Shown in pieces: positions 1 to 64,000 of a DNA stretch of 64,000 nt. A model generated the notes under the pieces. That model saw only the letters and a list, made by a program, of their open reading frames with translations. It had not been told where the DNA came from and searched no databases. Source of the stretch: Pyrus communis. Lineage: Eukaryota; Streptophyta; Magnoliopsida; Rosales; Rosaceae. Both the position numbers and the translations under genes were made by a program. The stretch's first letter is position 1; every line of letters starts with the position of its first letter. The DNA is taken from NCBI RefSeq assembly GCF_963583255.1, contig NC_084805.1, positions 13,321,385 through 13,385,384 of the forward strand, given 5' to 3'.

Positions 1-1023
1 GGGCTACTCACACGAGGCAATGAGAAATACTCCCACAAGGAGAAGAGATCTCTCACAGGAGGAGAGAAAGATCTCTTACTTCCTTCCTTCCTTTGTTTTT
101 TCCCCTTTATTTCCTCTCCTCCTTCCTTTCTTTGTTACCTACTCCTCCGTCAGTAGGGTTAGATTTCAGGGGAATGGATCGTCAAATCCAAAAATTTGCG
201 TTAGTGCGGCTATGTTGCAAGCCAATTTGGATGGTTTATCAGAACCTTAGAGTCATACAACGATGCAAGTGCTTACTTTGATAGGGTGCATGTGCAAATG
301 GAAGGGCTGGGTGTTGAAGCGAAAGTCCACAAGAGAGAGAAACAAATGGAAGAGTTGGGTGATGAAGCCTTTTAAGGGTACTTTGGGTAAAAAAGAATGG
401 TTTCGGATTGAGGCTTTCACCCATAGTGGGATTATCACCTCCATCTCAGTACTCCAATTCCTCCAAATTCTGGAATTGAATTCCTATTTTTTACTGGATC
501 CCACCATGTTTTTTATTTCCAAGATGATGAGTAAACACTGGAATCCTTTTAAACAGGGAATGATTCCCGTTCATTTCATCCCAACCCCATTGGTAAAGAT
601 GCCATTAGAATAACGGAAATATTATATACGGTATGTATTTTATTAACTTGTGAACATGGTGGATTTCATTTTATTTCTACCAAGTCGCGAACCAGTCAAC
701 AACTTACGGTCGTCAAATTGTATAATAGGTTAAGTAATACCACATCACACCAACAAATTGTTCACATTTGTCTCATGTCAAGTGGATCCTATCACGTCAG
801 ACACACCTATCAATATTTTACAATCGTCATATATCCTTATCACACATCAACCAACTGTTCACAGTTGTCACAAATGTCATAATTTCTACCAACCCACACA
901 TGAACTCTTGAGACTATATATATGTGGTTTGAAGAGTAAATAAAATCGCTCAAAATTTCTTCTCATAGTTGCATTTCTTTCTCACCCCTATTTTTTTTTT
1001 TTTTTATCACCCATATAAAAATT
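1..1023. other. Intergenic, no gene recognised
   Basis: Short open frames occur here but none shows a recognisable domain. The last 100 bases look like a degraded promoter for the F-box pseudogene that follows, with a TATATATA run at about 915-922 and a T-rich stretch just before its first ATG. Confidence 0.4.
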
Positions 1024-1709
1024 ATGGATATCCATGGTGGATGTAGTGGGCATGTGGGGAATAAGAAGGAGTACTCAATACTTTTTTTCTTGAGGAAGGT
1101 ATTGAGGGAGGTGCTGTTAGAAGACCGTAGCTTTCACAAGTTATTGGTGATTGCAGTGCATGCAGTGTTTCTAAAGGTTGGTTTCATCCAATTCGATTCA
1201 TTTTCGGGTGCCCAAGTCGATTGCTTTCATATCTCAGACAAGTGGCCAACGACACCTTTCAGGTTGTCGTTTACCTACACTTTGCCTGAAATTCTGAAAA
1301 CCGGAGTAACTGTGTCTACGTTTTCGGGTCTTTAATTGGAAGTGGGTCGGGTTCTTACTAGGTAATTTTGAACCCCGAGAGGTTCGGGCCCATGATTCGA
1401 ATGCTGAACGACATAAAAGAACTTGTCGCTAAAGGAGAAGTTTTGGAACTGTGGAAAATTGTGAAGGATGAGATTGTGTTGCTATTGGCAATCGATCTTT
1501 GTGCCAACGCTTGTGTGCCGGCTCTGCCGAGCTTCATGCAGCTTCTGTCGGAGCTTCAAATGAAGATTTTGAGGTTGTTGCCCGATGTGGATATTGCCAT
1601 GGTGAGTTGTGTGTGTAAGGAATTGAGGGATCTTGCTAACGATGAAGAATTGTGGAAGCAGAAGGTTTATGATGAGTTTACTGCTGAGTTTCTTCTTGAT
1701 CAAACCTAA
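1024..1709 (+). pseudogene. SKIP22-like F-box pseudogene 1
   Basis: A broken relative of the intact SKIP22-like gene at 23.7 kb. The first part (1024-1335) matches the middle of that protein, for example FFLRKVLREVLLEDRS against FFLKRVLREELGEDRS. The second part (from about 1362, another frame) matches the F-box region: ERFGPMI, then LQMKILRLLPDVDIAMVSCV and ELRDLANDEELWKQK. The frames do not join. A TAG at 1359-1361 stands where the intact copy has a Gln codon (Tyr-Gln), consistent with a CAG to TAG change, and a frameshift lies just upstream. The N-terminal ubiquitin-like domain is absent, and the protein stops about 100 residues early after DQT. No function is expected. Read-through or fragment products are possible but unsupported. 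Confidence 0.85.
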
Positions 1710-3149
1710 AGCAATATCAGTTTTGAAGAATGCATGGTGAAGTTTTTTACAAATAAATTGTGAGAAGTTGTATGAAAATTTTGAATAAAATGAATAAATT
1801 CTTATCAAAATTTTGCTAAGTTCTATGAACTCTGCTAAAGCAAACATCGAATACAGTTGTAGATTGTCCAATAGATTATTGTGACACATGCCATGGGCTG
1901 TACCATGTCACACACTAATAGACCCAGAAAAAAAAAAAAAAAAAAAGTTACCTCAGCAACAGTAGAGATTTTTCTATATGACTGGAACACAGGATGGTAC
2001 ACTATATGACACTATACAAATAATAGGGTATGTGTGTTAAAAACTTAATGACTTAAAAAAATAAATTTCCCACCACTTGTATAAAAACATGTGGTATACC
2101 ACCTGCATTCTGATTATAATGAAAATTTTCTCCAATAGGGGTGTGATATTCACATACCTCTTTTTACTTCTCACACATCATTCTAATTTTTGGCCGTCAG
2201 ATCAAATTAATTAAAAAATATCAAGGGCCAGAAATTAACAAGGGGTGTATGAGAAGTAAAAAGGGGTACGTGGATAGCACACCCCGAAAGAAAATGGGCA
2301 CATTTGGAGTATGATTCTCTTTCCTCCTAATTTCTCTCCTTATTTAATCGGTTATGATTAAATCACGTTAACATCTTGTTTGGAATTATTTATATAAAGA
2401 AAAAAAAGACAAAAATGAAAGTGTGAGAGAATAGGAGGAAATGAGATGGTAATAAGAGAGAAAAAATCCTGCACATCCCAAAGAAAAATCAAACCATACC
2501 TGTCATACCCCAATTGGCTCCATTTTAACTGCAAACAGATCATATTTCCATCCCATCCCACATAAAGATTAACATTTTATCCATATCTATATCAAGAGAA
2601 ATGTTAATCATCTACAAAAAAATGTCAAATTTTAAACTTAAAATTTAAATTTGAAGTGTGGCATTTTGACATTTTTTAAAGTTTTGCTCTCTATCCGATA
2701 TGCCAAATTTTAAACATAAAATAAAAATTCATATTTACATTGGAAAAGAAAGAAAATGAATAAAAAGGTATAAAAATATTTAAATATTGCATTGGCAATT
2801 AAAGAAACAAAAGGAAATATTTTAAACCAATAAAAAATTAATAAAAAGTATTTAATAATTAACTAAAACAATTTGAAGGTGTTGTCAACTTTGGCAACAA
2901 AGGGGAGATATGTCATTCCATGTCATGCCACATCAAATTTAGCTTCTCGATTGGAAAACATTACTGCTGTTTTTTATTTAATTTTTTTTTTTACCATTAT
3001 TGTTGATTTGGATATTTTGACATCTCGTTTGTAGATGCTTTCACTCAAGGTGAGACTTTTCATATACTCTTCTGCTGCCTCACAGTTTAACGTCAACTTC
3101 CTTAACATTTCTTTTATACGAGATTAAACCCACTCACCGTTTAGCCTCC

Positions 3150-3186
<37 letters not shown>

Positions 3187-3787
3187 TCTTTTTCTTTGGT
3201 CTCTTTTCACGGCGCAATCGAAAGACATTTAAGTTTAGTTAATTGGCATACAACCCAAAATATGTAAAGTTAATCGATCTATGTTTTTCAATGTCCAGTC
3301 ATGTAAAGATATTTCAAAATAAAATTACAGCCTAAAATACTAGAGATGTAATCTCAAAAGATTTCAAAAACAATAAAAGTAGTTCAAAACAAACTTGTGT
3401 CTATTCTATGAAAGTTAACTTGGAAACTCTCCAACAATCTTGGATTGCGTAGATTAATTTTGAATTATCATCCTAATGTCTGAGACCAAGTTTGCAAAGA
3501 CCCTTACAAACACGAAATTTTGACTCCGCCACCACTGCATTATCATGCATCTAGTACATAAAATTTTCAATGGTCTCTTAATTTTTGCATCAATGTTCAT
3601 CATCATATGTTGCGAATTAAGATCTTGTCACAGCCCACCCCCGACAACATATTGCTCGCTTTGCCGGCTCGCACGATTTGATGCCAATGATGGGCCATCA
3701 CACATGTGGTTCGAATTTGACATGAACCAAATAGAATATTTTAGTCAATGATCTTTGAAATTTACATAACTCATCAATTTGGTTTTT
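1710..3787. other. Intergenic, AT-rich, with a MITE
   Basis: No coding potential recognised. It holds a 148-bp MITE (listed separately), poly-A runs near 1929-1946 and 3156-3182, and AT-rich DNA near 2600-2950 that resembles degraded MITE sequence. Confidence 0.5.
2138..2285. mobile_element. MITE with GGGGTGTG termini
   Basis: The ends are inverted repeats: GGGGTGTGATATTCACATAC on the left against GGGGTGTGCTATCCACGTAC as the reverse complement of the right end. Similarity continues inward through a TTTTTACTTCTCA motif. It is 148 bp with no coding capacity. No clear target-site duplication was found, so the superfamily is unassigned. Confidence 0.75.
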
Positions 3788-4409
3788 CACTACAAGAAAA
3801 ATGGCCTATGGATACAAAATTGAGGACACAATTAATTATTTTGTGGGTAACTAACCAATTTTACACACAAAAAAATTGTATTTGTTTCCTTTGTATAAAG
3901 GCACTAATTAATGTGCCCATTCTTCTACAAATTTGGCACAAATATATTTTCAAGACATCATTATAAAAATAATGGACTCAAATTATCATTTGTGCCAACA
4001 TTTTACTTCTAAAGACACAATTATTTATTTTTTATTATTTTTCAAATACTTAAGGCCCACACATACCCCACTTTCTCTGCATTTCTGTCTCTCTCAGTTA
4101 ACCCACCCACACCCCACTTTCCTCCTTAACCCACCCACACGCCACACCCCACTTCCCTCTCTCTCCCTTTAACCCCTCCCTCTGTCTCTCTACCCAAATT
4201 CTCTCCATCTCAACCAAACAAAATCTATGCATCTCTCTCTACCACTCTCACTTCTCTCAGATCTGAGATTTTCTTTCGTTTTTTTCTTGGAAAAACACAT
4301 GTACATCAGATTTGAGAAACACCAACGCCTCCGCATCTCTCTTTATCTCAATTGATCCGTCTCTCCCTCTCGTTGCATCTCACGCTCAGATCCCAACTGT
4401 CTGTCGTTT

Positions 4410-4680
4410 GAGAAAGAACTTGAAGAAATGCAAGAGAAGCTTCAGGCAACGAGGCTTTAGAAGGAGAAACCGAGAAGCTCCTTAAGAAGGAGGAGATCTT
4501 GAAGTTCAAGAAGGAAGAGCTCCAAACAAAGGGCCAAGAGCAAGACAAGCTTCAGATGGAGTTGAAGAAGCTGCAGGACTTCAAACTCGTCGAGTCGGTT
4601 AAGTCTGAGATCGGATCTAAGATTCTAAGGAAGCACAATCGTCTTCACTATTCCTCAGATCAATGCCATGAGGAGGTAGT
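4410..4680 (+). pseudogene. Captured coiled-coil gene fragment
   Basis: A Lys/Glu-rich segment with a heptad-like pattern, including EALEGETEKLLKKEEILKF and KKEELQTKGQEQDKLQMELK. A one-base frame change near 4450 separates an upstream EEMQEKLQA piece from the rest. It runs into a possible donor site after HEE at about 4673. I do not recognise the parent gene. It lies inside the CACTA element, upstream of the V-ATPase and NSF pieces on the same strand. Confidence 0.5.
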
Positions 4681-5354
4681 TGTTTTATATTTTTCCTAAT
4701 TTACAATCAAGTTTTCCTTTTTTTTGTTTACTTTTTCAAATTTATGGTAATTTTTTGGGATTCCACAGTATTTGGAGGCAAAGGGGTTTAGATAGTTTAG
4801 GGGTTCGTTTTTGACCTTTGATACCTTGTGATCGATCAACTGGAATTTCAAAATTGGATAGTCTGTATTTTTGTTAGCTAGCTGTAGAGTTGTATGATAA
4901 GCTTGGAGGTATTTGAGCTCATCTCAGTTAAATTTATACAATTATGTCCTATAATTTTTTAAGTTTTGAAAACCTGAGAGAAACAGAGTTCATTACCCTG
5001 TGGTTTTTCACGTGGGATGTAACCCTACCTCTATACTTGTGCAATTTTAAAACATTATCTTATTATGACTTTAAAGTTTTTGTTAATTAATTCTTTTTAA
5101 TCAAATAGTATCTGCATTAGTTTCCTTTCCATATTTCTAGTGTTCTAGAATTTTTAGTTTGTGTGTAATGTTTGAATTGATTGTATTAAAATTGGTTGTG
5201 ATTTTTTCTTTCTTTTGTATTACAGTACAACAAAGACATAATCTAATCTATAAAGTTGTTTGTTTACATTCTTTGATCAGGAGCTGCTAATCAGTTATTA
5301 ACACAACTTTATATTGTTGGGTATTTAAGGACTTATCATTGTCGTGATCATCAG

Positions 5355-5437
5355 TACCTATATGGCTATCTAGCTTGTGGTCTTGCTGGTCTCTCTACCG
5401 GTATGGCTATCAACATTGTCGATGATGTTGGTGTTAG
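5355..5437 (+). pseudogene. Captured exon of V-ATPase proteolipid subunit c
   Basis: Translation gives [20 protein letters not shown] followed by IVDDVGVR. This matches a highly conserved membrane-helix region of V-type H+-ATPase subunit c, whose family consensus here is [24 protein letters not shown]-like. Differences include G to N and G to D at usually invariant glycines. The block ends at AG/GTAATA, which reads as an intact splice donor. Only one exon is present, so no functional subunit can be made. It lies inside the CACTA element between the coiled-coil and NSF fragments. Confidence 0.8.
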
Positions 5438-5666
5438 GTAATATCTCTCTTTCTCTTGGAAAGGATTGGCCTTGCTCTTGCTAAGGGTGTAGATATCATA
5501 TCTCTTCAATTGTTTCTTAATTTATTTTTTGCACTTGCTCCTTTGATCAATTATTTAGCTACATATATCAGAGTCATGATATGATGTGCATTTTCAGTAT
5601 TATTTTAGATAGTATACAATACCAAATAATGTATTGAAATTTGATATTCTGAACTGAATTCGTCAG

Positions 5667-6306
5667 ATTGTAAATCAGCATGAAGCTACAAGTAGCAACA
5701 GTGTCAGGCACAAGGAGTTTAATCTTCAAACACTTGGAATTGGTGGCTTAGGTGCTGAGTTTGCAGATATATTTCGAAGAGCTTTTGTATCCCATGTTTT
5801 CCCTCCTCACGTGACAAATAAGTAAGATAACTGATTCTTCTAGTTGCGCTGATATCTTTTTGGTATAACTTTATACCACACTCCTTTTTGGAAAGACATT
5901 GAACCATGTCGAATCATGATTTAACACATCATTTTGATGCTAGTACATTATTTTAACAAAGCTATTTGAGCATGTCTGAATGATTTTGGATATGCAACTT
6001 ATCCTTAGAGATAAGTTAGCTATTATCTGCATTGGTGATTGATGAGATTTCTGTTTTTGTGAACTGTGTTAGATTGTTAATGGCCCTGAAGTTTTGAGCA
6101 AGTTGGTGAAACTAGGAAAAATGTTAGGAATCTATTTGTTGATGCTGAGAATGATCAAAGGGCTCGCGGTAAGGGAAATATATAAATGTCAAGTGCACTT
6201 AGGCTGGTTTTTCAATAATTTCTAATTTCATTATGTCCATAATTCCCTTGGAGACCAGAGTGGTTTGCATGCGATAATCTTTGATGAAATGGATGCTATT
6301 TGTAAG
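5667..6306 (+). pseudogene. Captured fragment of NSF (vesicle-fusing ATPase)
   Basis: Three exon-like blocks match plant NSF, the AAA+ ATPase that disassembles SNARE complexes. Block 1 (5667-5821) contains [20 protein letters not shown] and [12 protein letters not shown]. Block 2 (6073-6168) contains IVNGPEVLSK and NVRNLFVDAENDQRARG. Block 3 (about 6250-6306) contains GDQSGLHAIIFDEMDAICK with the Walker B DE pair. Blocks 1 and 2 begin after AG, and all three end at GT. The exon that should lie between blocks 1 and 2, with the Walker A P-loop GPPGTGKT, is missing, and block 2 has a small frame break near LSKLV. It cannot be an active ATPase. It lies within a CACTA element, so it is captured rather than native. 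Confidence 0.85.
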
Positions 6307-6875
6307 GTATAAATATTTCCTAGTCTATGCTTTTTACTAAGATTCTTATTCAACTACGATTTATTTTCAATTCAGAAAAAGTTGTGGGACTCTCAGTTTA
6401 AGCAAGAGAATGTGGTTTAAGTGAGCTTCATTGCACGAAGAACTTGGGTCCATCGGCTGTAGTGTTGTGGGGGAGGATAGGATTCTGAAGGACTTGGTTG
6501 TAAATAACTGAAATACGTGTATATTGTGGGATTTGTTGATTTAAAAGAAATTTCAATTTTTCTACATTAATAATTTTTTTTTTAAATAGAACCTATTGGG
6601 CACGATTTGAAAATTGTGCGCGTATGATCCTGTCACCTGACAATCTGACATGGTTGTCAGAATTAAGACACAAATAGGCTGTTATTTGTGCTGAACTCTT
6701 TGAGCACAAATAGCGATATTGTGTGCTATCAGCAATGGTGACGCCCATAGAGGGCACAGACATAAAGATGGTAGCTGCACTGTTGCTATTGGTCTATGAG
6801 CACAATTGTTGGTGCTTTTTGATCTCAAAGGGCACAGATAATTTATTGTGTGCAGTGCTCATTTTTTTTGTAGTG

Positions 6876-7835
6876 TTTGAAACTGAAAATCGGTAGAAGT
6901 TATTCTTGAGTTTGTCCACCATAAATCATTTTGGTCATTTTATGAAAAACGTGTCAACATAATCGTTAAATTATCACTTGAGGACCACATGTCACCTTTT
7001 TAAGAATATTTTTTTGTCAAACCAACCATTCGATTTTAGCCAAAAATGATTCTTGAGATTGATATAATCACTTACTTTGGTTTCTAATTTTGTCCATTAT
7101 GAATTATTTTGGTTCTTACGTGAAGATGGAATGACGATATCTAAGCTATAATATTAATAGAACCCTCATTGCCAACCAAAACTTTATGAAACTACTATTT
7201 TAATCCTCTAATTAAAACTAAATATGAATAGGAAGTATGGGTAGAAATGTAATTTCACACAACTAAATTTTGTTGCTTTTTTCAAAACCTCACATACATG
7301 TGATTCTAACCTATCTCTAATTTAAAAATAAAAAAAATAAAAAATAAAAAAATAAAAATTGAAGCCCTCTCCCCTGTCTCCCCACTCCCGCGATCTCTCT
7401 CTCTTTTCCTTTCTCTTTCCTCTTTATTGTAAGTAAGAGGTTTTAAATTCGATTCTTGCCAAAGATGAATTTGAACCACATCATTGCTAGTCCATTGTGA
7501 GGCTAAAGCCATCACTCTATCTTTAATGTAGATAATATTATTTGTTAAAAAAAAATTAAAAAAAAAATTTCACACTGAAAGTGCGTGCCATATGCGAGTG
7601 TGAATTGAACCAAGACTTGTTTGAGAAAGCCATTCACTTCGCAATAGGCACGGCCCACCTAGCGATTAATAAGGCCCTAGGGTTGGAGGTAGGGTTTATG
7701 CCAACGACAACAAAAAAGTCAGTTAGGGTTTCAATCCTTATATAGAATTCTACTTCTGCAAGGGTTTAGCCGACGCGGTTTATGATCTTATCCTATAAAC
7801 AGAGGCTTCATTCCAAATAACGAATAAGAATTTGG
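6876..7835. other. Intergenic, with SINE remnant
   Basis: No gene recognised. It contains an A-rich simple-sequence stretch at about 7320-7362, a CT-rich stretch, and a SINE remnant (listed separately). The last 100 bases lead into the second F-box pseudogene. Confidence 0.4.
7419..7570 (+). mobile_element. 5'-truncated tRNA-derived SINE
   Basis: GTAAGTAAGAGG, then a box-B-like AAATTCGATTC, a body reading TTTGAACCACATCATTGCTA, and a TAGATAATATTATTTG tail running into poly-A. The same body is found in reverse at 19195-19411, which supports a dispersed SINE family. The box A part is missing here. Confidence 0.6.
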
Positions 7836-8812
7836 TTCATCTTCCCAAACCCTAGCTTCACCTTCATATCCAATTACACGTTTATCCGCACAGTTCCCAA
7901 ATCAAATCGTGGCAACCACCACCAGTGGTTTGGATCCCCAAGGCATACCCTAGTGGTTTCGGGTGCAGAAAGCATGGAAAATAACAATGAGCCTGCTGCT
8001 GGTAGTGGTGGGAGAACTTGGGAGAAGTACTCAATGCCGTTTTTCTTGAAGAGGGTACTAAGGGAGGAGTTGGGAGAAGACCGTAGCAATCACAAGCTCT
8101 TCGAGATTTCTATACACGCTGTGCTCTTAGACTCCGGTTTCTTCCGGTTGGATTTAGTTCAGGGTATGCCGGCCAATCAGGTTTTGTATACGGCGCCTCA
8201 GATTCTGCAACATCAGGGCAATAACGGTAATAGGGTTGAAGCAGTTGTATTGGAGTTTCGTAAATGGCGTCAATTCATGAATAAATATATGGGTCATTCG
8301 CCAGTGGTGATTCTACGCCTTATCGGCTACGTATGGACAAAAAAAGATTTGCTCCGGTGATTGAATCTGTTTGGGAAAACAGAAATATGAATGAGAGAGA
8401 TGAGTTAGTTTTAGAAAAGGAAGTTTTGGAGTTTTGGAGGATTGTGAAAGATGGGATCGCATTGCCATTGCTGATTGATCTTTGTTCGAAGGTGGGTTTG
8501 AGCGCCCCATCGAGCCTCATGTGCCTTCCACCGGAGCTCAGAATGAAGATTCTAGAGCCACTGCGTGGTGTTGACATTGCCAAAGTGGGTCGTGTTTGTA
8601 AGGAGCTGTGAAATCTTGCTAGTAACGATGAGTTGTGGAAGAAGAAGTATGCTGAGGAGTTTGGGGACTCTAAGGGAGGAGAAGGAACAATGATTAGCTG
8701 GAAGTCCAGATTTGCTACTAGCGTGAAAATTAGAAAACGGAGGAAGCCTAAGAATCAACTAAGATCTTCCAAGAGGTGGGTATATGAGTTGCCTTATAAC
8801 TTTTGGATATAA
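7836..8812 (+). pseudogene. SKIP22-like F-box pseudogene 2
   Basis: Homology to the 23.7-kb gene starts inside its N-terminal third (CTTCCCAAACCCTAGC), so the ubiquitin-like domain is missing. The first frame (7953-8291) holds KYSMPFFLKRVLREELGEDR. The second (to 8611) holds RFAPVIE, then LPPELRMKILEPLRGVDIAK, the F-box. Two lesions are visible. An extra AT in the TATAT run at 8286-8290 shifts the frame; removing it restores KYGSFASGD against VYGSLAFGG. A TGA at 8609-8611 (KEL-stop-NLASNDELW) stands where Arg or Gln is expected, fitting CGA to TGA. The frame then continues through ELWKKKYAEEFGDSKGGEG to a stop at 8810-8812. It is younger and better preserved than pseudogene 1. Confidence 0.88.
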
Positions 8813-11800
8813 TTTAATGGCCTTGCACTTGACATAGATTGCTACCAAGGGATGGTCAATGGTGCCCATGGATACTCCATATATTACCATCATCACCATC
8901 CATCACAAGTACAAATACCACCACTCACCACCACAATTAACACATATCTACACTTAAATGGACCTCCATTTAACTAAATGGGTATTTATTGACCATCAAT
9001 CGCTTGGATTCACAAAAAACAAAAAAAAAAACAAAAAACAAAAAAAAGGGTTTTGTTAGTGTTAGTGTGTGTCTGCTCTTGATGCGCATGTAAGCTGGTC
9101 TGCATTTTTTTTGGTCAAAATTATTACCCGTAACTGTTGGCGCTTGGATGATATGGTTTTCATTTTTGAAGAGTTTTTCACTGTACAGATTGGATGTTAC
9201 TTGTTTAACTCTCGTTGGAAGTTTAAAACAATGCCTAATCAGATGGCTACTTTCCCAAGTCATCAAGGATTCTTACCTAGTTTATGTTCTTAATTGTTTA
9301 GGTCTTTGTTTCGTTTTAGGAGATTTTTCCATACTTTGTAGGAGTAGGGTTTTGTTATTCTAGTGACGGATTTGGTGTCGTAGTGCCTTCACATAGTGAT
9401 TTCCAAACCCTTTTTACCATGAGTTTTTGTCTGTTTTTTTGGTCAATGATGAAACTTTCGTTGATGGAAAGAAGATTACAACAAGTCCAGACTTACAAAA
9501 TGGACCAGCCACAAAGTAACAAAAAGCTAAAAAAAAATAAATGGAGGTCAGATAAGACATCCGAAGTCCCACACATCTAAAAACCCTAAATATTAAAAAT
9601 TAAAAATTAAAAAAAATTAAAAAATAAACAATGATAAAAGGACCTATGTTGATGAACGAATGCAGACGAAATTGGCGAACCACCTCTAGGTAACCAAAAC
9701 CACCACCATAAACGTAATTTGCAGGGGCTTTCTGTTGCTTACTCTTTACATGTGAATTTTAGTTTGAATCAATCCATCATTTGTTTTAATTTTCGCGTAA
9801 TTAATCGGTTACTTGAGACAATTTAATAATTTGGTTTATCTGTTTTGTAGGTATTGCGGCGCTGCCGGCTCCTGCTGCGGGAGACGGAAGCAGAACTGAA
9901 GACATAATTAAAAGGAGGAAATGCTGCAATTAAAGATGGTCAAGTTCACATAGCAAATTATCTTGTTTACAGTGAGTAATTTATTGTCTTAGCTTGATGA
10001 TAAATGCTTGTGTGGAGAGTTTTACAGTCGGCTTGAGTTGACATGCATGCATACTTTTGGCAAAAAGACAATGAAAGTGTCAATTGGAAATCAGTGTGTG
10101 TAATTTAGATGAGGGCATACATTTTTTTTATCGGAAAAAAAAAAAAAAAAAAACACTTAATTAAAAGGACGAACCCTGAGTACAACCAAGTCCGATACAA
10201 TAAAAAATAAAAGCATGTCTAGCTTCCGATGGAAGTGAAAGATCGATCCCAAATATGGGTATCCTGAATCCCATATATATGCTTTTATATGCGGATGCAT
10301 ATTATTTACGATAGTCTTTGACGAGACTTATATTTAACTTACATTAGATGATATCTTAAGATCATTGGTGATTTATTTTCACCACGTGGTTATCATGCAT
10401 TTCGTATAGCTAGTTGCGGTCATAGAATTTATTGCAGGTACATTCTATTCTAGTAGAGGCTAGAATTTTCTAGTAGACGCTAGATATCGATCTGCTTCAC
10501 CTGCTTGCTATACATTACTTTATTTGTGATTCATTTACTTTCTTTGATATGATGGGCAGGGTTGAGTTGATCTTGACTACTAGTATTGTAGTATTACAAT
10601 GTGTGTAGTTTTCACTATATATGTTTTCAAAACATGGGTTATTATGTTTGAAGGATTTTGACGTGATAAAACTGGTCTATTCACATTTTGTTTTGTTGAC
10701 CCCTTCAGGACATAACGAGAATAAAGAGAACACTAGTGGTGATGAGTGGGTTTGGCAGTGAGGCCTTCATCCTTTGGATTTAGGGTGATGGTTCATTTAC
10801 TGCAGTTTTATCTCTACTGTAATAATTGCATGAAAGCACTTTTGGATTATGCATAGGACTGCACTTTTATGCGTTTACTTTTATGTAAAACTTCTAGCTG
10901 CTCTGATGTGATGTAATAACGAGATTTAGTCTCAAAATTTGTGTCCCTAATTGAGGAGGTTGATAACTGAACTTTGTAGCAGCTTTGGATTTATTTAAAT
11001 GACCGTTTTTATTCAAATTCTTGCACATCATAAATATCTTATGATGACTTCGTCATTAAGTTGGCTTGTGACATCATCTCACGATGGGGTCATATAGTCA
11101 ATTTAGTATCGACTAGCACATCACGTCCTCGTAACTTGTGTTATTGGGTCCGAGGTGTATCATAACCTGCTAGATGCCTCCTAGGGACTTCTCACACGTA
11201 GATTGGTCTACGTGTGACCTCCCTTCCCAACTATCTGCGAGTGATATCTCTTGTAAATAGGCAAGTTTAACAGGAAAATCAGTAATCGCCACTGATTACT
11301 TAGAAAACTCTATGTTCTAGTTTCTCTCAAATTATTCTCTTAGGCATCGGAAGCCCTTTGGCAGACACTATCCCCTTTTTCTCAAGGTTCGTTAATTAGG
11401 CTAATGGTGTTTCTTGTTTTGTAAAGTGGAGTTTCGTCAATTCAATCTTGAATGAAATTCGCATCCACAAGTTAGATACCAATTATATGCATAATTGTAT
11501 AATTGTTTTTATTTTCTTGCTCGTAGTGTTAACATTAAACACATGATCAACCTCTATATGTGAATTATTGAACTGGAATAACTATATGGGTTGATATGTG
11601 AATCATATATTAAAATAAAATTGGAAAGAATTTTCTACCCACACCTCAATATTTCAGAGTCGTGATTCATTCATGTTCTAAATTATGTTATTTCACAATT
11701 TAAATATCATATAACATATAAAACAAAAAACAATTTATTTCTCTCTCAAATCATTCCAAAGCTTGTTCCCATTCATACGAAAGAAAATTGAAAGAAAACA

Positions 11801-12146
11801 TAGCTAGGAAACACCACTTAGAAAATTAAAGAATATATATAAGAACATTAAAGATGATATAGTAAGTAGTAGATTGTCATGATGGTTAGGTCTTTCAAAT
11901 TTCGTTATCTAGTAGTCTATTTGCCTAAAGGATGAATAGATTCACTTAAAAAAAATCTAAGATAACCACTTTGATCACTAAAACGTTCACACAAACTGCA
12001 AGTAAGTGCAGTACATTTTCTGCATAAGACAACCTACGAACACAAGCCAATCTATCAATCGAGGACTTGGCGGTTCTAGCAACAACTATGTGAATACATT
12101 TCAAGTAATCAAGTTATCTTACTACCAAAGATCAAACAACTTTTGA

Positions 12147-12186
<40 letters not shown>

Positions 12187-12656
12187 TCAAGCAACTAAAA
12201 ACAAGAATTTTGTTACTCGTAAAATAAAATGGGTGAAAAATCAGAAGCTTGTTTGACGTACCAATGAAAAATTCATTATGAATGCACGAAGTAGGGACGA
12301 TTTTTGTCGAAAACAAGCATTCTAATTCCAACCCAAAGAGTTCGTATCACAAAATATCCAATTTGGGAACATTCAGAATATCAGCTATATCGAAATTTTT
12401 GAAATCAGTTTATCTCGAAATGTTCAGAATATAATTCAGATTTCCTTCATTTTATAACATTTTAGAAAATTTGAAGCTTTTTTGTACCTACAGGGGAATG
12501 ATTTTTATTTTTTGGATTTTTACTATTTATTTGTGTATACATCTAATTACTCAATAGTATATAAATAAGTTTATCACTGCATAAAATCTACAATTGAATT
12601 CAATAAAATTCCAAATCTAATAAAATTTTAATTCGGGGGACAAACTAACAATTAAC
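8813..12656. other. Intergenic: duplicated 3' flank and decayed LTR pieces
   Basis: No gene recognised. About 9060-9270 resembles the DNA downstream of the intact SKIP22 gene (25.4 kb) and upstream of UGT copies (27.9 and 46.1 kb), sharing the 17-mer GATGATATGGTTTTCAT with 28011. About 10670-10930 resembles the late part of the chromovirus LTR at 39.2 kb (shared TTTTGTTTTGT...CCCTTCAGGACATA-type block). About 11070-11460 looks like another LTR tail but is not proven. There is an A-run at about 12148-12184. Confidence 0.5.
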
Positions 12657-13697
12657 CAATGTTCTAAAAATCGGCCTAGGCGGCCACCTAGGCGGTGGGC
12701 GGTGGGCTTCCGTGGCTATTTTGGGCAATGGGCAAATCGTTCAATAAAACGGAGAGGGTTTAGGCGGTGCTAGGCGGTGTTAGGCAGTGCTAGGCGGCAT
12801 GGTAGGCGGTTCCTTGTCTCTCTGCTTTGTGCCTGTGCAAATTGCAAACCCTGAACATCTAAATGTCTCTCGTCATGCTGCATCTCAGATTTGACCAGTA
12901 TTGCAAACCCCAGACTTTGGTGCATGAAAATGGAGAAGTGGGATGGTGGATAGAGGGAGATGTGCGGTGGAGAGATGAAGGGATTGAAGGAGTTGTTTTA
13001 ATTTAGAGGGATAGAGGGAGATATTTTTGATGTTTGATTTGTGGGTTTTCAGGAAAGAAGAAAATGGAGGGATAGAAACGAAGAAGATGAGGTAAAGGAG
13101 AAAAGTCTGAAACGATGATGAAGAAGAAGAAGATGGAGTGGAGAGATAGAACGGGAGCAGGGAAACTTGGGAAAGTGGAAAAGTCTGACTCTGAAAAGAT
13201 GGGTTTGGCGTGGTGAAGTCCACCAGCCTCTGCCTTATCACAAAATAAAGGCGAAACAATAATTACCCACTATCCCCTAATAAATAAATTATATAAAATA
13301 TTTAGATAATATTTTATTATTTGTTCTTTTTAAAACAACACCATATTACACTCTTGCATTATATTATTTTTCTTTTTATGATCAGAATAAGATCAGCTTA
13401 TATTATACTCTTATGTTTAGATATGTATATTTTTTTTTAAAATAACGTATTCCTCATTATTTAATCATCTAATATAAAATAAATTTAACTAATTTATATG
13501 GTATATAATATATTTATTCCAAGATATAGAAGAATATTTTTTTGTAAATGTCAATATGCATTTATTTACAAAATATACAAGAAATTTACCTAAATCCACC
13601 TAGGCCGCCTAGGCGCCCGCCTAGACCCCACCTAGCCACCTAGGTGCTAGGTGCTAGCCCACCGCCCGACTAGTACCTAAAGTTTTTTAGAACCTTG
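12657..13697. mobile_element. Non-autonomous hAT element
   Basis: The 8-bp direct repeats CAATTAAC at 12649-12656 and 13698-13705 flank the element exactly, the target-duplication size of hAT transposons. The terminal inverted repeats are CAATGTTCTAAAAA and CAAGGTTCTAAAAA. Both subterminal regions are rich in TAGGCGG (left) and CCGCCTAGG (right) motifs, in contrast to the AT-rich middle. It is 1041 bp and no transposase frame is present. Confidence 0.9.
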
Positions 13698-13705
13698 CAA
13701 TTAAC

Positions 13706-14646
13706 ACTATAAAAATATAAAAACTGGTTATATGGTTCATATAATTAGTAACAACTAAATGTATATAGAAAACTTTCGGAATTCAGAATTTTTGAAATAT
13801 TTAGTTACATTCCAATTTATCCAAACTTTTCAAAAATATTTGGATTTGGAAACCTTCGGACTACATGCACCCGTAGCAAGAAGCAATATTACAATGGGAC
13901 TCAATTTTGACAAGTTATTACGTTCATAACAACCCAACCTTATGAAATGAATATTTGTGGTGGAGAGATGCCATGGACCCAAAACGAGATGAAATAAGCT
14001 AGCATGCGCTCCAAAGCAAATATCCTAGTCCAATTCTCTTGAAGGCTTTCTCTTTGTTTGTTTCTTTCTAAGCGGATATTTTCAAGAAATGAGTTTAAAG
14101 TGAACTCCCAAAACCCATTACAAAGCAAAGATGTGGTGTGAAACCAAAGTAGATCTTGTTATACGATAATGCTAGATAAACCTAATTTTTAAACTAAATT
14201 TTGTAAATTAAATGATGCGATTGTTGATGATTGGATTATTACTTAAGTGTTGACTACTGTGATTGTTTATTATTGGTAGCACATCATTTGGTTTGCAAAT
14301 TTGATTTACAAATTTGGTCTCCTTAGCATTATCTTTTGTTATATGGTTTTGGTGATTGAAGCTAGGGGTCTAGAAAGATATTTTAAAGGCCAAACCGACA
14401 TCTAGAGTTCAGATACACAAGGGGTCATATATGTGGTTGAAAAGTAAGAGAGAAAGAATTGAAATAAGTGGTCAAAATTGGGGAAGACCTACTGAAGGAT
14501 CCAAGATTTAAACATCAGATGATTCTAATATAAAAGATTCCAAAATAAAAAAAATAGAAGGAAATAACATTAAAAAAAAAATAACTGATAAACTACCAAC
14601 TTTTCACCCATAATCTTTGTACAAACAACATTACAAGCTACAAATA
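13706..14646. other. Intergenic, with one MITE
   Basis: Apart from the MITE at 14167-14331, I see only AT-rich DNA and no convincing coding region. Confidence 0.4.
14167..14331. mobile_element. MITE of the TAATGCTAG family, copy 1
   Basis: The left end TAATGCTAGATAAACC and the right end (reverse complement TAATGCTAAGGAGACC) are inverted repeats. Inner parts share AAATTTG...ACTAAAT...ATGAT motifs. Related copies lie at 39735-39887 and 57985-58179. No coding capacity. Confidence 0.7.
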
Positions 14647-17600
14647 CTAAAGTTGTCTACGACGAGGTTTCATACTCTTAAAATGTGTCATGATAGTTTC
14701 ATTGTCAATATAAGCAAAAAAAAACATTTTTCTCAATATAAACAACTAAGCTATCATTTAACCATTGATTCCTCATTGATTGCTCAACTAAGCTATCTCA
14801 ATATAAAACATCTTTCTCTACTCATCAATTGTAACTAGCAAAACTAAAGCTAATTCAACAAGTAAATAAACATATTAAAGTACTCGATACAACCCTTTTC
14901 CCACCATTTTTAGCAAGATCACTAACCCTTTGCAATTGAGAAAAGTCACTTCTCGAACGTATAAAATGAATATAAATGTCAAGTTGACCTTCAAGTGTCG
15001 TTAGGTTTTGTTCTGTAAACTTTTGTGGATACAATTGAGCAAGACGAAGTAGCTTTTCTCAAAATCTACAAAAAAAATCATTTGGACTCAAACTTGCCAA
15101 ACAAATGAACAATTTGGTACTTGTCTCATTGAAGCGATCATTTAACTCAATAAGTTGGGAATAAGTGACAACCAAAAAGAGCTCCAGGTTGTTCATTCAA
15201 AATCTATGTCTTAAGGCAATTGAACCCGCTTTTCATATTACTACAGAAGCTCAACTCATTGAAATTAAAGAATGCATCAATAGATTCGTTTAGTGTATTT
15301 GAAGTGGTATTAGTAACTCCCACAAACCTTTCAATGACATGGCCATTTTTTGTCCACATAACACAAAACTACCTGCCATTTGCTCCTTTGTAGATACATC
15401 ACGTACGTGCCTCGTCCACCAATAAAGAAAAGAATCTAGCATTCTTTGTATCACTTATGATAACCTTGATAGTTTCAATAAGACATGCATTTTTGAATTG
15501 AAGAAGCTATTACCTTGAGAATTCCTGGAACTTTTTCTAGCACAACGACCTTTACTTTATCATCATGAGCCGCAATGAATTGTAAGAGCTCCAAATAGTT
15601 TCCTCTATTGCTTGAAGTGTCACTTTCATCATGACCCCAAAAGGAAAGACCTCCTTGCAACAAAAACTCAGTGAAATCAATTGACACATTCAAGCAAATC
15701 CGATAAGTCATACGAGATTCGTTTGACTGTTTGACCACAATTGTTTCTACATGTATCTTTTGATTTATTAGATTATCATCGACTTATATAGCTTTATTGT
15801 GAAAACTACTAACCGGTTCAACATATTTTCAAAACATGCTCTTGTGTGCTTTCAATTTTCAAAGCCTACCTTAGTAAAGACATCACAACCTGATTGTTCA
15901 AAATTTGATTTTGAATATATAGCAATAAAAGCAAAATGTGGCATATTTAGATATATTATATTCCAACCAATGCAAAGTGAATGGGAAAATCATGATTTTT
16001 ATGTCTAAAAGGCTCATCAATATATATGTTCTTCGAACCTCATCTCGAATATTTGGAGGATAATCCTTCATTGGAATTCTCTTTGTGAGGTTTCTTTCAA
16101 GATTATCCAAATTAATTTCTAACTCATTTTGCTGCAGAGTGGAACTATGATGTGATATAAAATAGCACACAAATTAAACCATCTTTTTTATAGTTGTAGT
16201 ATGTGAAAGTAGGGATCGTTCTAGGCCGGGGATTAGGAGGAATGCTAATCAATTCAATTTTAAACTCTAAAACACTAAACTAAACTCAAAAACAGAAAAC
16301 TAGACTCTAATAACTCAAACAAACTAGAATGACTCAAACTGCACAAAACAAGTAAATTGACTCAAAACAGAAACTAAGGATGATTTTGGACGAATTCTAA
16401 CTTAACTTGACTCAAAACACTAAAAGAAATAGATTTCAACAGGTTCTTACTAAGTAAAACACGAAATATTAAAGGGGGAATTGGTTTTGACGAATTTAAA
16501 ATAAAAGCAAACAGATTTAAAGACTCTAAACAACTTTGGACGAAATTGGGTGAATTGATGGTTGATAGGCTAGCTAGAGGGTTCTTCTCCACACATGACA
16601 CATATGCATACAAATCGATTTCCAATTATTATTCCAATAAACCATGAATGACAATGCCCCAAATTAATTGTGAACAGCACAAATTAACTTTCAGATTTTC
16701 CTAATTTCATTGAATTGGACTCAGCCACACAATCAAATTATTGTTATCAAGTTCCCTATATGAACAACATAATTGAGATGCATATCAAAGATCATTAAGT
16801 TCTATGGAAATCATAAGCATTGACATGACATTCGTAACTCTGAAAAGCACGATACTCTTGCCAGGAATTTACGTAACACGATCATGAATAGCGACCTCCA
16901 CTACTTGCAAATATAAATTCATAACGATTAGGTGAAAATCCCTTATATTTTAGCATCAAATTCATGCATGCAAACTAAGTGTGCACCCTCAATCAACATA
17001 CAAGAATAAGTTATCAATCAAGCAGTTAAGCAAATCACATTCATGTTTTACGAAACAATAATTGGATGAAATCAATTCATATCACATATATGTTCATGGC
17101 TTTGAATTCTCCCCTAGCCAAAACGAGTTTAGCACCTCATGTTCGCAATTAAACAAGAACAATTAAATTTAAACATTGAAAACAAAAGATTGAATACACC
17201 TAGAAACGCTCCAACAATCCAAACTTGAATGGTGAGCACAGCTCCAAGGGTCTTCTCTCCTTTCTCCTTGCAAAGCTGCAGCACAAGGGTCTTTGTGTGT
17301 ATGATGGATGTGTTGTATGAATTGTGATGAGAGAGGGATGAGTGGTTATCCCTTTTGTGCGGCAAAAAGCATAGAAAATAAAGGGGAAAGGCAAGGGATT
17401 AATTAATTAATTTTGAGAAAGATTTGCTCTCCACATCCTCAAGGAAAAAGGGTAAATAAATGTCAGAATCCAAGAGGAAAAGGGAAAGAGATATGCGGTA
17501 GGACCTAGAGGGAAAGGGAAATGCCTTACACGGTAAGGGAAAGGGTTTTCTAGAAGAAATAGGTGCAGCTCCCTTTAGGAATGGGATTAGGCCTTCTAGA

Positions 17601-18159
17601 ATCATTTATTTAAATGTCCTAATATAATTTGGGATCCCTCTAGCAGCTAGAACTTAAGTAGTGTAGGATTAGGATTGGCTAAGACAAAATAAGGTAGCTT
17701 GGCTCATGTTTCCTTCTTTCTTTGTTGAGCTCCAAATCTTCTTTGTCTTGAATTAATTCTTCCATCTCTTTAGCATATTCTTAGCCCTTCTTGAAATTCA
17801 AATTCATCCATCCATCTTGCTCCAAGCATATGTTATCCATCCCAAGCCCAAAACTGCTCTAAAATGCTCCAAATTGCCTTTTCTTGCCACTTTAGCCAAT
17901 TGAACCTACAAACACACGAAAATAGCTTAAATCACTATAATAAATAGAAACTAACTCACTAAATGCAAGGAAATAGGCTAACAAAGTCGCATAAATATGC
18001 TCCTATCAAACTATCCGGAATCCTATTGGAACCGTTTGGAATTACAGTAGAATTATTAGGAACAAGCGTAGAATAACTATCCGAAATTCGAGTTGAAATG
18101 TTTGGAATAGGATTGCCTGAACTAATTGATAATAATTTTCTCTTGCAATGTCGTTCCAT
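14647..18159 (-). pseudogene. Dead hAT-superfamily transposase gene (TTF/ZMYM1-like)
   Basis: Reading on the minus strand, the start is MERHCKRKLLSISSGNP at 18159. The gene is then interrupted by an LTR-like insertion (16148-18008) and resumes with NELEINLDNL and IPMKDYPPNIRDEVRRTYIL. A central part at 15738-15475 contains GGLSFWGHDESDTSSNRGNY, typical of the DUF4371 transposase-like domain. The end (14647-14780) has NQWLNDSLVVYIEK and NETIMTHFKSMKPRRRQL then a stop, which is the hAT dimerisation tail. Several frameshifts and stops separate these blocks, including one in a T-run in the tail. The gene once encoded a cut-and-paste transposase. The ends of its parent element were not located. 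Confidence 0.8.
16148..18008 (+). mobile_element. LTR-like insertion (probable solo LTR) inside the hAT gene
   Basis: It begins TGATG and ends ATCA, flanked by AACTA at 16143-16147 and 18009-18013, a 5-bp target duplication. It splits the hAT transposase frame exactly at that point. It is 1861 bp with no recognisable protein. A related copy begins at 62749 with the same landmarks: CACACAAATTAAACC, AGGGATCGTTCT and CGGGGATTAGGAGG. The TG...CA ends and the duplication fit a solo LTR, although a short non-autonomous LTR element cannot be excluded. Confidence 0.8.
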
Positions 18160-18211
18160 ATTTTTAATTTCTACACATATCAATTAATCAAAACAAAAAC
18201 CATATCAACTG

Positions 18212-18258
<47 letters not shown>

Positions 18259-19194
18259 GAACTAACCAACATATGACCTAAACAATATCAAAAAATCATT
18301 ACAAATTAACAATAACTATAATTTATTAGGAATTTAATATCCTATATGATTAATTTAGACGAAAATAGAAAGCTTACATAAATTTAGAACTTAGGGGATT
18401 AAGTGGTGGTGGAGAGAAGTAAACCAGGTGGTGGTCCTGGAGAGGGGACATGTGTTGATCGTGGAGAAGAGACTGGTGGTGGATGGGGATCGCCAATTAG
18501 CCAATTAGGAACTGGAATTGGGAAAGTGAATGAATTGGGATGGGTGAAGTGAAGTCAGGAAGTATGGGTTAGAGGAAACAATCGTTCGAACCTCTCTTCC
18601 TTTTATTCCTCTCTCTTTTTTTTTTTGCTCTTACGTGGCTTAATAGGAAGGCTGAGTTTTATTTTATGTTTTTAAATGGCTTGACTCAAAACGATGAGGT
18701 TCTCATGTGGCTTAAATGTCATTTTGAGCTAAGCTATTTAAAAACATAAAATAAAACCAAAACGACGATATCGTTTTGATCAAGTCATTTATAAAATATA
18801 AAAAAAAAAAAAAAAAAAAGACTTTTTTTTCCTTTTGGTTTGCAGAACCTGCAATGCAGCTGTCGCTGCTCTTCTCCTCCACCACATGCTCAGGCTGGGT
18901 GGTCATCGGAGGTGTGCCGCCAAAATCATAAAAGTTTAGTGAGCATCAAGGAAACTTATATTTTGTTACTGAATGAAGGTTTACTATAGCATGACGGTTG
19001 ATCCATTTTGTTAACAAGACCCGCTAAAGAAACACGTTGTGGTCAAGTAAACCCAATCCAAACTTGTTAGTTTAAACGACATTTTTTTTATTGCTTTGTT
19101 TAATTTTAAATTTAAATTCTCTATTTTATTTATAAAAAGAGTGAAAATTTGAACTCAAACTTTTGATATTTACAGTTTTGATCAGTTGATTCCT
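18160..19194. other. Intergenic: microsatellite and palindrome
   Basis: An (AT)n microsatellite lies at about 18214-18254. A near-perfect inverted repeat has 26-base arms at 18657-18682 and 18731-18756 (25 of 26 match) and a 48-base loop, and looks like a MITE. There are poly-T and poly-A runs. No gene recognised. Confidence 0.55.
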
Positions 19195-19411
19195 TCTTTT
19201 TTTATTTTTTTTATTTTTATTTTTATTTTTTTATTAAACAAACGATAATATCTATACTAAAGGAATGGAGGGAGTGAATTAAGCCTTTACAATGGGCTTC
19301 CTATAATAATGTCGTTCAATTTAGCATTTGACAATAATTGAACCTAAGACCTCTCACTTACAAATGAAGAGGAATATCATTAGACCGTGGTACTAAGCGG
19401 CAATTCCCAAT
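19195..19411 (-). mobile_element. tRNA-derived SINE
   Basis: Read on the minus strand it starts GGGAATTGCCGCTTAGTACC, has a box-A-like region, then GTAAGTGAGAGGTC with box-B-like GGTTCAATT, a conserved body (GCCCATTG), and GTATAGATATTATCG leading into an A-rich tail. These are pol III promoter features of a SINE. The truncated copy at 7419 matches its 3' part. Confidence 0.65.
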
Positions 19412-19508
19412 TTTTTTAAGAGAGAAAAAAAAAAGGAAATTTTATTTAAACCCATGTAACCTCTTTCTACAACCAACTTAAATTTTAAATGTTAATTGTC
19501 TATTTTAC

Positions 19509-22242
19509 TGTGACAGCCTGTCCCTAAAAATTATGGTTTTATAATTTTAATACATGAAATTACAGAATTGCCCTATGGGTAAAGTGTGATTTTTCGGGAT
19601 GTATGTGATTCTCGTATATTTTTTCATGTTCTTAACATATTCGGATAGAGCTCGATCTTACGGACGAATAGGCACAAGTAGAAGTGATTTTGGAGTTACG
19701 GTTAAAGTTTTATTGAGTTACGAACCTGAAAGTATTTGGAATGAATCACTATTTTAATTATCTTACACTATATTTTTATTATTACTAAAGGATTTATATG
19801 CCATTGGTGAGTAGATTTATATGCCATTGGTGAGTGTGGCTGAAAACGAAATGGGAGCCCAATCATAGAAGGGAGAAAGGAGGGGAAGGGAGAGAGGAAA
19901 AAAAAGGGGGGGTACAGGATCATGGATCCCTTACGCAAGATCGTGACCCGACCCGTATGCTGGTGTTTCTCGTCGCCTTTTTACCATTTTTCCGGCGAAT
20001 TGAGACCTCCCATCACTCCTAGACATCATCATAGTATCCCAACATCTAATTATAGCCTTAACCAACGAAGTTTCATCACCGTTTCCACGAAGAACAACCC
20101 ACGGGGCCGAAGACCCTTAGTTGGAAATCCACCATTTTCTGAAATGTTTACCCTCGATCCACACTATCAAACAACCCCTCTTGGACCTAGGAACAAGTCC
20201 CAAGCATTGGTTGGTGCGTCGGAGACGAATTGAGGACGAATCAAGAACACCCATTTCTAGGGTTTCCGGTGGGTTCGAGGCAAATTGGAGCCCTTCCAGG
20301 CCAAATTGGACTTAGCCACAGGTAAAATGTTTGCTTTACTCTTTGAGATCTTCATTTCTGTATTTTTTGAGAATTTTTAGAAATAGTTGAGTTTTCCGAC
20401 AAGCCGGGACGGCCGACCGCCACCCACAGCGGCTGGTGCGGCGGGGCATGGCCAGGAAGCCGACATTGTATTTTTATGCGAACTTGTTATTCTAATTATG
20501 CTTTTGAGACCTAATTGCTGTGATTTGAATATTAATACGATTGTAGTATATGTTGGATTAAATGAATATATTCGGATTTGGTTTGAATGTTGGATATGTG
20601 AACTACGAATGGCTTGATCCCTGTTTAGGGTACGTAGGCAATCTAACGAGACGTTAGATGCAACCATACAATATTTGAGACAAAAGTCTTGTTTGGGAAA
20701 TTAACCAATGCGAAGGAATTGGTGAAAATGTGAGTTTTAACTTTATGATCTGTTGGTTAAATGTGGTCCTAAAACAGTGTGTGAGGAATAGAGAAATTGA
20801 AGTAAGGAATCGTAAGTATTGATAGTTAGTTAAGCTAGTGTTTAGTTGGGCATGTCATCGATAATTATTCCCAAAAATAAATAGTTCGGGAGTTGGGCGT
20901 TATAGATTGTGCATTTTACGCCACATTATATGTACGTATTTATATATTTGAAAGCATTACGATATGGTTAAGTTTTGGATTGCATTATGGCATATCCATA
21001 GGTATATTACTGCGCATAATTATTGTGAATGCTTTGAAGTACGAAGGTGAACGCAGGACGCACAGGTAAGTTAAAGTGAGTATATGTTGTGAAATGTGAG
21101 ATGCATGGTTATGATTATATTTTATTTGAAATAATTGAGTTATGGCATGACTATATTTATGTTTTAAGCAACTCCGACCTTGTCGTACAGGTTGCAATGA
21201 TAGGCAACTCCGACATTGTCGTACAGGTTGCTTGTGAGTCGTACATGCCATATTAGATGCTTTTAAAGCTCATAAACCTGCACCGCGGTGTTAGTGCTCC
21301 CGCCCGTGGCTAGGGCACAGTCCTTCACGTGATGTTCACCTCCCGCACCTTACGCTTACCTTGAATCCAAGGTAGGTGCATAGGCCTGTCGTACAGACCA
21401 CATTAGGTGGTTCCGACTCGTAGGTGACCGGCGATTATTCGCACAGTCTTCACGTGATCGTAGCACTTGAGCATACTTATTTACAACCAGTCCTGTCGTA
21501 CAGACCACTAGAGGTGGTTCCGACTCGTGTGCAGGGATATTTGATGAGCTATAGGTTCAGTCGTACAGGTCACTATAGGTGACTCCGACTTACGTGCTAG
21601 CATTGATTGATGATATCGGTGAGTCATACATGTCACTATAGGTGACTCTGACTTACATGCTAGCATTGATTGATGAGATATGGGTGAGTCGTACATGTCA
21701 CTATAGGTGACTCTGACTTACGTGCTAGCATTAAGCACATGATTATTTATATTGCTGATGAGATGTTGTATCGTGGTATACTTCTGGATTTACTGATAGT
21801 ATACAATTGATTTCATCCTTATACGTAGTATGATTTTCCACGAAATTATACAGGTGTTATAGCGAGGGGTTATTACTTTTGATAAGTGAATGGTTTTTGA
21901 AAAGCTTTGTTTTCGCCCACTCACATTTTCTATTTTTGCACCCCTCCAAGTCCTAGTAGTAAAGTTTCCGTATCGACGAGGATTTGTGGCACTTCCCAGT
22001 ACAGGTGGCTTCTTATGATGGCATAATCGTTATCTTACTTTACTGTACTCTACTTATGCTCTGTATAACGTGTGTATGGGTCCATACCTGCTCACTGCAC
22101 ACTCGTGTATTTAGGCACTTTTAGGTTTAAATTTATTCATAGTTTACACATTATCACACTTTATGGCTTCGTCACCTTCTAGGTATCGGCCAACATAGCT
22201 TGATTCGAAGTCCTAGCGGACATTCCGGGTTGGGATGTGTCA
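19509..22242 (+). mobile_element. Solo LTR of a Ty3/gypsy-type element
   Basis: It starts TGTGACAGCCTGTCCC, ends GGGATGTGTCA, and is flanked by perfect 5-bp repeats TTTAC at 19504-19508 and 22243-22247. It is 2734 bp, long for an LTR. The start resembles the chromovirus LTR at 37382 (TGTGAAACCCCGTCCC), which sits right after a gypsy integrase, so gypsy origin is inferred. A related copy in reverse is at 59652-62497. There is no internal domain and only one LTR, which is the product of LTR-LTR recombination. Confidence 0.88.
21480..21735 (+). repeat. Tandem repeat of about 62 bp inside the solo LTR
   Basis: Units carry GTCACTATAGGTGACTC, then GACTTACGTGCTAGCATTGA. At least three diverged units occur in a row, and related GTCGTACAG...GGTGGTTCCGACTCG modules lie just upstream from 21180. 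The unit contains a small palindrome, GTCACTATAGGTGAC. Confidence 0.75.
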
Positions 22243-23409
22243 TTTACCTCATTGCATAATTAATATTAAGTACAAAAGGAAGTTAATAATAAAACTCAAA
22301 CTTATCAATAAACCCACACACTATAATTTAACCCTAGCATCATCCTTTGTTTATCCTACTTTCATTCTAGCTAAAATTTTAATAACTTTGATAGAGAAAA
22401 ACAAGTTTTTTTATTGATAGATGGTGATTTTTGAAGTTTTGAATGCTCCAAGTAAGGTATAACTCGATTTATGGATGTTTTGTTCGTTTGCTTCTTCTTT
22501 GGATTAAATTTCATACTTTAAATAGTAAATTGTATTTTTTTTTCTCTGCTATCTACGCCCCAAAACACTATCATTAAAGATGAGCAGAAATAGTAAACTC
22601 TATCATTGGAAAAGAAAAGATGTGAACCTCATCAAAAGTTATAGCAACATAACGGTATGTTGCAATAAGAGTTTGATATGTGACACAAGGTCAAAATATT
22701 TTAAGACTTTCATCAAATGAACATAACAAGAACAAATAATAAAGATGAGAATTCCAAACAGCGTTTAACTTCTACAACCTGGTAGTGTGTTGTCCTCCTG
22801 ACTTGCGTGATGATTATCATAAGCCCTGAGGAAACAAGGTTATTTGCATCATACATTCATTTAGAAGTAGAACAGAAAGATGAATGAAAAGGGTTTAATG
22901 AGAATATTACCCCTCACCGAACATGCCTCCATCCAAATCCAAAGCATCAAGGTCAACTGTTTCCGGCAAAGTGATGGACTGGAGCTTGCATTGCATTCTC
23001 TGGAAAATTCAAGTCTATGGAAGGATCTCTTGGATTCCAAATATATGGATGAGTTTGGTAGCAGAAAGGAAAAAAAAAAAAAAAAAAGCCATGGACATGC
23101 TAATCCTAGATGGCCTATGCAATTATAGAGGGGCAAATGACTCATCTTTGAAAAAAAAAACATTCAATTAGAGATATTATTTTATAAAAGGAATGAGTAT
23201 AAAGATAACTTTATATTTTGAATTGGGTTTGAGAAGGTAATTTAGGTAATAAATTTAGATTTGAAAATATATTAATTCCTTAATTAAAAAATAATATAGG
23301 TGTAAAAAGAAATTATATGTGTTCAAATAAAATTTTCCAAAAAATAATAAAAATATAGACAAAGAATTTCCAAAAAATAATAAAAATATGGACAAAGAAT
23401 AATGGAGTT
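22243..23409. other. Intergenic, nothing recognised
   Basis: AT-rich sequence with short A-runs near 23070 and 23151. Two small overlapping open frames at 22880-23171 show no known domain. Two near-identical 40-base A/T-rich blocks (TTTCCAAAAAATAATAAAAA) lie side by side at about 23333-23400. Confidence 0.35.
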
Positions 23410-23619
23410 GGATTGTCTGCCCTCCCATTTTCATAGTCTCCATATACCCTCCTGTAATGTGTGGTCACGGTTAAGCCATGTCAACATTTTATATTAATTT
23501 TTTTTATAAAAATAATAAAACAAAAAGTAATAGAAATATAAAATGTTGACGTAACTTAACTATGACCACACAAATAAAAAAACATGAAAAGAATATGAAA
23601 ATGGGAGGGTAGACAATCC
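23410..23619. mobile_element. MITE in the SKIP22 promoter
   Basis: Almost the whole 210 bp is one inverted repeat. The left GGATTGTCTGCCCTCCCATT pairs with the right GGATTGTCTACCCTCCCATT (reverse complement), and further in GTGTGGTCA...GTCAACATTTTATAT appears on both arms. It ends 89 bp before the SKIP22 ATG. No matching target duplication is visible. Confidence 0.8.
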
Positions 23620-23708
23620 ATCTTCAAAAATAATACCTATGCTTTAAGAGTAAAAAGAAAAATGGGACTTGGGGGCACAGAAAATTAGAAACAAAAAACC
23701 AAACGAGA

Positions 23709-25190
23709 ATGAAGCTGAGAGTGCGATCGATAGAAACCAAAGAAACCATTCGAGTGGAGGTCCCCGATCTCTGCTCTCTCCACCACCTCAAACAAACCGT
23801 CTCCCAACTAATCTCCGCCGCTCCTTCCTCCTTCCGCCTCTCCCTCAACCACCGCGACGAGCTCCAAGCGCCATCCCCTCACGATTCCCTCCGCTCCCTC
23901 GGCATCACCTCCGGCGATCTTGTCTTCTACACCCTCGACCCCTCCTCCCAAACCCTAGCTTTGCCTTCCCATCCAAATTTGCACTCCTCCGCAGAATCCC
24001 CAAATCGAATTGAGCCCCAATGTTCGCATTTCCGTAACTCCGAAACCCTAATGGACAAAGGGGGTGTTATGGACGATTCGATTGGTGAAGATCCGAGGTC
24101 TGAAGGTTCGAATTCGGAAACCCTGGTAGTTTCTGGTGCCCGAAGTATGGAAATTGATGATCCGTCTGATGGGCTAGGGTTGGAAAGGTACTCGGTTCCA
24201 TTTTTCTTGAAGCGGGTACTGAGGGAGGAGTTGGGAGAGGATCGTAGCAATCATCATAAGCTATTGTTGATTTCTGTACATGCTGTGCTATTAGAGTCTG
24301 GTTTCGTTGGGTTCGATTCACTTTCGAGTATGTTGGCCAATCAAGGGACGGGTTCAACGATTTCGCTTTCATATACTTTGCCTGAGCTTTTGCGAAATCG
24401 GGGCAGTGATCGTAATGGGGTTGAAGGGGTTGTGTTTAAGTTTCAGAATTTGGGGCATTTTGAGAATGTTTATGGTTCTTTGGCCTTTGGCGGTTCTTCA
24501 CTCTATCAGATATGTTTGGATAAAAACAGATTTGCCCCAATGATCGAAACCATTTGGGAAATCCAAAATGTGCATGAGAGAGATGGGTTAGCCCCAGAGA
24601 GAGAAGTTTTAGAGTTTTGGAAGATTGTGAAAGATGGGATCACATTTCCATTGCTGATTGATCTTTGCGCAATGGCGGGTTTGCCCGCCCCACCGAGCCT
24701 TATGCGCCTTCCACCGGAGCTCAAAATGAAGATTCTGGAGCCACTGCCTGGTGTCGACATTGCCAAGGTGGGTTGTGTTTGTAAGGAGCTGCAAAATCAT
24801 GCTAATAATGATGAATTGTGGAAGCAGAAGTATGCTGAGGAGTTCGGTAATGGCAGCAGAGGAGAAGGCACTGGAGGTGAGGGAACAGTGACTAACTGGA
24901 AGTTTAGGTTTGTTGGAAATTGGGAGACTAGGAAGCAACAAATGAAAGCAGTAGTGATGTGGAGATCAATTGAGACGCCTTATTTCAACCATATCAGGAG
25001 GGACCATAACCCACTTGTACCTCCAAGGATTGGTGGAATAATTGGTGGGGATTATGACCGCTTTCCACTCCTAGGTGCCGTTGATCCTACTGGACAAGCA
25101 CATCCTCTACAACAACCCCGAATATCTTATATGCGGCGTAATTTTTCACCCAACTGCAATCTGGGCAGTCTGGGAGGGTTCAATATCTAA
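23709..25190 (+). CDS. SKIP22: F-box protein SKIP22-like, intact
   Basis: A single-exon gene of 493 residues, close to the usual length of the plant SKIP22 family (about 475 in Arabidopsis, from memory). Residues 1-78 form a ubiquitin-like fold region (MKLRVRSIETKETIRVEVPD to GDLVFYTLDP). Residues about 155-310 are the conserved middle (FFLKRVLREELGEDRSN, then LDKNRFAPMIETIWE), similar to the PI31/FP-type region. Residues about 327-375 are the F-box: LMRLPPELKMKILEPLPGVD, then CVCKELQNHANNDELWKQKY. The tail is Gly- and Pro-rich. By family knowledge it binds SKP1 and acts as the substrate receptor of an SCF ubiquitin ligase; the substrate is unknown. The start is the first ATG and begins the ubiquitin-like domain. 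It is the only unbroken one of three copies here. A MITE sits 89 bp upstream. Confidence 0.92.
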   Translation: MKLRVRSIETKETIRVEVPDLCSLHHLKQTVSQLISAAPSSFRLSLNHRDELQAPSPHDSLRSLGITSGDLVFYTLDPSSQTLALPSHPNLHSSAESPNRIEPQCSHFRNSETLMDKGGVMDDSIGEDPRSEGSNSETLVVSGARSMEIDDPSDGLGLERYSVPFFLKRVLREELGEDRSNHHKLLLISVHAVLLESGFVGFDSLSSMLANQGTGSTISLSYTLPELLRNRGSDRNGVEGVVFKFQNLGHFENVYGSLAFGGSSLYQICLDKNRFAPMIETIWEIQNVHERDGLAPEREVLEFWKIVKDGITFPLLIDLCAMAGLPAPPSLMRLPPELKMKILEPLPGVDIAKVGCVCKELQNHANNDELWKQKYAEEFGNGSRGEGTGGEGTVTNWKFRFVGNWETRKQQMKAVVMWRSIETPYFNHIRRDHNPLVPPRIGGIIGGDYDRFPLLGAVDPTGQAHPLQQPRISYMRRNFSPNCNLGSLGGFNI

Positions 25191-26991
25191 TCTGGTGGTT
25201 TGAAGGTTGCTGGAACTGAAGCTGCAGGTTCATGTTTCGTTTGCATAGTATATATAATAAGCATATTGTTTAATCTCCAGCTAGTATTAAGACTAAATTA
25301 TCGTAAACTTTAGCTTCTTTTTTTTCTTCTTGTTGATGCATACGTTTGTTGTTACTTATGTTGATTACCGTTGGATTTTGGATATAATTTAAAGTCAAGT
25401 TCTGTAGTTTTGGTGTAGGTCTGTCTGTTTTTGATGTACATATAAGCTGCTCTGCTGAATATTTACTTATTTCTGCCGGTGCTGAGACGATAGTACCGTG
25501 TATGCCAACAGGCAACTTCTTGTTTAGTTTAATTTGCTTAGCTATAAACTTCAAGCTAACATTCTGTCTAGACTGAACTGAACCACATTTGTGAATAGTC
25601 GTTGTAACGATACCCACAAATCAAAAATTCAAAAGACAAGTTGAACATTCCCTTAGTGTTGCTTTAGTCTTAAGCGATCGAGTCTTGGTACCCTTTTAAG
25701 ATTCAAAAATTCCTCATCTCCTCCACTCTTAACTTCAAACCGCAATTGGTGCAACTTCAGCTGTTTATGGAAGAAGGAGCTCCAACTGTTTATTTCTTGC
25801 TTGCAACCCTTATCATCATTCAATGTACAAGGCAATCCATGTGGTTCATGCAATGCAAAAACCAACTCCTTTACATGGAGATCAACTCATCTTCAGTTTG
25901 TTTGGGTCTTCCTATTGAAATCTCAATTGTATCGGTCTCCTTGACACTCATCATCAGGGACAATCCCAATTTCATGTGATCGATTTTGCGGGTTCTCGTG
26001 AACTAACAACTTTTCTTCTTCAGCAAGACAATTGTTTCAGCGCAGCGAAGTGGGTGCTAGCCTATTAGGAGAAATTTTTGGGTCCTCTTAGAGAAATTTT
26101 TGTGTCCTGTAAGAGGACCGCGTCATTCTGGTTCTTGTGTAATTGTGTTTCATGGGCGTACAGATGACGTGTTTTCCGCGTGGATTAAAAAATTTCATAG
26201 AGTGCTAGCGCCCAAAACCAATATAAGATAACGAAAAATTTTCACAAAGAAACGGGGGTCTGGCAACCCAATTCAGATCAAGTAAAATGGAGACTAGCAG
26301 CACACCGAGACCCAAGTCCAGGTTAAAACAGAGTTTTATTTTTATTTTTTTTCTTTATCATTTAATTTGAGATGTTTATTTTATTTTTTTTCCAAGAACC
26401 ATTTCTCTTTCCGAAGCTTATGCAATAATGAGATGTATCGAAATCCAACAGGATCTTCTCCGGATTCTTTTGGTAAGGATCTTAAGGATTCGTAAATTAT
26501 GTCCGTTCATCGTACATCGTATGATTATTTTTTATCAGGTACTGTTTGTGTTTAATTTTAAATAAAAATTTTTAAAATGATTTCTGACCGCACGATGTAC
26601 GATGAACAAACATGATTTACGGATCTCTCAAGATCCTCACAAAGAGGATCCGGATTCTATCAAAATTACTTGGTTCTAAACTGGCAAACTCCACATCATG
26701 ACTTGCGTAAGAAGGCTGCAACATCTATTGTTTGGTGGATGGATTGTACACCATCTTCATTCTTGAAATATTCTATTATGCTTCAACGTATCTTATACTC
26801 CGGCCTTTTAGCTGTTAGATTTTGTTATTTATCTTTGACCAAGGATTTATCGGCCACAAACTCCAAAGTAAGGTTACCCGGGCATACAAGAAAATCTCAC
26901 TCATTCTTCTATAAAACTGGTTTCGAAATTTTCTCCTAAATTTACAATTAAAACATTCGAGAACAAGTTAAAGTTTAGTGCAGAGAGAGAA
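25191..26991. other. SKIP22 3' flank and duplicated UGT upstream region
   Basis: 25380-25680 resembles DNA at 27.9 and 46.1 kb. From about 25985 (GGTTCTCGTGAACTAACAAC) to 26991 the sequence matches 35887-36706, the upstream region of the UGT stub, so it is the promoter of the UGT pseudogene. A 214-bp MITE (26444-26657) interrupts this copy only. Confidence 0.65.
26444..26657. mobile_element. MITE in a UGT promoter, with empty paralogous site
   Basis: Inverted-repeat ends share CGGATTC, AAGGATCTTAAGGATTCGTA and GTTCATCGTACATCG. It is flanked by TATCGAAA (26436-26443) and TATCAAAA (26658-26665), an 8-bp duplication with one change. The paralogous promoter at 36373-36380 has a single uninterrupted TATCGAAA followed by TTACTTGG, which is the empty site. 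Eight bases suggest hAT ancestry. Confidence 0.85.
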
Positions 26992-27372
26992 ATGGAGAAG
27001 GGACAGAGAGCCTACAAAACTTCTTGATTTTACCCTATCCATAGATGTCTATGTGGAAAGGTTCTGGAAAGTTGGGTCGATAACTTTTAGTGAGCTTCTT
27101 GGGAACTTTTGAGCTCGGGTTCTCCGGCTGATTGTGTTATTAATGATTCATTCATGCCTTGGCCTTTGGATGTCGCCAAGAACTTTTGGAATAGCCGGGG
27201 GGCGGTTTCTTCACTGAGTCTTGTGCCGTTGACAGCATCTACTACAATGTCCACGAAAGGCTTTCGAAGCTTCCTCTTACCGGGCTTTCCATGAACTGGC
27301 TGTGGGACAGTTCTCCAATGTTGACAAACTTGATTGGGTCCTCTTCAACACATTTATAGTTGGAAGAACAGG

Positions 27373-27427
<55 letters not shown>

Positions 27428-27768
27428 CACATTTTCTGCTTAGGTGGTGCATTGGATGGCTAAGTTTTGGCGATTGAGGACCGTAGGACCAACTATACCG
27501 TCCAAGTACTTGCACAAGCGACTTGAAGATGACAAAGAATATGGTGTGAATCTCTTACAAGACAATGATGCCGGTATAAAATGGCTAAACGGAAGGCTAA
27601 AAGAGTATGTCGCTTCTGTATCGTTTGGCACTGTAGCGACACTCGAAGTTGAGCAAATGGAGGAGCTTGCTTGGGGATTGAATAGGAGCAATAGTAATTT
27701 CTTGTGGGTGGTTAGAGAATCAGCAGCAGCAAAGGTCCCAAAGGGTCGCAGAGGAGACATCCGAGAAG
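26992..27768 (+). pseudogene. UGT74-like glucosyltransferase pseudogene
   Basis: It begins at an ATG with MEKGQRAYK, then a frameshift and stop. About 70 codons are deleted, up to a block matching DVYVERFWKVGS. A GSPADCV...DSFMPWPLDVAK block follows, then another deletion, then AVGQFSNVDKLDWVLFNTF. The second exon (from 27444) is cleaner: WMAKFWRLRTVGPTIPSKYL, KWLNGRLKEYVASVSFG and ELAWGLNRSNSNFLWVVRES. The copy ends at 27768, in the stretch matching ETSEKG, and a LINE tail takes over before the sugar-donor PSPG box, which is missing. The intron is reduced and holds a CT microsatellite. It cannot encode an enzyme. Confidence 0.88.
27371..27423. repeat. CT microsatellite in the UGT pseudogene intron
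   Basis: (CT)n with a single CTTT interruption, about 53 bases. It lies between the first- and second-exon remnants of the UGT pseudogene, where the intact paralogs have a 119-120-bp intron. Confidence 0.9.
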
Positions 27769-27908
27769 AATTGGAAAGAGCCTCTAAGAAAAGATTTGGA
27801 CTACTTGGATCTAACAAAAGATATGGCACAAAACCGAGCTCAATGGCGTTATCGGATTCATGTAGCTGACCCTACTTAGTGGGATAAGACTTTGTTGTTG
27901 TTGTTGTG
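27769..27908 (+). mobile_element. 5'-truncated RTE-type LINE tail
   Basis: One frame reads LDLTKDMAQNRAQWRYRIHV then ADPT and a stop, the conserved C-terminus of plant RTE-clade reverse transcriptases. It is followed by GGGATAAGACTTTG and a TTG microsatellite tail, the usual 3' end of these elements. It is cut at the left where it joins the UGT pseudogene. Confidence 0.75.
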
Positions 27909-30900
27909 GATATCATTGTTACATATGTTGATGACCTTTTGGTCTTGATGTGCATACAAGCTGTTCTGCTGCATTGTTCTCCTAGTCTTACTAGTTTCTG
28001 CTGGTGCTAAGATGATATGGTTTTCATATATGATGTTTCAATTAGTACTATGCACATTGGGTTTTGATTCAATTCATTTGGATCAGTTATAAACTTCTAA
28101 ATAATATTCTCGTTAGACTGAATCAAACCCAATGTTCGAACAGTCTATCATTAATCTTTAGTTTTGTAGTCTGCTGTTGTTAAAGAATAATCTCATACTC
28201 TTACCAAATTCATAACTTCAAGTCTCGGCATCTTTAACATTCGAAAATTCCCCATCTCCTGTTCTCAATAATTCTCTCCTTAGAAGTGTAACTCGTAAGG
28301 AAGCCTTGGCACGAAAATTAAAGAACGTGAAAACCAAGTAAGTGGCTCTAAGGACATCCAACATTGTTTTGTGTCTAATTTTTCTTCAGCAAGACAATCT
28401 CCCTACTCCTGATGTGAAAAATATGAATGTTGTTGTTGCTCCAGTGAGATGAACTTACTTGGATATGTAAATTTTGGATTTGATATTTTGTGTGTGTTTA
28501 TATTTATGATACTATATTTTTTATAATGTAGTTCTTTAGAAATAACGTCTCTACGAAGCAAAAAACACTTCTTTATTTTTTTGCCAAATGCAAATGAAAA
28601 ATGTTTTTAGTCCCATTCCAAAAACAATTTTAAACCGACTCTGCATCTCTTTTGCATCTGCTCTTACGTGCTACTCAACTATTTCTCTTTTAAGTCACGT
28701 TTTCTGATCAATGCACATGGTCCTAGCCTCCTAGGAGACATTCCTTTTTCTTTATTGATCAATCAATATCTTCACTTACTTAATTTGAAACGATTATTTA
28801 GAAAGCACTTCCATAAGCTAAAAGCGCTTTTTTTGTTTTTTCTGCCTAATGCAAATGGAAAGTGTATTTACCCAATCCAAAAGCAATTTTAAACCGACTT
28901 TGCAACGATTCGTTCCCAAAATGTTACGATTTTCGTCTCGAAATGAATTTTACAAAATTACTATTTCAGATGTTTATATTATTTTATTATTTTATTATTT
29001 ATGGTGGGTTTTTGTGTGGCCGCGGGGCTCACACCCCACTTCCCCGTGTCTTCCTCCCCTCAATACTCTCAAACACTCTTATCACTTCAACTCCCTCAAT
29101 TATCTGAAACCTTGTATCCCTTCTCTTCTCTGCAACGAATGGTGGTGCTGCATGTCCAGTTTGATGACGGAATGGAGCTGAACAAGGAGCTTCATAGTTC
29201 TCACCGAATTCGGGGAGGAACTCAGGTATCATCTGTAAAATACGAGGACCGGTTATAGCGTTTGAGATTGATATGGAAATGTCTTGTTAAAAGCTGTTTT
29301 GGTTATCCTTGTGGTTTCAGGATAACAGAATAGAATATAGCCTAATTCTTTTGGGATTAGAATTTAGTATCGAGTTATATTCGGACTCATGATTCCTTAT
29401 GGTTTATATAGTTTGAATCCTAGACGCATTCTAATAGGGAATAGTCGAAGGAACACTATATATAGTTCAAACCACTGCTCTTGCAAAGGTACGGTTCATT
29501 TAGTCCAAGGCCTATTGATTGTAAGAGCCATTGATTTTGCAAAAGAGGAGAAGGTTTTGAACACAAGAAGCTGCAATGGCTTCATCATCAGGTCCGAATT
29601 CTGCAGGTAAGTTTTCAAGGTTCCTTGTTCTTGTGTTTACTTGGTTCGTGGTTCTATGCAAGTTGTGATTCAACTAGATGAACCCATTTTCCTAGATGAT
29701 AGTTTATAAACTTGTTCCTACATCATCCTCAAGCCCTGCATGTTTCGAATCGACTTGGAATCTGGTGTTCTGGGGGTAAGCTTCTAAGATTTTAGTAGGG
29801 AAAATTACTGCAAATGAGAGAGATTTGAAGGATTAAGCCTCTGCATGTATTGGTGTTATTATTTCCAGAAAACCAGCAGAGGAAATCCAGTGAAGTCTTG
29901 TCGCATCGAAGTGAATTTGACTCGATTTCATCTGTTATGACGCCCTGAGGAAATTATCTGAATGTCTGGTGAAATTCTAGTGCAAACCCATGTGAAACCG
30001 AGGTGTTTCACCTCTGTACGTTATCTGCAATTAGTTCCAGAAACCAGCGAACCCACACCCACACCAGTGCAACTCCGGTGAAATCTGAGACAAATCTACC
30101 CTCTTTCATCTTTAATCTGTGACCGGGTAATTCCTAAACCCTTATTTGGTGTTATGAGCGAAATTGGGATGTAAATCCATGTAGGAAATGAGCTCATTTT
30201 AATTTCTGTGGAGTTCCGGTTAATTAACGATTCTCCGGCTGGCTCCAGCGAAGGCGAACAGTGTCACTGTTAACTTTAACAGTGACAGGCGGTGACTCCT
30301 AAATTTAACGAAATTTTCAACGGAAAAGGTGTATATTCCGTTACTCATATTAGGTGTTAGAATTTGTACAATGTTAGGGATTGGATCCCTCCCTGGGATC
30401 TTAGGGATCAACGCACATGGATCGTAGATCAAAAATCGTGTGACCACAATTTTATTCTTTTTTGTATTTTTCACGCAAAATGAGGTTACTTTACTTTTAA
30501 AAATATAAAAAGCATTTAAGTTATTAACTTTTTAAAATACATATTCCACCATTTATATAATAACACGTGGTGTACTACCTAGTGTGCCTGTTACACTGAA
30601 AATTCTTTCTTAAAGAGGGCCTCTGTTTTTAGCCGTTGGATCAAATTTTAAGAATCCGGATTGGTGGATGTAGTGGAAGGGATCCGAAGCGGATCCCTTT
30701 CCGTTTTCAAGAGCCATATTTCTCTTTTGGATAAGATTACTAAATTTAGAGAAAAAAATTGCATCAAAGAGACGTATCCATCAAAGAGACGTCTCTCTAG
30801 CATTAGCTCTCTCTTTTTGGACCATTTAATATGCATCAAAGAGACGTATCCAAATTACTTTGGTTCAAAACGAAGAACCTTCCAAATTGTCCTGTGTGTA

Positions 30901-30975
30901 AAGATGTGACTTGCCTGACAAGGAATCAACATCTGCAGTTTCGTGGACTGATTATGCACTTCATCTTCATACTCC
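27909..30975. other. Duplicated UGT flank, then unclassified repeat-like DNA
   Basis: 27910-28960 matches 46140-47070 and the reverse of the right arm near 52930-53580, so it is part of the duplicated UGT unit. About 28990-30470 is unclassified. It holds a TATATATAG box near 29458 and an ATG followed by a possible splice donor near 29577-29608, and looks LTR-like, but I cannot name it. From 30700 the UGT copy A promoter begins. Confidence 0.5.
30761..30852 (+). promoter_or_regulatory. Direct repeats in the UGT copy A promoter
   Basis: GCATCAAAGAGACGTATCCA occurs at 30761-30780 and again at 30833-30852, with a partial copy TCAAAGAGACGT at 30781-30792. Copy B has one full variant (47449-47468) and one partial (47505-47516). 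Function is unknown. The motif lies 200-290 bp upstream of the start codon. Confidence 0.5.
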
Positions 30976-30982
30976 TATATAA
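30976..30982 (+). promoter_or_regulatory. TATA box of UGT copy A
   Basis: TATATAA in the context CTCCTATATAATTGG, 70 bp before the ATG at 31052. The same context is kept at the same distance upstream of copies B and C. Confidence 0.7.
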
Positions 30983-31051
30983 TTGGCTTCTACATTTTCT
31001 CCTAAATATTCAAACACATTTCCTAGCAAGGCTTCTAATTTAGAGCAGAAA

Positions 31052-32553
31052 ATGGAGAAAGGACAACTGAGAGCCTACAAGGCTCACTGCTTGATCTTAC
31101 CCTATCCGAGCCAAGGCCACATGAATCCGATGCTCCAATTTGCCAAGCTTCTAGATCACAAAGGAGTGAGAGTCACACTCGTGACGACTCGCTTTCTCTA
31201 CAAGACAATGAACAGCTCAGCATCGAGCAGCACAGCTTGGGAGACCATCTCCGATGGCTTCGATGATGCTGGACAAGGGGACACAAACACAGACATCTAT
31301 TTGGGGAGGTTCTGGCAAGTGGGGTCAAAAACTTTGGCCGAGCTTCTTGAGAAGCTTTCGAACTCAGGGTCCCCCGTGGATTGTGTTGTCTATGATGCAT
31401 TCATGCCTTGGCCCTTGGATGTCGCCAAGAAGCTTGGAATAGCGGGGGCAGTTTTCTTCACACAGTCTTGTGCTGTTGACAATGTCTACTACCATGTCCA
31501 CAGAGGGCTGTTGAAGCTTCCTCTTGCTGATGGTCAGTCTCAAATTTCACTTCCTGGGTTGCCAGCGCTTGGTCCTTTGGACTTGCCATCGTTTGTTTAC
31601 GATTGTAGATCTTACCCAGCTTTCTACAGAATGCTTGTGGGTCAGTTGTCGAATATCGACAAAGCTGATTGGGTCCTGTGCAACACATTTTATGAGTTGG
31701 AAGAACAAGTGAGTACATTGGGAAGTTCTCTCAATCATTTTTATTCACAGTTCCTTATCTTTGATTTGATTAATTTTTAATTAGTTCAAGTAAATTAAAC
31801 TAATTGCTATTGATTTTTTCTGCTTAGGTGGTGGATTGGATGGCTAAGCTTTGGCGATTGAGGACCGTTGGACCAACTATACCGTCCAACTACTTGAATA
31901 AGAGACTCAAAGGTGACAAAGAGTACAATGTCAACTTCTTCAAATCCGACAATGATGCCTGCATAAAATGGCTAAACAAGAGGCCAAAAGGTTCCATTGC
32001 TTATGCATCGTTTGGCAGCATAGCGAAACTCGAAGATGAACAAATGGAGGAGCTGGCTTGGGGCTTGAAGAGGTGCAAAAGTAGTTTCTTGTGGGTGGTT
32101 AGAGAATCAGAAGCGGCCAAGGTCCCAAAAGGGTTTATCGAGGAGACATCCGAGAAGGGTTTAGTGGTTTCGTGGTGCCCCCAAATGGAGGTTTTGGCTC
32201 ATGAGGCGGTTGGATGCTTCGTCACACATTGTGGTTGGAACTCGACTTTGGAGGCATTGAGTTTGGGGGTTCCAATGGTGGCGTTGCCACAGTGGAGTGA
32301 CCAGCGTACGAATGCCAAGTACATTATGGATGTGTGGAAAATCGGGGTTAGAGCTCCAACTGATGAGAAAGGGGTTGTGAGACAAGAAGTAGTAGAACAA
32401 TGTATAAGTGAAGTAATGGAGGGGGAGATAGGGGAAGAAATACAGAAGAACGCCGCGAAATGGAGAGAATTGGCCCGAAAAGCAGTGGATGAAGGCGGAA
32501 GCTCTGACAAAAACATTGACGAGTTCATTGCAAAACTGCAGAATCAAAGCTAG
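31052..32553 (+). CDS. UGT74: UDP-glucosyltransferase, UGT74 family, copy A
   Basis: Two exons, 31052-31708 and 31828-32553, with a GT-AG intron of 119 bp placed after a whole codon (EEQ/VVDW). The product is 460 residues, typical for UGT74. The sequence shows the catalytic His23 in PSQGHMNP, its partner Asp115 in CVVYDAFMPWPL, and a complete 44-residue PSPG sugar-donor box at 335-378 (WCPQMEVLAHEAVGCF, HCGWNS, then PQWSDQ). There is no signal peptide or membrane segment, so it is cytosolic. Family members transfer glucose from UDP-glucose to carboxyl or hydroxyl groups of auxins, salicylate and other small acceptors. The acceptor here cannot be read from sequence. An in-frame extension upstream lacks an ATG, so MEKGQLRAYKAHC is taken as the start. 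It lies outside the inverted repeat and lacks the LINE insertion seen in B and C. Confidence 0.93.
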
Positions 32554-33264
32554 TGCTAAAGTCCTACAAAATCGAATCGGATAACTGTCTTGGTTTGTAG
32601 CAAAAGAATCGAATATCTGTGCTGATCTAACTCGACCTTATAGGTCCCACCTCATGTAAGAGTTGCACTAATAGGCTATCTTACCGAATTTTCTCCTGCA
32701 TTAGAGACATGTATTTCAAATATGTTAGTGGAAAAAAATGCATATGTGCATGTGGTGTGATCTTGTCTATTAATTGCAACCAAACAAGAGAATTATATAA
32801 CAAATTAATACGAGCTCGTTCGTAGAACTTGACCTTACAAAAATGGCTTGTAATAAGAGAAGGGAGTTACTGTTAAGAGTAGTTGCCCGCCGTGAGAGTA
32901 AGAAAGTTTAAAATATTTTTTAGTTTAATGATGTATTTACATTAATTTAATATCGATGTTGCTATTCACAAATGTAGAATCTAAAAACGCTTTGTCTTAG
33001 GTCATTTCCAATGGAGAAGGTTAAAGGTCTAAAAGCCAAAAAATAGCCTAATTTCCTCAAAAACTCATCTCCAACCGATGGCTAGACTATATTTCTATGG
33101 AGCCTACCAGACTATTATTCGGCCAAAGGGGCATCAGACTGGCCAATTGTAGCTCCTCCCAACCCTTTTTTGGAGCTCGGCTCCTTAGTTGCAATAATTG
33201 ATTCAAATGCAACAACTAGATTTGAAAACATTCAACGGTTCTTTAATTAAATTAACCAACAAAT
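32554..33264. other. Intergenic, 3' of UGT copy A
   Basis: The 3'UTR follows the stop. From about 32999 (CATTTCCAATGGAGAAGG) the DNA looks like one half of a MITE whose other half (TTGGTTGGAGATGATATATG) lies beyond the MULE-like element at about 35290-35310. No gene is seen. Confidence 0.45.
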
Positions 33265-35235
33265 TTTAGGGAAATAGCCCAAAATGGGACAATTTCTTAA
33301 TCATGGGACAAAAATAGGACAAACTAGCCATGCACAAGCCATGTGCACCATGCAAAAAATCGAAATTACTAAAATACCCACATATAAATACTAAAAATCA
33401 TCAGCCCATTGCATCACTGTTCTCATTTGGAAGAGAAGGATGTCGACAGAGCTCTGTGAGCTCTAGGTTTCTGATTTCAAAGAGAGGCAAGAAGAGTGAG
33501 CTGGGTTTTGGGTTGACCTCATACCACTGATTTTGAACAAGGGGAAGCGAGGGAGAGGTGAGAAGAGTGAGCAGGGTTTTGTACCATATTTTCTGTTTTA
33601 GCCGAAAGTTCCATTTTTCCCGACGACTAAAGCTTTGGCAAGCATATTAAGGTATGATGTTTAGTTCCAAGTTCCTTCATTAATGATTTATGGAATAAAT
33701 GGGTTGTTTATAAGATGAATTAATACTTAGAAGTTAAATTAGGGTTTGTTTTTCATGTTGAGGCGTATGGGTTGTGGAATAAGTTTCAAGTTTTGACGTG
33801 CTAAAAAACTGGGATGGAACAATTTCTGGTTGAAGTGTCCAATTGCAGAAATTTGTGAAAAGTTTTTCGAAATGTGCATGACTACATCTTAATATGAGAA
33901 GCAAGAATGTTCACAAGTTATGATGCACATATGTTTTGTCCCAGATTTTAGCGAGTATGACCACAACCTAGTTGGCCTCAGCGAAAAACAAAATTAAGAA
34001 AAATCTTAGAAGATGCTAAGGGTCATGCGTGTCCATGAAATAACGAGAACGAGTATCATGTTTTCCACATGCACGGTTAAGTGGTGGTTGATTTACGTAC
34101 CAAGACTTTTCAAACTGTCATTTTAACCATATATACTTAACAATTATGTTTTAATTGTATCCACAATACCAATATGTTGCCGTTAAAGTTTCTTCCGCTC
34201 TGTACATATCATGTGCATGTACTATACATATTAAGTGGATGTGGTGTGCATATAATGTGTATGGTGCATATTTACATCTTCGATACTCTTCGTATTAACG
34301 TAGTTTACTATTTTTTTCTTTGATTCAGATACAGGCCCTGCAAATACGAAAAAAACGAACAAGTTTGTGAAACAATTGCCTTTGATTCAGTTGGGGTCTT
34401 TCGTGCCTATTCAAATTGCAATTTTCAAATCCTTGAAATATTTGAACCCAATCAAATTTGCTACCAAATTCAAATTAATGAATCTTCAGTTCTTTATATA
34501 AAGTTTAGGGTCATTTATCTGATTGCCTCATTTTTCTGACTTAAAGAGAGCTGTGAGCTATGGGTTTTTGGATTGAGTTTAGATCTGTGAGCATAACATG
34601 TGCATGTCGTGTACATACAGTGTATGAGCGAGCTTAACACGAAGAGAGTGAATGAGTATGCGAAGCAATTTTGTCCATATCCTTCTCTCTTCCTTCTTTT
34701 CACTCTGATTTTTCTCTTTTCCCTCAAATTTATCTCTTCTCCAAAAGGCAACTAACCTTTAATACGTTTTTTCATTTAATTGTTGCAAAAGCCAAACCCT
34801 ATTTTAGTGCTTGTAAATTTGGATTGAGAAAGGGAGCAGAGGGAGGGAGAAGACAGAACAAATGAAAAATCACATATAAATCAGAGAAATGATAAAAAAT
34901 CAAAAATCAAAAATGAAGGATTCAGGTCTCCTCCAAGAAACACCAAACCAATCACTTCAACACCAAAAAGTCATCAATCAAAAAGCACAATAATGCAAAC
35001 CCAATTCACAAAACCTACAAACGAAAAGGTACAAAATCAAAGAAGATGGGTGGGTTAGAGAGAGAGCTCTTGTGCATATTCGAAATGTAGAGAGAGAGAG
35101 AGATTGGATGAAGAAGATGGGTAGGTTAGAGAGAGAGCTCTTGGATGAAGAAGATGGTTGAGTTAGGGCTCTTCGAAATGTCCTATTTCTGTCACAAGAT
35201 TAAGAAATTGTCCCATTTTAGGGTATTTCCCTAAA
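33265..35235. mobile_element. MULE-like element with long inverted termini
   Basis: The left end TTTAGGGAAATAGCCC, then AAAATGGGACAATTTCTTAA, is mirrored at the right end (reverse complement TTTAGGGAAATACCCTAAAA, then TGGGACAATTTCTTAATC), giving termini of about 38 bp. It is 1971 bp. The length of the inverted repeats suggests a Mutator-like element, but no 9-bp duplication could be fixed because the edges are AT-rich. The interior has GA-rich repeats near 35060-35150 and no recognisable protein. Confidence 0.7.
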
Positions 35236-35427
35236 TTTAAAGTATAAACTTAAAACTAATAAATTATTGAGGGGGCTGTGTTTAGCCCATTTGGTTGGAG
35301 ATGATATATGAGTATAGTATGATACTGTTCATTTAAAGTATAAACTTAAAACTAATAAATTATTGAGGGTGCTATGTTTAGCCCCTTCGGTTAGAGATGA
35401 TATATGAGTACGGCCTAACACTATTCA
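35236..35427 (+). repeat. Two-copy 96-bp tandem repeat
   Basis: Units at 35236-35331 and 35332-35427 both start TTTAAAGTATAAACTTAAAA and continue through AATTATTGAGGG and GATGATATATGAGTA. They differ at several bases. They abut the right end of the MULE-like element. Confidence 0.85.
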
Positions 35428-36746
35428 TTTAAAAATATATTTTACTTTTAAGTGTAAGAGACACTTACATATAGAGGATCCCATTTATTAGACACTTACA
35501 TGTAGAACAATTTTTCGACGACATGATTTGAAAATTGGAAAATGATTTCAACACACTGTTTATAGGCAATATACGCGAGTATCGTGTTAAATTTGATTCA
35601 ATGTCTTTTTCTTTCCAGGTGCTTGATTATGAGAGTGAAATTGAGATAATGAAACAATCTAAGTGAGAGTCTAGAAAATATATATGTGAAGGTCTTAATT
35701 TGTAAATTGTCAGGTTGGAAGCATAAACTGTTGTATTCTTCTCATGAATGACAATCTAATTTCTAGTATTTTAATATGATTAATACAACCATCCTAAATA
35801 GCTAACAAACATTTTGTGACATACCTTAATAAGTTTGTTTTTGTTTCAATGTATCGCTCTGTTTAGTATCTTTACTAATGTCTACTTTGCGGTTCTCGTG
35901 AACTAACAACTTGTTTGGTATCTAATTCTTCTTTAGCAAGACAATTCTTTGAGCGAAACAGGTGCCAGGAGAAATTTTTGTGTTCGGTAAAAGGACCATG
36001 TCATTATGGTCCTTGATTAATGTGTTTCATGGGCGTACAGATGACGTGATTTCCGAGTGAATCCAAAAATTTCATAAGTGCTAGCGCCCAAAACCATCAT
36101 AAGATAACTAAAAATCTTCACAAAGAAAAGGAGATCTAGCAACCCCATTCAGATCAAGTAAAACGGAGACTAGCAGCACACCCAAACCCAAGTCTAGGTT
36201 CAAGCAGAGGTATTTTTGTATTTATCGTTTAATTTGAGATGGCTCTATATGTTTTTGGTAACCTGAAGACCTTAAGACCAAAAGAGTAAGAAGGAAAAAA
36301 ATTCATTTTCCTAGATTTGAATAAGTTTTCAAGAACCATTTCTCTTTTCAAAGCTTATGCAACAATGAGACGTATCGAAATTACTTGGTTCTAAACCGGC
36401 AAACTCCACATCATGACTTGCCTAACAAGCCTCCAACATCTACTGTTTCGTGGACGGATTGTACGCGTCATCTTCATTCTCGAAATATTATGTTATGCTC
36501 CGATGTATCGTATCCTCCTACGTTTTAAGTTGTTATTGATCTTTGACCAAGGATTTATAGGCCAAAAACTACAAGAGTAGGTTACCCGGGCATACATGAA
36601 AATCGCACTCATTCTTCAATAAAACTGGGTTCGACATTTTCTACTAAATATACAAAATATTAACACATTTGAGAGCAAGCTTCTAAAGTTTAGTGCAGAG
36701 AGAGAAATGGAACAGGTGTGGAATGGTTCCAAGGGAGATTTGAAAA
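35428..36746 (+). pseudogene. UGT promoter and start-codon stub
   Basis: From 35887 to about 36706 the DNA is a paralog of 25985-26991, the upstream region of the UGT pseudogene. It includes GGCGTACAGATGACGTG, TAGCGCCCAAAACCA and the uninterrupted TATCGAAA site. It reaches the start codon (ATGGAACAG at 36707) and then diverges within a few bases. By about 36755 it has passed into a Ty3/gypsy polyprotein. So one UGT copy has lost its whole coding region, apparently by insertion of the retroelement plus deletion. 35428-35886 shows nothing recognisable. Confidence 0.75.
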
Positions 36747-36754
36747 TCCGGAAA

Positions 36755-37339
36755 GATGGAGCCTTGTGTTGGACTGAGGTTGGTGAACAAGTGTTAGTGG
36801 GACCATAAATTATCGATACCACTAATACTAACATCCAGTTGATAAAGAGGAACCTGAAGGCGGCACAAGATCGACCGAAGAGCATTGCGGATCAACATTC
36901 TAGGGATCGTGAGTATAAGATTGGTGATTTTGTCTTCCTGAAGTTGTTGCCCTGGAAAGGTGTGGTTCATTTTGGCAAGCGAGGAAAGTTGAGTCCTCGA
37001 TATGTTGGTTCTTACCGAATCACTAAGAGAATTGGTGCGATTGCTTATAGATTGGAGCTACCACTAAAGCTATCACAGATTCACGATGTATTTCATGTTT
37101 CCATGCTTCAGAAGTATGTACCTAATTTCTCTCACGTCATTCAGCCGGAACCGTTAGAAGTGAGTCAGGATGCAAGTTATGTTGAGAAACTTGTGGCGAT
37201 CATTGACCGACATGATAAAACTCTAAGGAACAAAGTCATTCTATTAGTGAAGGTGTTATGGAGGAACCATGCCGTCGAGGAAGCTACGTGGGAAACGGAG
37301 GAACTGATGAGGAGTCAATATCCGTACTTATTTATTTGA
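36755..37339 (+). pseudogene. Ty3/gypsy chromovirus integrase C-terminus with chromodomain
   Basis: The frame starts inside the integrase (LCWTEVGEQVLVGP), meets a TAA at about 36806 where Glu is usual (GP-stop-IIDTTNTN), then runs open from 36809 to a stop at 37337-37339. Landmarks are REYKIGDFVFLKLLPWKG, GKLSPRYVGSYRITKRIG, LPLKLSQIHDVFHVSMLQKY, and a terminal chromodomain VLWRNHAVEEATWETEELMR. The upstream parts (gag, protease, RT, RNase H) are gone. The chromodomain places it among Tekay/Del-like chromoviruses. It is followed by a polypurine-like AAGGTGGGTAGA and then the LTR. Confidence 0.88.
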
Positions 37340-37381
37340 GATTGTAATTTCAAGGACGAAATTCTTTTAAGGTGGGTAGAT

Positions 37382-39570
37382 TGTGAAACCCCGTCCCAAA
37401 TGTAGTGTAGTTTCCTATTGACAGATTTATGAAATTACCTTCTTGCCCTTGAGTTGACCTTGTTTGATCATCTCATTGAAACACGTAACTTTAAGTTTAT
37501 TAAATGATTTTTAAAGTACTTATCGCCACAAATGTGTAGGCATAAACATATTCAGATTCAGATTTATAACGAAGATTTTATGTTTGAAACGTCGAACATT
37601 TTTAGATATTTTCGTATTTCGTCTTTAGTGAACTCGTTTTCTGAGCCACTAAGGCCCACATGTCTTCCCTTTCTTTCCCATCCATGACCCCCTCCCCTTT
37701 TTTTTCTTGTTCTGATTTTTGCAAGGACTATCTCTGTTTCTCTTTCTCACTTTCTCTTCTTCTCTCTATTTCTCCCTGAGCTCTCTCTCACTCTCTCTGC
37801 AATCTCACTATCCTCTCTCTGAACTCACTCTCACCACAACAATGACCCCAAGACTTGGACGTTGAACCTCAAAACCCAAGCCAAAAACACAGCACCTCAA
37901 CCGTGGCAGTCACGGTGATCACATCCCCAACGAGCTCCAGTGGTTTTTGTGAATTGTCCAATGAAGGTAAACTTTTAGAAACTCTTGGGATGTGTTTTAA
38001 GAGTATATCAAAGCTTGTTTTAAGTTGTACATACGTGTTAATTGCATAAAATAGCTTGGAGTAGCTTTTCCTAATTTTTTGGCAAGCACCGCCACTTTTG
38101 AGGTATTTTCCAGCCAAACCATAGCGAGTTGGCCGGCGTGCAAGGTATCAATCTCTTCATCTTGTTGAGAACTACAACTTTTGTTTTTGTTTCAAAATGG
38201 ACCCCATGCCTTTAGGCCATGCAAGCTTGGGCCTTCGGCCCAAGGAACCCAAGCCCAGGACCTTAGGCCAGGCCCAGGACCTTAGGCCAGGCCCAGAACC
38301 CCAGGCCCAAGCTCAAACCCAGTCAGAACCTAGACCAAGCCAAAGCGTGGGCACACATGAAGGGCTACTGGTGCGTGGTGGCACGTGGGAGTACCAGAGG
38401 TTCCCCCTTATGTTTTTCGATGTCATGAATCCGTTTATGACGTTCGTTTTCTGAAATTCAATCGTTATAGTAGAGTTTTATTAATTGGACCATTTATGTG
38501 CTTAGGTGCGTTTATTAGCGGTGTTTCCGTCCTTCCTATTTCGCACAGCTCTTCGGCGACGGAGTATCTGTGAGTGAACCTCTTCTAAAATGCATATTTT
38601 ACTATTAGAAATGCATTCATGAAAAGCATGATTTAATGGTTACGTTTTATGAAATGTTTATGAGTAAATTAGATTTACACTTTATGAGATATCATGCTTT
38701 ACTGAGAATATTTTGGAATACCATACTTTATCAATTTTCATGTTCTTTGCAGTATATATGATGGATGCCTATATACTACAAAAATGTTTTAAGATATCAT
38801 GTTTGAGCTACTGAGCTCCGATAAGATATATGTATTATGTTTGGAAATATTATATTCATTGATTTTTGTGCTTATCTAGTGATCATTGTTCTGCCTATGG
38901 GCGATGACACTTATATTGGCTTCGGCCATGCATTGGTAGATGGCTCTAGTCGGAAGATATTATTATTAGCTTCGGCCGGGTGTTTGGTATGTGCCTTCGG
39001 GCGATCTTGATACCACTATTTAGCACATTATATAAAATATATGTTTTATGAGAGGTTTTATGGCATGTTAGGGTTTTCGGAAAACCTATTACATATTATG
39101 CTATGAGTTTTCATACACTTTGGGGGTTAGTACGTTGAATAACTGTTTCAATATTATTTAAATGTCAACTTGGTCCACTCATGTTTTGTTTTGTGCCCCC
39201 TCAGGACATAGGAACGAGGCATAGAGCTACGAGGCATTCCCCTACCACTGATAACGTGTCATCTTCTCTGTTTTTGACACTACTTGTAATAACACTTTCT
39301 GTCACACCTCCAGTTGTATTCTGAATTAGATGTATACTCTGAACCATGTCATGCATTATCACTATCTTTTTATTTGACAGCTAAATATTATTATATTATT
39401 TTAGTAAGGCTTATATTTGAATATTACATTGTGTAGTTTGCGCGAAATTTATATGCATGTTTCACATGTTCATGGCATATACATTCATTAAACAATTTGC
39501 GTCACCTTCGGGTGTCAGCTAGCACGTGGCCATCCCGTTGTCCCTTGAACATCGGGATCAGGGCGTGTCA
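37382..39570 (+). mobile_element. 3' LTR of the chromovirus
   Basis: It starts TGTGAAACCCCGTCCC directly after the polypurine tract that follows the chromodomain frame, and ends GATCAGGGCGTGTCA. It is 2189 bp. It contains CCAGGACCTTAGGCCAGGC in tandem near 38254-38295 and CT-rich leader-like DNA near 37730-37820. Its last about 900 bp (from 38673) form the outer end of the left arm of the inverted repeat. The 5' LTR is missing. Confidence 0.85.
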
Positions 39571-39734
39571 TAGACCACTCAACAAGTTCGAGAGATGAAG
39601 CTCCTGTTGGAAATTCAAAGCAAAATAAATGACAATAGTTACATATTGGTGAAATGGTTGTCTGCACAACCTTCCTTTTTTTTCAACAACATGTGTTTAT
39701 CTTTGAATGTGCAGCTGCCTTGATTGATTTTGTG

Positions 39735-39887
39735 TAATGCTAGGTAGACCAAATTTTTTAAACCAAATTTGCAAACTAAATGATTTGGTTGAGGAGACCA
39801 AATTTTCTAAAGCAAATAATGTGTCACCAAAAAAAAAAAAGTACGTTAATCGACACTTAATTAATAATTCAATCATCTACAACCAAA
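39735..39887. mobile_element. MITE of the TAATGCTAG family, copy 2 (truncated)
   Basis: It begins TAATGCTAGGTAGACCAAAT. Inside it has AATGATTTGGTTGAGGAGAC and a short A-run. The right terminus is lost where the copia sequence starts (CAACCAAA/GCATTG). The right-arm equivalent at 57985-58179 is complete. Confidence 0.75.
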
Positions 39888-42490
39888 GCATTGTTTAGAT
39901 CACATGAGCTATGGCAAGTTGTCAGTATTGGGTATGTTGAACCCACTATTGAGCAAGAAGTGGCCTACACTGCATATCCAAAGAACACTTTCAAGGACAT
40001 GAATAAAGGACAAGAAAACATTGTATCTTCTATGTCAAGGATTAGAAGATTCAACGTTTGAGAAGGTTGCAGAAGCAACAACCAGCAAGCAAGTTTGGGA
40101 CACTCTGAGCACAATTTACAAAGGAGTAGATCGAGTAAAAATAGTCCAGCTTCAATTATTAAGAGCATATTTTGAGGTTGTTCATATGAAATAGGGAGAA
40201 AATTTTCATACTACTACTCTCGACTACTTGCAGTCATGAATCAAATGAAAAGGAATGGCGAAAAGCTTGACAATGTTTGTGTTATGGAGAAAATCCTTCG
40301 ATCCCTCACATCCAACTTTGAGCATGTGGTGACTGCCATTGAAGAATCCAAGGATTTGGAGACGATGAGTGCAAAGGAACTGCTAGGATCCCTCCTAGCT
40401 CATGAGCAATGCATTCAGAAGAATGCAAGCACCACAATGTTAGAGCAAGCTTTGGAGTCAAAGTTGAACATTGACAAACCAAATGGAGGTCGTGGACAAT
40501 GGAACTCACATCGTGGGAGTTCATCCAATTGTAGCCAAATACGAGGTCAAAGAAGAGGTCAAGGCTATGCACAAAATCGAGGTTAGTCTTAAGAGTAGAG
40601 ATCTGCTTGAGGAAAGGCACATATCCAATGCCACAACTGCAAGGAATATGGACATTATGCCATTAAATGTTCATATAAACATGGTGAGCATGTTAACATG
40701 GTAGAGTCAAGTGGAAATTCTGGTGAGGAATTTACAGTCTTACTAGCACATCATGATTCCAATAGCGAACAAGATGTTTGGTATTTGGATTCTGGTGCAA
40801 GTAACCATATACGAAGGAATAAGGAGTTTTTTGCCGAACTCAAAGATGAGGCCTATACATCTATGAGTCTTAGTGACTCCTCAAAGATGCCAGTTGAAGG
40901 TGAGAAAATCAAGATCATCCAGAAAGATGGTAGAGAAAGATACATTTCTGATACCTACTACATACTAGGTATGAAGAGCAACATTCTGAACATTGGTCAA
41001 CTGCTCCAGAAATGATACGTTATACATATAGAGAATATGCTTCTTACTCTCAGGGATGCAAGGAGAAAGCTTATTGGAGGTATTTGAATGTCAAAGAACC
41101 GAATGTTCCCGTTGAATTTTAACACAAAGATTAAAAGTTTCAACATCAGTATGATGGAAGATGAGTCATGGAAATGGCATCTTCAGTTTGGCCATCTTCA
41201 TTTTAAGGGCCTAAAGTTGTTGTCAAGTGAAGGAATGGTTCATGGTCTACCCCAGATTGAAGCCACATGCCAACTATGTGAAGGTTACATGTTTGGTAAG
41301 CAAACACGGCTCTCATTTCATATTGGTGAAGAATAGAGAGCAAAGGCACCATTGTAGTTGGTGCAGACGAATATATATGGTCTGTTAGATCCCATGTCAT
41401 ATAGAGGTAATAGATATTTTATTACTTTCATTGATGATTTTAATAGAAAGACGTGGGTTTATTTTCTCAAGGAGAAGTCGGCTGCCTTGAGAGTTTTCAA
41501 GGAGTTTAAGGCACTCACAGATGCTGAAAGCAACCACAAGCTTATGGTTGTGAGATCAGATCGAGGTGGACAATACACCTCCAATGCTTTCCAAGCATGC
41601 TGCAAAGAGCAAGGAATTAGGCATCAACTGACTACTGCCTATACCCCACAACAAAATGGGACAACCAAGAGAAAGAATCAAACCATCATTGACATGACAA
41701 GGTCCATGCTTAAGGAGAACGATTTGCCAAAAAAATTGTGGGCATATGTTGTAGCTTGTTCAATTTATTTGTTGAATCTATGTCCAACAAAGAGTGTCAA
41801 GAAGATAACACCAAAAGAAGCTTGGAGTGGATACAAACTGAATGTTGCACACCTAAGAGTTTTTTAAATCTGTTGCATATGCTCAAGTTCCAGAAGCCAA
41901 AAGGAGGAGGCTCGATGATCGAGGTGATAATTGTGTGTTTGTGGGCTATAGTGAAGAGTCCAAGGCATACAAGCTTTACAACTCACTAACTGGCAAACTA
42001 GTAGTTAGTAGAGATGTCATCTTTAGTGAGGAAGTGACATGGAAGTGGAACAACAAAGAAGTCAGTAAGAGAAGATTGTTTCCACTAGTTTTGAAGAACA
42101 TGAAGTTGTACCACCTGTTAAGCTTAAGCAACAACCTGCTTAATCAATCATACCAACTTCATTGCATAGAACTACAAAGAGTGGTACTCAACTCCAGTGA
42201 TGTTAAAAAGTCTCACCGAGATATATAGACAAGAAAAAAAAGAAGTGGCCAACATTTTCTGCTTGTATGCAGACCACAAGCCTCTCTCATTCAATGATGA
42301 TGTGGAAAAAGATGTTGGAGAACATCCGTGGAGGAAGAAATCCATGCCATTGAGAAGAATGACACTTAGGAGTTGACAAAACTCCCACCAAATCAAAAGG
42401 TTATTGGTGTCAAGTAGGTGTACAAGATCAAAACACTGCAGATATAAGTGTAGATCGGTACAAATCAAGGCTTGTAGCGAAGGGTTACAA
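39888..42490 (+). mobile_element. Ty1/copia remnant, left arm
   Basis: Broken gag-pol in the order gag, zinc knuckle, protease, integrase, start of RT, with frameshifts throughout. Gag lies at about 39890-40590 (TSNFEHVVTAIEESKDLE, SLLAHEQ). A degenerate zinc knuckle lies near 40620-40680. Protease at 40698-41015 has the catalytic block WYLDSGASNHI. GAG-pre-integrase and integrase run from 41088 to 41867. RT is entered near 42330 and then breaks off at about 42490. LTRs and primer site are missing on this arm. Confidence 0.88.
41088..41867 (+). pseudogene. Copia GAG-pre-integrase and integrase core, left arm
   Basis: WKWHLQFGHLHFKGLKLLSS and CQLCEGYMFGKQ are the GAG-pre-integrase signature. 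After a stop (TAG at about 41334) the integrase core follows: YFITFIDDFNRKTWVYFLKE, VVRSDRGGQYTSNAFQ, and YTPQQNGTTKRKNQTIIDMT. The Asp residues of the DDE triad are visible (FIDDF and SDRGG), but the usual NG.AER glutamate region reads NGTTKRKN, so the Glu is replaced. The frame ends at LRVF where function would continue. It is not active. Confidence 0.85.
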
Positions 42491-44454
42491 GCTGTTGCCC
42501 CAGCAGCACAAGCCCAAGCCTTGTCCACTTGGCACATTACCCAATCTGTAACCCACGCTACAAAGTAGCCAAGTCAGGCCCAACGCGAGCCAGCCTAAGC
42601 CACTACCTCAGTAACGCAAGCCCAAGCAATTGCGGTATGAGAAGCAGCCCAACGTTCAAGGGCCCACGGCCAGCGCGTTTCTGAGCTGAGCCAAGGACCA
42701 ACATGCACGCTTGCCGCAACCTACTCCCATGGTGTCCCAAGCAGCCCAAGCTGGTCCAAGACTGATTCAACCATCTCGGCTCAAATATCTGGGCCGATGA
42801 TTGAACCGGGGGTCATTTTCACCCTATTCATCCGCGAAATTGACATTTTCCAACTTAAATCTCGCACGTTGAGTCCACTTCACTTCCACTACTTAAGGAG
42901 ACGCATTCCATCCAAGTTCTTCCAACCCAAATAGAGAAAAACACTTGTCTCAACAAGTTATAGAGTTCACAAGCACCCTCACACAACAAACGACCTTGGT
43001 GAATCAGCTTTTGCAACACATCGAGATGCAACATGCCCCTAATGAGGTGTCCCAAAGTAGGTAAGGGCAGGCGAAGAACCTCTCTAACAGCGTCCCGACA
43101 AGCAGCCACTTGACCAGCCATAAACCGAGCATTTCGGTAGTGTACACTCCCGACTGAGCCCCCAAGATAGCGTATACTTTCGTCTTAGCATGTGGAGGAA
43201 CGTGCACTCTCGGTTAGGCCCACGAACTAGTATATATTCATGGTTTAGGTCACACTCCGATAATCAACATGAGCAACCTTCCAAGCGAAGTGTTTATTCG
43301 TGGCTATGCCCGCAAGAAGCATCATCTACCTCACATCGGAGTAGGCAGCATGACGGACGAAGAAAAGCATTTACTCAATCTAACTCAAGTTTAATTGGTA
43401 GCATGTGAGAAATTCACTCGCCTGCTAAGAATGTACCATATACATCGCAGTCATGGCATAGACGAGCCGAACATATAAAAGAGCAGCCTAAACCAGCAGG
43501 TCAAGATCGAGGGCAGCTGAGAGCTCTGCCACCCTAACAAAGGCAAATTTAGGAAGAAGTAGAGAGGCTCTTCACCGAACGATTACGCGATGTCCAATGC
43601 AACAAAGCTACTGACAAGGCACTCCAATGAGACATAACCAAGATAAGCAGGTCACCTTTCAATGACAAGGTTGAGCAGACGGGACTATTCCACATAGATT
43701 GTCGAATACAAAGATTGCTTCTGCTCCAACAAAGGTAGCAACTCAGCCTAATGACGTGCCAGGGGCAAACGAGTACCAGAAAGACACACCACTCAACTAC
43801 CAAGAACCGAGGGCAGGCCTTGTTCTCAACACTCTAAATGATTCAATACTGAAGCAGCACATCATTAGTAGCCGAGCATCATGGACCTAGTAGTCCAATT
43901 GATATGCACAACCTAGCCCAAGCCAGCCCTAGCTCTGCTTACAAAACTGTGCCTATCTGCTCCACGACTCTCGCTGGACCTAGATCTGCCACCATGGCTC
44001 CTAACTGTGCCTACCTTCCACGGCTTCCGGCAGTCCTTAATCTATCACCATGGCTCCTAACCATGGTGATCTTGCATCACAGCTACCAGCCTTGTCGATC
44101 TCGCCCTAAGGCTCCTAATTGCGCCGACCAAGCCCATGACACTTCAAATTTCAAAGCATCCAACGACGGAGTAGAACACAAGGCTTTATTAGCAACCTCT
44201 CCTAGCGAAAGACTTAGCGGTGAAGAAGCTTGCAATTTATTCAGATTTTCAACTGATCACCAACCAAGCCTCAGAATGGCACATGATGAAACATCTAACG
44301 ATGGCACAATACTTGAAGAAAGTCTGAACTTACGTGAGTTCCACAAGTAACTCGAAGTCTCAAGCAGATCGTCAAACAAGACCTCACTAGCCGAGGATTA
44401 TTTCAGTTGTCCAGCAGTCCAACTTCCCTCAGCTGCACTCATGACAACGACTTT

Positions 44455-44735
44455 CATGCTCTCCAGTGCAAGAGGGTAAACTAATCCCCTAACACCCATC
44501 TGGGTAAGCTCTCCAGTACAAGAGGGTAAACTAATTGCTCTCCAGTGCGAAAAGGCGTAAACCAATCCCCCAACACCCATCTAGGTAAGCTTTCCAATGC
44601 GAGAGGGTAAACCAATTTCCCGACACCCATTTGGGTATGCTCTCCAGTGCAAGAAGATAAACTAATTGTTTTCCAGTGCGATAGGGTAAACCAATTCTCC
44701 GACACCCATATGGGTATGCTTTCTAGTGCGAGAAT
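44455..44735 (+). repeat. Tandem repeat, TCTCCAGTGCAAGAGGGTAA type
   Basis: A unit of about 40-65 bp built from CTCTCCAGTGC(A/G)AGAGGGTAAAC and CCC(C/G)ACACCCATCTGGGTA. At least five imperfect copies are present. The mirrored array is at about 54630-54900 in the right arm. Confidence 0.85.
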
Positions 44736-45762
44736 GCCACATAGCTCAAAAGATCGAATGCTTAAAGACCAACTAGGCAGCGAATGGTCAAGGGGTAGTA
44801 GCAACTTTGCACTCAATAATTCGTTCATTCGATACCTCATCTTCAACAGCTCCGATCTTGGCAGCTCCATCGTTGACTGCTCTATCTACGACAGTTGAGA
44901 AATCAAACTCAAGCAGTTTCCTTATTTTTGGTAACCAGCCTAGACAAGGTAGCCCAAGCCAATTCCTCGGTCCATGCTGAGCCAGTCCTTGGCTACAGTC
45001 AAGCCAAGAAACATAAGCGATGGCCCCTGCCACACCACCTCCTTGGCCTATGCCAAGCCAACTCCTGGCCTCTGTCAGCCGATGTGCCGCACCACCTCGA
45101 CAGCTGCCCTGCGACAGCACTACCCAAGAAGAAGACAAGGAGAATTAAGTTCTTCTAACATCGGTGCGGCGTGGAAAAGACAAAAAAAAAATCAACGAAA
45201 GACGGTTCTTTGCATGGGCAAGCAAAGAAGAGTGCTAAGGGAGGGAGAACAAATATCCTCTAGTTTTCTCTCTTTCTTGTAGGGACAAATAATTGCCCTC
45301 CGAAGTTGATTTAATCCCCTACTTAAGGTAGACTTAAATAGGCTTTGGAGGCGATTTATTTCCTTTTCCTAGAAGAATCTAATTCCAAGCCCAAGTGAGA
45401 ATCTGCATCAAAGCTAGAGATCTCTACAGCTGCTGCCATTTCCTGTGAGCAGCCCAGCAGTTGTGGGACATTTGTGGAGTAAAAACTAATCAAGAAAATT
45501 ATGGAGGTGACACATGTACTTTTGGGGTGAAAAAGGACAATATTACCCTCGAGACACACCAGAACTTCTACGCGCAAGCAGCAGACAATCATGGCACAAT
45601 CAAGGTCAAAAGTGATCAAAATAGGTTTTTATTCAAAACCTATTTCATCTATCCTCATCAAATCCTCCCCACAAGGTAACCTTCAATTTTTCATTCAAAA
45701 TAGGATTAATTACCTAAATTAATTGATTAATTCCCTAATTAATTAATTAATTTCCTAATTGG

Positions 45763-45796
45763 TTGCAAGATATTATGTTGACATAATATCTTGCAA
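45763..45796. repeat. Perfect 16-bp hairpin
   Basis: TTGCAAGATATTATGT and ACATAATATCTTGCAA are separated by only two bases. It is conserved with one change in the right arm near 53613-53646. It lies just upstream of the LTR-like TATA box, so it may mark an LTR end or promoter structure. Confidence 0.9.
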
Positions 45797-45981
45797 TTAC
45801 ACACAAAAGCCACCATATGTGGCCAGTTCCTATCTCTCCAAAAGGGCCGGCCACCCCTATAAATACCACCCCATTTCTCCAAAAACCTAATTTCAACTCT
45901 CTTGCAAAATTCTCCAAATTTCTCTGAACACTTTTTCCTCAAATTCTAACTTTGGCATCAGAGGTTCTTCGGCCAAAGCCA

Positions 45982-46036
45982 ACCCCACCCCACCCCCTCC
46001 CCTCCCCACCCCCCCCCCCCCCCCCCCACCCCCCCC
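45982..46036. repeat. C-rich tract
   Basis: Long runs of C broken by A and T, with one run of about 19 C (46010-46027). The minus strand is G-rich enough for quadruplex formation in principle. The length may be unreliable in the assembly. Confidence 0.85.
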
Positions 46037-46037
46037 A

Positions 46038-47147
46038 AATTCATTGTGGGTGCGTGAGGCTCTTGGCCTTGACCTAAGGTGTTAATTGTTTTGCAAGTGC
46101 ACTTTCATTCAAGAAGAAGAAGGCGGAAATTTGCATCCACAATTGTTACGTTGATGACCTTTTGATCTTCATGTGCATATAAGCTGTTCTGCTGCATTGT
46201 TTTATTTTCTTACAAGTTTCTGCTAGTGCTAAGGTGATATGGTTTTCATATACGATGTTTCAATTAGTACCATGCACATAGGGTTGTTTGACTCAATTCT
46301 TTTCGATCAGTTATAAACTTTTAGGTAATATTGTCGTTAGACTGAATCGAACCAAATGTTCAAAGTCTGTCATTAATCTTTAGTTTTGTAGTCTGATGTT
46401 GTTAAAGAATAATCTCACTCTCTTACCAACTTCAAGTCTCGGCATCTTTAACATTCGTAAATCCCCCATCTCCTGTCCTCAATAATTCTCTCCTTACAAT
46501 TGTAACTCGTGAGGGAGCCTTAGCACGAAAATTAAAGAATGTGGAACCAAGTGGCTTTAAGTGCATCCAACATTGTTTTGTGTCTAATTCTACCAAGTGG
46601 CTCTAAGTGCATCCGACATTCTTTTGTGTCTAATTCTTAGTCAGCAAGACCATCTCCCTACTCCTGATGTGAAAAATATGAATGTTGTTATTGCTCCCGT
46701 GAGATGAACTTAATTGGAGATGTAAATTTTGGATTTGATATTTTGTGTGTGTTTATATTTATGATGCTATATTTTTTATAAGTACTTCTTTAGAAATAGC
46801 GCTTCTACGAGCCAAAAGCACTTCTTTGTTTTTCTACCAAATGCAAATGAAAGCGTTTTTAGTCATTCCAAAAGCAATTTTAAACCGGCTCTGCATCTCT
46901 TTTGCATCTTGAATAGTAGATGCTCTTACATGCTACTTCGCTATTCTCTTTTAAGTATACGTGCTTACGGTTTTTGGTCAATGAACATGGTCCTAGGAGA
47001 AATTCCTGTTTCTTTATTGATCAATCAACATCTTCACTTGCTTAATTTGAAATGATTGTTTATATTATTGGTTTATGTTTTTGGCACTATATAAAACGTT
47101 AACCCCGAAAGACTAAAACAATTATATTTGAAAAATGGTTTCAATAC

Positions 47148-47150
<3 letters not shown>
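46038..47150. other. Duplicated UGT 5' flank, left arm
   Basis: 46145-47070 matches 27915-28960 and the reverse of the right arm. There is no coding region. A direct repeat of TTGTGTCTAATTCT...AAGTGGCTCTAAGTGCATCC lies near 46540-46640. Confidence 0.65.

Positions 47151-47191
<41 letters not shown>
47151..47191. repeat. CT microsatellite, left arm
   Basis: About 20 CT units. The equivalent site in the right arm (52746-52851) has about 53 units of the complementary GA repeat. Confidence 0.95.
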
Positions 47192-47195
<4 letters not shown>

Positions 47196-47639
47196 GCCAT
47201 TCTTTTCTTTAGTCATTAGATTGAACAAATCAAAGCAAAACTAAGAAACAGAATTAAGATAAAACAAAAGAAAACCAAAAATCAAAACTAGAAAAGTCGC
47301 CTAGTCGATGAAAAATAGTATTCACAATAACTTATTTTATTTTATTTTATTTCATTTTTTAATTACGGCAACGAGTACATAACTTTTCTTTTTCTTGATT
47401 TGAATAGGTTTTCAAGAACCATATTTCTCTTTTTGGACCTTTTAATATGCATCAAAGAGATGTATCCAGATTTTGACAAAAAAAGAAAAAAAGAAAAAAA
47501 AGAAGAGACGTATCCAAATTGCTTTGGTTCAAAACTAAGAACCTTCCAAATTATCCTATGTGTAAAAATGTGACTTGCCTGCCAAGGAATCAACATTTGT
47601 AGTTTCGTGGACCGATTGTGCACTACATCTTGCTCCTCC

Positions 47640-47646
47640 TATATAA
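47640..47646 (+). promoter_or_regulatory. TATA box of UGT copy B
   Basis: TATATAA, 71 bp before the ATG, in the same CTCCTATATAATTGG context as copy A. Confidence 0.7.
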
Positions 47647-47716
47647 TTGGCTTCTACATTTTCACCTAAATATTCAAACACATTTCCGTGCAAAGCTTCA
47701 AATTTTGGAGCAGAAA

Positions 47717-49219
47717 ATGGAGAAAGGACAGCTGAGAGCCTACAAAGCTCACTGCTTGATCTTACCCTATCCGAGCCAAGGCCACATTAATCCGATGCTC
47801 CAATTTGCCAAGCTTCTAGATCACAAAGAAGTGAGAGTCACACTCGTGACGACTCGCTTTCTCTACAAGACAATGCACAGCTCAGGATCGAGTTGCGCAG
47901 CTTGGGAGACCATCTCCGATGGCTTCGATGATACTGGGAAAGGGGACACAGAAATACACATCTATTTGGAGAGGTTCCGGCAAGTGGGGTCAAAACATTT
48001 GGGCAAGCTTCTTGAGAAGCTTTCGAATTCAGGTTCCCCCGTGGATTGTGTTGTCTATGATGCATTCATGCCTTGGCCTTTGGATGTTGCCAAGAAGCTT
48101 GGAATAGCGGGGGCAGTTTTCTTCACTCAGTCTTGTGCCGTTGACAATGTCTACTACCATGTCTACAGAGGGCTGTTGAAGCTTCCTCTTGCTGATGGTC
48201 AGTCTCAAATTTTGCTTCCCGGGTTGCCAGCGCTTGATCCTTTGGACTTGCCATCGTTTGTTTCGGATTGTGGATCTTACCCAGCTGCCTACAGAGTGCT
48301 TGTGGGTCAGTTCTCGAATGTCGACAAAGCTGATTGGGTCCTGTGCAACACATTTTATGACTTGGAAGTACAAGTGAGTACATTGTGAAGTTCTCTCACT
48401 CATTTTTAGTCACAGTTCCATAGCTTTGATTTGATTAATTTTTAATTAGTTCAAGTATAAATTAATCTAATTGCTATTAATTTTTCTGCTTAGGTGGTGG
48501 ATTGGATGGCTAAGCTTTGGCGATTGAGGACCGTTGGACCAACTATACCGTCCAACTACTTGAATAAGCGACTCAAAGATGACAAAGAATACAGTGTCAA
48601 CCTCTTCAAATCAGACAATGATGCATGCATAAAATGGCTAAACGAGAGGCCAAAAGGTTCCGTAGCTTATGTATCGTTTGGCAGCCTAGCAAAACTCGAA
48701 GATGAACAAATGGAGGAGCTGGCTTGGGGCTTGAGGAGGAGCAAAAGTAGTTTCTTATGGGTGGTTAGAGAATCAGAAGCAACCAAGGTCCCAAAAGGGT
48801 TTATCGAGGAGACATCCGAGAAGGGTTTAGTGGTTTCGTGGTGCCCCCAAATGGAGGTTTTGGCTCACGAGGCGGTTGGATGCTTCGTCACACATTGCGG
48901 TTGGAACTCGACTTTGGAGGCATTGAGTTTGGGGGTTCCGATGGTGGCATTGCCACAGCGGAGTGACCAGCATACGAATGCCAAGTACATTATGGATGTG
49001 TGGGAAGTAGGGGTTAGAGCTCCAACTGATGAGAAGGGGGTTGTAAGACAAGTAGTAGTAAAACAATGTATAAGTGAAGTAATGGAGGGGGAGAGAGGGA
49101 AGGAAATACAGAAGAACGCTGCGAAATGGAAAGAATTGGCCCGTAAAGCCGTGGATGAAGGCGGAAGCTCTGACAAAAACATTGACGAGTTTATTGCAAA
49201 ACTGCAGACCCAAAGCTAG
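47717..49219 (+). CDS. UGT74: UDP-glucosyltransferase, UGT74 family, copy B
   Basis: Exons 47717-48373 and 48494-49219, with a 120-bp GT-AG intron at the same codon boundary as copy A, give 460 residues. Catalytic His23 (PSQGHINP) and Asp115 (CVVYDAF) are present. The PSPG box at 335-378 has all key positions (WCPQ, HCGWNS, Glu361, Asp377, Gln378) except residue 375: the box ends PQRSDQ where copies A and C have PQWSDQ (codon CGG at 48959-48961). The role is expected to be cytosolic transfer of glucose to a small acceptor; the acceptor is unknown. It lies in the left arm of the inverted repeat and faces copy C tail to tail. Directly after the stop is a short LINE-like insertion shared with C. 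ATG choice follows the family start MEKGQLRAYK. Confidence 0.93.
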
Positions 49220-49226
49220 TGATGAA

Positions 49227-49436
49227 ACCTAACCCCTGTCCCCATCTTTCCCTTGTATTTTTGTTGGTTTTGTTTATAGAATAGTAAAGTTTATGTCTTT
49301 TCTTCTTTATGTATTTTTTTTATCATTTTTTTCTTGTATTATGAGGAGTTTAGTTTATATCCTCCTGCTTCAGTGTGCCTTTTTTTTCTTTATCAATAAA
49401 ATTCTCCTCATATTGTCAAAATTATTCTAAAAAAAA
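49227..49436 (+). mobile_element. Short LINE-like retroposon in the 3'UTR of copy B
   Basis: A 210-bp insertion ends in an A-run and contains TTTATCAATAAAATTCTCCTC, resembling the 3' end of plant L1 LINEs. It is flanked by the 14-bp direct repeat AAGCTAGTGATGAA at 49213-49226 and 49437-49450. The left repeat contains the TAG stop codon of copy B. Copy A has the uninterrupted site. Confidence 0.85.
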
Positions 49437-49737
49437 AAGCTAGTGATGAAGTCCAACAAAATCGAATTGAATAATTATCTTGGTTTGTAGCAAAAGAATC
49501 GAATATTTGTGTTGGTCCAACTCGACCTTTGGTCTCAACTTATGTAAGAGTTGCACTAAAATCATATCCTAATCGAGCTGGTCAAAGAATCATGGGACCA
49601 TAGGCTAAAAGATATCTTTTTTTTTTTTTTTTTACATAAAATCGATCTCTAATAGAGATTTGAGTCAAAATACCATGGGACCTACCGGGTTCAAATCCAG
49701 CCATACTTAGCCAGCCACCTCCCTCTCCGACGATATC

Positions 49738-50235
49738 CAGTTATTATCTATCAGAGTAGTTATCTTGGAGTTTAATTAAATCAACAAATAGATTTTTTTT
49801 ATCCAAACAAGATTGTAGTTGGATTCCATCTTGTCATATGGCCTTCATGCATGGTTACGGGTGAATATATCAACATGGGGTTTGCTTAGAGTTGTTGGAT
49901 GCATGGTCTTCATGCATGCATTGGATATGCGTCTGCAATGTGTGGGGCATATAGGCATTGAGAAAAACAAGATGATTGTTTTGGATGTGAAAAGAACCGT
50001 GTGTGACCATCCAACAAATTCAATGACGTGAAACCAAGGTGATTATTCCAACTTTGACTTATCTTTACCCCATCATTGATGTGAAAACTTAACATGGGGT
50101 TTGGGGATCATTCTTTTTCTTTAATTAATTCTCTAAGTTAATTAGACAAAGACATCTTTGTTGGGGGTTTGGGGAAGAAGGAAGGCTGGGTATGGGGAAG
50201 AAGGAAGGTTGGGTTTTGGGGAAGAAGAATGGCAG
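49738..50235. other. Spacer at the centre of the inverted repeat
   Basis: About 500 bp with no counterpart on the other side. It has two near-identical GGTTTGGGGAAGAAGGAAGG-type units at about 50165-50230 and a direct repeat of GGTCTTCATGCATG-like sequence near 49840-49915. No gene was recognised. Confidence 0.6.
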
Positions 50236-50537
50236 GAATACGTCGGAGAGGGAGGTGGCTGGCTAAGTATGGCTGGATTTGAACCCGGTAGGTCCCATGG
50301 TATTTTGACTCAAATCTCTATTAGAGATGGATTTTATGTAAAAAAAAAAAAAAAAAAGATATCTTTTAGCCTATGGTCAAATGATTCTATGATCGGCTCG
50401 ATTAGGATATGATTTTAGTGCAACTCTTACATAAGTTGAGACCTAAGGTTGAGTTGGACCAACACATATATTCGATTCTTTTGCTACAAACCAAGATAAT
50501 TATAAAATTCGATTTTGTTGGACTTCATCACTAGCTT

Positions 50538-50745
50538 TTTTTTTTAGAATAATTTCGACAATACGAGGAAAATTTTATTGATAACGAAAAAAAAATACAC
50601 TTAAGTGGGAGGATATAAACCGAACTCCTCATAATACAAGAAAAAATAATAAAAAAAATACATAAACAAGAGAAGAGATAAACTCTACTATTCTAGAAAC
50701 AAAAACAACAAAAATACAAGGGAAAGATGGGTACAGGGGTCAGGT
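50538..50745 (-). mobile_element. Short LINE-like retroposon in the 3'UTR of copy C
   Basis: This is the mirror of 49227-49436, flanked by TTCATCACTAGCTT at 50524-50537 and 50746-50759, the reverse complement of the copy B target repeat. The same insertion at the same base shows B and C descend from one insertion-bearing copy. Confidence 0.85.
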
Positions 50746-50752
50746 TTCATCA

Positions 50753-52252
50753 CTAGCTTTGGGTCTGCAGTTTTGCAATAAACTCGTCAATGTTTTTGTC
50801 AGAGCTTCCACCTTCCTCCACAGCTTTACGGGCCAATTCTTTCCATTTCGCAGTGTTCTTCTGTATTTCCTTCCCTCTCTCCCCCTCCGTTACTTCACTT
50901 ATACATTGTTTTAGTACTACTTGTCTTACAACCCCCTTCTCATCAGTTGGAGCTCTAACCCCTACTTCCCACACATCCATAATGTACTTGGCATTCGTAC
51001 ACTGGTCACTCCACTGTGGCAATGCCACCATCGGAACCCCCAAACTCAATGCCTCCAAAGTCGAGTTCCAACCGCAATGTGTGACGAAGCATCCAACCGC
51101 CTCGTGAGCCAAAACCTCCATTTGGGGGCACCACGAAACCACTAAACCCTTCTCGGATGTCTCCTCGATAAACCCTTTTGGGACCTTGGTTGCTTCTGAT
51201 TCTCTAACCACCCATAAGAAACTACTTTTGCTCCTCCTCAAGCCCCAAGCCAGCTCCTCCATTTGTTCATCTTCGAGTTTTGCTAGGCTGCCAAACGATA
51301 CATAAGCTACGGAACCTTTTGGCCTCTCGTTTAGCCATTTTATGCATGCATCATTGTCTGATTTGAAGAGGTTGACACTGTATTCTTTGTCATCTTTGAG
51401 TCGCTTATAGTAGTTGGACGGTATAGTTGGTCCAACGGTCCTCAATCGCAAAAGCTTAGCCATCCAATCCACCACCTAAGCAGAAAAATTAATAACAATT
51501 AGATTAATTTATACTTGAACTAATTAAAAATTAATCAAATCAAAGCTATGGAACTGTGACTAAAAATGAGTGAGAGAACTTCACAATGTACTCACTTGTA
51601 CTTCCAAGTCATAAAATGTGTTGCACAGGACCCAATCAGCTTTGTCGACATTCGAGAACTGACCCACAAGCACTCTGTAGGCAGCTGGGTAAGATCCACA
51701 ATCCGAAACAAACGATGGCAAGTCCAAAGGATCAAGCGCTGGCAACCCGGGAAGCAAAATTTGAGACTGACCATCAGCAATAGGAAGCTTCAACAGCCCT
51801 CTGTGGACATGGTAGTAGACATTGTCAACGGCACAAGACTGAGTGAAGAAAACTGCCCCCGCTATTCCAAGCTTCTTGGCAACATCCAAAGGCCAAGGCA
51901 TGAATGCATCATAGACAACACAATCCACGGGGGACCCTGAATTCGAAAGCTTCTCAAGAAGCTTGCCCAAATGTTTTGACCCCACTTGCCGGAACCTCTC
52001 CAAATAGATGTCTATTTTTGTGTCCCCTTTCCCAGTATCATCGAAGCCATCGGAGATGGTCTCCCAAGCTGCGCAACTCGATCCTGAGCTGTGCATTGTC
52101 TTGTAGAGAAAGCGAGTCGTCACGAGTGTGACTCTCACTCCTTTGTGATCTAGAAGCTTGGCAAATTGGAGCATCGGATTAATGTGGCCTTGGCTCGGAA
52201 AGGGTAAGATCAAGCAGTGAGCTTTGTAGGCTCTCAGCTGTCCTTTCTCCAT
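50753..52252 (-). CDS. UGT74: UDP-glucosyltransferase, UGT74 family, copy C
   Basis: Minus strand, exons 52252-51596 and 51475-50753, with a 120-bp GT-AG intron, give 459 residues. One codon is lost in exon 2: SNYYKRL where A and B have SNYLNKRL. His23 (PSQGHINP), Asp115 (CVVYDAF) and a complete PSPG box with PQWSDQ are present, so it looks catalytically competent. It also reads KLLRLRT where the others have KLWRLRT. It is almost identical to copy B and points toward it, with stop codons about 1.5 kb apart across the spacer. The cytosolic glucosyl transfer role is inferred from family; the acceptor is unknown. The upstream TATA box and promoter mirror those of copy B. Confidence 0.93.
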
Positions 52253-52322
52253 TTTCTGCTCCAAAATTTGAAGCTTTGCACGGAAATGTGTTTGAATATT
52301 TAGGTGAAAATGTAGAAGCCAA

Positions 52323-52329
52323 TTATATA
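52323..52329 (-). promoter_or_regulatory. TATA box of UGT copy C
   Basis: TATATAA on the minus strand, 71 bp before the ATG at 52252, in the conserved CCTATATAATTGG context. Confidence 0.7.
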
Positions 52330-53599
<1,270 letters not shown>

Positions 53600-55318
53600 T
53601 TTTTGTGTGTAATTACAAGATATTATGTCAACATAATATCTTGCAATCAATTAGGAAATTAATTAGAAAATTAATTAATTAATTAGGAAATTAATCAATT
53701 AATTTAGGTAATTAATCATATTTTGAATGAAAAATTGAAAGTTACCTTGTGGGGAGGATTTGACGAGGATAGATGAAATAGGTTTTGAATAAAAACCTAT
53801 TTTGATCACTTTTGACCTTGATTGTGCCATGATTGTCTGCTGCTTGCGCGTAAAAGTTCCGGTGTGCCTCGAGGGTAATATTGTTTTTTTTCACCCTAAA
53901 AGTACACGTATCGCCTTCATAATTTTCTTGATTATCTTTTACTCCACAAATGACCCATAACTGCTGGGCTGCTTGCCGGAAAGGGCAACAGCTGTAGAGA
54001 TCTCTAGCTTTGATGCAGATTCTCATTTGGACTTGGAATTAGATTCTTTTAGGAAAAGGAAATAAATTGCCTCCAAAGCCTATTTAAGCCTACCTTAAGT
54101 AGGGGATTAAATCAACTTCGGAGGGCAATTATTTGTCCCTACAAGAAAGAGAGAAAACTAGAGGATATTTGTTCTCCCTCCCTTAGCACTCTTCTTTGCT
54201 TGCCCATGCAAAGAACCGTTTTATTTTGGGTAGTGCTGTCACGGGGCAGCCGTTGAGGTGGTGCAGCATATCGGCTGACAGAGGCCAGGAGTTGGCTTAG
54301 CATAGACCAAGGAGGTGGTGTGGCAGGGGCCATCGCTTATGTTGCTCGGCTTGACTGAAGCCAAGGACTGGCTCGACATGGACCGAGGAATTGCCTTGGG
54401 CTGCCTTGTCTGTGCTGCTTGCCAAAAATGAGGAAACTGCTTGAGTTTAATTTCTCAACTGCCTTAGATGGAGCAGTCAAAGATGGAGCTGCCAAGATCA
54501 GAGCTATTAAAGATGAGGTATCGGATGAGCGAATTATTGAGTGCAAAGTTGTTGCTACCCCTTGACCATTCGATGCCTAGTTGATCTTCAAGCATTCGGT
54601 CTTTTGAGCTATATGGCATACTCGCACTAGAGAGCTTACCCATATGGGTGTCGGAGAATTGGTTTACCCTCTCGCACTGGAGAGCAATTAATTTATCCTC
54701 TTGCACTGGAAAGCATACCCAAATGGGTGTCGGGGAATTGGATTACCCTCTCGCACTGGAAAGCTTACCTAGATGGGTATTGGGGGATTTCTTTACCCCA
54801 TCTCGCACTAGAGAGCAATTAGTCTACCCTCTCATACTGGAGAGCTTACCCAGATGGATGTCGAGGGATTAGTTTACCCTCTTGCACTAAAGAGCATGGA
54901 AGTCGTTGTCATGAGTTCAGCTGAGGAAAGCTGGACTGCTGGACAACTGAAATAATCCTCGGCCAGTGAGGTCTTGTTTGACGATCTGCTTGAGACTTCG
55001 AGTTGCTTGTGGAACTCACGTAAGTTCAGACTTTCTTCAAATATTGTGCCATCGTTAGATGTTTCATCATGTGCCCTTCTGAGGCTTGGTTGGTGATCAG
55101 CTGAGAATCTGAATAAATTGCAAGCTTCTTCACCGCTAAGTCTTTCGTTAGCAGAGGCTGCTAATAAAGACTTATGTTCTACTTCATCATTGGATGCTTT
55201 GAAATTTGAAGTGTCATGGGCTTGGTTGGCACGATGAGGAGCTTTAAGGCAAGATTGACAAGGCTGGTAGCTGTGGTGCAAGATCAACATGGTTAGGAGC
55301 CATGGTGATATATATCTC
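53600..55318 (-). mobile_element. Gypsy-type element remnant, right arm
   Basis: Mirror of the left-arm element: hairpin at about 53613-53646, LTR-like region, and CTCTCGCACTGGAGAG-type tandem repeats at about 54630-54900. The gag-like pieces seen in the left arm at 42990-43700 are absent because a segment of about 1.8 kb is missing at about 55310-55318. Confidence 0.65.
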
Positions 55319-57700
55319 GGTGAGACTTTTTAAAATCACTGGAGTTGAGTACCACTCCTTGAAGTTATGTGCAATGAAGTTGTTATGATTGATTAAGCAA
55401 GTTGTTGCTTAACAGGTGGTACAACTTCAAGTTCTTCAAAACCAGTGGAAACAATCTTCTCTTACTGACTTCTTTGTTGTTCCACTTCCATGTCACTTCC
55501 TCACTAAAGATGAAATCTCTACTAACTAGTTTGCCAGTTAGTGAGTTGTAGAGCTTGTATGCCTTGGACTTTTCACTATAGCCCACAAATACACAATTAT
55601 CACCTCGATCATCGAGCCTTCTCCTTTTGGCTTCTGGAACATGAGCATATGCAACACACCTAAAAAACTCTTATGTGTGCAACATTCAGTTTGTATCCAT
55701 TCCAAGCTTCTTGTGGTGTTATCTTCTTGACACTCTTTGTTGGACATAGATTCAACAAATAAATCGAACAAGCTACAACATATGCCCACAATTCTTTTGG
55801 CAAACCGTTCTCCTTAAGCATGGACCTTGTCATGTCAAGGATGGTTCGATTCTTTCTCTTGGTTGTCCCATTTTATTATGGGGTATAGGTTGTAGTCAGT
55901 TGATGCCTAATTCCTTACTTCTTGCAGTATGCTTGGAAAGCGTTGGAGGTGTATTCTCCACCTCGATCTAATCTCACAACCACAAACTTGTGGTTGCTTT
56001 CAGCATCTGTGAATGCCTTAAACTCCTTGAAAATGCTTAAGGCAGCCAATTTCTCCTCAAGAAAATAAACCCACGTCTTTTTATTAAAATCATCAATGAA
56101 AGTAATAAAATATCTATTACCTCCATAGGACATGGGATCTAACAGACCATATATATTTGTCTGCACCAACTGCAGTGGTGCCTTTGCTCTCCATTCTTCA
56201 CTATTATGAAATGAGAGCCGTGCTTGCTTGCCAAACACATAACCTTCACATACTTGGCTTGTGGCTTCAATCTGGGGTAGACCACAATCCATTCCTCCAC
56301 TTGACAACAACTTTAGGCCCTTAAAATGAAGATGGCCAAACTGAAGATGCCATTTCCATGACTCATCTTCCATCACATCGATGTTGAAACTTCTAATCTT
56401 TATGTTCAAATTCAACGGTAACATTCGGTTCTTTGACATTCAAATACATCCAATAAGCTTTCTCCTTGTATTCCTGATAGTAAGAAGCATATTCTTTATA
56501 TGTATAATGTATCATTTCTGGAGCAGTTGACCAATGCTTAGAATGTTGCTCTCCATAACTAGTATGTAGTAGGTATCGGAAATGTATCATTCTCTACCAT
56601 CCTTCTAGATGATCTTGATTTTCTCACCTTCAACTGGCATCTTTGAGGAGTCACTAAGACTCATAGATGCATAGGCCTCATCTTTGAGTTCAGCAAAAAA
56701 CTCCTTATTCCGACACATGTGGTTACTTGCACCAGAATCCAAATACCACTTGACTCTACCATGTTAACATGTTCACCATGTTTATATGAACATTTCATGG
56801 CATAATGTTCATATTCCTTGCAGCTGTGGCACTGGATATGTGCCTTTCCTCGAGCAGATCTCTACTCTAAGACTAACCTCAATTTTGTGCATAGCCTTGA
56901 CCTCTTCCTTGACCTCATCTTTGGCTACGATTGGATGAACTCCCACGACGTGAGTTCCACTGTCCGCAACCTTCATTTGGTTTGCCAATATTCAACTTTG
57001 ACTCCAAAGCTTGCTCTAACATTGTGGTGCTTGCATTCTTCTGAATGCATTGTTCGTGAGATATGAGGGATCTTAGCAGTTCCTCTACACTTATCATCTC
57101 CAAATCCTTGGATTCTTCAATGGCAGTCACCACATGCTCAAAGTTGGATGTGAGGGATTGAAGGATTTTCTCCATAACACAAACATTGTCAAGCTTTTCG
57201 CCATTCCTTTTCATTTAATTCACGATTGCAAGTAGTCGAGAGTAGTAGTCCGAAAATTTTCTCCCTATTTCATATGAGCAACCTCAAAATATGCTCTTAA
57301 TAATTGAAACTGGACTATTTTTACTCGATCTACTCCTTTGTAAATTATGCTCAGAGTGTCCTAAACTTGCTTGCTGGTTGTTACTTCTGCAACCTTCTCA
57401 AACGTTGAATCTTCTAATCCTTGACATAGAAGATACAATGTTTTCTTGTCCTTTATTCGTATGTCCTTGAAAGTGTTCTTTTGATATGCAGTGTAAGCGG
57501 CTTCTTGCTCAATAGTGGGTTCAACATACCCAATACTGACAACTTGCCATAGCTCATGTGATCTAAACAATGCTTTGAATTGGATGCACCATCTTTCATA
57601 ATTTTCTTTCTTCAATGTGGGAACCTAGAGCTGCACCAAGTTGGACGCCATAACTGTTGCACTTGCCAGAATAGAGTTCTAGCTCCGATACTAATTGTTG
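55319..57700 (-). mobile_element. Ty1/copia remnant, right arm
   Basis: Minus-strand copy of the left-arm copia element. From the 5' end: gag at about 57615-56915 (ENYERWCIQFKALFRSHELW, LRSLISHEQCIQKNA), zinc knuckle near 56850-56780, protease near 56760-56600 (WYLDSGASNHMC), GAG-pre-integrase and integrase at 56439-55915, and integrase tail at 55789-55538. Frameshifts and stops occur, though gag is better preserved than on the left. RT is absent. Upstream at about 57675-57710, AACAATTAGTATCGGAGCTA looks like an LTR end followed by an initiator-tRNA-Met type primer site. Confidence 0.85.
55915..56439 (-). pseudogene. Copia GAG-pre-integrase and integrase start, right arm
   Basis: A 174-codon open frame with ESWKWHLQFGHLHFKGLKLL, VCEGYVFGKQARLSFH, then RYFITFIDDFNKKTWVYFLE and VVRLDRGGEYTSNAFQ. 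Here GAG-pre-integrase and integrase are in one frame, whereas the left-arm copy has a stop between them. It ends at AYCKK-stop before the rest of the integrase. It is not functional alone. Confidence 0.85.
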
Positions 57701-57984
57701 GTATTTAAAGTTTAACTCAACACTGAAATATATGGGTGATGAGTTTACAAACTATCACACTTACAATTCACTCACTTTGAAACTAAATCGACAGAAAGAA
57801 AGAAGCAGCAAGTCTTAGAGAAAGAAAAAAAAATACTCTGATATATTAGAAAAGTTTACAACTCTTATTGTTGGAATAGGGATGTCTACACTCTCTCTTA
57901 TAGAGATTTTACAAAACATACTACAACATAGCATTAAATGTTATCCAAGTAAAGTCAAATATAGCTGTTGTTTAAAATCAAGAG
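57701..57984 (-). mobile_element. Probable copia 5' LTR fragment, right arm
   Basis: The sequence immediately upstream of the primer-site-like motif on the minus strand ends TACCAACA. It contains GGAATAGGGATGTCTACACT on the plus strand. Only one LTR is seen, and its outer boundary next to the MITE is not certain. Confidence 0.5.
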
Positions 57985-58179
57985 TACTGCTAGGTAGATA
58001 AAATTTGCAAACTAAATGATTTGGTTGTAGATGATTGAATTATAAATTAAGTGTCGATTAACGTGCTTTTTTTTTTTTTTTTTTTGCAACACATTATTTG
58101 GTTTAAAAATTTTGGTCTCCTCAACCAAATCATTTAGTTTGCAAATGTGGTTTAAAAAAATTTGGTCTACCTAGCATTA
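57985..58179. mobile_element. MITE of the TAATGCTAG family, copy 3
   Basis: Left TACTGCTAGGTAGA and right reverse complement TAATGCTAGGTAGACC form the termini. Both inner arms contain GCAAACTAAATGATTTGGTT. It is 195 bp with a T-run in the middle, and is complete in this arm. Confidence 0.8.
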
Positions 58180-58346
58180 CACAAAATCAAACAAGGCAGT
58201 TACACATTCAAAGATAAACACATGTTGTTGAGGAAAAAAAAGGAAAGTTGTGCAGACAACCATTTCACCAATATGTAACTATTGGCATTTATTTTGCTTT
58301 GAACTTCCAACAGGATCTTTATCTCTCGAACTTGTCGAGTGGTCTA

Positions 58347-59368
58347 TGACACGCCCTGATCCCGATGTTCAGGGGACAACGGGATGGCCACGTGATGGCC
58401 GACACCCGAGGGTGACGCAAACTGTTTAATGAATGCATATGCCATGAACATGTGAAACATGCATATAAATTTCGCGCAAACTACACAATGTAATATTCAA
58501 ATATAAGCCTTACTAAAATAATATAATAATATTTAGCTGTCAAATAAAAAGATAGTGATAATGCATGACATGTTCAGAGCATACATCTAATTCAGAATAC
58601 AACTGAAGGTGTGACAGAAAGTGTTATTACAAGTAGTGTAAAAAACAAAGAAGATGACACGTTATCAGTGGTAGGGAAATGCCTCGTAGCTCGAATCGTA
58701 TGCCTCGTTCCTATGTCCTGAGAGGGCGCAAAACAAAACATGAGTGGACCAAGTTGACATTTAAATAATATTGAAACAATTATTCAACGTACTAACCCCC
58801 AAAGTGTATGAAAACTCATAGCATAATATGTAATAGGTTTTCCGAAAACCCTAACATGCCATAAGGCACATACCAAACACCCGGCCGAAGCCAATAATAA
58901 TATCTTCCAATTGTAGCCATCTACCAATGCATGGCCGAAGCCAATATAAGTGTCATCGCCCATAGGCAGAACAGTGACCACTAGATAAGCACAAAAATCA
59001 TTATCGTATATAATGAGCTAAATAGTGGTATTAAGATCGCCCGAAGGCACATACCAAACACCCGGCCGAAGCCAATAATAATATCTTCCAATTGTAGCCA
59101 TCTACCAATGCATGGCCGAAGCCAATATAAGTGTCATCGCCCATAGGCAGAACAGTGACCACTAGATAAGCACAAAAATCATTGAACATAATATTTCCAA
59201 ACATAATACATATATCTTATCGGAGCTCAGTAGCTCAAACATGATATCTTAAAACATTTTCGTAGTATATAGTCATCCATCATATATACTGCAAAGAACA
59301 TGAAATTTGATAAAGTATGGTATTCCAAAATATTCTCAGTAAAGCATGATATCTCATAAAGTGTAAAT
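58347..59368 (-). mobile_element. Chromovirus LTR, 3' portion, right arm
   Basis: It starts TGACACGCCCTGATCCCGAT, the reverse complement of the LTR end at 39570, and follows the left-arm LTR outward to about 38673. The remaining 1.29 kb of the LTR and the pol gene are not present on this side. Confidence 0.85.
58863..59187. repeat. Tandem duplication, period 181 bp
   Basis: AAGGCACATACCAAACACCC begins at 58863 and again at 59044, and the units stay virtually identical for about 140 bases, to AAGCACAAAAATCATT. The left-arm LTR has the block once in full, so the duplication happened after the arms separated. Confidence 0.9.
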
Positions 59369-59651
59369 GATCAGGTGTATGGTAAGCATACATCAAGGTT
59401 TATGGTGGTGAGCAAAAATGCTCCATGCCTTCAATATTGGGTACATTTTTGCTCACCCACACTAACTATAGGTTTTTCTCACCAACCTTTCCGATGCTTA
59501 AAGCCTAATTTTTCTAATTTTTTTCTCCTCTAATTAATAGGAGAGATAATCCAACTTTTACTCATTTACTCCCATGTTTATTCTTTCTTCTTCTTATATT
59601 TTACTAAACTTAAAACTATTATTTTTTAATACAAATAGACAACTGTGCACG
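59369..59651. other. Intergenic, outside the right arm, with a hairpin
   Basis: Inverted repeat GGTGAGCAAAAATG (59407-59420) and CATTTTTGCTCACC (59444-59457), a perfect 14-bp stem with a 23-base loop. Otherwise T-rich, with no gene. Confidence 0.6.
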
Positions 59652-62497
59652 TGACTTACCCCGACCCGGAATACCATTAGGACCCCAAATCGAGGCGTGC
59701 TGGCCGACACCAGGAAGGTGACGAAGCCATATAGTGTGATAATGTAAAAAATGTGAAAACATTAAAATCTTAAAATGCCTAAGCACACGAGTGCGCGTTG
59801 AGCGGGTCTGAACCCATTTCACGCGTGATACAGAGTATAGGTATAGTATAGTAAGGTAAGATAATGATTATACCATCAAAAGAAGCCACCTGTACTGGGA
59901 AGTGCTATAAATCCTCGTCAATACGGAAACTCTGCTGCTAGTACCTGGAGGAGTGCATAGATAGAAAATGTGAGTGAGTGATCGAAACAAGGATTTTCAA
60001 AATCATTTTCCATTATAAAAGGTAGTAACCCCTCGCCGTAAAACCTGTATAGTTTCCAACAAATCATACTACATAAGAGTATGAAATCAAAAGTATACTA
60101 ATAGTAAACCCGGATATATACAACTATCCAGCATCTCAGTAGCAATACAAATAATCACGTGCTTAATAAACCATACTAGCATGCAAGTCAGAATCACATA
60201 TGGTGACCTGTACAGCTGTATACATATCACATCAACCAATACTAACACATAAGTCGAAGTCACCTATCGTGACCTGTCCGACTTATCTGTATCTCATCAA
60301 TCAATGCTAGTCAATAGCTCAATAACATGCTAGCCAATAACCCATCAACATGCTAGCCAATAACCCATCAACATGCTAACCAATAGCTCAATATTATGCT
60401 AGCCAATAACTCAATAATATGCTAGCCAATAGCTCATCTACCAAATCCTGCACACGAATCGGAACCACCTAAAGTGTTCTGTACGACAGACTGGGTGTAA
60501 ATAAATACGCTCAAGTGCTACGATCATGTGAAGGCTATGTGAAGTATCGCAAGTCACCTACGAGTGGGAACCACCTAAAGTGGTCTGTACGATAGGCTGG
60601 CACCTACCTTAGATCCAAGGTGAATGTGTGGTGCGGGAGGTGAACGATCACGTGAAGGCTAGGCCCTGGCCACAAGCGGAAACACTAACACCGAGGTGCA
60701 GGATTATGAGCTCTAACATATCTCAATAAAATCGTACTCACTACCATCATTACCATCAAAGTGTACATACCTGAATCTTACCTGAGCGTCCGCAACATCA
60801 TTTGGCACTTCAAAGCATTCGCAATAATTAGATTTAGGTAATATATGTATGAATATGGCATAATACAATCTAAACCCAACATTTCGTAGTGCTTCCAAAT
60901 ATAAATAATATTATCAGATATATAAATATATATACACATGGCATGAAATGCATAACTGTAACACCCCATTCCCGAACGATTTACTTTCAAGAATAATCAT
61001 CAGTGATAAGTCCAAATAGGCACTAACTAAATTAACTATCACTACTTACCTTTCCTTACCTCAATTTCTTAATTCTTCACATCTAATTTATGACCAACAT
61101 TAGTTATACCAAAACCTAAGGTTAAATCTCATATTTTTCACCACTCTCCCTCACATTGCTCAATTCCACAAGCAAGGCTATTGTCTCAATTATTTAATCT
61201 CATTTATTGTCTGGATGCATCTAACGTCTCGTTAAACTGCCTACGTACCCTAAACAGGGATCAAGCCATTTGTAGTTCACAGTAGTCCTCCAAAGCAATA
61301 ACAAAAATTATATGAAATTCAATTTGTAAGCGTTTGTGGAATTATCAGTCATATATATACGATAAAGGGAAAAGACCCACTCACTGGTATATGGAAGGGT
61401 CGTAGCCCTCTAGCCTCGAGTGACTGTGCTTGTCCTCAGAATAGGTCTCACCTATATGCGAAACAACTATATAAACGTCAATTTAAGGCACATAACCCAA
61501 AACTAGGTAATAACTTTTCATACATTGCTCAAATGGGGTGTTTGAATATACCAACGTGATCTACTCAACCTCACGAACATTCTTATATTTTTAAAATAAT
61601 TTTTCGACCTCCCACGCGCCGCCACGTGCCGACCACGCGCAGGCACGTGCCTGTCACGCGTGTAGAACCCTAACGCCGTTAGGGAATATTCCAAGGAATA
61701 TTCTGTTAAAACCCTAACAAAAGTTAACGGCCGTTACCTGACACCATTAGAATATTCCGTTAACTCTGACGGAATATTCACCTACTTCTCCGGTGAGCCT
61801 CGCCAGTCACCGCCGTCTGCAACTCGAATTATTGCCGGAAACTGGAAAAACTTCAAAACTTCATATCTTCTTCATTTCTCAACCAAATTCTATGAAATTT
61901 GTACCAAAATAAAGCTTACAACGAGTAGAACAAAGCCTTACCACTTTCAAGCCCTGAAATTCACGGAATCTCGCTGGAGAAACCTTGATATTCCGGCCAA
62001 ACCTGCAACTTACTGAACTTGGGCTTCCCGACATCCAAATTCTTCCAAAATGCTTCTTCGAGCTTCATGAGAGTGTCCTAAAGCTCACTATAACCTTAGA
62101 ATCCTCATAAACCTTCGTATTTACGTATGCATGAATAGTACCTCGAACTAGGATCTCAAGTTCTCGAGTTTTCGAGGGTTTCAAGTCCAACCAACACCAC
62201 CAATCGACTCCTGAGCTCGAAAAGACTCCAAAAACACCAACAATAAACATGATCCGTGCCAAAAATGGTTGGAGGGAAGTTTATCTGTACAGTTTGACAG
62301 AAATGGAAGGAAAATCCAAGAAAGAAGAGAGAGAGAGGGAAGTCCACAGGTTGGTTTGATGTGTGTGTGGGTGTGTGGTCCTAGTTGAGTCAACAATCCA
62401 AAAGAACAACAAAACAATACCCCACAACAACTAACAACCAAGGGCAAAATTGTCATTTCACACCTACGGTACAAATAATTCGGGACGGGCTGTCACA
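59652..62497 (-). mobile_element. LTR related to the 19.5-kb solo LTR, inverted
   Basis: On the minus strand it starts TGTGACAGCCCGTCCCGAAT and ends TTCCGGGTCGGGGTAAGTCA, 2846 bp. It shares with 19509-22242 the blocks CACGTGA...GCACTTGAGC, the CCTTGGAT...AAGGTAGGTG region and the CACTTCCCAGTACAGGTGGC region. A 27-bp-period repeat (ATGCTAGCCAATAACCCATC) occupies about 60305-60435. The flanks GCACG and TCATG match at only three of five bases, so no clean target duplication is claimed. Confidence 0.75.
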
Positions 62498-62748
62498 TCA
62501 TGCATCTTTTTTTTTTTTTTTGAATAAACGATATTATCTACAGATGTGCACGCATCTTTTGAGTTTTTCATTCTTCTTATCAAAACTTACACCAACAAAT
62601 TGATGGACTTGCTATTTTTCCCTAACTACAAAAAGGTATGCAGCTCCCTTTTATTTGCTTTTTAGGATTATTATAGGGTGTCAATATATATGCTTTTTAC
62701 GATTATTATATGGTGTCAATTTAATTCAATATTAACTAATTTGATGCT
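62498..62748. other. Intergenic, with SINE tail remnant
   Basis: The T-run and AAACGATATTATCTACAG at about 62507-62543 match the 3' end of the SINE family in reverse. Nothing else recognised. Confidence 0.45.
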
Positions 62749-64000
62749 TGATGCGAAAATTATACGCACACAAATTAAACCCTCTTTTTATCAATTGTAG
62801 TAAGTATGTAAGTAGGGATCGTTCTGGACCGGGGATTAGGAGGGATTGTTAATCACTTGGATTTGACTAAAAAAACGTAAAAACACAATATAAAACACTA
62901 TACTAGACTCAAAGAATTCAAAAATACTTTAAAACATAAACTAAACAGATTCTAAGCACTAAAGAACAAGAAAGTAAAGGGGGGTTTGATTTGACGAAAT
63001 TAACTAAATTGCACAAATTGTAATTAAAGGCAAAACGTAAATATGAATGTGATGAAAATATGGATGATGGAATACTAGCCAAGGGGTTCATCTCCAGACA
63101 TGTTACACTTGCATACAAGATTGATTCTCAGTTGGTCTTTCGATAAATTATGAAACTCAACACTCCGGGTTAATTAGGTCCGCTTAAATTAACCGTCAAG
63201 TTCTCCTTAAGTTAATGAATTGGATGGGTTAGCGCAACACAATTCACCACATTCTCCAAAAGTCCTTTACGTGAAAAGCACAATAAAGATACAATCAAAG
63301 ATCATTAAGCATTATGAAAACTATAAGTGTTGACGAGGCATTCGTTACTATGATGAGCATGAAACTCGTGCCAAGAATTCATTTAACGCGATTGTTTATA
63401 AGCAACCTCCACTACTTGTGAATATAAGTTCATAACGATTAGGTGAAACTCACTTATATTCTAGCGTCATATTCATGCATGAAAATTAAGCGCGCATTCT
63501 CAATAAACATACATAAATAAGTTATCAATCAAACGGTTAAACAAATTGAATCAACAACTTATGAAATTCCAACGAAAGTTAATCAATTCATATTGCAAAC
63601 ATAAACATAGTTTCGAATCACCCCCTAGCTAAAGGGGGGTTTAGTTCCTCATAACTTTGAAATCAAAGAAACACCTAAACATTCCAACAACTCAAACTTG
63701 AATTGTATGAACGTTTAGGCACTCTTCTCTTCCATTCCTCATACGTACAAAACAAAGAGAATTGAATTTAAACATTGAAATCAAAGAAACACCTAAACAT
63801 TCTAACAACTCAAACTTGAATTGTATGAACGTTTAGGCACTCTTATCTTCCTCGTTGTTGTAGCACAAGGTCTAAGGAGATGTTTAGGGCTTTAGGTGTA
63901 TGTGGAATGGAGTGGGGAATGGTTGGAGTGGCTGCAATGGAGGAGAAAAACTGCACAAAATGGAAGGTGATGCACGGCACAAGGGCAGTTTTTGTGTTGT
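62749..64000 (+). mobile_element. LTR-like repeat, second copy, cut by window end
   Basis: It starts TGATGCGAAAATTATACGCA, then ACACAAATTAAACC and AGGGATCGTTCT...CGGGGATTAGGAGG. It follows the order of 16148-18008 through TCATGCATGAAAATTAAG and ATAAGTTATCAATCAA. Near its end an internal tandem duplication of AACACCTAAACATTC(C/T)AACAA occurs (about 63669 and 63790). Its right end is outside the window. Confidence 0.75.

Follow-up and report, generated by a model that had tools for sequence, protein, structure and literature searches.

An old inverted duplication of a UGT74 gene in pear with a low-divergence core suggestive of gene conversion between its arms

Introduction

In plants, pairs of genes in inverted orientation have repeatedly given rise to gene silencing and to changes in copy number. 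In Arabidopsis Cvi an intergenic deletion at VIM4-VIM2 allowed read-through and siRNAs, and the tail-to-tail pair PAI4-PAI1 makes siRNAs as well (PMC13213937). We describe an inverted pair of UGT74 genes located, very probably, on chromosome 3 of pear (Pyrus communis), in a window of 64 000 nt, the whole stretch of DNA that was analysed. Like the two Arabidopsis pairs it joins close paralogues in opposite orientation; its genes lie tail to tail as in PAI, unlike the head-to-head genes of VIM, and its centre apparently varies structurally as does that of VIM, in the latter case between lineages. The Arabidopsis pairs make siRNAs, whereas the pear pair is known from DNA alone, and its arms are 9–11 kb long, laden with transposable elements and mostly 5–6% diverged (PMC13213937).

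At the soybean I locus (CHS1-3-4) inverted arms of ∼11 kb similarly carry genes for enzymes of specialised metabolism, and both loci are poorly assembled in reference genomes; the soybean arms, however, are identical, hold three CHS genes each, lie 5.71 kb apart and have been shown to yield siRNAs (PMC6710647). The willow palindromes W.P1 and W.P2 share with the pear structure evidence of arm-to-arm conversion in a part of their length. They belong to the sex-linked, non-recombining W chromosome and have 20-kb stretches of >99% identity, whereas the pear tract measures 1.4 kb and its locus is not known as sex-linked (PMC7023750). Finally, under the fold-back model of inverted duplication a short loop is expected between inverted arms, as in pear; the mechanism was tested in yeast, while pear shows the end product only (PMC10622511).

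Among the matches listed in a literature search on pear UGT74, inverted duplication and gene conversion, judged by title and opening of the abstract, there was no account of this locus. Its structure is of a known kind, but its history is unusually readable, which is seldom so for inverted pairs, and it offers a putative conversion tract with sharp ends. Newly recognised are the dip in divergence at the core of the arms, a second right arm (R′) beyond an assembly gap and the longer centre of R′.

Results

A sequence-only reading of the window had proposed a giant inverted repeat with arms of about 11 and 9 kb and a 0.5 kb spacer. Self-BLASTN confirmed it at these lengths, with a left arm of 11 064 bp, a right arm of 9131 bp and 501 bp between them:

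38673..49736, plus strand: left arm (L), putative original copy; self-BLASTN blocks, outer edge within a dispersed repeat
50238..59368, minus strand: right arm (R), putative inverted copy; the outer-end repeat stops at 59368
49733..50240, no strand: centre (loop), between the points where the arms part

Minus-strand blocks run collinearly from 38673/59368 through 49736/50238, the main ones being 376 to 2587 bp long with identities of 91.4–96.4%. Since the best block has 96% identity over 2587 bp (bit score 4193), a chance origin of the match is out of the question. Read by eye, arm homology ends inward between 49732 and 49733 and between 50240 and 50241; the few bases past these points in the BLAST ends are chance matches. 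The outer breakpoints, 38673 and 59368, are well defined, and the flanks beyond them are unlike. The window contains no N letters. In a genome-wide search with the query 50000–50600, full-length matches to the loop part 50000–50240 were found only at the centre and past the gap; the left half of the loop was checked against 164 kb surrounding the window. With opposite collinear arms, a unique spacer and defined breakpoints, the repeat is real. It represents an ancient segmental duplication, in inverted orientation, of a single UGT74 cluster member.

Global alignment of the arms gave 416 mismatches in 8471 columns, i.e. 5% divergence on average and up to 8.8% per 500 columns. Because of this divergence and of the 0.5 kb spacer (∼1.3 kb in the presumed older form), most of the repeat is not a perfect stem, and the idea of an inherently unstable palindrome was not supported.

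The genes of the cluster and an insertion next to one of them are as follows:

47717..48373, plus strand: UGT74-like left copy, exon 1; best protein match in Malus baccata, 91%
48494..49219, plus strand: UGT74-like left copy, exon 2; contains the UDPGT domain and a PSPG box showing W to R
51596..52252, minus strand: UGT74-like right copy, exon 1
50753..51475, minus strand: UGT74-like right copy, exon 2
31052..32553, plus strand: third UGT74 copy (T), exons 31052–31708 and 31828–32553; outgroup to L and R
27041..27869, plus strand: fourth UGT74 copy, fragmentary
49222..49436, plus strand: retroposon-like insertion 3′ of the UGT stop codon, with a poly-A end and flanking AAGCTAGTGATGAA repeats

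Assignment to UGT74 follows from the UDPGT domain, the PSPG box and the closest named relatives, which are UGT74-like. There are four open UGT frames; the PSPG tryptophan is replaced by arginine in the left copy only. The L and R genes stand tail to tail with stop codons 1.53 kb apart and share uninterrupted identity over 395 and 285 bp; the left-arm gene has the orientation of T and of the fragment at 27 kb. The retroposon-like insertion is present in both arms and absent from T.

Further elements and length differences of the arms were recorded:

40176..41867, plus strand: degenerate copia fragment, mirrored in the right arm; gag 40176–40586, integrase 41358–41867
42226..44042, plus strand: left-only stretch of 1817 bp, absent from R and R′ by alignment; copies elsewhere cross its left edge
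45821..46412, plus strand: left-only stretch of 592 bp, absent from R and R′ by alignment; one part has a paralogue
57578..58023, minus strand: 446 bp in R and, by match spacing, in R′, missing in L; either gain or loss

Both arms had been described as carrying the same ordered content. This holds for the UGT gene, the (TC)n microsatellite, the copia fragment, the outer dispersed repeat and the inner MITE end; copia-type gag and integrase were detected by Pfam in the left arm and by alignment only in the right one. The gypsy element was not confirmed by Pfam inside the arms: an ORF with a Tf2-1-like SH3 domain (36809–37339; chromo hit below the cut-off) lies outside the arm.

Counted from 8 bp up in the global alignment, private length differences are 1817, 592, 68, 67 and 25 bp in the left arm and 446, 119, 64 (microsatellite) and 12 bp in the right. 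They bear out the view of a structure that has lasted, but for two of the larger ones not the wording that they were gained: both probably reflect sequence that the right arm has lost. The 1817-bp stretch was probably deleted from R because all 39 other listed genomic copies of 42000–42500, which belong to a copia family, run on past 42226 into it. Loss of the 592-bp stretch is probable given that a part of it (46147–46412) has a paralogue near 27.9 kb by self-BLASTN.

The inner ends of both arms lie in one element:

49560..49732, plus strand: MITE-like dispersed element, left end (∼175 bp), cut at ...CTCCGACG
50241..50414, minus strand: counterpart of this MITE-like end in the right arm, truncated at the identical base; outer border approximate

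The element has many genomic copies and a 3-bp target duplication, TAA; it may be PIF/Harbinger-like. Its ends were compared by eye. T has an empty site, GCAC-TAA-TAGG, near 32668. The left end of the MITE occurs in both arms and its right end, followed by TAA-TAGG, in the contig past the gap; the ∼150–220 bp of its interior were sized from other genomic copies rather than from the pear UGT locus itself. In four of five fetched MITE-bearing loci the order of the two ends is the expected one. In the fifth (C17), the locus most like the contig start, the order is opposite, perhaps as a result of two neighbouring elements.

The window is followed by a gap of 200 N, 4.6 kb past the right arm, and R′ starts 0.56 kb after it. 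Identity between R′ and R is 98.7–98.9% in the arm and 96.7% in the right flank. Counted from 39654 on, there are 83 differences in 7488 arm columns (∼1.1%). The alignment block at ∼39146–39653, where R′ lacks 585 bp, is misaligned, and the sharing counts likewise begin at 39654; the R–R′ figure for the outer arm, 101 of 2995, includes this block, and the L–R counts use all columns. Outside the core, R and R′ agree against L at 318 sites, L and R at 35, and L and R′ at 37. Thus L branched off first, before R and R′ separated, and recent copying of the left arm from R is ruled out by the same counts.

The contig before the gap breaks off within a high-copy element, which begins at 62750 and is missing from R′. 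The R′ contig begins inside the MITE, and the loop of R′ adjoins TTAAAG in place of the left arm. R′ has a longer centre, with the right end of the MITE plus UGT-type flank, and the haplotype of the window has apparently lost ∼0.75 kb of centre from the point where the arms cease to match. We dropped the view that R′ has no left arm: 64201–64537 is the right end of a MITE of the kind represented in both arms by its left end, therefore a plus-strand UGT is implied to its left, and a left arm presumably stands beside R′. A simple tandem duplication of 49732–64764 was also rejected, as what comes after 62749 does not recur after 77242 and 64201–64764 resembles the downstream flank of a plus-strand UGT.

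Divergence between L and R falls sharply in one tract:

47522..48958, plus strand: low-divergence tract, putative gene-conversion tract; 9 of 1431 sites differ from R
51014..52444, minus strand: low-divergence tract, right-arm counterpart

Over all aligned columns the core differs by 0.6%, compared with 5.8% (406 of 7040) elsewhere. The dip has a log-likelihood gain of 49.4; the maximum in shuffles was 12.8, and none of 200 shuffles reached the observed gain. Constraint as its cause is unsupported, synonymous, intron and 5′ sites of the core being low too (4 of 611, against 73 of 1594 in the noncoding flanks next to it; Fisher p = 7e-7). Methylation-driven transitions are unsupported as well, for the dip remains with transversions only (5 of 1431 against 115 of 7040, p = 4e-5). 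Because synonymous with noncoding sites and transversions alone dip likewise, arm-to-arm gene conversion over the UGT core appears to be the best reading. The excess identity unexplained by constraint extends over only ∼1.4 of 8.5 kb. For the L–R UGT pair Ks is 0.010 and Ka 0.015 (3 synonymous and 16 nonsynonymous changes), and the L–T Ks is 0.125. Within the core six sites are shared by L and R, one by L and R′ and seven by R and R′, numbers too small for dating the conversion or giving it a direction (binomial test, p = 0.125).

Discussion

We consider probable a history composed of fold-back copying, drift, conversion of the UGT core and deletion in the centre. A UGT74 gene in plus orientation would have gained the retroposon-like insertion 3′ of its stop codon and then, slightly further on, the MITE with its TAA. 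After a break downstream of the MITE, fold-back or template-switch synthesis would have restarted inside it, copied ∼11 kb outward in inverted orientation and stopped within the dispersed repeat, yielding the right arm. The arms would have drifted to 5.8% outside the gene core, the right one losing 1.8 and 0.6 kb; pairing of the arms would then have led to gene conversion of ∼1.4 kb centred on the UGT, resetting divergence to 0.6%. In the assembled haplotype a deletion of ∼0.75 kb would have removed the remaining MITE and the native flank from the centre, both of which the other haplotype (R′) would retain. The locus would then consist of a convergent UGT74 pair that exchanges sequence and of the upstream copy T. 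The order of events and the likely original arm are suggested by the MITE with its empty site in the paralogue, the cut dispersed repeat and the third gene copy.

The left arm looks like the original copy because the outer repeat runs across 38673 in other genomic copies and in L but is cut in R, because the orientation of its UGT matches the cluster, and because parts missing from the right arm occur in related repeats and in a paralogue. The fold-back step is suggested by geometry, and sister-chromatid fusion would give a similar product. The cut of the MITE in the left arm and the start of the right arm fall on the same base; this is not what a random deletion predicts and counts against the centre-deletion step. 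Cleavage at the stem-loop boundary is a guess at the cause.

Several alternatives were weighed against this history. The gap near the right arm and an assembly that is not fully phased could suggest a tail-to-tail artefact built from two haplotype contigs or from a chimeric fold-back read; yet 5% divergence with many private indels is too much for a read chimera, haplotypes would stay homologous outward of 38673 and 59368, the window has no N, and the junction of loop and right arm recurs in a separate contig past the gap, so that an artefact is extremely improbable. Inversion of one copy in a pre-existing direct tandem pair would suit a cluster that holds direct tandem copies (T and the copy at 27 kb), but it should have left behind the remaining half of the divided copy together with a piece resembling the loop, whereas 50000–50240 has full-length matches only at the centre and at R′, no third loop was found within the 164 kb compared, and the outer repeat is cut in R only; we find this quite unlikely. 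Purifying selection or locally slow mutation without conversion could be invoked for the core, which is coding sequence and where R–R′ divergence is also somewhat lower (8 of the 83 differences). Against it stand the equal similarity of synonymous and intron sites, nonsynonymous changes no rarer than synonymous ones, the synonymous divergence of the same gene from T, the transversion-only control and the unequal drop in the two comparisons (9:358 for L–R and 8:75 for R–R′, Fisher p = 0.006), which make it highly unlikely.

The status of R′ is a separate matter. In the scaffold R′ lies 15 kb downstream and in direct orientation, and right-arm UGT, loop and right flank each occur twice, as expected if R′ were a true further duplication and the locus had at least two inverted units in series. 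That is improbable, though, on indirect grounds: R′ starts just after the gap and is as different from R as an allele might be (heterozygosity in d'Anjou pear is 1.79%), its contig opens within the MITE, which would suit an overlap that was trimmed, and the first contig ends in a high-copy element that R′ lacks. The matching assembly (drPyrComm1.1) is a hifiasm primary one, 'not fully phased', processed by purge_dups and YaHS, with 145 gaps. R′ is most likely the allele of the other haplotype, left as an overlap.

One may ask whether the convergent pair is read through its shortened centre to give hairpin RNA, siRNAs and silencing of UGT74. Near-identical inverted gene copies close together are a trait of siRNA-producing pairs, and the tail-to-tail arrangement with its identical runs, the putative centre deletion and the parallels with VIM4-VIM2 in Cvi, PAI4-PAI1 (PMC13213937) and the soybean CHS inverted repeat (PMC6710647) speak for it; all four copies, however, keep open frames and none is a plain pseudogene source, and we regard such silencing as doubtful. 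Less likely still is the wider scheme in which pear is polymorphic for a long- and a short-centre UGT74 pair, conversion keeps the stems alike and read-through of the short form silences the cluster. If that were true, a single centre deletion from the exact stem-loop boundary would act as an on-switch, as in VIM4-VIM2.

As the UGT copy in R′ is probably an allele, the UGT count for this cluster in the pear assembly may be one too high.

Inverted repeat and its arms

Self-comparison of the window gave two mirror-image arms on either side of a 501 bp spacer; the coordinates and sizes that the sequence-only reading had assigned to a giant inverted repeat are correct, the same values being obtained here. 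The main blocks of the left (L) and right (R) arms are collinear with identity of 91.4-96.4%, and we counted 416 differences in 8471 gap-free columns (415 in the three-way alignment used for the conversion scan). The inverted repeat is real and largely explained, and the history of the locus is unusually legible for such a structure. The main features are as follows (positions >64000 lie past the window).

31052-32553 (+), third UGT74 copy (T), outgroup to the L and R copies
38673-49736 (+), left arm
50238-59368 (-), right arm
64001-64200, run of N
64766-77242, second right-arm copy (R')

Genome search (487,171,156 bases in 29 contigs; chromosome 3, 30,835,548 bases) placed the window at C3:13321385-13385384. 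The assembly, drPyrComm1.1 (GCA_963583255.1), is given in PMC11803386 as 487.30 Mb in 31 scaffolds, with 145 gaps and a chromosome 3 of 30.84 Mb; it was built as hifiasm primary with purge_dups and YaHS, and is described there as 'not fully phased'.

Outside the arms, 20597-22234 and 59660-61281 show inverted similarity of 75-84%; as 59652-60100 is a dispersed repeat, this pair is probably not part of the duplication.

Probable original and copied arm

Four features lead us to read the left arm as the original and the right arm as its inverted copy. A dispersed repeat spans the left outer boundary in other genomic copies (e.g. C1:20295612, 85%, query 23-701), while the right-arm match to it starts only at query base 274, i.e. 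38673. The left edge of a 1817-bp stretch present in the left arm only was crossed by 39 of 39 other listed matches (query 42000-42500, covering 1-491, 81-82%; best 40 of 178 candidates scored), so the right arm has probably lost this stretch. For part of a 592-bp left-only stretch there is a paralogue near 27.9 kb, and the left UGT has the orientation of T and of a partial fourth copy at 27 kb.

The right arm also contains a perfect 140-bp direct repeat (58863-59002 and 59044-59183), located in 585 bp (58644-59228) that are missing from R'.

Sequence past the gap

The run of N starts directly after the window (C3:13385385 onward), and R' repeats the loop, right arm and right flank at 96.7-98.9%. 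The contig before the gap terminates within a high-copy element (62750-64000; identity 93-97% except one short piece, best 40 of 7736 candidates scored) that R' does not have at the matching point. In the arm, R and R' have 83 differences in 7488 columns (counted from 39654 on), a level resembling pear heterozygosity, for which k-mer analysis of d'Anjou gave 1.79% and the Danxiahong source gives 2.17%. We read R' as probably the other haplotype's copy, an overlap that stayed in the assembly; that it is a true additional duplication is unlikely. The UGT copy number of the assembly may be too high by one.

The 3' flank of the UGT reads GCAC-TAA-TAGG in T. In both arms GCAC-TAA is followed by ∼175 bp of a dispersed MITE-like element, cut at ...CTCCGACG; since this left end is present in both arms, the element must have been inserted before the duplication. 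Past the gap, an element of this kind has its right end at 64201-64537; TAA-TAGG comes next, with a flank 87% identical to that of T over 115 columns. Both element ends were matched at all five genomic loci fetched, in the expected order at four (C2, C9, C5 and C6) and reversed at C17, the locus that matches the contig start best. Judged by these junctions, the contig past the gap most likely carries, in this order, native sequence from downstream of a + strand UGT, the loop and R'. The centre beside R' is ∼0.75 kb longer than that of the window, with 150-220 bp of this estimated from other element copies.

Probable gene conversion over the UGT gene

Per 500 columns, L and R diverge by 0.4-2.6% over the gene versus 3-9% outside. 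The best low segment, 47522-48958 (the core), has 9 differences in 1431 sites against 406/7040 elsewhere, a score reached by none of 200 shuffles. At less constrained sites the core has three synonymous differences (Ks 0.010), one in the intron and none in the 5' part, i.e. 4/611 versus 73/1594 in the flanks next to it. If transversions only are counted, the core has 5/1431 versus 115/7040 elsewhere and 27/1594 in these flanks (p 0.0002 for the latter). The gene is not mutation-cold, because T differs from both L and R by Ks 0.125. In a weaker test, differences inside and outside the core were 9:358 for L-R and 8:75 for R-R' (Fisher p 0.006), R-R' divergence itself being somewhat lower in the core. 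Shared core sites (L=R 6, L=R' 1, R=R' 7) do not reveal the direction or date of conversion.

Mechanism and age

Fold-back or template switching most likely created the inverted duplication; such an outcome of break repair is described for yeast in PMC10622511. Drift and deletions in the right arm would have followed, then arm-to-arm conversion over the UGT gene and a centre deletion specific to the window's haplotype. The left end of this putative deletion is the base where the arm match stops; cleavage of an extruded stem-loop would give a deletion starting at that base, though a single junction is no proof.

Outside the core L and R differ at 5.8% of sites, and at an alternative substitution rate of 7e-9 the arms would be about 4 million years old. 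With the Populus rate of 2.5e-9 per site and year, as quoted in PMC7023750, the age would be about 12 million years. Much of this divergence falls in transposon-like sequence dominated by transitions (291 of the 406 differences outside the core), so the arms may really be younger.

UGT74 genes and neighbours

Four UGT74-like genes have open frames: left (460 aa), right (459), T (460) and, beyond the window, R' (459). Only these four reached at least 93% over >130 bases in the genome search with query 47300-49220 (37 matches, 26 of 26 candidates scored). The remaining matches were at most 85%, except for short fragments: 124 bases (92%) and 72 bases (90%) at C3:13413318-13413512 (window ∼91934-92128, 28 kb past its end), plus three matches at 93-95% that are just 35-43 bases long. 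The left and right genes stand tail to tail with 1.53 kb between stop codons. Their proteins are 97% alike and each is 89-90% like T; the best protein match, from Malus baccata (91%), is 95% like T and 91% like L and R.

The tryptophan of the sugar-donor PSPG box is replaced by arginine in the left UGT (position 48959, exon 2), alone among the four copies. Such arginine is rare, not unique, since the motif, matched 115 times among 120 listed homologues, had W 103, F 5, R 3, M 2, S 1 and I 1 at this site. As far as shown, the locus provides extra UGT74 copies. The inverted pair is attractive as a possible source of silencing because of the Arabidopsis VIM4-VIM2 precedent, where the source reports that an intergenic deletion turned the pair into an siRNA source.

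Alongside the UGTs lies a second tandem family: a SKIP22-like F-box gene at 23634-25190 and ORFs at 940-1335 and 7821-8360 resembling related fragments. When two of these three ORFs were submitted to Pfam, an F-box was matched in 23634-25190 only; the SKIP22-like protein is 95% identical to its Malus baccata counterpart.
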